From positions 1 through 64,000 of the forward strand of contig JAQGBZ010000144.1 of assembly GCA_034687125.1 (NCBI GenBank): a stretch of 64,000 nt of DNA, written 5' to 3'. The notes under the pieces are model-generated. The model did not search any database. It worked only from the letters and a program-made list of their open reading frames with translations, and had not been told where the DNA came from. Shown piece after piece: positions 1 to 64,000 of the stretch (the stretch's first letter is position 1; each line of letters opens with the position of its first letter). A program made the translations under genes and the position numbers. This stretch comes from Neelides folsomi (taxonomy: Eukaryota > Arthropoda > Collembola > Neelipleona > Neelidae).

Positions 1-800
1 CTATGGTCATATTACATATCTTAATTAAATACCAGTTTGATAGAGTAATAAATAAATAAATTATCGAAATAAATTAACTGAGTTTAATAGCGTGCAACAC
101 ATATTAGTTTTATAATAGTGATCATGCATATTTAGGCTATAATTTACCTTCTATTACATAAGGAATTATCAGAAATTTTTGAGTGGGAGTTACTTTTGAC
201 TATGCAGTATTATTATTCTATACACATGCTTTTAAGTCCAAAGCCCATATAAAAATATAAGCCTCGTATAAATATAAGCCAAGCTTAAGATGGAAAATGT
301 GCAAGGAAGTTGCTATAAATTGAATAAAAATGAAGGTTTGAGAAGGAACACTTTGAAGTCATTCCAAGGAACTTTGTTTGAGGAAGAGTTCAATAAAAGT
401 AGAGGAGATAAAAAGAACGTGTTGACTTAACACTTTTTTTACATTTCCAAACCTCACTCAACTTTCCACTCGTTGACACTCAACCTGAATTTATATTGAA
501 AGCCAAACGAGATCTTCCTTTCAATTTTCACCACAAAACGCTTTTCAAATGCATTGCATACCTGCCAATTCCATTTTCTCCAACTCCCATGGAATAAATT
601 CCGAACTATTACCTAATTTAAGTTTAAAATTCTTCTTGGTGTAATGCGATTCTTAGATGCTTCATGTAAACGATTTGGTTGAATATTTTTCAATCATATT
701 TTTATATAATAAAATATGGTATGTGTTGGAAAATAAAAGCTTTGTGGGAAATTATTATCATGAATAGTAATAGATGATTATTTTATACTTTTGGAGTTAT

Positions 801-987
801 AGGCAATAGGCCCATGGGAAATGATAACTCTGTGGGTTTGGTCCGAATTCGGAATAACCGAAGTAGGGCTTTGCAGCTTTCACTTGCTTTCTTCGACCCC
901 ATCTCCCATCCGAAGTATGAACCTCGGGAATTGAGAAATAAACGCAAGAGGATCCGATCTGTCCAAACATTTAATTTACCGAGATAA
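801..987 (+). other. Possible coding exon, strand uncertain
   Basis: This GC-richer island in very AT-rich surroundings reads on the plus strand from ATG 814 to TAA 985-987. The 57 codons form a balanced peptide with a charged end (RELRNKRKRIR), preceded by a plausible acceptor (GTTATAG at 795-801). The complementary strand is open over nearly the same stretch, so the strand is not settled. No family is recognised. A terminal exon of a gene starting outside the window is one explanation. Confidence 0.3.
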
Positions 988-1427
988 GATAGTTAGGTAA
1001 GTATACTGATATACATGCATTAATTGCAGAATTGCACACAGTAAAAATCATTTCACTTATATTATAATAGTAATTTGTAGTATTATAATTTTAAAAGGTA
1101 CATTGAGTTTACTATAATATATATTTATATACTACATTAACTACATACAACTACAATATTATTTTTATTTGTAATTTACTAAATTTTAACAATTCCAACT
1201 ATTTTTGCTACTATATTTAATATACCATATGTACATATAATAAGTATAAATATTATATTTAAAGATATATAGTATTTTCATATGGTATAATATAAATAAG
1301 AAACACATTATAAGATTAATACTTAATAAACTACACCTAATATTAAATTAATTTTTAAATATGTTACAAATTGGTTCATGTCGTAGTTGAGATTAACCAA
1401 AATTTCAATTTAAATTGATGTTATGCT

Positions 1428-1460
1428 ATACCTATACATTGTTAACAAGTGTATAGGTAT
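1428..1460. repeat. Near-perfect 33-bp palindrome
   Basis: ATACCTATACATTGTTAACA continues into a mirrored complement ending GTATAGGTAT, with one mismatched pair. An outer inverted TATGCTATA/TATAGCATA pair flanks it. It may be the tip of a small foldback element. Confidence 0.55.
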
Positions 1461-2434
1461 TAAACACTAATATAGCATATACCTCTACAATATGTAAATT
1501 TTGTAAGTATGTAATTACAAGATTAAAAATACACAAATGAACAAGATAGACAGATACTTTGTGAATTGCGAAAATTTGTCCAGCAAATTATTATAAGTTA
1601 GTATTTGCATTAGATATATTATTATATTTTGATCCGATTTTATATACATACATATTTTTATATACATGTATTAGTAATATATTAGTAGAAGTTACAGATA
1701 AACATTCAACAATATAGATTTTTGAGTATAGAATTTTTTATTGTTTAAAATGTACAAGCGATTTATATGTTAATCAATTCTTGAACCCCGTATTGAATTA
1801 ATGTGTTAACATTTAGATTTAAGTAAATTGCCAAGATTTATTTAAAATTTAACTTCAACAGTATGTTTATCTTTTATACATTATTTAGGTACTGTCTTTA
1901 AAGGGAATATGTTCAAACATTAATAGTTGTATAGGTAAACTTTTAATCATGAATAAATGGTGCATGACTATTGTATATTAATATAATTTTTTATTTTTTA
2001 TTGTATTAATTTACCTATAAAGTAGTAAATATAAATTGCAAATGCACGTTATTAGTTAATCAATACATAGAGATTGTTGATAATGACGAATTACAGATAA
2101 TTTATTATTACCGGTCATCATAAAAGTATAGTAAGTCTAAAATTTAAACGAATATAATTTAATCTTACATAATATTTATATTTACTAACAAAATTAAGAA
2201 TTCATATTTTATTGACAACTTGTACATTTGTGGTGGAAATATTTTGTATTTAATTTTATAGTTAGATTTTATAAAATAATGGAAGGTTTATTTCTTAATT
2301 AAATAACTAAAAATTGAATTACTACATTATTAGCAAATAACACCACATATAGTTAGATATTTAATGAGAATCTCACAAGAAAATTGAACATACACTATTG
2401 GTATTAGTTTACACTTGTAGAGTCAAAACATAAT

Positions 2435-5400
2435 TCATTTAACGAATCCTTTCCTTTTCCTCTTTCCCAATGATTCAGCAATTGCCAATATCGGCTGATC
2501 TGCCTCATTGTTGCAACAACCTTCTGAAATTTCCGACGAGTCGCAAACAGACTCGGATGATTCTGAACACGAACAATCCAAAAATTCTCGCTGTTCTTCT
2601 TTCGACGCCCCGCGGATTTTCAAAACTTCTTTCTTTCGCATTAAACTCATTTCAAGACGTCGAAGGAACCTTTTTAAAATAGAATAATTACTTATAGTAA
2701 ACGAATTTCATATAACAGATATTTAGCGGCAAAGTAGAATACAGTTACTGGATCGATATTTAAAAAATTATGTTAATTTACCGTATTTGATGACTAATTG
2801 TACGAAGCCTTGAAATTTTCCGACGAGCGGGACTTTTAGGCAATTCAACACAGCTCAGTGGTCCTTTCAAACCTTCCTTTTCACATTGAAGATTGTCCTT
2901 GATAATTAAAATTAGCATTAGCATTTTCTAATTTAAAATAACAATTGCATAGATAGTAAATGGCGAATATTAAAAACACAATTTTATGATATGGAAATCC
3001 ATAGAAATTTTTGTTATTTTTCACAAAGTTTGATACTCCCTATGTTTACTTATTAAGTGGAAGCATTGTATTATAATGTATTACCACCCCGTTGCATATG
3101 TATTGACAAAATCTCTGGTTCGACTACCTTCCTTTCTTTCCTTGATGTTCTCTCTCTTTCTCTCGCTCCTCATCATTTTTTGTCAGTTTTTAAGTTAAAC
3201 TATTTATAATATATTATATTGAATATTTCAATTTAAATATTTTTTTGAATAAACTAAATTAAAAGATAAAAAAAATATAACTTTGAGAAAAAGCAAGGTA
3301 GAGAAGTTTATTGCCAATACATATGCAACGGGGTAATATACCCTTTTGAATTAAATTTGGAAATTGACAAGAATTACTTTGGATTCTTGCGGACAAGGAG
3401 ACTTATTCCTTTGTTGTGGTGAAATTCGTCCGGGATTTTCATTAAGAACCTCGCGACTCACATTGATCGGGGAACTCGAACTCGAACGGAATGGCGATCG
3501 ACTTCGAGAACTTGAAGATCTTCAAACAAAACTTTTTTTATTAAAAGATTAAAGCCTATGTAACTTTTAAGAAATGATTAAAGCAACTAACTAAAAAATA
3601 TATACTTTATTGCGAACTCATGTGTATTAAAAATTTACTTGACGGAGTTCAAGCTCTCTGACGAAGATGATGAATTCATATCTAAATTGGGCTGAGCTCG
3701 AACTCTCCTCTTTGGACTCAGCCGCTTCAACTTTTCACTCGATGAAGACAAATTCCCAATTGACCCATGAGGTCCAAGACATTCTCGTGACCCTTTGCCT
3801 TCCCATGACCTTTGAAATTCCCCTTCAACTTTCTCAATCTCTGCAATTCCTACTTTGGGTGTCGTGATGGAAAAGATTTTCGTTCCTTCATAAACGCATA
3901 AATTATTACATTTCTTCCCTGGTTGAGTAATCCTCCTGTTCTTCCTGTTCCCACTTCGTCGAATTTGCTGTTGAATGTTGGGCTTCTCAATATTCGATGT
4001 GCCCGGTACTTCAGAACTCCCACAATCGTAAATCCCATCAGAATCAGTAAAAGGAGACGTCAGCCCACCAAAATGTTGTCCCTGAGCCGCACCACCGGAC
4101 CCTCCAAGTTCGCTTATTGGGCTGTCACTCCGCGAACTCACCGGCGAAAGCCGATTCTTCTCACATGAGGGAATTTCAATATTCGACATCCTCAAACTCA
4201 CGAAATTCGATTTGGTCACATTTAAACAACCCGGGTCAAAAGTGTTGAGTTTTGAATCCAAACTTTCTCCTTGTTTCAAGCCCTTCTTCTCAATCCCCCT
4301 CACCGCCGATTCCTTCCCTTCTACCCCAGCCATGTCCAAACTCCGGCTTTTGGGCAAATTCTTTCTAGGGACTTGAAGTAAATCCAAATGGTCAAATTCC
4401 TCTTTAACCCCCTCTTCGTCAATGCTGTCAGTCATGGTGGTCAAATTGTCCTGATTCTCAAAATCAGTTTCGATCTCAAAAGCTGAATCGGCTTCAATTG
4501 AACAATTGCTCTGTAAAATTCGTTTGTCCGTTCCTTCATTATTTTCCCCTTCCGAATAATCCCCACAAGAAGAAATTGAAACCAGTGTTGAGGTGTTCAA
4601 ACTGCATCGCCTTGACGTCAACGAAGATTTCCTGGAAGAACCCAACGGGGTCAATGAAGCCCGACGTGTAAAACAAAGCTGACTCGAGCATCCGCTATGA
4701 TGATGATAATCCTCAGATTCAGACGGACAGAGCGGGGAGACCGAAGGACATCTCGAAGGGCAGGGCGAAGCCATTGAGGAATATCCTGAAGTGCTTAAAT
4801 TCGACTCTGATGGCACACGATCCGTCGATCCAACAAATGGAGACAAAAAGGTCAAGTTCGGGATCCGGCCCAATTTCAAAATCCCGGGAGTATCCGAATC
4901 CGACTCAGCTTCTGAGCTTTGATTGATCGTAATGGTAATATTTGGAGTGTTGAAAGAGGAAGGAAGCAAAGTTTCATTATGAATGTCAATCTCATCCCAA
5001 CTTTTAGTAAGTGAAATGGTCGGGGAATGAAACGGAGATTTGTCATAAAAACAAGGGCTTGGAATCGTCGATTTGAAGCCTTCACTCAATTCTCGATCAT
5101 TTTTCCCCAAGTCAAAGGGAGAATATTCGAGTGAAACTGGAAGCATAATAGCAACATTACTATTATTGTTATTCTCCTCTGAGTCATTTCCTCCTGATCC
5201 CGAAGAGCCCCTCCGAACCTCAATCTTCTCATCATAATTTGAAAGGATTTCATTGGCAAATACCAATGGCGGCGGTTTGTTTTTCAATTTGGTGGGTGAG
5301 TTGCATTCAGGAGGTGAAAGAGGATCGGGCTTGGACTCCAAAACAGCATCAGGTGGAACGTGGATTAAAACGTCAGGAATCACTTCACTCTCTCCGATCG

Positions 5401-7421
5401 CTTCTCCTCGCTCTAAAAACTTCCTTTGTTGTTCGTCCTCGTCCTCCATGTCACTTCCTTTCTCTTCAATCGAAATGGCGATGATCGGGATGTCGAATTT
5501 CTTCGGGTTCTGTTCCTTACAACACGTGTAGTCGTCGTCTTCAGAACTGATTTGAACTTTGATGCGCGGGACTCCGCCGTCGGTCGATCCGCACCGTGGC
5601 CGACCCATTAACGGAGTGTGAGCAGGAGAATGGGTCGGAGTAGGCATCGGTGTGGGGACTTCGTGGATTGGCGAAAGACAATAATCTCTCAGCGGAACTT
5701 CCAAAGTGATGGAAGAGGAATTGGTTGTCCGCCACCCGCCAGTTTGGGCATTGAATGGGTCAATGACGGGGACTTCGATCATGTTGTTTGCATCCATTGC
5801 AGAAGTAATGAGAAAGGAAGGAGGACGAATGGAGAGAGACAAATTGGAATTTCGGGGTGAGCTTGGCGTCGACAGCGGGGTGGCTCCTATAACATTAAAT
5901 TCTAGTACAAAAAATGTAAAAAAATAATAATTAAGAATTGAATTTAAAATTAATTATAAAATATTGATAATTATTGATTTAAATATAAAACATGATATTT
6001 ATAATGATTATAGCTTATATTATTATAATATTAATTAGTTTTATGTATTTATTTATAATATTTATGCTTAACGTAAAATATTTTATAGACAGATTGTAAA
6101 TTTTAAATACCTGCAGAAGATTCCTCATTTTCAGAATATTGAGGGCTAGGCGGTGCGGAAGAAGATTGTCCAGAAAATCTTCTAAAAAGAGCTAAAAGCG
6201 AATCTGCTGAGGCCATTTTGGTCATTTTATTTCCCGTGTTCTTAGGTGTGGTTTGAGCCGAAACCGAACCCCCAGGCGAGGTCAAAGCCACGGCCGCCAA
6301 TCCCGTCGGGCTTCCACACATGAGTCTTGATGGGAACCTCGGGGTGTAAATGGGGTCAGGGGTTGTGTCACTACTCGACATCTCAACTCCATCTTGATCC
6401 GTCTCTGAGTTTCGTCCTCTCGTGTAGGTTTTGCTTCTTCTGAACCGCCCTTTCCGCTCCTTCTTCCCTGTGAGCTTTGGCGGGGCGGGGATTGGTTTAT
6501 CTTCTGGGCAAGAAATGTCCGAACACGATGAGGAGGAAGACATCTCAGTCGCCGTTAATTTATCCAACAGGCGAGCAAATGTGACTTTTTTCTCCGCTTT
6601 GCTGGGAGTCAATTGCTGTGAAGTATTTTGATTTCCACTTGGGGAAGAGCCGTTGGGCGCAACAATGAAACTCGTCTCTGAATCCTTTTCTAATGAAATG
6701 CTCGAGTCAAGTGCAGAAGATGCGGAAGCGAGCCTCAACCGTTTTTCGCTCATTTGGATGATTTCTGCTATCGTTGGCTTCGGAGTCGAAGGTTTATTTT
6801 CCCCGTCTAAAGATCCGGTTCCGGATGATATTAATTGTTGAAGGATTAGCTGCTTTTCTGCAGGATCTGACCGGCGCATTTGCATTGAGAAGTTCCGTCT
6901 TCGGTGAGGGCTCGGTGTGCCTTTTTAATTAAAATAATTGATCAATTAGCTAATTGAATTTTTACATAATTATCTTGCACTTTAAATACTTGCACAATAT
7001 CTTTTACTAAAGTTATATTACAATATGTGTATGCTTTATCATTAAAGGTTTAATTATCATTAAATGATTAATACGTGGTTATTAAACTTTATATTAAAAT
7101 TTATTTAATAATAAATTAATAATATTATTAATTAATTATTTGATTGCATACGAATCATGCTCCTTGAGGGTCGAAGCAAGTCATCAAGTGAGAATGTTCG
7201 GTTCTCGTAGGTGTGTGGGCTTCCAGCAGTCACTGACACGGCGGAATTGGCCGAAGAAAGCGAAAGCAGCGAAGGCTTCCGAATCCCAAATCTTCCCAAG
7301 AACGAGCGACTCGCTACAGGTGAGAGCGGTTGGGAAGTCAGCGGTCCTGCGAGGGTTTCGCGAGTCCCAAAAGCGACTCCTGTACCTATTCGGGTAGACG
7401 AAGGAGATCTTCCTGATGACA
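2435..7421 (-). CDS. Exons 19-24 of the giant receptor: long Ser-rich cytoplasmic tail
   Basis: Exons are 7421-7152, 6920-6111, 5886-3639, 3519-3378, 2897-2782 and 2669-2435, residues about 1606-2878. The tail is low-complexity, rich in Ser, Pro, Asp and Glu, with Arg-Ser runs (SSSSRSRSPFRSSSSSP), many potential phosphosites and basic patches. No catalytic domain is visible. The C-terminus reads KRKRKGFVK then stop. All six exons join in phase, including the short exon 22, which no long ORF reveals on its own strand. Exon 19 could instead begin at 7452 in a different phase (GTGGCTTTTGG). A possible poly(A) signal (AATAAA on this strand) lies at 2292-2287. Confidence 0.75.
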
Positions 7422-10400
7422 CTGTCCCATTTAAATAAACACCAAAAGCCACCTTACAACATCGAGAAGTTATAAAATGGGGAATAAAGTTAAATGATGA
7501 AATAATGTTTAAAATGTTTATGTTTTAAGCAGGTATTAATATATGCATTTTAGCTTACAAAATAACATTATTAGCAATTACATAAATTAATTACATAAAT
7601 ATTCGTAAAACAACATCTACCTGCTAAAAAATAATAATGTAAATTATAAGTTCGGTTAAATTCTGGCCATTAAGGTAAAATTATTAAAATAATGAAATTC
7701 ATATTTTTATTTACAATATTATTATTATACATAAAATTGATAAAGTGAAAAAGGTCAAAGTTCCAATTTCATAAAATTTAAAATGGAAACTTAGTAGGCA
7801 AATATACGAAAGCAGCTGAATCACGCATTCAAAAGCACAACGATTGTGTGTGGGAATTTGGGAATACCCCAAGAAATCCCGCGATTCCGGTCCGAGTCGT
7901 CATTGAGGAGTTTTTCCAGCTTTTCCGGAAAATGCCTTTTGAGACACCACACCAGGCCAATAATCCCAAGAACAACCGTGACAGTTATGAGACCCAACCA
8001 AAAGGGCTCTTGAAGCATCCGCTCTGATAGTGGTTTATAGGGAATGTGCTGCATCCGCGCTTCACAAGTTGGACCTTTAAGCCAATCAAAGATTAAAGAA
8101 ATGATTCTTAATTACATTGCTTAACTTATTAACAATTAGATTTCTTGATGTTAGTTTCGTTTACTTTGTCTATAATATTTTATATCAACCAAGAAATTGT
8201 TCGTTAAAATGTTATTGTTGGGATATTTAATTATTCTTTACCTTCCCACCAAGCATGGCAAAGACATTTGTAAGTAGAATTTGAAGTTTCAATGCAATCC
8301 CCATGTCCAATGCATGGCTTCTCATCGCATGGTTTTCTTCGCCGATCGCACCTAGGCCCAGCATATCCAGCCTGGCACTCGCACCTGATCCGCTTGTCAT
8401 CCAAAAAGCAGTCCCCGAATAAACACGGATTCATGTCGCAGAGGCTCAACCCACAAAATGGGCCTACATGGAAAAACAATTAACATCCATTTCATTATTC
8501 ATCCACTCATAAATAATAATTAAAAGGAGGATAAATAATAACATGCTAAGGATAGTATTTATAATATAGGTATAGGTACATATATAATATGTAGATACGT
8601 AGCATACAATTTCCTACCTAAATATGTATATATTATAAATATACATAAATTATAAAGACAATGATCCTATAGATAAATTCATGTCGATGTTTATTCTGCG
8701 ATATAATTACATTCCATTAAATTATTCAACTAAACACACCTGTGTATGGAGAAAGACATTTGCAAATATGTTTTTCTCCATCAGTAATGCACGTCCCGCC
8801 GTTGGCACAAGGGTTGGGAGAACAGGCGTTGAGGAGAAGAAGACGATCACCGCCAGCAATCACTTTCTCGCGGAATTTCTCATCTGCCCATCAAGAAAAT
8901 GGAGAAATGTTAGAACCAAGATGTTATACAGCTAAATATACAGAACTACTTTATATAAAATTCATTATAAATATCAAGTCTTATAAAGTTGATAAAGGCT
9001 CTATAAAATGTACATATATAAATAGGAATTTACTAAAGGGACATTCAAGAGCTTTCTCCACACGCTGCGTAACATGAAATGTTCTAATGGCCTCTTTTTA
9101 CACACCCTTTTAAATTATGGATGAAAATTGACTTTTCTTGTATCGTTGATAGTGCATACCAACGGTTAGTATTCCCTTTCAACATTTAAGTCAATATAGC
9201 ATAACCACCAAGAAAAAGGTCTCGTTAAATACGGAATATGATGTCCTTGGGATAAAAACAATTTCATTTCAATTTCTCAATATTTCACAATACTCATTGT
9301 CAATCAGATATCAAATGTGTAATAAAAATCTAATCAATTTGAATACGCTTAGACAAACACGGCTCAATTTTTAATTATAAAATTAATGTCCACAGAAAAT
9401 TTTTTTTCACATGTTCTAGATGAGAATTTGTAATTTTAAACAAAATATCTTGTGATGAAACAGAATAATCAGTTACAAAAATTAATAACAACAAAATAAG
9501 TTTTTATCTAATAAAATATTTTCATATTTATAATATTTTTATAATATACTAATATATGTACACAATAAAGTAAAAATGAATACCTTTTTAACAAGTTTGA
9601 AAAAGAAATTATATATTGGATATCTTACCTATGGTGGTAATAACCTCGGCGTTCCAAACATTTCCACTGATGTACATCGGTGAGTTGAGCAGGGCATTAA
9701 TTGGGCCCCTCTTGTAAACCTGCTTCAAATCCAATCTGTTAAAGGAAGATCTCAATGTCAAGGCAGAATCCAATTGTGGGATGTTGTTCATCGAGCTCTC
9801 ATGTTCCATCTCCAGCCCAGGTGGGCTCTTTAGACTAAATGGATGAGTGAGGTAAGTCTCCGTTGGTTGGCAAACAATCCAAGAAGTTCCATTCGGTCCA
9901 ACATACGGGTCATGGATTTCCAAAAAGGCTGGGGCCGTGAAGTGACAATTAGGGAAAGTGTTCCCTGTCACTCGGAGCCGGAAAAGGTAATTGGGCGGAG
10001 AGGTTAAAAGCAACGTTAAATTTCCTCCTTTCGGCGGTTTTAACGGATAATTTAAAGAAGTGAGGGAAAAGGAGGTATTAGGAGTCGTAGCCATTGTGAA
10101 GCTTTCCTTCAAAATCCCTTGGACCGCTTTGAACCGGGCCAAAAATCCGCGTCCGGTTTTCCCTTCGGGGGAAAAAACTCTCAACCGAAGCTTTTCCCTT
10201 GATGAGACGAAGGAGGCTGATGTTGGGTACCCCGTTTGATTTCCACATAAAAGAATTTCCGACTCTTCGCCCAAGTCGATGGCTACATGGTCTCCTTCAG
10301 CACAGTCGAAATTCCTCTTTCCCAATTCAAAGATTTGAAAGGAGAGCCAAATCCGATGACCAGCTAAAGAGAAGAAAATTGATTAAAAAATCATGTAAAT

Positions 10401-13400
10401 TCATATAAAAATCTTAAAAAATCCTTAATATCATTTTGATAAAATTCTGGTTAGGATCTTTTGATATAAGCCAAATAAACCTCTTGAGCAAACTTTGGTA
10501 ATTCAAAGTAAATAAATGTAAATCCTTAAAAAGGGGAGCCTATAAGAGATTAAATATAAAGAATGAAAGAGCGAAAGCAGGGGGACTAAAAAGGATAAAC
10601 TTCTATTTCTCATGTGCAAACCCTTAAAACTTAGACTTAATATTATAAGACTTGAGGAAAAAGAAAATGAAATATTGACCCTTTTCATAAAGGAAGCTGT
10701 AAAAATTCTCAGCTCTCAACATCTAAAGTTTCGCTTACAAAATTGGAACAATGAAGGTTTTCTCCTTATGTTATAAACACCATACAATTTCCCAATTTTA
10801 TACACATATAACATTACATATACATAATATTATGTATACACATGTATGGTACATACTTATCTGTAGTTGGATTGATTTGGATATACTTACATGAATATTA
10901 TAACATTGTATATACACTGTATATATCTTATGTATACAAATATATTAGTTCCTTTAAGATGAGATAATGTAATAAGTAAATGTAGTATAATGTAATTTTA
11001 TTATTATTCTTTTGTACCATATTATATTTTATTATATTAATCTACATATTTCATTTTTTCATTATAACTTGCATTAGATTGTGTACTGATATTTCTTTTA
11101 AAAACTCTGAATATCATTAGAATTTAAGGAAGATGGGTGCATTAAAAATATTAAGCAAGAGAGTTATAAATTCATAATTATAAAATGTTACCTAATACTC
11201 GAGTATATAAATTTTTGTTAATAAAACCTTTTATGAATAAAAATATCGTGAAATATACAAGATTAATAAGAAGATAGTGAAATAATACCAAATCAAAATA
11301 AGTAAATCAAACTAAAGATTATAAACTAAACAGCTTCTGCCTATAAAAATGGGAAAATTCGGGGCTTCAACCCTTTTAAAATATTAAATAACATACTAAT
11401 ATCTTGGTCTGTGTTGAAAAGTAAGTTTGTCAAAATATACACCTTTGCTATTATTACAGCTTTACATTTTCATTCCTTTTCCTACGTCAATCTTTAAAAC
11501 TTTCCAACTTTCCTCATTGGCCTACATTTGAAACCAGAGGGTTTAGCTTTGTTCAAATGAACTGTGAGATGAGTTGTTAACCTTACTTAAGGGCAAGATA
11601 TGAAATTAACTTCATGCATCTTTCCCTCCATTTCTCTCACCTGGAGCAACAATGGTGTAGAGACAGTCGAGATGAGGCAAATTGAAATGGGGGAAGTTGG
11701 GTGAATGGAGAGAAGCTTCGTGTAGTGGAAATCCATTGGCAATCCCAGTTAAAATCGTCCGGCCAGCCAAACATCCCGTAACGTCAACAGCCCGCCAAAT
11801 CATCTCAAACCCCGAGAAGGACCCGGAGAAATCCGAATGAAACACAATTTCAACTTCATTCGACGTGGACACGTAGTCGAGTCTGAGAGAAATGGAAAAA
11901 ACATGATATCCACTTTTATTATTTAATTAAAAGTCGTTCTCCTTATAAAAATATTTTCAACTGGATTCAAGAACGAAATGAAGATTAAATATTATGGTGG
12001 AGCTCTAAAGCATACAAGGAGAAATATCAAGGAGTTCCAAGAGATATATATAGCCTTTTCCAACTCTTGAATATGGATGTTAAAATAAATGAATTTAGTA
12101 TGTAAGATATCTCATTAATTGTTCAAGTCTTGAGGGACTTTGAGCCTCAATTTGAATTCCTTTTTATATTTTTCTCAATTAATTTGGAAATACGTAAGAT
12201 GTTATAAATATAATATGTTTATACCTACATATACACATATACTGTAGTATATTATAATTATAACTAGTATTAATATTAGCCCCAATTCCTTATAAGTTGA
12301 ATTTGAATATAATTGAATACAATGTCAGTAAAAAATTTCCTTGAACTTCCGTCTTTTCCCAAATAAAAATGAAATAAATTAAATTTATTGCGAATAAATA
12401 TTATATGATACATTCGAATACATTTTCTGCATTAAAGTGAGCATGAATGAAACTCTTCTCAGTAATAAATTAAAAATAACGCACATGAAATAAAACTATA
12501 AAAGACTTATTCTTATACGATACATTTATAAGTAATTCGCGTCCCGCGTTTCTCATTGAGTCACTGATAAATGTACTAAGGAAGAAATAAAAAATTAAGA
12601 ATGTTTAGTCCTATAGTTTACGGGTCATTAAAACTAATAATACAAAAAATATTTGTGAATTTCTTAACTTCTTTTCAAATCAAAAGCCCACTATCGCCAT
12701 TACTAATTTCATTTAAAAACTAAGTATTAAATTAAGTATACATGAACAAAATTAAATATTAATCTTAAAAATGTTAATAAATATTGGTTAATTAAAATTG
12801 GTTAAGAAGATGAAAGCACATACTTGGCAAGTTGATCGCCTTGATAATTTCCGCAGTATCTGGTAGCATTTGAATTATTTTGGTCAATAATCTCAACGTA
12901 GTCGTATAAGCAATCCTCTTGGAATTCAAGGTCAAGATGGGAGAAACGGATGACAATCTGAGTCCCGGGCGGAGCACTCAAATGGTTAGAGTAGTCCAAA
13001 TGATTGTAGTAATTCCCAGGGTAATTTGGGCTGCTCAATTTTCCCCCGGTCCCGGAAAACGTTCTGTTCATCGTATGTTTCAATTCAACTGGAATATAAA
13101 ATCAAACTCAATGTTAATAAATTCCGAGATAAATTATTATATAAAAATCAAGAAAATTTAGATTAAAATTAACAAAGGTATATTTATCTACATAATTATC
13201 AATATTTCCATATTTTAGATAATTTATAAAATTCCGTTAAATTTTATTACATTAAATTCATGCATTAACTGCATTTTAACCACACAATTAAAATGCTAAG
13301 TATAATTAATAGGAAATTAATGATTTGAATTATTATTCAAAATTGAATTTGTGAATCCACGAGTAATTCCATTATACTCCTATATTTAATCAATCCAGCT

Positions 13401-16400
13401 TCCCTTTGAGAATTTGGAACCCCTTGACCTTTCACTTCCCTATTCCCTATTCAATGCCACTTTAAATTCAATGCATAAAAGTGGATTGTAAAATTGTAAT
13501 CCAAAGGCACATTAACATTAAGATCAATTGTAATTGAATTTAAAACTAGACTTTCGAACTCATCTTCCTCTTTAGTTTTCCTTTGAAATGAAAATAGAAG
13601 GAAAGTAGTGAAACTACGGAGGATCCTAAAATGACAAATTGAATTAACTTTACATTTTGAGAAACAAAGAGAGGGCTTTTAAATCCACGTGTATTTTCTC
13701 TTCTGCTTAAAATCGAAAAGCCCTGAACTTCATTCGAATAGTGCACTGCAGTGTTGAAATGGTTCACATTTTACTCCCTTACTTTCTCAACCCCAACCCC
13801 AAAACTACTCTACTGGGCTATCAAGGACTAAGGGAAATGCCGAAATTGTAAAGACAGTCAAGTGAACCGATATCCTTTCCTTGTCTATTTGATACAAAAT
13901 CAACAACGACAGGGATAATTCCTTTCGTGGCCTCCGACGAAGCCTCCAACAACATTGAAGAGAACTTCCAACTTTCCATCCGTCGTAATGCTCCCCAATT
14001 CTGTTGCATCTCCGATACTTCAAGTTCAAACCAAATTTTTGGAGTCCAAACTTTACAAGGAAATGCCTTTAGCCAAATTGAAACTTTTCCTTTCAAGCTC
14101 AGAAATGCAATTTGCCATTTCTCCATCAGTCGATCAGTTATAAGTTATAAAGCTTATAGCTATAACCTTCAATTTCAAAGACGAGTTTTGTGACGGAGAA
14201 AGTACACACAACTTGTTAATCTCAACGTCAATCATATTAACTTAAACTTTAACTTAAAATTGCTAAATAATAAACTTGATTTTTTTCGTGGAAAGTTTAA
14301 TTAAAAAAATTAACCAAAAACTATCTGAAATTCACTTGATGAATTAAAACTCAAAGTTTATTGTTTGTTAAGTTCATTAAATATTCAAGTTAATAACATA
14401 TTTAATAAACAACAGAGAATAAAAAAGCTTTAAATTGGGGAGATTGATGTTGGAAAATTGGGCTTATTATTTAAATCTATAAGACGAGATTGGATGTCTT
14501 TAAAGAAATATTTAATTAGAATTTAGTGAATTATTTACCTTTTGCATTTTTCTTGCAGACGTAACCGGAAGCTTGATTGCATTCGGCGAGCCTCCAAGCA
14601 AAGTCGCCTTTGTGTCCCCCGTCATGCCAGTAAACACTGAGGCATTTCCAGTCAGATATCGTTTGCAAGTCCGAGGGATGAAATGCTAATTTTTTAAATA
14701 ATTTAAACATTTTTATTTGATCTCCATCCTAAACTGATTCTCATTATCAGGATTCAAGATATACTGATAGCTACTCTGTAATATGTACCTATATGTTGTT
14801 CAAAAAGTTCTTTCCTCAATAAGTGCGTAAAATTTTTAGAATTTTTTTTAAATATTAATATCCAAGAAGTCCAAGATAATTAAGTTTATTCGACCAACGA
14901 ACCTAAAATTACCGCGACCTTAATTAGTCCATAACGATTAATTTTGACGTGCCGTCTTAGACCAATAAACTTAGGAGATAATTCTGAAGAGCCCTTCACT
15001 TCCTATAAACAATTCTGATGCAAATAGCATACGAAACATAATTCCATATAAAAACGAAATGTAAAGATATCATGGGTATTTTATAATACATATACCCATA
15101 AAATAGCAGAGTAATTTTTCTTCATGTCAAAAATTTCATACTACATGTATTTATACTTATGTATATAGCTTATGCTTACAAAATATAACAAGTCTGTAAA
15201 ATATAATTTTGTTGGTGGAGAAATGGAAATGCTATAAAGTTTGTAAAAATAACGAGGGTAAACTATACCTCGTATTATATTAATATAATAATATTACATA
15301 CCATATACCTGTATAGTACACAAGTAGACGGAAAATATGGAAAATATAAAAATTGTATAAGAGTTTGAATATGTAATATAAAAACGTCTACCCACCTGAA
15401 AAGTTGAATGGCATTTGGTCAGTCCAGACAAGTTGACTATTTTGGTCGATGGATCCTCCGAGCCAAAAGATTACTTTTTTATCATAATGGGGAGAGGAGA
15501 GAAAGTTTTTGGTGAAGAAGAGCCATTCCTCGATCGACAACACGCTCGCCATGTTCCCCTAAAAATTCAACATTAACCTCAATTAACCTTTCCCTCTTCA
15601 TCAACTTCTCATCCATTCATGAGCTCTTCTTAATCCACCTCTTCCTACCCTTTTATTAACAAAATAAGCTTCTTTTATATTCTTCTACATAATAAATACG
15701 CCCGCCACTCTGCTCATTAAAATTCTTACGAACGTATTTTCATTTATTCTACATTTTCCCATTCCTTACATTAGTATACTTATTTTATAAGGATAGAGTC
15801 TTAATATAATAAATACTATATAAGAAAACAGATATTTATTCAAAACGTATAAAGTAAGTTCAATTCAAAAGGCTCAAAGGAATTCCTCACTCTATTTATT
15901 TACATAAAAGGTCTCGTGTGTAGTAAAAGGGAAAGTGAGCTTTGAAAGGAATTTCACGATTTGGGCTTCAAAAGGAAAATCATCTTTGACCTTAAAATCT
16001 CCTTTGGGGTCTCGGGTTTTATTAAATGTCAAAGAGTAAGGAGATTCTTCAATCAAACATTTCCAAACAAGAAACCGAAAACATCACTCACAAAATGAAA
16101 TCTTTATTCAAAGATAATACACATTTCACATAAATTCAATAGAGTATATATGGACCGCATGGGCCGAGCTAAGCAATTACAAAAGGAAACATTTAAGTAA
16201 ATCTAATCTGTACATAAGTACGTACATATTTAATAAAATATATCATAAATCAAATGTAGGTATATTAAATTTCATTTTCTAAGAAATCACCAAATTCCAT
16301 TAACAATTTATCAAAACGTTAAAATAATGGAAATGCAATCCAGAAAACCGCCCTAGCTTTAAACGTAATTGAAATTTTGTTATAATACTTTGAACCAGGG

Positions 16401-19400
16401 ATGTTGAATGTCCGACATTTATGAATCTTGGACATATGTCCTATATATAACCTATATGTATTTTAAATAATGTTATTCAATATGAGCACTATAAAAGAAA
16501 GTCTTCGGAATTATCAGACTCGTCAGAATTATCATTTGTGTCGAGGTCGAGAGTGGTCACCAAAATGTCAGGACTTTGCTCACACAATTCCGTAGACGGT
16601 GATATATTTAAAATTTGAACAAAAATTTTAGTTATATTTGAAAAGGATGAAATGTTTTCTCACTAGGTAATTCGTTCAATATTCAATTTTTGACCTAAAG
16701 TAAAATCTTTAGAAAAGACACCAGAATTTGACCGAAAATCATTAAATTCATTAATAATTTTTAAATGATCGAATCCCCTTGACTTAGCATATTTGCTCAA
16801 AAAAGATAGCTTCCACATGTTCTTCCGGGGTTAAGAGACTTGTTGCCTTAATATCCAAAAGATGAGCAATTAAATGGACAGGACGAAGACAGAATGTTCT
16901 TTCATTAATTGCATTTGCGATTAACTCGGATTCATTTTCAATCCAAATGTTATTTTGCAAAACTTGATTCAATTCTGTCAAATTTTTAAACGCTTCAACA
17001 ACCAAGCTAATTGAACCATTGCTATCTCCTTCAAACACTTGAAATTGGATTAATAAGCTATTAATATAATTTGCAGTTTCTCAAAAAAATCGACATCAAA
17101 ATTTCATGACTCAAATTTGAATTTGAAACTAGCGTTTCTTTTAATACAGCTCCAGAGCCATCAATTGCAAGATTCTTTAATGCCCACTTTATTTTCAATA
17201 AGTTATCAATCATCTTTGAATAAGAGCACCAACGCGTATACTTGACTTGATTCTTTTCGCTGGATCTTATCAAAAACAGCTTTGAGAATAGAGTTTTTAA
17301 TTTTTGAGGAGATTTTCACAGCAACATCAATGACAGCTTCAACCGATTTAATCTTTAAAATGCCATGCTTTAAAATATTGAGTCCATGGTCAACACATCC
17401 AAAAGTTATTAAATTTGGATATAACTTTTCAAGCTGAGACCAAGTTCCTTTAAAGTTTTTTGCATTATTGCTTCCAAAGGATATTACTTTTTCAGGTCCA
17501 ATCTCCTCGGTTGTATTTACAATGAGATTCAACAATTCTGAGTTGTGTGTCTTTCAGTTTCGGTTGCAACAGTTTTTAAGATAAACTTTTGGTGTCTTCA
17601 CCACAAATGACAAAATTGGATCCCTTCTATTATAATTTAAATAAAAATGTTTTTTAAAATACGGAAATGAATTAACGGGTAAGGAATATTTTTTAAATCA
17701 TAAAGTTTAATTCATTACCTAATATTTGAAAAGTCATCGCACTGAATTGATACAGTTTCTGCACTTTTAATGTCGTCCCAAACTGTTGTTTTAGGAATCT
17801 AATGAAACTTTATTCGTAGTTTCCTTTTCAGTAACTTTTTGCTTTGAAGTGCTTAACATTACGTTTGGCGCAGGGGTTTTTAAGCATTTTTCAGAATGTG
17901 AAGTCATTCTTGTAGCGTGACGAAAGTAAGAAAAATTTCAAAATTTACATTTGTATGTTTTTAATTTGGAATTTGGATATTTTCCTAGTACAATGTCAAA
18001 ATTTTTATACACTCCACCTTTTTCTCTCACCATTTTGAAATTATCGTTACTCAAATTCAATTAGTGAACATAAATTTAATTGGAGAAAAATTGTCGTATT
18101 CAGAAAATATCTGACTTAACTTACTGACAAGTTTACTTAATCTAATAAGAATAAGCGCGTTTTGGTCAAATAATTAAAAGGAAATTTTAATCTCTCCTCT
18201 GGCATTAATTAGCGTTATATTAAATAAATATTTTGGACATTTATGATTTGGACATATGTCCAATGTGTCCGGACATTTTGGACATATGTTGGGACATAAA
18301 TGTCCAGACTCGCATCCCTGCTTTGAACGATAAATATTTAATTGTTATTCTTCCGCATTAGGCATTACCTTGTGGGCTGAGCATATTTGATGTGCTATGT
18401 TCCATGTAACTGGCGGGTGTGTGACAAAGAGGTAACAGTAGTCTCCATGTTTCTCCATGTGCTGATCCACGCACATCTCTTCCGCATCTGGATAAGAGTG
18501 GGATAATTAATTAAACCCACTAATTGACGACTTTTACCTTTAATTCCATTAAATGTACATTTAATTCTCATTTGAAAGTTTTCTAATGCATTATTCGTGT
18601 TCAAATTTCAATTTCGATAGTGGAGGAGGATTTTGTTAAAGTGGGCGAGGAAAGGCCATGGTATGGTGGAACATGCTATCAATTCTCCAATCAACTTGTA
18701 AAATAAATTCTCTTTAAATACTATTATAGTTAAATACAGATAAGGAAGAACTGTTCAAGGTGACTTCAATTTCACTGTGGTTAAACTTTACTTTACTGAA
18801 AAAAGCACATGCGAGGAGAAAGCCGTACAAAGAATTTACCAATCCTGTAATGAAAGCAAGTTTAGTTTATTGTTAGTGTAAAAATACTTAAGTTTATAAC
18901 TGTGATACATATAATGTAATATTTACAATGCGAACATCAATTGTCGATAATAGATAATTAGCAAATAAAAACTAAATTGATGTTTTAGAACAATTTCAAA
19001 CAATATGGGAGTAACAATTTTAAATAAGAGTGTGATCACGATCACTGTGTTAAGTGCGAGTTTAAAGAAATAGGGGACAAAATTTCATATACAAACAAAA
19101 TCATTGATCGTAAGGTTATAAGTCTTATAAGCAAAGTTTTAAGGTGATTTATTTCATAAATAAGGAGACTTTTATTATTAAATTGTCCTAGTTGGAAAGG
19201 AGTGTTAAATAAAACAGTGGGAGGAAATAAGTAAAATGGTGGCGTCTCCGCCACATCAACTCCACAATTCTCGAATAAAATGAAATGGGGAAAGTTGAGG
19301 TAATGGGAAAAAGACTCACCGTAACGTCGCCGTTTTTGGTCCAGGTCTGAGGAGAATAAGCCATGCATAGAGAGAGGAAGAACACCATGACCACCAACAT

Positions 19401-22400
19401 TAGAGTTTTTATCCAAAGACGTAGTTGAAGGCGACCAGGGTGAATTTTGAACATCAGAAAGAACACCAACGTCACATGCATCAGAGAAGCAGCACAGAGA
19501 AGAACACAAAGCAAAAGTCCGTAAATAATTAGTTGCTCCTTTGGTGCGTTTTTATCATTTATTTATTCCTAGTTATTTTACATACAACTTTACAATAACA
19601 TTCATATTATTAATATTACTGATATACAATACAATTACTAATATGGTATGTATTTATTGTGTATTTATTTATGACAATATTATAAGTATGTAATCATTAA
19701 TAATTTAGCATGTATTTATTATGCCAAAGAATACAGGTAGGTGTGAAATTGTATTAAGCTAATGATTTGAAATATCGATCAACTCCAGTATTCAAATCTC
19801 GCAATGTCCATTATTGTCCTTTCAATTAGATAATTGCTCCACTTTAATATTTCATTTAAAAGCGGGAGTAAATTGGAAATTTTCAATTAAAATTTCCCTT
19901 TCAAATCATTTGGCAATCGAGTGAAATTGCTTTTTCATTTCCGACCTTTAGACCGTAAAATACCTAATACTCAAATAAAATACATTGGTCATCAAATTCC
20001 TTAAAAAGCTACTAAAAATATGTATCTCTCTTTAGCCCAAATTCACGTCCCCTTTCCCAAATGATAAAAATTAATTTAAGATTGAAACTGTTTCAAATTT
20101 CCTTTCAATTTCCTATCTATATTCACCATTATCAATTTATCAAGAATATGAAGTGGAAATAAAGTCATCAAAAGTGTATAAAGAGATCAAGTTTCAATAA
20201 TTCGAGACCTTCGAGTTTTAATGACCCAAGTTGATTTTGAGTTGAAAAAGTTTCTTTTCCTATCTACCCAACGTGAGAAAGGAGACATAATTACACAGCT
20301 CACGTTAAAGTACTCAGAATGATGAAAAATTCATGAAGACTATCTTCACACGGCACATGTTCGCCTGGTTGAAGTGCTTTGTATATTAAAACCTATCTTA
20401 AATGTTGGGATAAAAGGGCGATTCGGCGATTCCTATTCTCTCATTGCATCATTGTATACTTAAAATACGATGAGAAAGAATCCCTGACCCTGAAAATTAG
20501 TTTCTAGGTAAGTATATGAACCTAGGGGTTTGATAAAAGGTATACCGTATATCCTTTTATCTAACCCCACCCTTTTTAAGCCTTCATAACTCCTCTGTCT
20601 GGTCTAACTACTGTCTCTGTAAATGTTAGTGCTTATATTACTCTCGAAATTCTACAGATATCGGCTATATCTCGATATCAACAATTGCCGAAAATGGTAT
20701 ATGAGAAGATATCCAATACCAGGGTATATCCAAAGATATCAAGGAATAAACCATCTTCACTTATATTAAGAAAACGTGCAAGAAAGACATTCATGCAATA
20801 TTCACCTTCGATTCCTTCAGAATTTCTCATGTTTGGCCATTTCCCCTTGCTTTCTCTGTCTATTCCTCCTCCATTAAAACAAGCTTTACTAATAAATGAG
20901 GAAGATCTACTTTACGACAATGTTAGAAAGATAGTCAAAGTACCATTACCTACTCATATTACAAAACTTTGATATAGCACAGCATTTACGTATATTGTAC
21001 ACATTCTATAGTTATCTATATAAAATACAATATATAAAAATAAGTACATATTTAATATTTATACATTATAATTATTTGATGATGTTCAACGTAGAGTTTA
21101 ACAGAGCGGAATTATAAAATGCTATCACTCTGTTAGTCTCGACCACTCACTTAAAGGAAAAGTGAGAATAATAAACGAAGAGATGAGTGAGTTACAATTT
21201 CGTTAATAAATCAGTACCCTTTGGATTTGGATTACATAAAGAACAAGTCCATTAAATTCCTCTTAAAAATATATTACAGGGCATTTACTTATTGTCTTAC
21301 TCAACCATAATGATTCAAGCTCACAGTAACATTAAGTCATTTAGTCAATTTAAACGATAAGCGATATGTGCCTAACTACAGAAAGTTTTTGGACTCTTTG
21401 TTAAATATGGCTTGTTTTAACATTTTTAAAAGGCCGCTAATTCATAGTCATTTTGGAATATTTTTAAATGGATGGTTAATAGGAATATTTTAAAAGTATT
21501 AAAGTAATATTGTACACTAATCTTATTCTTGCCAAAGAGTATAAAATACTGATAGTTACATACAATATTAGGTATGTATATATTTTATTATATCTCTCTT
21601 AATTTATGTAGGTGTCTACTACATATTTAAATACATAAAAATACATGTCTTAGGAATGAGCATCTTGTAAAGTAGTAGGTACCATAATGGCAATTACTGC
21701 TTAAAGAAAATAGTCCAATAAATCATTTCCATATTAAGCTTCCATAATGCCCAATGCTCAAAGTTAATATTATGTACTATACTTCCATTTTTTATGGAAA
21801 AACTTCAAATACAAATATCTGTAATATACCTACATAGGTAGATTATAGGTATATGAAAACGGAGTGAATAAGTAATAACCGTAGATAAAATTATGAGTTA
21901 TGGCAGGTAGGATTAAAGGGAAATGGATTTCTCCTAATAATACTTATAACATCATTACTGACTTTGAGAAAGTTTAACAAATGTAATTTTATTATGTAAT
22001 GTTCTTATACACAATTGTAAATTATAATTCAATCATGTTATTTTTATGTTTATTATTTTTAAGTAAATTCTCAGGAGTGCCCAATAGTAATGAATAACCA
22101 TAACTTCATTTTAATAGTAAACTATTAAAATGAAGCCTATGGTTTTTCATGGACAATATAAATCTGGGGTATATGGTATAATATTTCCTTCTAACTAGTT
22201 GCAAGAGCAAGCTTAAATAAATTTAATCAATTTATTAGGTATTTGGCATACGCACTAACATTAAGATATACACAAACTTAATATTCTTAAAGCATTATAA
22301 TACCCACTTAAAAGTTATAGTCTATTAACCTTGAATTTATTCCGACTTATTGCTAATTCTTCATTAAAGAATGGGAAACAAGACGAGAGTTTCATTTATG

Positions 22401-25400
22401 AATAAGAATATGAGGGCTCTTAACGCCCTCATTTTAGAGCTTTCTCGAAAAGGTCATCTTTTGTATTCTCAATGAAAGAGAATAGTTCATATCTATTAAA
22501 TTGGTAAACAAGCTTTCATTTTCCTTAAGTGCTATCTATTCTTCAACAAATGAGATTTAGAAAAAAACACATCATTTTAAAAAAGGAGCTTAAATATACT
22601 TACATTTAGTACTTACATATAAACTCTCTTTCTGTGGCTTTTGAAGTCAAGCTGGATTTTATCAAAGGATTATTGCAGATTGCACAATTCCATTAAAATT
22701 CAAATAAAGCCTTATTAAATGTAAAGTAAAGATGTTCGAAGGCTAAGGACGACAAAACAAACTTTCTCTCACTCCCATTGGCACTCCCAAAATAAATGGT
22801 TGAAGAAAAAGAGATGTGAAGAAACTTTCCTTTAATTCCCCTTCGAAGACCAACGGAGTTTATGGAGCGGAGAAAAGCAACCAGTTGCTCCCCTACCCCA
22901 AACACACATTTTTCATCCGCCCAATTGTGTGTGAGGAGATTAAAGTTTTTTCTATCACACTGCTTACCTTCACCACAATGGATAATATGGGTAGACTTGA
23001 CACATACACAAAAGATATCCAGGATACATCCTTATATAATTCTAATTAATATACTGATACTAGTTTAATAAATACCCATTTTTATAGGTAGGTAGTTATG
23101 TATATTTGATTTTTGTTATATTGATATTGATATCATATCAATGACATTGATATATTAGTTTTATATATTGGAAGCGGCATACATATAAACATCAATATAT
23201 CGGCCCCATTATTTCTTCCTTTCTTCTCATCAAGGACCAACACGGCCCAATGTTTATTGATTCTACCTGAGAATAACAAACTTCCCCTACGTGCTCAACC
23301 TTTTCTAAGAGGCTTTCACGCTCCGACCTTCTTTCTCATTTTTCTTTTTTTTTCTTCTTATTTTACGCCTACGCTCCTCCTTTTCACGTTAAAATTTCAT
23401 TCCTTCTATGATGATTAATAGTATGACCACCGATATTGTGTTGCTAATATTGCTCCGATTATTCATTTGTCTACTTTCAAATTAAGGGTTTTCCTTTTAT
23501 ACCTCAACCTTTTACAGTAAAGATATTTTAAATTGATGAAAATTGTAAAACAAGAACGGAGACTTTAAAAATGATTTTGGGCTGTTTACATTTTTACCCA
23601 ATTACGAAATTCTTTTAATTTTAGAAAATAACATGAAAGCAAAGAGAAATGTGTACTCGTAATTAGTCTTATTACAAAGAGTATATTATATTATTATAAA
23701 ATTAAAGCTTATTTACCTAAACATTCTTAATCAAACTGTTCATAAATAACCTTCAGTTTAATTTTGTTTTGTTAATGTGCATACAGCATAGTTGATCAAG
23801 AGCACTGGAGCTCAAAAGATTCTCATTGGCTTGGAAGTTTAATGATCAAAGCGTGGTTTAATAGTTATTTAACTATGCATTTTAAATAGTTATACATACA
23901 AAAGCCCGTATATATATATATATATTAATTACTGACGTAAGTACTGCATAGCATATGTACATACTTTGCGTATATCTATGTGTTTCATTATATTCCACTT
24001 ATGCTCCACAAGTTTAATTTCTAATTTCTTCCTTATTTCCCCTCTTAACAGTTTTGGTCCTTTCTCATTTCCGCCCCTTCTTTCCTTCCTTCTTCCTCTT
24101 CACGTTCCTTCTCAATCTTAAATATTTAAATTTACCAGTTTTTCCTTACCATTCAAATTCAACGTCTCTTCCTTCATGTTACGTAACGTTAACGTTATAA
24201 TAAGAATAAGTTATAAACTTCGTTCTAGTACATATAAATTGTCTCAAATATTTTACCACATTTTAAATTGTCCTTTTATCCTTTGCTACATTCCCTTGAA
24301 GTTTGCAAAATTGTTCCCGGAATAAGCCTTTGTAAGAATGTACTGTTAACCTAATCAAACTAATTTCAATTTATTTTTGTAGAAAATGCATACATACAAA
24401 TATGTAGAGTATATTATACACAGAATTAAGTGTTTGGAAAGAATCCTATACAAGTACTTGTAATTGTGTATTCCTTTTGAATATACTTTAATAATTGCAA
24501 ACATAATGTTCCATCCACGTTATATCATTATGGTTTGTATGAATATGTCTAGAACATATTTCCAGGACAAAAGATGTCTGAGGCAAAGTGAATAGAATTG
24601 AACGCGTATGAGATTGTAAAGAAGTAAAATTAATTATTCAGACCCCAACCACCGTCATAGGGAGAAAGAATTGAATTAAAAAGAGAATACATTGATATTG
24701 TGCCAGCTGATTAGAGCCAAAGTTTGTGAACGTAGAAGAACTTTTGTGAGTCAAAGTAGGGAGAAAATCGATTGAGCCACTTGGACGAAAATGGGAAAAT
24801 CGCCCCGACACTTGACGCTCGTGTTTTCGAGGACACTTCGCCCCAACACACAATAATATACAGAATAATATATATACTTAAATATTTATACTATATATAC
24901 CTGACTGGTACCCCTTGAAAGACATTCCAAGATACATGCCAGATGCATCAAGTTGTTTTCTCTCATAAGAAAGCAGAAGACCCATTTTGGAGAGGAATTC
25001 CGTTTTTTATACTTTACATACCTTTTCAAACAAAAGATCGTGGTATTTGCGCATTTTAAATTGAAACTCGATCATCGGAAATTTCATTTACTTTCATATC
25101 TACGATATGATCGTTCCATCTCAATTTCTTTAAATCAACTTCATAATAAAATATTAAGTATAAAATAAGTATATATTTATTATATACTTAGTTTATTGTA
25201 TTGAATCCATCTAACTAATGGTAAGTGTGATGTATTTCGAGCCCTGAAATTAAATAATATAACTCTATTTAATTTTAATTTTAAGTCTGTGAAAATGGAA
25301 GCCAAGTACTAAATATTGCCAAATATGTGAAAATGGTTGTAAAGTCAATTTAGCCTTTTTATCTTTCATCTTATCGGAAGTTGTTGGAGTTTTTTTATCA

Positions 25401-28400
25401 ATAAACGACCCTTGAAATTTTAACCAAATTTTAGTATTTCGTAGCACCAATTTTTAAATGTAAGTTGTCAGAGATAAAATATTTCAAAAATTCCAATGGA
25501 ACAAATTATTCAATTTGAGGGAGAAACAAATTTAAAACTGGCGCATAAATCCTTCAACATTACTTTAAAACTCCGTGCATTCAAGTCTTATTTTAGTTCA
25601 TGACTTGACGTGGAAATGTATGGAGCCAAAAATGGAGTCTGCACACGTAATGTTTGTTATCAATGTTGAACTAAATAGAACTCGACGTTCGCGCTTCTGT
25701 TGGTAAATGTCAGCCTAAAACTAAAAGATGCCGAGAATAAAAAGTTAAAAATAGTGAAACAAATCCGCGCGATAAATCTATAAATGCAGAGAGAGAGAAA
25801 TGAAAGAAATGGAAAAGAAAACTATACCTTTTTCTGCCCATCCCCGCGCTTTGAACCCGGGGAAATTGTGCGAAAAGTCGGATTCGAACTTGAGGTTCAC
25901 GGAAGACCCTTTGCTCTCGTACCTCAACAATTTCAATTTCTTACTCCAATCTCCACAGTGGCGAAGAACTGTTTTATTCACTCCACGACTCGTTTTCAAA
26001 TCGCCATCCACTTCTTGAATTTCCAATGAATCGTACTTGCAGCTGAAATTTATAATAACAGGATCAGAATTAATAATGCTTAAATTAATTATCCACTGTT
26101 AGATTGTTATACTGTACTTATACTATACTTATACATGTTATATAGTATTCAAGATTAATAGTACAGAAATAGTCTTTAACAGTGTTTTACACACTTTATT
26201 ACCCAAATTCAATCCAAAGTATCACCTACAAGAAATTGAGATAATTGATCTTATGATTAAGAATTTAGAATCTATCTCTAAAATAAAACTATGTATTTAT
26301 AATACATAATACAGTAGATTGTGTATTAGATGATGATGTAGATCAAAACTGCGAAGCATTTATAAACCATCTCTATTATTTACCCAAACATTCTTTTAAT
26401 TATGTGGCAAATGTTTGGAATTGAAACTCTTTTAATTCCCAAAATTTAGTCCTTTGAAGTTTTGTAAAGCTAAATAAAGAGGAAGTTGAAAAATAAATAA
26501 AAGTTGAAAAGATTCCTTGTATGTCTCAATTACAAAGAAAGGCGAGTTTCTCAGAGATACGACGTAAAAACTCGCGCCCTTTCGCATAGATAATTTCTCT
26601 TGGGAAATCCAGCTGATATATGCAATATATAAATGTTTTTAAGAGATAACAATACAATACAATGTATATATAACATAGTACTTTAGTACATTTTATATAT
26701 GTATATCATGATAAATATCATGGGTATAATATACAATATGGACACATGGTCTTCATACTTTATGAGTCTATTATCAAAATCGCAAGATTTCAAATCTTCA
26801 ATTCCAACTGCCTCGAGATTTGAAATTAAAATTAAACTCATTAACATTAAATCATATTTGTTTGCAAAAAACCCTAAAATAAGACTTGTAGATTTTTAAA
26901 TATACAATTGTTTGAAAAAAGCATTATTGTATCGCTATTAAAACATCTACAAAATAGTGTTTAACATGTAATAAATATTTGAAAATCTCTTGATGGGAAT
27001 TGGAAGGAGTCATATAAATATATTGTCATTGTAAACTCCCAACGCACCAGTTAGCCCCACCACAAAATTTTGGAGATATACAAGAAATCAATGTATTGAA
27101 CAATTAAATATTTTATAGTTTATTGGTACATCTTAGTAAAGCACAAAAATGACAAAATTGGTTAAATGGGATTTAAAAACAAAACGCAATTAAAAATAAA
27201 TCAGTTTTTCTCAATTTGAACAACGTAATGGATATGATAAATGATTAGAATTTGATTAAATTTATAGGAATTTTATGAATTTTTATATATTTCACTATTT
27301 AATTGATCGTCCATTAATATTAATTAATGAAAAAATACAGTTTTCCATTGAATCGGCAAGAGTGTGGAGTAGGTCCAGAGGGATTTCGTTCCAAGCATTA
27401 AGCAATGCTATTCTCAGTTTGTTGAGGTTAGCGTACACTTTCGCGTTGGCATAAATCATCCTTAAAAGGTAAGCCCAGAGGTTTTCCATTGGGTTGAGGT
27501 CAGGAGAACAGATGGCCAATCAAATAGGCGGTTTCCAGAGATCCCCCTCTCCCTTAATCACTCCAAAGATTGTTCGGATACATGAGGTCGAGTGTTATCT
27601 TGCTGCAGAATCCAACGATTTCCGCCTTGACGATTTCCGCCTTGACCAAAATTCATGTGGTCTCTAGCCCATTCCAATCTTCTCGTAATATGATCTGGAG
27701 TTAAATGAGGAGTTTTCATCTTTTTCCTCTTGATGATGGGTGAACTCCTAATGAACGTCCTAATTGTCGTAAGAGATGCATCCAATTGAAGATCTCCTTT
27801 TAGCTTTGGTGCTGTTGTCGAAATGTTACTGATATTTTGGATGATAGCACGCTTATCATGTGGTGAAAGCGCTTCCGGTCTTTTTTCTCCAGGTGTGACC
27901 CCATAATTTCCCCCAAGTGTGAAGAAATTTCTGATTACTTTTGATGATCTCCCTATTGTTCGTGAAATTGCATTAATTGACAATCCTTCATGTCGTAATT
28001 GAGAAATCCTTCCCCTTTCAGCGACTGACAAGCGTTGCCGATGATCCATTTCTGGTAAAACAATAATATTTGTATTAGAAAGATCATTAATATATACGTA
28101 AACTATATATTAATGATCTTTCTATACGAAGTTCTGAATAACTTCAAAATAATATTTAATAATAAGAATCAACATTTATAGAAATAATTAGTTAAAATTC
28201 TTACCATTGATGCACGTTTAAATCGATGGGAAATGTGGAGAAAGCATAGGGGGCTATCAGTTCCGTTGATTGAAATAACGAAAATTTAATTGTAATTAAC
28301 GAAAGATTTTAAAATTGACCAATTTTTAAATGAAATATTTGTACATATTCAGTGTGAAATATTAATGCTTGGTTTTGAAATTTTAAGTTTATGCCATTTA

Positions 28401-31400
28401 CTTAAACCATCATTTATCATGCTAGGGCTATCTGGTGCGTTGAAAATTTATATTGTAATAAATACTCACTGAAATCTCCTTTGAGAAAATGAGATGGAAA
28501 GTGAGAATAAAAGGACGTGACTCACCATCACATGTACCATACAAATCATACAAACATCAAATGAACTGATACACCCAAAAAACCATTTTCCCTTTATCCA
28601 TCCACTTCATAAAAGGACTTTGGAATTGTTGGAATCGGAGGAAATGAATATCCCTCAAAACACAATATCTCGCAATCTTTAAATTATCATCTTTTCATCC
28701 TTCACTTTCCAAATTCCACCTAAACAAATTCCTGTTTCATTCCCAGAAATTGGAGATAATAAATTTATCCAACATGAATCTATTTAATTCTTGTCAAAAT
28801 AGGAATTGAATGGGAATGTTTCAGGATTTATTCATTAGAAATTGTAAATTGAGTGTCAAAATTTTAGTCAAAATTAATATTACAATTTTGGATCGAACTT
28901 CAGAATTGTCAATTCAAGGTCCTTTTACTTTCCTTTCATTTTATTCTCTCGCATGTTGGCATAATATTTTTAACTTATTACGCTAAATCTCATTGACTCA
29001 CAATTCGATTTGATAAAACTTAAATAAATGTAAAACTTATGGTCATTGTCATAAACCATATCCTATTTTTATTGAACATTAACAATTGTAATTTTCCTTC
29101 AAATGTAAAGAGAAATAAAATAATAAAATAGAAAAATATGAGAAAACCCATACATACATACAAGTATATGTTTCCCCGCTGATAATCCGCGGATTATCTA
29201 ATGAATGTGAGGGTCTAGCTGCGGATTATCTGCGAGGGTGGATTATCAACGGGGGCGGATTATGTAATGTTAAAAAACGAATTCAATTTTTTAATGAGAA
29301 AGGTATTTAAAATGAACAATTGTAAAGACTTCTAGCAGTTTTTCAAGCGTTCGTTGATTGATTTTAGCATTAAAACTAAAAGTTAGGTGAGGTGCGGATT
29401 ATCAGCGGGGGCGGATAATCTAATGTTTTTATTTTGGGAAAAAAAATCTGCGGATTATCAGTGAGGACGGATTATCGGTGAGGGTGGAGTAATCAGCGGG
29501 GAAACAGGGTAGTAGTTACATACAACGCAAAATTTTACTTTCTAGTTTCCACCATAATCCAAAGGAGTAAGTAAAAGTCATAAAATAAGTAATACCTATA
29601 CATAATATAAAAAGTAAAGTGACAATAAACACGAAAGTTCAACTGCCCACTCCAAACATCTTGCAATTTTTATCTTCTCAAAAATGCCATTAAAGTCCCT
29701 TACTTCCATTAATAAAATCGTTTTATCCCCTTTGCCTATAAAATACATAAGATGTACAGGGTATAAGTATCTTTCTTTTTTATAAAATTGTTTATTTAAA
29801 AAAGAAAGATACTTATGGCCCACCTTGTATACCCAGCATATGTAGGTAGTTGAAATGGGAAATTATATCTTTTTCATTAATCCCCTTACAGGTGATTCAG
29901 GTGAATGATAAAATAAAAAATCTTATAAAATAATTTATCTTGCATTAATATTTATTTATAAAGATTACACTTCATGGCATTTAATTTATTCAAACGAAAG
30001 CTGTAGGTAAATTCAGACGCAATTTTTAAAATAAATATCTATGAGTATTAACAATTTAAACTCGTCTATCTCAGAATTAGATTTTAATTTTCCCGTTTCT
30101 AAAGATTTATTTTATTATTAAAATTTCAATTTCATAAAATTATAAGTTTCTTATGATAGTACATCAATTAAAATAGATTTATATTCTAGACCATTTTGAT
30201 TAATTGAACGTAATGCAATAGAAGTTAAGGAGAAATGAATTTAAGCGAGAAGAAAAAATTTTCTCATGAAACGAATGAGAGAAAAACAAAGAGTATCGGA
30301 TAATGTAATATGTTGATATGATTATTATATTACTCATTTTACCCCTATATTTGCTATAATATTTGAATAACTTCATAAATATTAAATTATTGTAAAAAGT
30401 AATATACAGAAATCTTTAGAAACGGAAAAATTAAAATCTAATCTGAGATAGACGAGTTTAAATTGTTAATACTCATATGAATAACATTAAATGTTTAATA
30501 AATACAAATACATATAGGTATATTAAATACATATTTGAATATATTTTAGTAAAATATTGTCCTAGGTGAGTATGAAAAAGGAACGGAAGAATATTTGTTA
30601 TTTTGACATTTTGAGTCGGCCTTTTCCTCCACCTCCATCCGGCTGACATTTTGAAGCCTCAAAACGCATTTGAGGCTTCAAAATCTCTTTCTCCATTCAG
30701 ACCACGAACTGGGGCTTGTAACAATCCCAACAACGCCGTTCATTCAACGCCCCTCCAATCCATCTCCTTTGCAAAGGGAGAAAATACAATAAACTCCACT
30801 CAACTCCTCCTTTTCATAACATTGGATATCCAGGACACATAACTTCTACCTGACTTCCCTTTGCATTTTTTCCCTTTCTTTTAACTCATAGAAAGATAAC
30901 TCTGAGAAATCCCCAGAAATCAACACGTTGATGTACATTGAATTTTCATAAAAAAATTATAAAAAATTCCAGTAAAAATGGTTTAAATAAACTATAAGTA
31001 AATTGGTAATTAAATAACTAAGTTCCAACATAATATTTGTATGTAGCATATTTCAAATTAAACATTAAATATGCAAATGTAAATTAGCAAAGCGTGTTTG
31101 TGAAAATATTAAAACGAATTAAATTAGTTGAGTATTGTGAATGCAAACAAAACACAAAACACGAAAGCCTTCAATAATCCAATTACAAAGAAGAATTATG
31201 TATAATATAATATATAAGAAAAAGATATAAGTCTCCAGACACAGCACAAGTTTTATAAATGAAGGCAATCAAGGGTAAGTTAAAGTTACGACTTTCCATT
31301 AAGATGATAAGCAAATGGGAATAAATGGAGTGGGGCCAAGAGGGATAAAGCCAAGATGGCTAAAAGGGAGCCAAAGTCACCTTTAAATACAATAAATTAA

Positions 31401-34400
31401 TTAAGTTGGGAAATAATAACGATTTCTCTAAATCTAAATTAAACCCTCCGTGTTCCCTGTTCCTTCCATCTTGTAAGAAGACTCAGAAGAAAATTGAATG
31501 TGAAAACACTCAGAAATATAAGAAAATACATAAAATAAAGATATTCACAAATTCGTTCAACAGCGAATGTAATGGGAAAGTTCAAGTGTGTAACCTGCTG
31601 AGCTTTCTTATTACGGTCATTTTTCCATTGCGTTTGAGTTAGAAATCCTTATCAAAATTATTACAAATCAATTGTCACAGTCTGAATGAATTTACTGATT
31701 GTTATTAAGATTTGATTTGGTAAAAGTCATTCCTTGACCCCCTCCATCTCCCTCCGCTTAAATCCCATTAAACCCCGATGGAAATGGTAAAGAGGTAAAG
31801 TGGTAATGTTGAGAGCAAAGTAAGTGGAGAGTACTCTATTATTTCTAATACATATAAGGGTAGTAATTGGCCTATACTGCAATGCGGGAGGCGATAAATT
31901 TAGTTCGATGAAACAAACAATGTGATTATCAATTACACGCCAAGACTAACAAGAGAGGAAAATAAGGCAGAACAACGAGAACGGATGACTCCCAAGAGAA
32001 TTCTTACAAGAAGGCCGAATCATCCATCATAAAATTAGATATTCGTAAAAGTTCCCCTTAAAATTGTTTTATCCTCTTTCGATTCCCTTTCAATTTTATT
32101 AACTTTAATATAAGAAACACAAAATATTTTAGCATATACTATATTTCATATATCTATATGTACTCTACATCAAAACAAGTATATCAGCTAGCTAAAAGTA
32201 CAGATATTTGCGATAATTTTTTATAGTAGCAAATGCTATTACCTATTATCATATTTGTAGTATAAAATACAGTAAATATACAATATTTGTAAATGTAAAT
32301 GTTAAACAATCCAGTAATTAATACAATTAATACCTACAATAATGACCAAATTTAAATCAAATCTTTGATCAATAAAGCAATCAGAAAATTGCCACTGAAT
32401 CCTTAAAATGTTTATTTTGTTAAATTATAGGTGGGGAGAGGAAAAGTGGCTCAAGTGTTTAGGTATTTCAATGAATCCCCAAATATGGATTTTCCTCTAC
32501 TTAGAGTTAGTATAATAAATTCAAAGAGATATATGTAATATATCTGTACATGCATGTACTACATATACATACATAATAACATTTCAGTATACCTAAGTAG
32601 TAATGAGAATATTACCTGTCCGTAGTATAAGAAGTGCATATTATAGGTAAATACATTCCATATGGCATAAGAGCCAGAGAGCATAATAAAAAGGTCCATT
32701 ATAGACTTCATAATAAAAGAGAATAAGGTTAAAGGTTCCATTTATTTCTCTCGATTAACATTAAGAATAAGTGGGATTCTTTATACTTTCCCCCAAACTT
32801 TCCTTCCTGTAATGAGGGAGGAGGTAAATAGACTCATGAATTATTCCTATCCACAAGTTACACATTACACCACTATGCTCCTCAAGGACAACATATTCCG
32901 AAAACTTGATATATCCCTCTGAACACTAATACAATGTACACAATGTATTATTATAACTATTACTTATGAATGTATTACGATTATGATATATTATGTATTT
33001 CTAACTGTCTAACTGCTTTACATAACTCGCTCATTCAATAGATATCTAATGAAATGCACGTACTATAAGTATTTAATATTCATATAGTGGAAGTTCATAC
33101 ATATATCCGAGAATAGTATGTATGTACTTACATAGGTAGTATGGATAAGTGTTTGTATATAAGATTAACTCAGAAGGAGGTTGAATGAATTTTTAAACAC
33201 TTTTCTAATCGATGAGTTTCATTAGCTAATTAAATCCTCCACCTTTCATCACAACATTCCTCAAGAGACTCCCGCAACCTATTCTTTCGTAACCCAAACC
33301 TCAAAAATTTCTACCATTCCCCAGATAATATATCCTACGTGTACATGAAAAGCAGATGAAAACAACGGATTACAATTCATTAGCACAGTACTTGTAAATT
33401 AATAATTCCAATTCCGTATTGTAATAACACACATATACCTGTAAATACATTCATAGGTAAAGTTAATTCAAATTCCGATATCCTGATACCAGTAATATGC
33501 CATATCTAAATTCTCATAAAATTAGAATAAAAAACATTGAAATTCCTTCAAGTTGTATATTTTGGCTTTGCATCCAGTTCCATTCCACAAATTCATCATC
33601 CAACCATATTTAATTAATTTAAAGTTGTAAAGTCAGAAATGCTAAATTTTACTAACTAATATTAAAATAATCAAAACAGTATTAATATTACCTAAATGAA
33701 AATATTGAGACCATCCAGGAAAATGCATAGTATGGACAACATGTGCTAGAATGAATAGGGCAACATGGAAAGTTTAAGTCTAAGTCGCATAAGAAGTTTA
33801 ATAGTAAAGTGGCGATGTGTGTTGTGGAACGAACGGAGGAAAGTGATGTGAAGCTCCGGTGCACTTGTGGCTTCAAAAGGGTGGAAATAAATTTTGCCAC
33901 AGGACCAAGCCCTTCAGATCCAGAGGTAAACAAATTGTAAGGAGGGATACAAAAGACACAAAGACTCATTTATAACTCCTTAGATAATCCCTCACCCAAC
34001 GAATAAAATTTACTTCCCGTCCATGTCCAACTCCGAACAATGGCAGGTTCTTACAATGAATTATTTATCATAGCTAACTTCTTATAGCCCATATACAGAT
34101 ACTTACATAAATACCATATTTATGGTATATTTATGGTATAATATTTCTCATTAAATATCCATACAATAAACGTCTCATTTTCTTATACCAGACCCGACAT
34201 TAATAAATAGAGAAATTATTAAGGAAATAAATTATCAATGTTCAAGTAATCGTAGTTTTTTAATGGTACATACTAAAATGTCTATAAAATGAGATTTTTA
34301 AGAATTTTCGATTTGGTATCGAAAGTGACATTTTAGTTTGCACATTTTATCTCATGTTTATGAGAGTGGAAAAGGGAGATAACAAAGTGTACAAGACATC

Positions 34401-37400
34401 TGGGCCTACCTGGGAGAGTCTTCGAGGACAAACTCGTCAAATTCAAGTATCATCCGATGTCCCGGTGGAATGACGATGTTGACAATGCAAACAACGTTGT
34501 CTGGGTAAGAGCTTGGGTAACCTGGACTACTCACAGAGCTCACTTCCGAAGGAGACAAAATCAACGTCCGGTTGCAAGAGAACTCAACAGCTGGAAATGG
34601 ATATTCAATTATTATACACTGCATTATTTAATCATCAATTTCATCATTCTTTAATTTAAAATGGTCAATTAAGCATCCTTAATAAATCTAATAAAATAAT
34701 CAATTTATCAATAATTGAACGTGAAAGAGTTGCAATGAAATAAAATATTATTTACAATAATAAAAGCATTCAAAGTCATCAATTGCATAAATGGAAAGAT
34801 TATGAATTTCAGCAAACTCACCCTTCTCGTTGGATCGTTCACAAAGGTAAAAGTTCTTGACTTTGCAATTCCTATCATTCCAATGGAATTTGTTCTCCTT
34901 TTCTGTTCCTTTCTCTAGTCCTTTGTAGGAGTTGTAGGCCCGCTCTGTTGACTGAGAAAACTTTTGCCTCAGCTCTACGCAATCTTGGCCACTGAAACCG
35001 TCGTCGTTAGGTTGAGCATTCACCGTTTCTCCTCCTTTGTATCTCCAACCAGGGAACCAATCTGAATACAATGTTATAAGTATTTGTAATTATATTACTA
35101 GGTATTTGAAAAACCACTAGTATGGTAAAGGAACCATATCAAGAATGATATGTACAAGAATGGAAATTTTAATAGCAAAATATAGAGAATACTTATTTTA
35201 TAGAGAATACTAATACTATTTATTCTCGTACAATAGAAAAACTTTACAAAATTGAAATCTATTATTAATTTATGTAAATGTATATTAAAAGGAGTTTGGG
35301 CGAATATTGATGTAGAGATTGGAGACGAGACGTTGAATTATTGGAAGGGTAATTTCAATTCCTAGTTTCAAGTTTATTGGGGCAGTGAAAGGGATCTCAC
35401 TCTTGTAGATAAATGGAAGGCCGCTCGACCACTGGAAATTCCCTTCGGACTCTCGATCATTCGCCCCGATCCAATACGCTCGGCTGGGTTGGAAAAGTGG
35501 GCTAAACACATTCAAATGAAATCAACCATCGATTGATACATGTACAACATTTTGCATTTTGCATATCTATACATATAAGTGCAACATTATCAAAAACCCA
35601 TTAATGTATAATTTAATTAAAGTCAATTGATTATTACCAATAGGTATAATCTACATATACATACTAAATATAAATATATTAGTACATATATATAATGGCT
35701 TAATGAATATTACTGTGACTAGAATTTAAATTAATTACCTTTCGGTTATAATTTTTTGAACTTTTTGCTCCACAAGTTGATTCCTGATGGTGACCAAATG
35801 TCCACTGAGCGCTTGGCAATTTTCCTCAGCCTCTCCCCAAGTCTCACCCGTCTCATGAAGCGACAGACACCCAAAGTCAAAACTGACCCAACCGCGCTCA
35901 CAATTTCCGGTCAGCTCCTCCACTCTCACTGCTTCATACTCAATCTCCACACTCTCAAAATGCAATAATTTGAAGGAGATTCGAATATGGTTCGACAGAG
36001 AAATCCATCTTTTGCGATAAAAACTCTTTTTCCTCCCATCAAAGCAAAAGATCGTTTCAGCTCGTTGGCTCATCTCTTCTACTTTGGCCCTCAGAAAATT
36101 ATTCCCTTCTGTACATTCCGAAGGAAATTTTGATTCAATCTGCCCATCTTCTCCAAATGATTTCCCTCGATTTGAATAAGGATTTCTTTCAAATATTTTT
36201 GTACTATTCCCTTCTTGATCTTCCTCTTCAAAAGTTCCTAAACTCATCTTGGTCTCAATGCGATTCCCATACGGAACATGGATGGAAATGGAACACTCAT
36301 CTCCATCCCCGCTATGTTTGTCATATTGCACTTTCCCAACACTCCCACTCAAAACAACTCTTTGGCACGGGGATAAGGGAACTAAAGAAAGAGAAAGCGA
36401 TTCCTTCAGTTTAACACTCCCCGGGAGACTCACAACAACCGAAACGCCCTGCAAATTCACGGGGGTTATTTCCTCTCGAAGTTCCGACTCGTTCGAACTC
36501 GTCGTTTCGCCGCTGCCGTTCATCGCACTTTCGTTGTTCGCATTTTTGGCGGTGTCTTCGGTCATAAATACCAAGGCGGGGAAAGTGATGATTTGCTCTT
36601 CTGCATTGTAGTCCTCAATCTTTCCACAGTATTTGCGAGACAAGGTCAAGTCAAAGTCCGAGGGGAACTCGTTGAAGAAATTGGTGGGTTTGGGAAGGGA
36701 AGCGAGGGACACGGAAAGGAACCGGCCTTTGCACAAATCTCGAATCCCGTAAATGCTCAAATTGTTAAGTCGGACTTGGAGGCCAAACCCTTCACGAGGG
36801 ATGATGAGAAGGGTGCAATTGAGACCAGGGCCTTCGGAGGGAAATCCGGAGAAAGTGGAGAGGCTTAGGCTGGATTGAGAAACCAAATCCATTCGCAGAT
36901 CACAATCTGAATATAATTAAACATTAAACATTATCAATTATCAGCATCAGCATCAGGCATAGCAAAGAGAGTCGTTAGCAATATTATTGCTGCAATAAAA
37001 TAATCTCTGAAATTACAAATATTCAGTAATTTGTATATTCAGTAATTCGCTATGTATTTAATTTGGTTTATTCCATTCGCTAAATAAGAAGTACTATTTA
37101 AGTATAAGTGAATAGGTATTCAAATGATTTACAAGGTTTGTAGTTTCACGTTTTAATTCAGGTTTGTAAGATTCGTTTTAACTCGCTTGCTTTCACGCCT
37201 ACTTACTTAATTGTCGAAGCTATTGTATTGTACAATTTTTGAGATCGCATTTAAGCCAATTGGGCATACAAAGAAAGCGGATTAAAAGTCTCATGAAAAG
37301 AGAGAAAATCGCATTAATTCGAACAACAAAGTCTTTACCAAGTTCCGTGATTCAACTACGAAGCTCGAACTAATTATTAACTAAGAAATAAGCCATTTAA

Positions 37401-40400
37401 TATTGAGACTTTATCTAAAACTCCTTAAATTAACTAAGCTGACTGAGCTTTGAGTCTAATGATAAGTATGTATATCCTGTATTTAAGCAAAAACTAGTAA
37501 TTTGATCCTTTTCAATAAAAGGTAAGAAGAGAAAAGTTCGTGTGGACCGTTTCGTTTCCTCTTATATTGATAAGCTTAAGAGGGAACTCTGATTAAGAGC
37601 TTGAGGCATAACATAATGAATGAAATTCATAACTCTTTTGTTATACCTCCAAATGCACATAGTACATGTAGGGCTGAGAGTATTGTATTAAATATTAGTA
37701 TCATTTATACTTACATACAGATAAATACTAATAATAATGGTGTAGAGTAAATGCCTGTACATAGTTTTTATATTTAATATAATAAGCTTTTTTGAACAAG
37801 TATTTTAACATTAACCATTAGTTTAAAATACATAAATAATAAGTACATAGTATAAACAACACATATTTAATATACAAAGTAAGTTTAGTAGTAAAAAGGA
37901 TCAAATTCTTTCCATGGTCAGTTATTTATTCTCGTTTCATCATCATTAAGGTAAATGAGCACTCACACTGTGCGTGCGATGACGAAAGTTCATTTCTAAA
38001 TTAACCTACTTTACAGGAAACGGAAATAAAAATAATAGCTGTCTCCTTTCTCAACTTTATTTAACTCTTTAATATTGCAAAAGCGATGAAACTTATGATG
38101 CTCTTAGTGAAGACCAAAATGGAAACGAAGATTATGTATATAAAAATATCTTGTTAAGCTTATTACCTTACTACCTACTCCTATATATTTTATGTACGAT
38201 TTTATTTTACATACTCGTATAAATAAAATACTGTGAGCTTTACTATAAGAAATAAAATTATTTTGTCTAAAGGAGAAATTTGAATTATTAGATTTTCTTT
38301 TCACAAAAGTAAAATTTAAAAGCTTTCATATTTCCATTATCTAATTTAATTCGTCATCGTCATTATAGGTTTAAGCGCTTTATGGTTACAAATTAATGTA
38401 ATTTTAATTATATTGTATTACATTCACTCTTAAGTAATATCAAATATATACCTAATACAGTTTATAAATGTAATATACTAATATCTGTATATTAGGTATA
38501 TGGTATAAGTGTATAAAGAAAATAAAGATAAAGTCACAAACTTATACACTCATTAAGTAAGATAGGGAACTTGTATTAACATGCAGGAAGAACATTAAGA
38601 AAAGAAGGGTTTGAAGTTTATTAGTTCATCCATTCAGAGTCAATGAAGCTCCTTCATTCATTTCAAGACCTAGCTCATTTCAATTCAATGATGAGTTTTA
38701 TGGAACTCGACTGCATTTAAGGATGAATTGATTCGATTAATGGAACATCATTTTCTCCTATTTTCATACATTTTGAAGATAGCAGCTGGTATACTTTCTA
38801 ACTACGATTTTAGACAGAGAATATTTGGGCTATTGGAAAAATAACTTACTTTTGAGGAGGCCAAGACTCAAATTCTGCTCGAACACGGAAGAACTCGCTT
38901 CGAATATCGACCGGAATCGAAGTCTAAAAAATTACTTGTTATAACATTATTCCATTTTGTAAAAATGGTCATAAACGAGTCAACTCCACATGAATTGTAA
39001 AGTCAACGAACTTATACTACAGAGCTAAAAATCACAATCGAAAACAATTTGTAAAAATCTTGTGAGATTAAAATTCAGCCTTAATAATAAAACTCGAGCT
39101 TATTGTATTGTAATGTAAAAATGTAATTAATTATATTGTGTAAATTCAGATGCAGCTTAAAGTTTAAACAAATTACTACGTACCTACTATTTTTTTAGCG
39201 TGTAATGTACCTTTAATATGTACCATAAATGTATTTTTATCTTTCTTTTTGAAATATTCGTAAGGAAATGAAAGCATAAGAGAGATAATAATTTATTATT
39301 TCGGGAAAGGGAATTTGACATTTAAATTTTCTATTTTCACTTGACCGACTAGGACTCAAATCATAGTGGAAAAGTCAAGGAGAAATGTTGAGCACCCTGA
39401 CTCAATATTCACAAGGAATTGGGCCACTACGCTCATTAACTCATTTTAACTATTCAAACAAATTCATATAACATAATAAATCGTCCCTATCTCAATATTT
39501 ATCTTCAATAACGAACCAATTGGAAAATTTGAATAAAAAAATAAATTGGAAATTTTGAATTAAAACTAAAAATTAAATGACAATTTTGTCGAATTAAATC
39601 ATCAGTATTTTTTAAAAAATTTTAAAGATAAATCCAATAGATCAAATAAAATCAATCAAAATATACTTTATATTTATCATTTATAAACATTTTTACAAGC
39701 ATAATTTAAAATATACAGAATAATGAGAATTGTCTAAAAATTAAGTTGATTCTAGATTTAAATATAGCTTTGTTTTTGTTTTATGTAATAGATCAATTGA
39801 ACAAGATGAATGGTTGGTTAGATTCAAAATGAATTGAAATTAAAGTTTAGTATGAAAAGCGTTCTTTCATAATTCATTTCTATCCTCCTTTGATGTGGTC
39901 GGGGCATTAAATAAATATTTATCTCATTATGAGAAGGAATTAAAAGGGAATAAGATGAAAAGGACCTGAAGAGAACATTGAGTTGAGTTTGTGATGGGTT
40001 TTGGTTGAGGAGCCAATTGAAAGTGAAGTTCCGATTTCCGTCCCTGTTCACTCCGCCGAGCGAGTTCTTAGAACAAGAAGTGACATGGGATTGAGTGGGC
40101 AGAATTTCCATTGCGTCCCGACGCTCCCTTTGATGGCGTCGTTTCACCCTCCCGCGTTCTTCCCCGCCGGTGCTCCACCACTCGATGATAAACTCCCAAC
40201 CATTCTCAACCTCAACACTCACTGGAAAAGAAAAATTAATTATAATTAATTAATTATATTATTATTAAGCATATATTTACAATTAGTAATATTCCTGCAA
40301 ACAATTGATTAAAGTAATTGGAACATTTTAAAACAAAATTAATCAATTATAAAACACATCTAGTACTACTTATATTTTTAATTTAAAACTTGATATTTCC

Positions 40401-43400
40401 CTGAATTCATTTTTCATGGTTTTTCTTGATCCCCCAGCGTTAACTTTATGTAAAAATATGCTTGAGAGTATAATTATTTTTCTGCATTAATGCAAAAACT
40501 TTTATTTGGCTTGTCGTTGGGAGAAAGTTGCGGATTTCTTGGGAAAAAAATTCTTCTCACTTTGGACCCAAAGTTTTGTAATGAATAAAGAATGGGCTCC
40601 CTTCGCCAACCGCATTATCTCCATTTCTATTTCTTTTGATCAAAAGGAGAAAATTCCTCGTGGGGATCAAATGAAACACGTCTCTGCTTTCTTTTAATTC
40701 CATGAAGGGATAAACGCCTTTGGTTTAAACATCTCGCAATTCTCGCTCCTTTATACGCTATCAATGCTAGCATACACTATAGTAATGACTACCACAATTC
40801 TTAGTAAAAGATATGTGTAATGTGTAGCATTTAATAAATTTTCAATTCCACTTATAATTTCTCAAGAGTTATTAAACCCACATGTATGGTATACTGATAT
40901 ACATACTTAAAAGTATAAGAATTGGTATATTATATTATATACATATTATACCTGTGAACTAATGTATAATAGGCTAACATTCGGAATCTCTGCAAAACCA
41001 TGGTTTTTCCATGGTTCAAAACCATGTTCCATGGTTCCAGTGTGAATTTGAATAAGAATGGTGATTAGCGCCATCTAGCCTAACCTAACCTAGCCTAACA
41101 TATAAGAATAGGGAAACATGGTGCCCCATGGTTCTAGCATGGTTTTGCAGAGACTCCGAATCTCAGCCATTCATTTAAAAATAATTTTCTTTATCATTAC
41201 AACATTATGAACAAGATTACAATAAATATTATTACTTAATTTGAAAAAAAATTCGATTAACAGAATATGTGTATTCATGTATGGGATGTAGATAATGTAG
41301 ATATGTATGTATTAAAATATCCCATAAAAATAACGCTTTCTATAAGCCTAAAAAAGCATTTTCATTTCATTTAAAAATCCCTTTAGCTCAAAAATTGGCA
41401 TAATAGGAATCTTTAAGGTTTATTTACTTTCTAAATTGGACAATTATTATTAATTTGAATAAATAATAAGCAAATTATGCTTAATCAAAAAATTAAATAA
41501 ACAAAATGGGAGTAAAACAGAGTATATGTAATAAAAACTTGAATTCTGGAAATGAAGTTCGCCGACGACAAAACGGTAAACATAAAATGAGATAATAAAA
41601 ACAATGATAAGGTTTGCGAAGTTCATCATTTGTGTGGTTTTGAAATGTGAAAGTTGTTAGGTAATCAAATTGAATCTGAATCGCCTACAGATTCTCTCCA
41701 AACACTGAGTGAGTGAAAGAGGCAAGTATGAATAAGTAGTTTGGGGAAATCTGGATGAACCCTTGAACTGCAACATGGAAGATTAATCTCACAATTGAGA
41801 CCAGCAACTAAATTCAACCAAAGTAAAACTAACCAGAAACTTCTCTTTGCTCAACATTTTCTGCTCAACATTCCCAATTCCTTCCAATTCAATTTACGTA
41901 ATACAATTAAATAGTTTCAAGATGCTTGATATGGAGATCGTAAAGCACCACTCACCAAAAGTCAATATGAACTATTAATAACAATATGATAATATGAACC
42001 AGATGAAATATTACAGATAGTACATAATATATATATTAGATACATAAATATTATTCAATATCATATAAATAATTATACATAAAGGTAGTTTTATGCTTTA
42101 AAAATAACGAACCAAAGAAGCCTAACAATTACCTAATGAGATTTTCAATATATTGTAATGGCCTAAACGGTATAAAAGGGGCTAGGCCAAACGCCTAGCA
42201 AGCTTACAATTATCCCAATAATAAAATAAATTGCAATATACGACAGTACATGTAAATAAGTGCTTCAACTAAACCTAAACTAAACTCCTAACTCACACAG
42301 AGTATCAAATAAATTGTATATTGGAGTTTAAGCGGATTTGAAACAGATTTCCGGAATTCACTCACTCAATTCACTTTCGTTGGGGATAAGTCACGAAAAA
42401 AGTAGAACTGAATGTGAGGAAAAATGGAAGTAATTGATTTAATTTAAGTGAATTGAGATTACCTTTTTCAATTTCTTAAGTGCTGACGCACTTCTTTTTG
42501 TATCAAATAAACAAAATAAAATAAAATAACGACACACAAAATATTATTTTTATAAATAAAATATAAAGTCTAATAAAAACAGTTTTAAAAAACATAATTT
42601 CAATTCAAATAAAATCAATTCTACTACCGCTTTTTAATAAAATCAAGCTTGGTTAAAACAAACAAAGATTTCATTACATCAAATTCTAAATACATAAATA
42701 AATATAATAATTGAAATTCTCAAGATTATTTAATAATAGGGTTTGTGGTAAGGGTGTCTGTCGTGGGAATAAAAACGGGCAAATTACACCCAAAAAGAGG
42801 CACATTGGACCCAAAAATGGGCACATTTGCAAATGGGCACATACATGTGTTCGTGGACCAATGTATTCTAACTCCGTCCACTTAATTTAATTTAAAGTTT
42901 TATTCAGTTCAACATTGTGATTACAGTTTAAAATCTACTATATTACTAGTTGAATATATTACATATATTGAATATATAATATATTATATTACATGAATAT
43001 ACATATTTTGATTAACTATCTCATTAATCAAAACAAATGACATAAATCGCATTATTACTTTATTATTTTAATTGTAAATTTTTAAAATAAATAATTACGT
43101 TTTTAAGCTAATTAATATTATTATTATTTTTTAATTAACCATTATTTTTAACTAACATTAACAAAGATTTTTGTGCCCACTTTTGTGTTTAATGTGCCTA
43201 TATTAGGGTCAGGGGGCTGACTTTCCGTATTCCGGCCGGGATTTGCGGCAAATTTAGGCAATTGCCGTAGACGCCATGTATACGATAGACCCGGCAATTG
43301 CCGGAATTATTTCTTTCATTTTTTTACAAACCAGTTAAATCTTGTTATTTTATATTAGGTTAGGTGCAATAGATTGGGATTGATTTTATCAAAAGCCGTT

Positions 43401-46400
43401 TATCTACATACTCCGTTAATCTAGGAATAATAAGATCTGTAACTTGTTTAAGTTGTTTACTATTAAGTAATGACATAGGGAAAATTTTAATTACTCAATT
43501 GCAATATTATTAAAATGGTTTTTCACTTTGAGTAACAGCCAGCCACATTATTAATTTCCAGGAAGTAATTTTATAAAAATAGTAATTTAACGGACAAAAT
43601 ATGTACCCTTTTCAAGATTTAAGGATTTAAAAGTACCTTTTACAGGATTTAATATTTACATTTTTACATTTTCTTAGAAAAAGTACAAAAAATGTTTAGA
43701 TATTCTTATTTATAGATGGTTTTAGACCTTTTATGAAGAGAGAGAGAAATAAGATACACACTTCTCGGTAGCTGGACTGAGACATATGAAGCTCGTTGAC
43801 CCAAAATTCGTAATGGATTGAGCAGATTGACACCGCACTGTGACAATTTTAAAAGTCAATAAACTCTCACCGCTAAATAATTCATAGTACATACTTTTCT
43901 AGCTTAAGATTTAAAATAGAGTTAAAGCATTGTTCAAGCACTTAATATTGTTAGCTTAAACTTCTATAAATATAACTTTTCGTACACTCGTCTTAAATTC
44001 AAAATTACTATTACATAAATAGTTGCAATTTTTGTAAACGAAAGAATTAATTATTTATTAATAAATTAATTCGAATTGGTAAATTTAAAGCAGACATCCT
44101 TTTATTTTATTTTCTGATAAATTGAATAATAAATCAAAATGGATTATCTACATAAGATACATTCAATAAAAGTCTGATTTCATTTGGGGGATGAAAGAAA
44201 GGATTGTAATTGTAAATTGTATAAAGGTTTCGTTGGTGCAAATGCAATGGAGGGCTTAGAATAAGTATTTATCTTATATCATAGTATAAGAAATTTGTCG
44301 GTTGAGGAAAGGTGGAAGTTGGGGAAATAACGCAACTGTCAGCCGACCATTAAATAAACGATAACTACCTTGAGCCCCAAGAGAAGGTAAAAAATCAATT
44401 GTACAAGGGCTTCAGGCCGCTTTGTTTTGAAGACCATCCAACCATACGCTCAATAACAATGCATTAATAAAAAAATCCGATCATTTGATTTAATTCACAA
44501 ACCAGACAAAAACAAAACAAATTAAAAATCAAGACTTTTGACTATTAAAAATTTTTGGTAATTATAAATATATCAAGTATATTTAATATTTATAATGAAT
44601 ATATGGGTTTAAAAGATGATTATCGTCAAACCCTGACTTTATTAAACTAACATTAAGAATTATACTCTTGTAAGTAGTCTGATTCTTGGAAATAGTGCGA
44701 ATATAACATGTTCCCCTATACCATGGTATGATCGGTTCCCAAGTAAAATTTGCATAAAGAAAAAACGGGATTAAAAATCGAAGACACATTCCGAGAAAAA
44801 GTTCCTCATAAATATTTTTGATGTTCATCATAAGACAAGTATTTGGACTTTAAAATTTTGACAGTCGCAAAAGAATTAAAAGAAGAATTAGAAGAAGGCT
44901 TAATCTGCAATGAACAATCTTATACCTTTAATTACTGGAGCTGTAATTGCAGTAAGAAACTAATCTTACTTTTAAAATTAATTTAAATGTTTAATGGTTT
45001 AAACTGATTTTAACAATTCTTCTTTAAAATTCTTTTTAAGGGATTGGGAGCTCTCATATCCTTAATGATGTTAATTTGCGGGATTTCAACTTTAACGGAT
45101 GTATCAGTCCCTTCTTGTGGTATTCTTCCGTTTACACCGGCGGGGCTTTCGGATATTGGATGGCTCTTTTTGGAATTATATTCATAGTGATCGTATCTGT
45201 ATCTCAGACGGGATACGGGGCTTTAATTGTATTCTATAATTAAAGGTAATACTACAATAAGCTAATTGGCTTAATATAATATAATTAGCTTATATGAATA
45301 TCAGCACTAAAAATATTTCAATAAATAATAATCTTTCACAATATACCATATTGTCAATATACACTAAATTGATTGATTAGTAATTGATTAGTATACAACT
45401 TATTGTTTATCAAAATTGAAGCCCTGGACCAAGAAAATGCTCTTGATAATTATCAATGCAGCAATGATTGGAGCTTTTTTCATCTTCATGGTCTTCGTAG
45501 CCATTTTCCAATCCGGATTTGGGTGCGAATGGAGCGGAGCTGATGGTTGTTGCTGTGCCGGACTAGTCTTCGTAATTTTTGCCATGATGCTCCTCGGGGC
45601 CTTCACTGCTCTCATCTTTACTGGAATGTTCGGATTCGCAATTTCAGTGGATCCAAGTCCGCAACCAAATAACCAATCTTATCCCCCAGAATCAAAGCCT
45701 ACATCTTCAAACGCCGTCCATCCCAATAAATCAACCCCAAATCCTTCAGAACAAACCAATTCGACAAGTACTTCAGCCCAACCTCAGCAAGGAAAGAAAT
45801 CAATTACCGGAACGCAGGGCCAAAAGAAGTCAATATTTGGATCATAAAATCATTCTTTCAATCACATATGCGTAATTTAATCGAATTAAATAAGCCCACC
45901 TTCAATTAACTGTCCTCGAACAATTAATTAAAAGATAATCCTGCCTTATATAATATAATTTTCCTAATATATTAATGAGTGATATTATTAACAATGTAAT
46001 GGATATATCCATTTATCCATATATGTTATGCTAAAACAACTCCTTGTTGAAACTTGCTAATTAATCAAGAATAATAAAAGACTTAACAATTAATACTTTG
46101 GTTTACTTGTCAAAATATTATTAGATGTAAATTAAGAAACTTTTTGAATCTTGTCCGCACTTATCTTAAACCCAGCTATGAAGACCATTATTATTTGAAT
46201 AGCCAATTTATTGTCTTGACTACTTCACTTATTTTACACATATAAAGTATTTAATTAAATACAAACTACTGACTTTGCATTTTGCTATTTTGGATTTTTT
46301 GGATAAAACTAACAGGAGATTAGGTGTTTTTTATATTTAGTTTAGTATTTAATTATTTAATAAGGATATGGTGGTGTTGGATCTTACATTGATATGAGAT

Positions 46401-46697
46401 TCCTGGCGCGAATCCCGCTGAGACGTCAAAGAAGGGATGGGAAATCCTCATGAGGAATTTAACATCGTAATTAATCACTCCAGAAGCAGAAGTTGTCGGG
46501 AGGGAACAAGGCGAACTCGCGTTGTTGAGCTCGTCTTCCTTCTTGTAATTGGGATTAATGTGTGTTTGAAGCGGCGATGTTTCGCTCCCCTCTTCCTCAT
46601 CTCCTAAGATGATGGACCGAGACCCGATGGTGGGAATGAGACTGATGAGGAGAAGGATCAAAATGTGACATGGACGGCCTCGGATTTTCACCGCCAT
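2435..46697 (-). CDS. Giant single-pass receptor-like protein: Reeler-like/CUB/C-type lectin/EGF, 24 exons
   Basis: Exon chain in transcript order: 46697-46388, 40221-39966, 38923-38850, 36906-35739, 35501-35401, 35061-34822, 34590-34410, 26042-25828, 19346-19320, 18487-18369, 15558-15396, 14685-14539, 13088-12824, 11882-11641, 10363-9629, 8883-8740, 8463-8242, 8074-7868, 7421-7152, 6920-6111, 5886-3639, 3519-3378, 2897-2782, 2669-2435. Each junction has GT-AG sites, phases match throughout, and the sum is 8637 nt (2878 residues plus stop). The module order suggests a cell-surface adhesion or ligand-binding protein with a large cytoplasmic signalling or scaffold tail. Most ectodomain introns are phase 1, as is usual for shuffled extracellular modules. 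I do not recognise a named orthologue. The weakest junction is exon 18 to 19. An earlier reading as two genes, with a signal peptide near 19.4 kb, was dropped because the direct splice from 25828 to the 27-nt exon keeps frame and leads straight into the second lectin domain. Confidence 0.75.
3079..3340. repeat. Foldback (MITE-like) element in intron 22 of the giant gene
   Basis: Inverted arms share CCCCGTTGCATATGTATTG near 3087-3105 and its complement at about 3315-3333, with weaker similarity extending inward (CTACCTT on the left, AAGGTAG on the right). The interior is pyrimidine-rich on the plus strand. It lies between exons 3519-3378 and 2897-2782. No coding capacity is seen. Confidence 0.6.
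7868..8074 (-). CDS. Exon 18 of the giant receptor: transmembrane helix
   Basis: After the final EGF cysteine and a short stalk, the exon encodes a membrane helix of about 22 residues beginning FWLGLITVTVVLGIIGLVWC, followed by the basic stop-transfer KRHFPEKLEK. This places residues from about 1585 on in the cytoplasm. I end the exon at a GTATTC donor (intron from 7867), in phase 1. The frame would otherwise run to a TGA near 7828, so an isoform ending just after the membrane is possible if this weak donor is skipped. Confidence 0.7.
8242..8883 (-). CDS. Exons 16-17 of the giant receptor: three EGF-like repeats
   Basis: Exon 16 (8883-8740) holds the first EGF repeat: ACSPNPCANGGTC followed by CKCLSPYTG. 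Exon 17 (8463-8242) finishes it with PFC, then gives two more repeats: LCDMNPCLFGDC...CECQAGYAGPRC and KPCDEKPCIGHGDC...CLCHAWWEG, the last closed by PTC in exon 18. All are six-Cys juxtamembrane repeats. None shows the calcium-binding EGF consensus (D.D.C start with the matching N/D). Both introns are phase 1. Confidence 0.85.
9629..10363 (-). CDS. Exon 15 of the giant receptor: end of one CUB and a third, CUB-like module
   Basis: This 735-nt exon encodes residues about 1170-1414. It completes the second CUB (HRIWLSFQIFELGKR, FDCAEGDHVAI and LLCGNQTG) and continues with a module with CUB-like spacing (LTSLNYPLKPPKGGNL, LLLTSPPNYLFRLRV, FLEIHDPYVGPNG, WIVCQ). The rest has no clear domain. The exon ends GTTATTACCACCATAG before a GTAAG donor, in phase 1, and joins the first EGF exon. 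Confidence 0.75.
11641..13088 (-). CDS. Exons 13-14 of the giant receptor: complete CUB module and start of the next
   Basis: Exons are 13088-12824 and 11882-11641. Exon 13 has the CUB signature LSSPNYPGNYYNH, APPGTQIVIRFSHLDLE, DCLYDYVEI and RYCGNYQGDQL. Exon 14 closes that module (FHSDFSGSFSGFEMIW) and opens the next with a Cys, LHSPNFPHFNLPHLDC and TIVAPG. Residues are about 1001-1169. The DLE and D..Y.EI acidic residues that bind calcium in cbCUB domains are present in the first module. Exon phases join without a shift (donor GTATGT; acceptor CTCTCAG). Confidence 0.8.
13805..14200 (-). other. Unassigned GC-richer ORF island inside intron 12 of the giant gene
   Basis: Two overlapping minus-strand frames (13821-14126 and 13805-14029) and a plus-strand frame (13927-14193) are open here. 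The minus reading contains WLKAFPCKVWTPKIWFELEV, protein-like but not assignable. It has no clear splice sites in phase with exons 12 and 13, and a stop interrupts the upstream continuation. It may be a decayed gene fragment or an optional exon. Confidence 0.25.
14539..18487 (-). CDS. Exons 10-12 of the giant receptor: C-type lectin domain 2, calcium motifs lost
   Basis: Exons are 18487-18369, 15558-15396 and 14685-14539, residues about 858-1000. They give a complete lectin fold: GDYCYLF, the WNIAHQIC helix, a WLGG core strand, then W-K-C, and a closing SGYVCKK. The EPN/QPD and WND positions are replaced (DFAWRLAEC at the second), so a calcium-dependent sugar site is unlikely and a protein-binding role is more probable. 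A hAT transposon relic sits in the intron after exon 10, beginning about 40 bp downstream of its GTAATG donor. Confidence 0.75.
16388..18328 (-). mobile_element. hAT-family DNA transposon relic with 8-bp target site duplication
   Basis: The element runs 16396-18320. It starts with CAGGGATG and ends with the complement CATCCCTG, and is flanked on both sides by the identical 8-bp sequence CTTTGAAC (16388-16395 and 18321-18328), the target duplication length typical of hAT. The subterminal regions repeat GGACATATGTCC-type motifs in inverted order. Transposase remnants lie on the minus strand in at least three frames (about 17535-17206, 17273-17061 and 17038-16784) and include FGCVDHGLNILKH, a C..H...NL-type hAT motif, and VKYTRW, an RW motif. 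Frameshifts and stops show it is dead. It sits in intron 10 of the giant gene. Confidence 0.85.
16784..17535 (-). pseudogene. Degenerate hAT transposase
   Basis: Three overlapping open segments in different frames together give about 250 residues of a hAT-like transposase core. The first holds the domain with two aspartate/asparagine-rich strands and the Cys-His motif, the second the RW segment, and the third a helical C-terminal part (LRPVHLIAHLLDIKA) near the dimerisation region. The N-terminal zinc finger is not found intact, although Cys/His residues occur near 17900-17950. The reading frame is broken at least twice, so no functional protein is expected. Confidence 0.7.
19320..19346 (-). 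CDS. Exon 9 of the giant receptor: 27-nt microexon linking CUB to C-type lectin 2
   Basis: The microexon has an excellent acceptor, a pyrimidine-rich tract ending TTCTCCTCAG, and a GTGAGT donor. It adds nine residues' worth of sequence, reading D-LDQKRRR-Y across the joints. It converts phase 1 to phase 1, which both flanking exons need. The same stretch is also open as a longer frame resembling a signal peptide, because the pyrimidine tract translates as hydrophobic residues. That frame cannot be spliced in phase to the lectin exon at 18487, so the microexon reading is preferred. Confidence 0.6.
20525..20578. repeat. Imperfect hairpin
   Basis: GGGGTTTGATAAAAGG pairs with CCTTTTATCTAACCCC across a short TATACCGTATAT loop, with one mismatch. 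It lies in intron 9 of the giant gene, in otherwise featureless AT-rich sequence. It could be a foldback remnant or a precursor-like hairpin RNA. Confidence 0.5.
22097..22144. repeat. Perfect 15-bp stem hairpin with extended arms
   Basis: CTTCATTTTAATAGT (22104-22118) is followed after two bases by its exact complement (22121-22135). The flanks AACCATA and TATGGTT extend the pairing beyond one internal bulge. It is intronic and has no coding content. Confidence 0.6.
25828..34590 (-). CDS. Exons 7-8 of the giant receptor: CUB module split by an 8.4-kb intron
   Basis: Exon 7 (34590-34410) carries the first half of a CUB domain: Cys, SSPGYPSSYPDN, a second Cys and IPPGHRMILEF. Exon 8 (26042-25828) supplies the second half: CKYDSLEI, a second Cys block (RHCGDW) and NFPGFKARGW, the usual closing strand. 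Phase 2 at the junction restores the expected SP-S-C sequence. The intron between them is the longest in the gene and contains the Tc1-like relic (about 27019-28460) and several foldback elements. Exon 8 ends in phase 1 and joins the microexon at 19346. Confidence 0.75.
27295..28049 (-). pseudogene. Tc1-like transposase, internally deleted and frameshifted
   Basis: The first open part (28049-27558, 163 codons) starts MDHRQRLSVAERGRI and carries the paired helix-turn-helix DNA-binding region (LSINAISRTIGRSSKVIRNF), then jumps from RDHMNFGQGG directly to WILQQDNTRPH, which holds the second catalytic aspartate. The part of the family normally bearing the first catalytic aspartate is missing, and a short GGNRQGGNRW tandem marks the deletion point. 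The second part (27519-27295), in another frame, carries SPDLNPMENLW with the third acidic residue. At about 237 residues, versus about 340 in the family, it is inactive. Confidence 0.8.
28077..28123. repeat. Perfect 20-bp inverted repeat with 7-nt loop
   Basis: AGAAAGATCATTAATATATA (28077-28096) pairs perfectly with 28104-28123 across CGTAAAC. It lies just upstream of the Tc1-like transposase start and belongs to that element. Confidence 0.7.
29169..29506. mobile_element. MITE-like element built from repeated GATAATCCGC units
   Basis: Terminal inverted sequences TGTTTCCCCGCTGAT (29169-29183) and its complement ending 29506 enclose about 340 bp. Inside, the motif GCGGATTATC or a close variant occurs about eight times, in both orientations. 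AATCCGC-bearing ends are reminiscent of pogo/Tigger elements, which is an inference. There is no coding capacity. It lies in intron 7 of the giant gene. Confidence 0.65.
29763..29816. repeat. Hairpin foldback
   Basis: ATAAGTATCTTTCTTTTTTA pairs with its complement about 8 bp away; GGGTATA/TATACCC motifs flank it on both sides. It is likely a short foldback element in intron 7 of the giant gene. Confidence 0.6.
30040..30477. mobile_element. Foldback (MITE-like) element with about 69-bp terminal inverted repeats
   Basis: The left arm (30040-30108) and right arm (30410-30477) are near-identical reverse complements beginning TATGAGTATTAACAATTTAA, differing by one indel and one substitution. The roughly 300-bp interior is AT-rich and noncoding. 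High arm identity suggests recent activity. It lies in intron 7 of the giant gene. Confidence 0.8.
30649..30683. repeat. Perfect 15-bp inverted repeat
   Basis: TTTTGAAGCCTCAAA pairs perfectly with TTTGAGGCTTCAAAA across a 5-nt loop (ACGCA). It is located at the edge of a GC-richer intronic patch (about 30610-30840) that has open frames but no recognisable product. Confidence 0.7.
30845..34403. other. Intron 7 of the giant gene, 5' part: no gene seen
   Basis: AT-rich sequence with a GC-richer patch at about 33700-33970 that is open for 93 codons on the minus strand. It has no domain and no splice sites that fit the neighbouring exons. I see nothing else that I can support. Confidence 0.45.
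34822..35501 (-). CDS. Exons 5-6 of the giant receptor: rest of C-type lectin domain 1, with QPN and WND motifs
   Basis: Exons are 35501-35401 and 35061-34822, residues about 603-716. The first gives the WIGANDRESEGNFQW core strand. The second gives QPNDD, then a Cys, an extended Lys/Glu-rich loop, HWNDRNC and the terminal YLCER. QPN and WND are the positions that ligate calcium and sugar in C-type lectins, so this domain looks competent for ligand binding. An EPN or QPD triad would be the standard form; QPN is a variant, so sugar specificity cannot be stated. Splice sites are clean (acceptor ATTCAG; donors GTGAGA and GTGAGT). Confidence 0.75.
35739..36906 (-). CDS. Exon 4 of the giant receptor: two degenerate CUB modules and start of C-type lectin domain 1
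   Basis: This 1168-nt exon encodes residues about 214-602. The first part has the CUB spacing of Cys, FSGFP, NCTLLI and then a Cys pair around RKYCGKIEDYN. A second CUB-like part begins at PCQRVVLSGSVGKVQ and carries DECSISIHVPYGNRIE. The exon ends in a C-type lectin start: GNCERGWVSFDFGCLSL, then the W/A/E/NC helix and the GHLVTI strand. Long acidic insertions separate the CUB strands, so these modules are divergent. The acceptor ends in ATTCAG and the donor is GTAATT. The lectin continues in the next two exons, which share the usual lectin exon phases. Confidence 0.7.
38850..40221 (-). CDS. Exons 2-3 of the giant receptor: Reeler-like N-terminal region
   Basis: Exons are 40221-39966 (256 nt) and 38923-38850 (74 nt), residues about 104-213. 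With the end of exon 1 they give a pattern like Reeler domains: a segment ending in GISYQLSVEV, a Cys-containing block, an FTFNW strand and then a segment ending with NLSLGLLKNC. This assignment is by eye and tentative; a fast-evolving CUB-like beta sandwich is the alternative. The donor of exon 2 (GTCCTT) is weak, but exon 3 joins in frame and has a strong acceptor and a GTAAGT donor. The region includes a basic, Arg-rich loop (RGRVKRRHQRERR), which could be a proprotein cleavage site, although it may only be an exposed loop. Confidence 0.55.
40979..41161. mobile_element. Short MITE-like element with 24-bp inverted ends and CCTAA-rich interior
   Basis: ATTCGGAATCTCTGCAAAAC at the left matches the complement of the right end with one mismatch over 24 bp. 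The 183-bp element carries several CCATGG palindromes and a short run of CCTAA units (about 41080-41100), the complement of the arthropod telomere repeat TTAGG. It lies in intron 1 of the giant gene. It is noncoding. Confidence 0.7.
42788..43209. mobile_element. MITE-like element with degenerate inverted ends
   Basis: The left end reads ACCC, then AGGCACATT and AAATGGGCACA; the right end is its inverted counterpart (TGTGCCCA, then AATGTGCCT and GGGT). The inner sequence is AT-rich and noncoding. Similarity between the arms is moderate, so it is an old copy. It lies in intron 1 of the giant gene. Confidence 0.55.
43229..43308. repeat. Hairpin with paired GGCAATTGCC palindromes
   Basis: GGCAATTGCC occurs at 43257-43266 and within CCGGCAATTGCCGG at 43291-43304. 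ATTCCGGCCGGG at 43229 is an inverted partner of the right end. The GC content is far above its surroundings, suggesting a transposon end or regulatory hairpin. Confidence 0.5.
44910..45847 (+). pseudogene. Four-membrane-helix protein nested in intron 1 of the giant gene, with an apparent frameshift
   Basis: Exons are 44910-44951, 45041-45228 and 45422-45847. Exon 1 plus the start of exon 2 give TM1 (NNLIPLITGAVIAGLGALIS, then LMMLICG). The rest of exon 2 gives YTGGAFGYWMALFG and TM2 (IIFIVIVSVS). Exon 3 gives TM3 (MLLIIINAAMIGAFFIFMVF), a Cys-rich loop, TM4 (LVFVIFAMMLLGAFTALIF) and a Ser/Thr/Pro-rich tail ending KSIFGS. The fold resembles small insect tetraspan/MARVEL-type proteins; the family is not certain. 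The problem lies in exon 2: TM1 and TM2 are in different frames, so one extra base (or loss of two) is needed near 45090-45120. This may be a real lesion, an allele or an assembly indel. Exon 2 to 3 splicing uses a GTATTC donor in phase 0. Confidence 0.55.
46388..46697 (-). CDS. Exon 1 of the giant receptor: signal peptide and start of N-terminal domain
   Basis: The exon opens at an ATG (complement of 46697) followed by a basic then strongly hydrophobic stretch (HILILLLISLIPTIG), a classic signal peptide of about 28 residues. An acidic linker and a Cys-containing segment follow. The donor is GTAAGA at 46387-46381 and the exon ends in phase 1. Directly 5' of the ATG there is a possible acceptor (TTGATAG followed by C), so a noncoding first exon further upstream (see 47216-47437) is possible. 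Confidence in the start is good because the signal peptide begins at the first ATG and the mature protein is rich in extracellular modules. Confidence 0.75.
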
Positions 46698-47215
46698 GCT
46701 ATCAACACACGATTAGTTTCATTTCACAAAAATGTCTTCTCTCTTCCTTCCATTTTTCAGAATTTTTAAATTCAATTTGAAACCACTTTAACCTTTTAAA
46801 TCCTTTACACATTAAGACACTACTTTTGTTACATATTGACTTTATTATTAAACTTAAAATAAATGACTTATGATTTTCTCAATTTTTCTCTTTTCTTCAC
46901 GCAAGTAAACATATCGAGATTTTTAAATAATAAAAAAAATATATAATTCAAAATATTTCGAAATTACGCAGAACGGAAACAAGTGTTAAATACTGACTGG
47001 TCATTAGTCAGGTCAGTCGTACGAAACGGAGATTTTTGAAAAGAAATAGAAATAAATTTCACTTCTAATCGCTAATATTCGGTTTTATAGTTGAGTATTT
47101 GACAATGAAATTTAAAGAGAGAATTTGTGTGAATTGTTGTGGTTCCGGAGTTGGGTAATGCGGTTGAAGTCAATAAATAAATAGACGAGATCCATTTACA
47201 CCGTTATGTTCATAC

Positions 47216-47437
47216 CTTGTTCCATAGACCAGGAATGTTCCGTGTTTTCAGCAAGGCTTCCCCGGCCTGACTGGCTTCTTTCTCTCCCGACTCTCTCAAT
47301 TCTACCCGGGGGTTGGAGGGAAGGAAATTCTCCGATTTCTCCGCTTTCTCCACTTTCTCGGTAGGGGAAAGGTAACGCCATCTCAAAACATAAACACCCA
47401 AACTCTTCAAAAAATCGTCTCGTCGTGTTTTGAACAA
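47216..47437 (-). other. Possible upstream exon, perhaps 5' leader of the giant gene
   Basis: This GC-richer block ends in a good donor (AACAAG then GTATGA at 47215). It is open in two minus-strand frames, one highly charged (PTEKVEKAEKSENF and EALLKTRNIPGLWNK). Splicing to the TAG-C just before the giant gene's ATG would not extend its reading frame, so it would be untranslated leader there. The coding-like frame may instead mean an exon of an unrecognised gene. No acceptor or start is clear. Confidence 0.3.
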
Positions 47438-48821
47438 GATAATTCAATTTTATGTTAATTAAGACCAACTTGAATAGCTCTAATAATTAAAAACTAATTT
47501 AATGTTAGTTAGCATTGTTAATATTTAATACTTATTTAATTTATAAGCTTTTAGTAGGTCTGACATTTTAACCAGCTTGGTAGCTTCACCATTTTTACCA
47601 TTTCATTATAAGGGCTTGAACAATATTTTGATTCTTAACAATATTCTCATTCACTTCATTCTGTGGAAATCAGAGTCTGATTATCAGACAGGCTCAAACT
47701 GAATTATTAAATTTGAGTAAAACAAATTAAGCAAAGTTAATTACTCTGTTCTTATTTTCTGATCATAAATTCATGATCATTGTAAGTTTACAGAAAATGG
47801 ATGTTTTAAATAAGAATCCAGTGATCCAGCCGTCTGTGAATGAATGAACCTACGAACATTGTATTTATTACTACGCTTATTCTAATACAAAATACAATGG
47901 AAGAGAGACGAAGATGAAGAAGTGAATAATTCATTTCCAATTCCAATTCAACGCCGTGTTGTAATGCTGCGTATCTTTTACAAATTCATTATGATGTCTA
48001 CACTAACTACACTTATATATTATTATAGTACATTTTGCATTTACTAAAAATTGACTCCTATAATATAACATATGTATAACTCTTTGAATGTCGATGTCGC
48101 GACACTTTCTCATGTTTTACTTTGCGTGTTCCACAGAACATTTTGAAGAGTTGTACATATTTAAAATATCCCTGTGGTTTGTTCAAATTAATAGAATGAA
48201 TAAATAAACATTTGACAATTCCACACGGACACCTTTGGAATTGGGAAGAGATGATGGATGACACGATTGGAAAACTCTTCAACGATAACGTAACCTTGTG
48301 TTAGATTTATTCATGTAAACTTTAATTAAGTTTTCAATGGATTTATAATTTATTTTCAAAAGGAAGAATGAAAATTATATGTCATGTCTGCATTGGCAAA
48401 TTAAATGTTCCACAGTTCAATTAGAAAGTGGGAGTGAAAAGTTTCGTAACTAAAGTGGGAAAAGTGAACAACTAAAAACGCGCGTTTGTTTATAAAACTT
48501 ATTTAATATCCACCAATTAAATGTGAAACATTATACAGTATAAAATAGGTAAAATATCATTGTGAAGAAAATTGATAAATGGTCACGACCTCACGACCAT
48601 CTGCGTTGTTGAGTCAAAAAACAAGATTTTGCACAATTTAATTTTCGAAATTGTCAGCATTTAACCTTTGTAGGAATTTGTTTAAAAAATAAATATGTAG
48701 TATTATTAGAAGTATTTGTAATTAATTATTAATTATAGTCCAAATAAATCTATCTTTTGGCAAATGATTTTTAAAATATTCATAAGAATTATAAGAATAT
48801 AATGAGAATTATGAGAACATA
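47438..48821. promoter_or_regulatory. Spacer between the giant gene and the gustatory receptor, divergent
   Basis: The two genes read away from each other, so their promoters should lie here. I can see no definite TATA/initiator pair. Several short inverted motifs occur, for example TCATGAATTTATGATC near 47760. No coding sequence is supported. Confidence 0.3.
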
Positions 48822-50638
48822 ATGAGAATTATGAAATTGAAATGTAGAAAGTTAATTAATTTAAAAAATATAGTCGTGAAGAAATTAATTAAATTTAACA
48901 AACTATTCTCGAGTAGATTAGCTAACTTGCGAGTTTCCCCTGGTCCTCCTTACTTCAAAGGAGAATTGGAAGGATGGATCGGTGAGGGATTAGAAGATGG
49001 CGAAATTCGATTAGCTACAATTTGCGAGAAACGAGAAAACGGAGAAGCGAATCAACCCAATTGCGGTCCGGTAGAAGCTTTAGCATCCCTCTGGCCCTTC
49101 ATTAGATTTTCCAGGATCTTCGGACTCGTTCCGATATCAAAGATCGGGAACAATTTAGTTCTCCGCTACCCAAATCCGTTTTGGGTCACAAGCGGGATCG
49201 GAATCTTCATTCAGCTTTTAATGTTTGCAACGTCGATTAAGGCCATTTTGACGAAGACGAACGAGAGCGAAGGAACGGATGAGCTTGTGGAGGATATTAA
49301 TGGCTGTTTGTATTATGTCCACATCCTCCTCAACACATTATTCACATTTTATCGAATAAAGGAATTGCCAAAATTCATTGTAGCATGTTCGGACATTGAG
49401 GAAATGTGCAGAAAGTACGAAAAGGGAGCTAAAGATGAAATTGTGAAAAAATCATTTTATATATTTTTATTCTTTGCGATTACTCAACTTACAGGAAATG
49501 GGATCTTCCTTGCTTCAGTTGGTAATTTCGTAACTTTTAATTTAATTAATTTAATTCAAAATCAAAGATTTAATTGAGAGTATTGAAAATTAATAATAAT
49601 GTAATTAGGAGTAAAAAGCAATTCTAGCTCTGTTAATGATTTCCTGAACACCTATAATACCGATTTGGACATTGGATTCGGTAACGTGTATACAGGGGGG
49701 TTCTTTTGCATTGCCGAATTTTATTGTGACATGGGTTGGACCTTCGGTGACATTTTCCTTGCCCTCGTTTCTTTCATTTTTACAAAGTATTTCCAAAGGC
49801 TGAATATTGAAATTGGGAAAAGAGGAAATTCCCCTTCGGACTCTTTGGAGCAATTAAGGAAAGATTATAAAGAACTTGTTAACATTGTTGAAGTGAGTAA
49901 AACTTTTAAAATAGTAAATATTGATAATATCCAAAATTTTGATTTTTATCTATAATTTTAATTTTGAAATCAATTTGATTTTTAACACGAATAGCTTTTC
50001 AATGAATTATTTTCACCGTTGATTCTCCTCACTTTTGTTGGAAACATTGGCTATTTGCTCTCCAGGCTTTACATAGGAGTTGTAAAGGATCTCAAGGAGG
50101 AAAATCTAATTATCAGACTTGAATCGTTTTACGCCTTTGGATTTCAAATTATGAAGATTTTGCTGCCTTCTTGGTTTGCGGCCATTCTTTATGAAACAGT
50201 AAATAAAATTATTCAAGTTTTCTAATATACTTTGTTTAATTAAAAATATTATCAAATACCACGTAAGAAATTAATTAATTTGGATAATTTAATAGGCAGG
50301 TGAAACGTTAGATCTTGTTCATAATTGGCCATCGTCAAAAGACAAGGAAAATAATACTCAGGATACTTATAGAGTTCTTGTTGTGAGTTAATTTAATCAT
50401 TTCAATTGTAAAATATTGTGTTTAATTGCCTACTTGATTTAATATTATTAAAACTGATTTAACAGATCTTATTATTATTTAGATAAATAGATTCGTTTCA
50501 CAATTAGTGACAAAGCAAGTGGGAGTGTCTGGGTGCGGATATTTCATTATAAATAAAAGTTTTTTGGTGGGACTCGTCAGCGCTGTTTTAACTTATGAAG
50601 TCATCATTTTACAATTTCAAGCCTCAAGTCTCAAATAA
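48822..50638 (+). CDS. Gustatory receptor family protein (7tm_7 chemoreceptor), 5 exons
   Basis: Exons are 48822-49521, 49609-49892, 49995-50198, 50296-50382 and 50483-50638; lengths sum to 477 codons (476 residues), in the usual range for the family. The N-terminal part has PFIRFSRIFGLVPISK, a typical Gr start before TM1, followed by several hydrophobic helices (for example FYIFLFFAITQLTGNGIFL). The C-terminal exon carries GYFIINKSFLVGLVSAVLTYEVIILQFQ, matching the diagnostic TM7 TYxxxxxQF motif. Intron phases are 1-0-0-0, and a C-terminal run of phase-0 introns is characteristic of insect Gr/Or genes. It should be a ligand-gated cation channel in sensory neurons; the ligand cannot be inferred. 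The first ATG may not be the true start, since ATGs follow at 48831 and nearby. Confidence 0.85.
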
Positions 50639-50969
50639 AGAATTTTGTTTTACTTTAAAATTAAGATTTATATAAATAGGGATATAAGGAATATTTAAGA
50701 TCATAAAAATTCTAGTCAGATAGTAAAAACGCAAGGACTTTATATTTTTAACAAATTAATTATATTTTTAATAAAAATGTTTAGTATTATAATAAATTAA
50801 TTTTCCTTTACAGTTAGATAAGGTCTTAACCGTAAATTTTTATGCTTAATTAAATTTACAAAAATTTCAAATTATTAACAATTGTTAGGTATATGCACAA
50901 ATATAAGCAATATAAATCTTATAATCAAAAATAGGATTAACCACAGTTTGGGTATTTTATGTAAATTAG

Positions 50970-51471
50970 TTAATTTTCATGTTTAACCCTTGAGAGTGCC
51001 ACGTAAGAAATGTTGGTTGAAGGTTCAAAGAATCCAATGGGCCCAAATTCACAATCGGAACATGTCAAGTATTTCACATTGTCAATGCTGTTAGAAAATC
51101 CGGCATTCTCGAAAGCGTAAATGTCCTTAACGATAAACCATTCGGTGATCAAATCCATTTCAATCTTCTCTTTTAGTTTGTCTTGGGTCATCTTAGGAAG
51201 TTGTCTCTAAAAATTTCAAGTGGTTTTTATTTAAAAATTTAAATGTATAAAGACATTTAATATGATTAATTACATTTTATTTTTATATTCCATTTTTAAT
51301 TTAAATCTAAACTACCTCTAAATCTCGAACTATTGATCCAACTTTTGGTCTTAGGATCTTAGAAGGACAGTAATTACAAGTGAGTGTGAAATTATTGAAA
51401 CCATCTTCATCAATCCTTGTGTCATGGACGGCGCCGGCATCCAGACTTTGTATGATTTGATCCTCCGACAT
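50970..51471 (-). CDS. RABIF: MSS4/RABIF, Rab-interacting guanine-nucleotide-release chaperone
   Basis: Exons are 51471-51316 (52 codons) and 51206-50970 (78 codons plus stop), joined in phase 0, giving 130 residues, close to the usual 120-125. The zinc site is complete: CNYC in exon 1 and CSDC in exon 2. The core ITEWFIVKDIYAFENAGFS, the YLTCSDCEFGPIGF block and the closing YVALSRVKHE match MSS4 throughout. MSS4 binds nucleotide-free exocytic Rabs (Rab8/10-type) and stabilises them in vesicle traffic. The gene ends tail-to-tail with the gustatory receptor and is head-to-head with the FAM192A-type gene. Donor is GTAGTT, acceptor TTTTTAG. Confidence 0.93.
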
Positions 51472-52023
51472 TTGATCCTACGTTTTTCTATAAAAAGTAA
51501 AAAATTAACTTTCCTTATTTAGGCAGATTAACCCGTATCAGCCATAAAGATAATGTTCATAAACATAATTAAATAGTAATAAAATTATAATTGTGTATAT
51601 TTATGAAAATTAAAAAACCCTTTACGTATAAATTATAATCTTATTTAAACTATCGAAATTAAGATCAAAATTTTACTTTAATTTTTTACTTACCAAATAA
51701 CCAAAATATCTAATTAATTAATTAATTAAAGAATTATTCGTTTTTAAAGGCTTAAATTAAAGTAAAGACAGAATTTTAATTAAGAAATTGGAATGAGAGA
51801 ATAAAAATTTTACAAATAAAATATTCTTTTCACTCTTTCGTTTGAAGTATGCGGGAGTATATAGCGGAAATTATCTCACCCATCTTTTGAAAATTCAGAA
51901 ATATTACCAAAATCAACCCGTCTTTATTCCATTTAAACTTTAATTAAAGCATGATTAGACGTCGGCGTTAATTATTATTCATCTAAATATATAGAATAAT
52001 AAGGAGCCAATTTTATTTTAAGA
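51472..52023. promoter_or_regulatory. Shared divergent promoter region of MSS4 and the FAM192A-type gene
   Basis: 552 bp separate the two start codons, which point away from each other, so a bidirectional promoter is likely. The region is AT-rich with a TTAATTAATTAATTAA run at about 51714-51728. No specific factor sites can be named. Confidence 0.45.
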
Positions 52024-53310
52024 ATGAGTTCAGGATTCATAACCGAAAGTGAAATTGAAGAGAAGAAGAAGCTGAGACAAGAAGAATGGGAAAGAGTTAG
52101 GAAGCCCGAAGAACCTTTAGGCAAGTTAATTATTCTAAATAAGTAAAATGAGTAAATGAGTAAATTTAATTAACAATTACGATTTTTGTAGCGTTAGATT
52201 AATTAATTAACACTGTCCTTTTATTTACATAGAAGTACCAGAAGAACCAGCTTCCGACCACCGATCATTATACGAGCGCCTTCAGGATCAAAAGACCAAA
52301 AAACAAGAAGAATATGAAGAAGCCCACAAATTGAGTAAGTCAAATCAAATGACAATTAATGTGTATTATAAAAATTAATAACATCATAAATACTTGAGTA
52401 GCGTAAACAATTCAAAATTAATGTTTAAAATGTAATGACTTAAAAACGTTATCTTTTGTTTTGTATAGAGAATCTTGTAAAAGTCCTCGACGATGACGAA
52501 GTGGATTTCCTCAATTATGTCGACACGGCTAAGATCGAGGACGAGAGACGGAAGCGGCTGGAAGAAGCTCGGGAATTGTCTGAATTTCGCAATGCCGTGT
52601 CCAAACTCCGCGAGAAGGAAATGGAAGAGCGAGTTAAAGTGGAAGTGGCGTTCACCGAACCACTCAAATCACCACCAATTAAACCCGACGTCCCTTCCAT
52701 TGGATCACGGAAAACTCCCCTCAATAAGCTCATGTCGGGGCTCATTAAGAGGAAAACGTCGCCCACTGACCAAAACATTGAACCAACCCAGAAACCAGAT
52801 GAACCATTGACAAAAAATCGAAAAGGTGTCTTTTAATTTTCAATTATCAATTTTCAAATATTATTCAATCAAATTGATAAATATTATTTTAACATAATTG
52901 TATAGTTGTTTCATTTATTTAATTTTAAAGTTAATTAACTTTATTGATTATTTAAGTTATAGAAGGAGAGCCAAGTGGTGAAATAGAAAAAATAGAAAGC
53001 GTGCCTTATAAGGGTAATTTAGTTTGCATTGGAGTTCTCCCTGGTCTCTCTTCCTATACAAATTCGAGTGATGAAGCGGAGTCTGAGGATGATAAAAGGG
53101 GAGATGCTGACTCTTCAGACTCGGAGGAAATGACGTCTCCAACGGTGCGTGACCTCTGCGGTCGAAGGATCGTCGAAGCAGCGACTCAAAAGAAAAATTG
53201 AACATTAATTTCAGATCCCCAGACGCCTGAAATGTACCTTGTTGAGGCAATTTTTAGATGAGGCAAATTATGGGAGATTTGTGGAAGAAATAGCAGGAGA
53301 CTTATTTTAA
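52024..53310 (+). CDS. PSME3IP1: FAM192A/PSME3IP1 (NIP30) family, proteasome-activator PA28-gamma interacting protein
   Basis: Exons are 52024-52120, 52233-52334, 52469-52825 and 52963-53144, then probably 53215-53310, for 277 residues. The NIP30 domain is clear: FITESEIEEKKKLRQEEWER, VRKPEEP, SLYERLQDQKTKKQEEYEEA and LDDDEVDFLNYVD. The acidic C-terminal half has CIGVLPGLSSYTNSSDEAES, the conserved PA28-gamma-binding segment. The first intron uses a GC donor (GCAAGT), the only choice that keeps the conserved frame. The 3' end has two versions: reading through 53144 gives a stop at 53199-53201 (264 residues), while removing a 70-nt intron (GTGCGT...TTTCAG) gives a tail with LLRQFLDEA, closer to the family's FLEA-type end. 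The second is preferred. Confidence 0.88.
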
Positions 53311-53577
53311 TAATAATAATTGAAGTTTTGTTATCTACTGATATTTGGGGTAAATTCAATTATATTTCTCGAATTGTAATGGTTTATAAATTATAATCAC
53401 TTACTTTATTTATTAATTTATTACATTAATGTAGTAAATATTTGTGATTTTTTCATATATGTTTGAAGATTTTAACGTTTAAAATTAAAATTAATGTGTT
53501 TAAATGTGAATAAACTTTTAAAATACCTGTAGGTATTTGTATTTAATATCTTCAAGTTTTATCTTTAAATGCATTAT

Positions 53578-53776
53578 TATTTACTATAGTTCATTCCTAA
53601 AATCGGTGCAGGTGAGTTTGAAAAACTCAATATAAAATAAACATTTTCAAAAACAATATAAATTAGCATTACTACAATTAATAGTAGCAGTGAAATTGTA
53701 ATTCGTATCTCTGGCAATTATATGCGGGATTTTCAAACTCACCTGCACCGATTTTGGGAATGAACTAGAGTAAATA
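53578..53776. mobile_element. Foldback element with about 47-bp inverted ends
   Basis: The left arm starts TATTTACTATAGTTCATTCC and continues with AAAATCGGTGCAGGTGAGTT; the right arm is its complement with about three mismatches. The 199-bp element is AT-rich inside and noncoding. It lies between the convergent 3' ends of the FAM192A-type gene and NDUFB9. Confidence 0.8.
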
Positions 53777-53850
53777 GTTTAAAACGAATAAATTTGTATG
53801 AAATATTTTGCAATAAAGTTAATGTATTATAACCGAACAAATACTAATTC

Positions 53851-54024
53851 TTTGGGAGCATAAAATGTTAGCGTAATACATAATAGGGTAAATACAAAAT
53901 GGCGTAATTGTCTAGGCGTAATATTAATATGGCTTAAGTAAATAATGGCGTAATATTAATATAGCTTAAGTATTTAATAGCTTATGTATTTTATGTATTA
54001 CGCTAACATCTTAGACTCCCAATT
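53851..54024. mobile_element. Second foldback element with internal direct repeats
   Basis: Inverted ends read TTGGGAG, then ATGTTAGCGTAATACATAA, on both sides. Inside, GGCGTAATATTAATATGGCT and a near-copy with one change occur in tandem about 32 bp apart. It lies only about 75 bp from the first foldback but is unrelated in sequence. Confidence 0.75.
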
Positions 54025-54249
54025 CCTTTTAATTTCCCTGAATGTAATATCAAATAAAATTTAACATTTTAAAACAGGTTTTAACGTACTTATGATGAAT
54101 GATGAATGATCGTTAATAGATAATGTAATATTTTTGCGGAATTGATTGTTTATTCCAAATTAAGTTAAATAATATAAGTAAGTTAAAGATTTAATAATTT
54201 TACAGCTTTATACAGACTATCGAGGTTCATGAGTTTATCTCTTAAAGAC

Positions 54250-54860
54250 TCAATGTTCCTCCTCTTTAGGTTTCCCATATTTCTTGTCGAACATTTCAAC
54301 ATATTCCTTTTTCCTCTCTTCTCGTCGAGCGAAGTAATCGGGATACAAAGCCTTTTCTTTCGGATGCCAATGATCGAGGAGCCAATCGGGAACAAAAGGC
54401 TGTCGGCCGTAAGCAACTCCGCCAGGTGAATTTGGAACTAGGAAAAGAATAAATTTATTGTTAAAAAGATCATATTACTCACATTTAGTAATTAAATATT
54501 CTAATTAAATTACTGATTATTTTTATTAATTAAATAAAATAAAATACATTTAGCCGGCTGCCAATGTTGTTTTGTCCATAATTCTTCTTCTCCAAGTGCA
54601 AGCATTTCCTTCGCTTTCCTCATGTCCAACTCATTACGGTTTTCTTCAAAGCGTTGACGGAGCATCACGGCATGATATCTAAACTTGTGCCTAAAATGAA
54701 TTAAAGACAATTAAATTCCTCATAGAATATTTTACCCATTAAATGAAATAACTTTAACTTACCTATAAGGAGTGAAGTTCTCTTGATTTCTCAGAGCCCT
54801 TTTATAAAGGCTGCACACTTTTCTCGTGTGAGAAATTAAATCTATTTTTAAATAAGACAT
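54250..54860 (-). CDS. NDUFB9: NADH dehydrogenase [ubiquinone] 1 beta subcomplex subunit 9 (complex I B22, LYR protein)
   Basis: Exons are 54860-54763, 54690-54548 and 54437-54250; 142 residues. The N-terminus has the LYR-family motif (SLYKRALR), followed by [20 protein letters not shown]. The later exons give [26 protein letters not shown], and [20 protein letters not shown], all hallmarks of NDUFB9. It is an accessory subunit of mitochondrial complex I in the inner-membrane arm and binds acyl carrier protein. It is slightly shorter than vertebrate forms (about 179) because the C-terminal tail is reduced, ending YGKPKEEEH. Splice phases agree. It is divergent with the DUF389 gene. Confidence 0.95.
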
Positions 54861-55299
54861 TTTCCTTCCTTCACTAACTAAACAGATGAGTTAATTAAAG
54901 CATTGTCTTAAATTAATTCTGATGAAATATCTTACAAGATATTTAGAAATTGAAAATTAAATTTATTATTGAGTTCACGTGAATAGCGAAATGGGAAAAT
55001 ACAAAGACTGGATTTAATATCAATATATAGTCTTGTGGCAATTTTAAAGTCTCTAATTGTACGTCTCTTGAAAATATATAAAGTGTGTAATAGTAGTAAA
55101 ATGTGAGTTTAATTCAATTTAAAAATACATAAAAGTGCCAATGCTTAATTGACTTACTTTTTAGTTATAAGATTTAACATTTTTGCGTTGATGTTATTAT
55201 TGCCAAATTGATTATAAATAATGAAAATAAACATCATTTTGAACTCAAACATAAAATTGAACGAAAGCGGTGAAACGTGAAAGCGAAAAAGTTTGACAA
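54861..55299. promoter_or_regulatory. Shared divergent promoter region of NDUFB9 and the DUF389 gene
   Basis: 439 bp of AT-rich DNA lie between the two start codons, facing away from each other. A bidirectional promoter is expected from the layout. I cannot identify individual elements with confidence. Confidence 0.4.
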
Positions 55300-58200
55300 A
55301 TGGGTTCATTATTTTACATCGATATTCCAACTCGGCATTACGAAATTGGACTTCGACAACGGGAATTTAACATTTGGTATGTTGAAGATGAACCAGAAGA
55401 CTTCGGTCTTGAAGATATTGCTGATGATAGAAAGTTCGTTAAAATCAACGTTTGAAATACAAAGCCAACTTCAACATTATATAACAATCACTTTAAATTA
55501 TTGTAAAATAATTAAGCAAGATTGATTGATTGTAAAATAATTAAACAATTCCGATATTAACAATTTTTAGATCTAGATACATTGATTCAAGCTACGCTTT
55601 GTTTCCCTCCACTCCTGGAACTTATGGAGCTGTCATGAACGGGAAAAAGGCCGAGTTGCTTATTACAGGTGAGTCGATAGTCATCAATCCAAACAGCGTC
55701 AATCGAAGGTCGATTGATGCGACGATCAAGGAGGCTTTGAGTAACACTTTTATGGAAAAACTACTTGAAGACACTTTGAAGAAATTCCAAGTTCTTAATG
55801 CCACGTGGGGACCTTCAATTGATGGGAATTACAGTCAAATAACATTTTGCGTCCATTCAGACAAGTCAGAGAAAATCATAACTCATTTGACTTCTTTGGA
55901 AGTTGGGAAAAAATATGAGTCAATTTTGAGGTTCATTAACATTAATACTAACAATTGAATTAACTCTAATGAACAATTAAAATCTAAGTTATAACTTATT
56001 TAATATTACATATGTTAAATGTAATATTAAATAAATTAATGTTGAATAAATATGAATATTGTTAGCGTTTGCTCAGCCATTGTTTACTTTGAACCTCTCT
56101 CCGAAGAAGGGAAGAAAATTGCCCTTTCTGAATCCTCTTCTAAAACTAATGCCAATTCCGTGGCTGACGAAGACGAAAAGTTAAGTTCAAACTTTTATGA
56201 ACAAGATTATAATTTCTCAATTAATGTGCATGTGTGCATAAAGATAAAGTTAAAAAATTGCTATCTATTAATTTAACATATTAACGTTTAATTGGAATTT
56301 GAAGGACGGAGCGTTCTGGTTGGAACAAATTTGTTGATTCGATAAAAGCGCGTTTGACAGTAGCTCAAGTTGTGCAAGCCGTTGGGAGCAACGCGAGCTT
56401 AACATTTGACTTTCTTGTTTTTGTGATTGTGGCTGCGTAAGAATTTTTATTATTTACTTTGCTATTCAGGTCTAATAATTAATTAAATTTTACAATAATG
56501 GTTAATTAACTTAATCTTTTTGGAAATTGTTTTTGTTCTAACATAAAATATTTAACTAATGTAATGTAATAATTATGTATTTTAAAGCACAATTGCAAGC
56601 CTCGGATTGTTGGAAGATAGCCCGGTCAATTTGGTCGCAAGTATGCTCATTTCTCCTATGATGGTCTGTATGATACGAGAATTAAATTTATTTTATTAAA
56701 ATAATTAACAATTCTTCAATGATTAAAATTAAGTTACAATATGAATTTCCAGGGTCCAATTCTTGCCGGGATCTTCGGCATGGTGATCCGTGACAAGACG
56801 TTAATCAAGAAGGGAGTAGTGGGGGAATGTATTGGCTTGTCCATGTGCTTATTCATGGGATTCCTCATAGGGCTGGCCATTCAAGGAGGAATCTACAATT
56901 TCGAAGGGCCGTGGCATGAAGTACCACGTTGGCCAACCGGTGAAATGATCGGGAGGTCAAAGTTGAGGGGGATAGTGGTGGGAGCAATGGTGGCAATCCC
57001 TTCTGGGGCTGGAGTAGCCCTTTCAATCCTGGCTGGAAATGCGGGGTCGTTGGTGGGAGTGGCAATTTCTGCTTCTCTCCTTCCTCCTGCTGTTAATTGT
57101 GTAATTCGATAATAATTATAATTACAATTAAGTAACACATATTTTATCTTAATTTTTTTGCAATTGTAAGTTTTTAATGTAAACATTAAATTAAAATTTA
57201 ACTGCCTACATGTGTTAATTTTATTTATTAATATTTATTACTTCAAGGGACTTCTTTTGGGAATGGCTGCAATGGTCTCTATAAAAGAATCCTACAAAGG
57301 GAATCCAATCCAATGGACGTGTAATTTAATGCTTCATGGAATGGGAGCCGCCATTGTTGGTCCAATTAATCCCTTGACTGACAAAATCTACAATTCGATG
57401 AACGGGGGAAAGAAAAATTGGACATTGGACGGGCCAGACCAATATTGGGTCAATTACAGACCTTACTATTGCTGTAATATCATCATGGAGTATATTTACA
57501 TGGCTATTTGCAGCTTTGGACTCACTCTTATAAATATCATCCTCATCGTCATAACAGCCATATTAGTTCTAAAAGTCAGAGACTTATTTTAATTAGATTA
57601 ATTATGTAATTATAATTATAATCGTAAAACGACCACAGATTGAGTTTTTTTCAGTTTTTCTTCGTTTCCTGCGAGATTCCGAAATTACCCTAAATTTTTA
57701 ATATAAGAACTACATCCTCTATAATGGGCTATTTGAAAACATAACAAAATAGAAAAATGTGTAATTAACCCAAGATTTAAGGGCTAAATTAAAATATAGA
57801 ACATTTTAAAAATCAGACACATAGAAAAACGGAAATTTTGTATGTTAAAGAAGGAGAAATTATAGCTTTTGCTTTAAAGGTTATCATAAGCATTGATTTT
57901 GAGTGGTGCAGTTGCATAATGTATCTTTCACGATTCGACGGGCTAGAATTAAGGTTTTTAATAAGAAAAATTGATTGATTAAAAAACTCAATAGTTCTTT
58001 TAAAATCCACTTAGGATTTGCTAATTGCAAATTTTAGGGTAATTTTGGCGTTTCGGCGGAAACGGAACAAAACTGAAAAAAACTCACTCTGTGGTAGTTT
58101 TACGATTCGGGCGTTCAATTATATCATAAAATAAGGATAATTTTAATAATAAAAATTATCATAATACTTTAATTAAATCCAGATAAAAGAAGTAGCACCA

Positions 58201-58526
58201 AACACATCAAAAAAAGATATGGCAAGATTTTGGAGAGAAGACGTGAAAGTTATGAGAAATTACAATAAAACTCATAGAGGAGGAAATGCGTGAGTTTCAT
58301 ACCCTATGACCTTTGACATTTAAAATTAAAACTACAGACATTTAAAGTGATTATTAATTATGATTTATGATATTCATTTAGTAAGCGGGATTTATTAAAC
58401 GACATTAAAAATGCGGAGGGAAATGAAAATCAATTGATTGCCAAACTGAGTGAAGACGCTGTCTATACGCAAATCAACCGAAGGACTTTGTATAGTCCGA
58501 ACAACCTACTTGAAGTTTATTCTTAA
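55300..58526 (+). CDS. DUF389-family multi-pass membrane protein, 9 exons
   Basis: Exons are 55300-55433, 55571-55930, 56066-56179, 56305-56436, 56588-56663, 56753-57100, 57248-57574, 58183-58289 and 58382-58526; total 1743 nt, 580 residues, with every phase matching. The N-terminal soluble half contains the pre-domain (ITFCVHSDKSEKIITHL). The membrane half has the DUF389 core: LTFDFLVFVIVAATIASLGL, VASMLISPMMGPILAGIFGM, and GSLVGVAISASLLPPAVNCG, with conserved Pro and Gly in the helices. A hydrophilic C-terminal tail follows. The family is common in bacteria and archaea, is found in some invertebrates, and has no established function. Exon 1 ends at GTTCGT and exon 3 begins after GTTAG; both sites are weak but keep frame. 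An alternative last exon may lie at 58987-59130. Confidence 0.85.
57621..58106. mobile_element. Foldback (MITE-like) element in intron 7 of the DUF389 gene
   Basis: The left arm begins ATCGTAAAACGACCACAGAT; the right arm ends with the complement (ATCTGTGG-like, GTTTTACGAT). The arms share TGAGTTTTTTTCAGTTTT and AAATTACCCTAAA over about 75 bp at roughly 80-85 percent identity. The interior is AT-rich and noncoding. Confidence 0.75.
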
Positions 58527-58695
58527 TTCAAAATAATTTATATAGCTAAAATAAAAAAAAACTTTTGTATTGTGGAAAAAGACTGTGACTGATCCTATCC
58601 AAATACTAATTAACCCTAACTCGGGTGACTTCTCCCGATTTCCCTAACACTTAGGCAATTAATAAATTAAGACTCAATTAATGAGCAAATTACAA

Positions 58696-59133
58696 TTAAC
58701 CTTTATTCTTGTAAAAATGGGAAACTAACTCGGGCGGGACGAAACACGCGACGTCAAGTCGGTGGTTGAGAGAGAAGTAAAACGAGGCAGGAAGGCAGTC
58801 AGGATGAGGGAAAGAGCAAGGGAACAACGGGACGAAATTGGTTATTGGACTTCGGTCCAACTTCAAATGTCGATAGGGGTCGGAGGGTGGATCGGGGGTA
58901 TATCGGAAATATCGGAAACCCTCAGTATTGAATCTTAAATCATAATGAATTAAGGCTAAATACTGATATAAACGTTTCAGGACAAAGACAAGGAGGAAGA
59001 TCTGGACACAGAGAAAAACAGCTCGGGGTCTTCTTGGTTCTTTGATTATTTCAAGAGCAATCAAAGTACGTCGAAATCTCCAGAACTAAACCCTAAAGGG
59101 AAGGACAAACCCAAGAAAGTAATAGTGTAAAAA
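58696..59133. other. Segment open on both strands: possible alternative last exon (+) or short membrane protein (-)
   Basis: Plus strand: after a strong acceptor (AAACGTTTCAG, ending about 58980) a frame runs to a stop at about 59130, encoding a charged tail (DKDKEEDLDTEKNSSG, then WFFDYFKSNQ). It would join in phase with a GTTTAT donor site in the last DUF389 exon. Minus strand: 59064-58696 is open for 122 codons, with a hydrophobic segment (VFLCVQIFLLVFVL) and then RYTPDPPSDPYRHLKLD, but without an ATG. I cannot decide between them. No family is recognised for either. Confidence 0.35.
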
Positions 59134-59903
59134 TTTAAATGTTTTAATATTTCTTTCCTATAATTTAAATGATTTTGGTAAATAAAAAGTCCACATCATT
59201 CAATACTACCAATATTCATTTTATTCCTATTAAAAATACTAGCTTATTTGGTATATCAGTAATATTTATATGAAAGACTATAAAAGACATTTTCAAATGA
59301 CTACAATATTTCATCAGTTTTATTATTGGTCCAATTAAATTCCTTTCTTTCACCTGCTGTTCAATTCTCACATTGTTTTTAATTTCCTCTAATTTTCATT
59401 GAAGTCATTGATGAATGTAAAGAACTGTCACATCAAAAAGACAATTACTATACTGAGAATTTTGTACATTGCGAAGGATAATTAATTTTTGTATTGATTT
59501 TCTCTATATTCTATTCATTAACTGTATTTGTATGCTCTTCCCAGAAAACCCAAAATTAGCTTACCTGTTATTGAATGAATTAAGTAGCTCATAAAAATCG
59601 AAAATCTATGAAGTGTAATTAAATGACACAAATCCGCTGTCATTTTTATTATTATTTGCACATTAATCTGAAATGAAGTAACATTAAACAAAAAAATAAT
59701 TCAATTGTAAATGACAGTAAGTCTTACATGTACTGTACTATATTGTATCTGTACATTGTATGGTTATAGCACCTTAAATATGAAATTATTAGCAGTTTGT
59801 TCATTTAAACACTCCAATTAAATACCACACTCTTTCAATAAAATATTTTTTATAAGTTAAACTCACCGTTTAACACTTGACATTATTGCGATTATAAAAA
59901 AAC

Positions 59904-60447
59904 TATAGTCCATTCACTCTGAATAAAATCGCCAAACCGAAAGTGGCGCCTAAATATTTCCACCGTTACCTATTAGACAAAATGTTATCAATAATTGTAG
60001 TAAATCAAAGATTAATGATTCACATATTTCCATTTTCAATTTTAATATTCCTTTTTCGATTATTAATAAAACTTAAAAATGGTGGATTATAAAAAACAAA
60101 GAATTCACTACTTGAAGAGCGAAGAAGAGGAACTTGTGAAAACAGTGCATGCAAATTTGAAAATTCTTAATAGCATTTATTGCTACTAAGAATTTTATAA
60201 GATAATTTTTTTAAGATAACAACTTTATTTTGTTTAAAGGAAGAAAACCAAAGGTATAATCGTTATAATTTACACAAAATCCTTTAACTGTTTTTATCAT
60301 AATTGATTCAGTGTTTTAATTATAATAAAATATATTACATATATGCTATACTACAACTATGATTAACATATATTCTAATACGTAACGGTGGAAATATTTA
60401 GGCGCCACTTTCGGTTTAGCGATTTTATTCAGAGTGAATGGACTATA
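59904..60447. mobile_element. Foldback (MITE-like) element with 72-bp terminal inverted repeats
   Basis: Arms 59904-59975 and 60376-60447 are reverse complements with only two mismatches in 72 bp. They begin TATAGTCCATTCACTCTGAA. The roughly 400-bp interior is AT-rich and has one short ORF at 60079-60189 (+), starting MVDYKKQRIHY, which is probably meaningless. The element lies in the spacer between the convergent DUF389 and dysbindin genes. Confidence 0.85.
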
Positions 60448-60707
60448 ATAACATTTAGGCAACACATTTAATGACAAAACAATAATATTATTAGAGCTAA
60501 CTAAACAATGAAACATTTTATCAATTTTTCATTATTAGTAATAATTTGAAAAGCGTCATAATTTTGATTATTAATTTAAAAATGAGCTCATCATTGTGTA
60601 AATTTTTTTCCTCTTTGGAATGAAATATCGAGTTTTAAGGCAATGGAATCGTATTTCGGCTTAAATCACAATTTTCTTAAATATCAATTAGTTAGTTAAT
60701 GAATTAA

Positions 60708-62978
60708 TTAATCAATTGAAGTGTTTTTGTTTTCGTTGGGCGATGTTTGCTCTGGTAATCGGTCAGCATCGGAGAGGAAATCTTCAAGCACAAAGGGATC
60801 ATCTTCTAACTCGATCTCTTCTAAAGATGGAGTTGACGTTTCCGTACTCAACCCTTTCTCTATTTCAAATCAAAATAACAATTTTCAATTAAATTTGAAT
60901 TAGGGAAAGATTTAAATAATTCACAAATTCATATTACAATTAGACAAAATCCAATTTGTTAGTTGGCTCTAACTGTACTATAACTACAAGGCTCGAATAA
61001 TTAAAAGGGTAAAACGGTGAAATATGAAAATAGTTTATGAATTGAAATACTTGGAATTGTTCCTTCCACTTTGTACGACGTCATATCCGCATCGAAGGCT
61101 CTTTGAAATTGAAGTTGCTTTGCCTTGGCTTCGTCTGATTTCCTCTTTTCAAAAGCTTCTATTTTTTGCATGTGCTCCTCTGTCAGTTTATCTATTTAGA
61201 TATCAAATTCACTCATTTTTCATAAAGATATTCTGTAACATTTCACAAGGAAAGATTTGGACATTTTCAGTCCTTGGGATTCATTGTAAAGTAATAAGAA
61301 ATGGGAAGGTCGGATTTCATTTCAAAGAGGGAAAAGAAAAACACGGAAAGTTGAGAACGGAAAAAAGAATCCTTATGGTTGAATACAAGAAAATGACAAA
61401 AAATAAATCTGGTTAAAGAACCAACGAAAGGGATTCCGGAAAGAAAATTCAAAGGACTTATTTTGAATCAAAACAGAAAGGGAAAATTCAAATCGTCTAA
61501 GCTAACGATGGAATATTTAATACAAATAAATCCTTTTGTTGTTTATTCTATGTATATTTTATAATCATTATATATTTTTTATAATCATTATTTTCATTAT
61601 ATTTTTTAATAACATATTTTGATAAAAAAACCTTTGAGGTTTTCAAGCTCCGACATTCGTTTCTCTGAATAAAGGGCCAGTTGAAATCTGTGATCAAGTT
61701 GTTTTTCCCGTAATTCTTGGGTCTCGATTAAATCTTCCAGAACAAAAAGAGCATCTTCCACTTCATCCAACCCACATTGCATATTTACTGTAATATTTAT
61801 TTAAAAAATTTTATATGTAAAAAAACATTAATCTCCATAAATATTAAAAATCCGGCTATAGTTTATTTGCTCATTTTATATTGATTTTTTGACATTTTCT
61901 TTTATGATGCATTTTCTAATAATGTTAGATATTGGGATATTACATAAATATTTATTTTATAAGCCTACATGTTTTATTATCATAATGATGAATTTTAGAT
62001 ATCTAAACTGCTTTGTTTTATTTCCCAAAGCTCCGAGTGGAATAAGGGAGGAAAATATTGATTTTAGATTTTAATCTTCTTGTGTCGTGGATGAAAGGTA
62101 TTTTCCATTTCTGCCTTTTATCCAAAATATCCCAATGCGTAGATTGGATGCTGGGGTTCACAAACGTAGTTTTTACATGGCCCACAGAGGAGGAATATTA
62201 AAGATAATGTTAAATATTTATATGAATGACGTACAAATGAGGTCACATATCTCCTGGACGCCGTGAATGACCTGGGGAATGTTAGCCAGAGCAGAGGACA
62301 ATTGAGCAATCTTCTCCGACTGCCGCTCCGAGTCCTCGTAGAACTTGAGAATCATCTCATCCGCTTCCTGTCCAAATCAATAGGGACTCATTAGAGATTC
62401 TATGGACTAAGGAATGAAAGAGGTAAATATTGGCATTTAGGACAATTAACGACTTCCCAAGAGGATTAAGACCAATCACGCAAGTGAATGAAAAAATATA
62501 ACGCGACATATAAAAAATGTATATATCTAAAGGTATCAGTTTCACCAAACCGGAACCAACCGAGTAATTATCAAGGAGGGAAATAATAATAGTTTTTAAT
62601 TAAAATGCTGCTTTTCTATTTACGGCAGCACAGAGAGCAGAGTTTTCTGTCTTCTTGTGAATCTCATTCCAGTGGGTTTGATATCGCTGAAGAAGCTCGA
62701 TCCCCGCATCGAAGTTGACAGCCTCTTTTTTATTATCAAAGTTCCGGGATTCTCGTTCGATCCGAAGATTTCGAAAACTGAAATATTGAATTAAATCAAG
62801 GTAAGTAAAATCTAAATTATTTTATCATTCTTTTAATCGAATACATATATTTATTTAATTTGGGCTGACTCAATAAATATTCTTTATAAAATGTATTGTA
62901 AATTAATTGGAGTTAATTGACTGACCTGTTGATTGAAAATGTTTCAAAGTTCTTAAAGGCCCGTTTCAAAGAATCCAT
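60708..62978 (-). CDS. DTNBP1: Dysbindin (DTNBP1), BLOC-1 subunit, 6 exons
   Basis: Exons are 62978-62926, 62777-62624, 62367-62235, 61787-61632, 61191-61051 and 60859-60708; total 789 nt, 262 residues, with all phases consistent. The long coiled-coil region is characteristic: AGIELLQRYQTHWNEIHKK, EADEMILKFYEDSERQSEKI, then GLDEVEDALFVLEDLIE, TQELREKQLDHRFQLAL and SELENLKDKLTEEHMQKIEA. It continues with FDADMTSYKVEGTIP and an acidic tail (EDDPFVLEDFLSDAD). Dysbindin is a cytosolic BLOC-1 component in lysosome-related-organelle biogenesis and synaptic homeostasis. It is shorter than the human form (351) mainly in the tail. Its 3' end faces the DUF389 gene. Confidence 0.93.
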
Positions 62979-64000
62979 ATTTATCGTTTCTACTTTTTTG
63001 AGTCCTGACTCTGTGAGTGAGATCTATCCCATTATTTAATTTATTGGAATTGTTGGGAGTAATCACATTAATTTTGTAATTGGGCGAGTGAAGCGTATTT
63101 GAAGCTAATTATTAAAGTGGTAAAATTGTCTAGTTTTATTAATTAGAATTTAAAAAGCAGTTTTGGAATGAATTCGGAGTTGCAGGAGGAAGATGAACAG
63201 TTGGGAGTTTAATTTTAACTTTGGGAGTTTGGGGTTTTCGGACTTTGGGAGAAAACTTGAATGAAAGTTGTTTAGGCATGTGAGGGTTTGGGAGAAATTC
63301 AGCATTGCCCCTTTTCTTAACAATCAAGTTCTTTTATTTAAATTAATTGTAATTACACAAAATATAGGTAATGAAATATGTGGAATAGTAAATACAAATA
63401 CCAATGTTTACACCTGCATCATTCTTATACTAAATATATTATATATATGTTCAACTTTCATATTTTTGTTATATTAAATTTCATATTTTGGACACCTCTG
63501 TAATGAATTATCCAATAACCTCATTTGCGTAATAATGTTTGTTTTATATTAGTCATTGTCATTAGCCAATTTACATTTAAATGGAGTAAATAATGATAAT
63601 TTTTTAAACATCGGAGTGATTTATAGCTGGGAACATAAAATATTGATTACAGTATTATGTACATTGTATGTCGTAGAAAAGCGAAAATTCGGAATGTACT
63701 ATGCATGTTATTGTTTTTTAAAGATTATACCTAGTTGATACACTATAGCTTAGATAGGTTGTTATTTTATTATATATTTTTGAATATTTACATGATATAT
63801 TTTGTTTTGTATGATAAAAAGTGAAAAAACTATAGGATGTATTGTATCTATCCAATTATAATAAGTATACCATGTAAGAGTTATATGTAGATTTAAGATT
63901 TAAGATAACTCTCTGAAATTAAACCCTTGGGGAATTTTATAAAGGGATTGAAGGACAAATGAAAGATTTTCCCTACCGAACCCAAGCGACATAATGACAT
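62979..64000. other. Upstream of dysbindin: no gene recognised
   Basis: AT-rich sequence containing the presumed dysbindin promoter just above 62979. Several 60-70 codon frames occur (for example 63139-63327 minus, Lys/Pro-rich), but none shows a family signature or splice logic. Confidence 0.4.

Follow-up and report, generated by a model that had tools for sequence, protein, structure and literature searches.

The window analysed here is a 64,000-nucleotide stretch of contig JAQGBZ010000144.1 (C144) of Neelides folsomi, and the genome searched comprises 75.1 Mb in 840 contigs. The minus strand of the window carries a predicted gene of ~44 kb (46697-2435), which was recovered again by a splice-and-coding search. 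We used a dynamic programme that combines codon log-odds with splice-site scores and has its start fixed at the ATG at 46697, followed by exon-by-exon curation from the sequence. The curated model has 23 exons and 8583 bp and encodes 2860 aa with no internal stops. The earlier note had described 24 exons with agreeing phases; one in-frame gene with the same ends and strand was found again, although the exon count is 23. The exons and one further signal are as follows.

Exon 1, 46388..46697 (-): start codon, signal peptide and start of the N-terminal module; hydrophobicity peaks at residue 12 (19-residue mean 2.15)
Exon 2, 39966..40221 (-): N-terminal module; weak donor, -0.7
Exon 3, 38850..38923 (-): 74 bp; open in a second frame as well
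Exon 4, 35739..36906 (-): CUB1 and CUB2 (degenerate, CUB-like), start of the first C-type lectin domain (CTLD1)
Exon 5, 35401..35483 (-): middle part of CTLD1
Exon 6, 34822..35061 (-): end of CTLD1; QPN and WND motifs by eye
Exon 7, 34410..34590 (-): first half of CUB3
Exon 8, 25828..26042 (-): second half of CUB3
Exon 9, 18369..18487 (-): start of CTLD2
Exon 10, 15396..15558 (-): middle part of CTLD2
Exon 11, 14539..14685 (-): end of CTLD2
Exon 12, 12824..13088 (-): first part of CUB4
Exon 13, 11641..11882 (-): end of CUB4 and start of CUB5
Exon 14, 9629..10363 (-): end of CUB5 and degenerate CUB6
Exon 15, 8740..8883 (-): EGF1
Exon 16, 8242..8463 (-): end of EGF1, EGF2, start of EGF3
Exon 17, 7868..8074 (-): end of EGF3, transmembrane helix, start of the tail; weak donor, -0.5
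Exon 18, 7152..7412 (-): tail; weak donor, -3.1
Exon 19, 6111..6920 (-): tail; contains KKVTF (residue 1788)
Exon 20, 3639..5886 (-): tail; unspliced, it reads on to a stop at 3635
AATAAA, 3606..3611 (-): just past the in-frame TAA at 3635, where the transcript might end early
Exon 21, 3378..3519 (-): tail, alternative or constitutive; weak sites, -2.5 and -0.4
Exon 22, 2782..2897 (-): tail
Exon 23, 2435..2669 (-): end of the tail and stop codon; AATAAA at 2292

The true strand scored 1023, compared to 156 for the plus strand, 122 for the reversed sequence, 32 for the introns of the model joined together and 11-18 for five first-order Markov simulations. As the codon table was derived from open frames of the gene itself, some of which overrun into introns by a few codons and one of which includes its stop codon, the true-strand score is flattered and the contrast with the controls is not independent. 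Splice runs at looser penalties (6 and 3) were discarded, as they added small exons and even took in a Tc3-like transposase. The less certain parts of the model are the exon count, the donor of exon 2, the frame of exon 3, the donors of exons 17 and 18, and exons 21-23. Collectively, the results support the prediction that a modular type-I receptor, with a very long tail behind its CUB, C-type lectin and EGF modules, is encoded by a single gene.

Several other features lie in the window. A Tc3/mariner-like transposase (PF01498, 1.3e-10) is located within intron 7 at 27558-28109 (-), and a DUF659 match (5.3e-11) in intron 9 at 17206-17553 (-) marks a remnant that is longer by eye and that we take to be hAT-like. 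On the opposite strand in intron 1, a 151-residue open frame with a hydrophobic start (45392-45847, +) had no Pfam match at E 0.01. Upstream of the gene, a candidate exon of a sugar gustatory receptor (Trehalose_recp, 2.2e-05) was detected at 49605-49955 (+), and the frame beside it (48795-49577) had no Pfam match. A FAM192A exon (1.7e-08) was found at 52444-52836 and a DUF389 exon (9.7e-22) at 56723-57112 (+).

The 3' end of the gene can be read in two ways. With the permitted stops limited to ~6700-2300, the stop at 2435 was picked in all three parameter settings. When any stop was permitted, 2435 was best at penalties 9 and 6, while at the loosest setting, penalty 3, the chain took up many tiny exons and extended to 458 instead of ending at 2435. 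Without splicing, the frame of exon 20 runs directly into a TAA at 3635, and 24 bases further there is an AATAAA at 3611. These signals and the weak splice sites of the last three exons make a tail shorter by ~160 aa possible. If the gene ended at 3635, the tail would have ~1127 residues, and exons 21-23 would belong to some transcripts only or be foreign. The weak splice sites at exons 20-21 also favour this ending, which is compatible with the main reading save for the tail length. Against it, exon 21 is coding-like (26.8) and retains the Ser/Arg-rich character, exons 22-23 lead in phase to a stop followed by an AATAAA at 2292, and the end at 3635 scored 19 and 43 bits below 2435 at penalties 9 and 6. 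We consider 3635 as the end of the gene possible, if somewhat doubtful. Judged from the sequence, both ends are possible, perhaps as isoforms.

To the encoded protein the earlier note had assigned, in order, a Reeler-like start, CUB, CUB, CTLD, CUB, CTLD, CUB, CUB, a CUB-like module, three EGFs and a transmembrane helix. The Pfam search that it had suggested as a check returned CUB, Lectin_C and EGF, with Reeler absent. Two Lectin_C stretches (1.4e-24) and one CUB (2.5e-16) were detected in residues 549-985, and two CUB stretches (4.5e-34) and three EGF stretches (4.8e-13) in residues 986-1569. From the sequence we also read a signal peptide and a single transmembrane helix, which starts at residue ~1545 and has a top hydropathy of 2.54. 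The two C-type lectin domains, CUB3-CUB5, the three EGFs and the helix of the described order are thus recovered by Pfam and hydropathy. With an E limit of 1, nothing in residues 1-548 matched Pfam, and CUB1, CUB2 and CUB6, the first two CUBs and the last CUB-like module of that order, had no match even at E 10. Two further Pfam matches that carry viral names were weak, fell under their own cut-offs and were taken as chance. We built a CUB model from 12 training sequences, namely nine CUB segments of the same genome and the three good CUBs of the gene. With this model CUB1, CUB2 and CUB6 scored 6.5, 11.2 and 8.3 bits and each beat 200 of 200 shuffles (maxima 2.7, 7.3 and 3.3), although the support is weak since three of the training sequences come from the same gene.

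The N-terminal module does not appear to be a Reeler domain. Reeler (PF02014) gave no match to two frame versions of the module in a Pfam search at E 10, a search limited by HMMER filters that remove most matches above ~0.1. A whole-genome search with PF02014 (E up to 1) gave five matches, none of them in the window, and the module received no score from one- and two-sequence Reeler models built from the same genome. The Reeler assignment was rejected on these three negative results. The CUB model gave the module -0.5 bits, a score reached by 19 of 200 shuffles, and a solved-structure search with the N-terminal part gave one chance-level match (E 0.16).

Motifs in the lectin and CUB modules were examined by eye. 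CTLD1 retains QPN and WND, the pattern of sugar-binding C-type lectins, while WND is absent from CTLD2. In MBP-type sites the second Glu is a calcium ligand; CTLD1 has Gln at this position, which may mean a loss of calcium and sugar binding. CUB3 and CUB4 retain what we take to be the Asp/Glu residues of calcium-binding CUBs. A solved-structure search with residues 549-1237 gave 149 distinct sequences. Among the best 60 of the 149, the top relatives were the PLA2 receptor (2.7e-30), the yolk sac IgY receptor (2.5e-27) and cubilin (1.8e-23); MASP-2 (3.1e-21) was also present. Such matches are as expected from the predicted CTLD and CUB modules.

Domains cross introns 4, 5, 7, 9, 10, 12, 13, 15 and 16. 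CTLD1 spans exons 4-6, CUB3 the 8.4-kb intron 7, CTLD2 exons 9-11, CUB4 exons 12-13, CUB5 exons 13-14, EGF1 exons 15-16 and EGF3 exons 16-17. These crossings tie exons 4-6, 7-8, 9-11, 12-14 and 15-17 together as blocks. Phase 1 introns are typical between shuffled extracellular modules. All five inter-block introns (3, 6, 8, 11 and 14) are in phase 1 (one-sided exact probability ~0.08), a pattern that is suggestive only, since phase 1 is also common among the remaining introns (9 of 17).

The exon 8/9 junction is crossed by no domain, and intron 8 is long (7.3 kb) with many AATAAA and ATTAAA signals. Both points favour two genes, namely one for a secreted protein of exons 1-8 (CUB, CUB, CTLD, CUB) and one for a membrane receptor of exons 9-23 that starts within intron 8. 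The earlier note had considered a break between two genes near 19.4 or 24.7 kb, and a computational test of intron 8 yielded no in-phase signal-peptide first exon, even with relaxed limits under which exon 1 was recovered as a positive control. Single signal-peptide-like first exons in the right phase were likewise absent from introns 1, 2, 3, 6, 11, 14 and 17, the scan covering single first exons joined directly to the next block. Near 19.4 kb, a signal-peptide-like reading (MLVVMVFFLSLCMAYS) with a strong donor (6.6) does exist at 19400-19320 (-), which also speaks for two genes, but it ends in phase 0 whereas exon 9 requires phase 1. This reading could join exon 10 in phase, but CTLD2 would then lose its first part. 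From its sequence, it is possibly an alternative first exon or a small gene. On balance, we consider two genes improbable and retain a single gene across intron 8.

Searching the genome with the ectodomain (residues 61-1569) gave 35 matches, with 31 of 52 candidates scored. The exons 1-17 of the gene itself account for 17 of the matches, and the other 18 lie elsewhere and reflect similarity of EGF or CUB modules (28-42% identity). Among the candidates scored, no further copy of the ectodomain was found. The last 216 residues gave four matches, all within the same gene. CUB and CTLD matches had prompted consideration of a 10-kb region of another contig (C249:30001-40000, -) as a paralogue, which was rejected. 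A tblastn search (E 0.01) found nothing in this region that matched the window protein, and the ORFs of the region read by eye as CTLD-LDLa-CUB-CUB-sushi. On the missing match and the different module order, we took it as a separate modular gene. A search for SRCR gave six matches, on contigs C409 and C85 and none in the window. Three of the SRCR matches lie over 8 kb at C85:588-9022, a candidate Bark/Anakonda gene of the same genome. On the mitochondrial contig, ND2, COX1, COX2 and ATP6 were read by eye in what is presumably the ancestral arthropod order.

In the 23-exon model 1290 aa follow the transmembrane helix, the same tail length as was first proposed. With the same E limit of 1, the tail had no match in Pfam, and its first 379 residues gave one chance-level match (E 1.7) in a solved-structure search. 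It is composed of 16.3% Ser and 8.0% Pro. We counted motifs of 22 classes in the tail against 300 shuffles. SP/TP occurred 44 times compared to 23.1 expected (reached by 0 of 300 shuffles), R[RK].[ST] 8 times compared to 2.5 (1 of 300), R..[ST] 30 times compared to 19.5 (1 of 300) and S...S 45 times compared to 34.0 (4 of 300). The RVxF class had three counts compared to 0.8 expected (8 of 300), with KKVTF at residue 1788 counted twice and RGISW, by the membrane, as the third; PxIxIT occurred once (9 of 300). RVxF and PxIxIT are short motifs and, as 22 classes were tried, only the proline-directed and basophilic excesses are regarded as firm. SH3-type, CK2, 14-3-3 mode 1, NPxY, YxxPhi and dileucine motifs showed no clear excess over the 300 shuffles, and a PDZ-type end is absent. 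The charge-hydropathy index was 0.024 for the complete tail, just within the folded range, and 0.083 for the ectodomain; the proportion of windows scored as disordered was 52% for the tail compared to 40% for the ectodomain. Disorder of the tail is likely from its composition, with the index of the tail as a whole on the folded side. The scaffold or phospho-regulated role that the earlier note had proposed for the tail fits the SP/TP and R[RK].[ST] excesses and the one KKVTF; the role itself would go further than these counts.

We propose, with a probability of roughly 0.7, that the product of a single gene is a type-I membrane protein of the modelled order, which would act through binding by its ectodomain and through a phospho-regulated tail. 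The predicted protein would consist of a signal peptide, the N-terminal module, two CUB-like modules, a CTLD, a CUB, a CTLD, two CUBs, a CUB-like module and three EGFs, followed by one helix and a tail of 1130-1290 residues without recognised domains. From the QPN and WND motifs of CTLD1 and the Asp/Glu pattern of CUB3 and CUB4 we infer an adhesion or matrix receptor, an idea that extends beyond the sequence. The ectodomain may bind glycans and proteins of adjacent cells or of the apical matrix, with the EGFs as a stalk. The tail would be a phospho-regulated docking platform through which kinases, PP1 and the cortex are coupled to the contact. A further-reaching reading, which we consider rather unlikely, is that the gene represents an undescribed class of arthropod receptor that combines a CUB/CTLD adhesion ectodomain with a kinase-phosphatase platform of its own in a tail of >1,100 residues that alternative 3' exons might tune. 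The elements of the platform would be the PP1 KVTF site, a calcineurin-like PNITIT site and the dense SP/TP and basophilic sites. To our knowledge, lectin-type adhesion receptors capable of direct signalling are rare. Already in the main reading, a receptor of this kind with a tail of >1,100 residues could itself signal directly, and the tail motifs make the idea testable.

Known arthropod proteins with related modules have varied roles. In the cited excerpts, Bark and contactin are linked to septate junctions, Uninflatable to the trachea and Notch signalling, and furrowed to bristle and eye development (PMC13042304, PMC10341621, PMC3340373). Drosophila Bark/Anakonda is described there with SRCR and beta-helix repeated three times (PMC13042304), neither of which was found here, the beta-helix family being absent from the Pfam result of the protein. 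Drosophila Uninflatable is likewise large and spans the membrane, and it combines one CTLD and three CUBs with EGFs, but the passages cited give it 18 EGFs, 8 CCP, 2 FA58C, 3 HYR and a short cytoplasmic domain (PMC3340373, PMC12867482), whereas Pfam detected three EGF stretches in our protein and neither sushi nor FA58C nor HYR. Given these differences, and with SRCR matches on C409 and C85 but not in the window, it is very improbable that the gene is an orthologue of either protein with modules lost or gained.

The cubilin and mannose receptor/PLA2R families resemble the predicted ectodomain in their arrays of CUB or CTLD, as seen in solved structures. In each family the array is of one of these module types, and neither is known to have a comparable tail. 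C. elegans CLEC-41 and CLEC-42 also unite both module types, with two CTLDs and two CUBs each, but are predicted to be secreted, and EGF is nowhere mentioned in the main text on them (PMC8051790). In open-licence literature, mostly titles and abstract openings, no protein with the same module order was found. This is consistent with an undescribed architecture, as judged from literature descriptions. CTL-X insect C-type lectins are described, in the excerpts cited, as combining a CTLD with modules such as CUB or EGF, some with a transmembrane helix (PMC10341621, PMC11373435). The protein resembles them in joining a CTLD to other module types, with Lectin_C, CUB and EGF above the Pfam cut-off, and differs in that those excerpts contain no member with the same module order or a comparably long tail (PMC10341621, PMC11373435). 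The modules appear to be ordinary, and their combination and the long domain-free tail unusual. Our best reading of the predicted protein is a new form within the CTL-X class, set apart by its modules from Bark/Anakonda, Uninflatable, cubilin and the mannose receptors.
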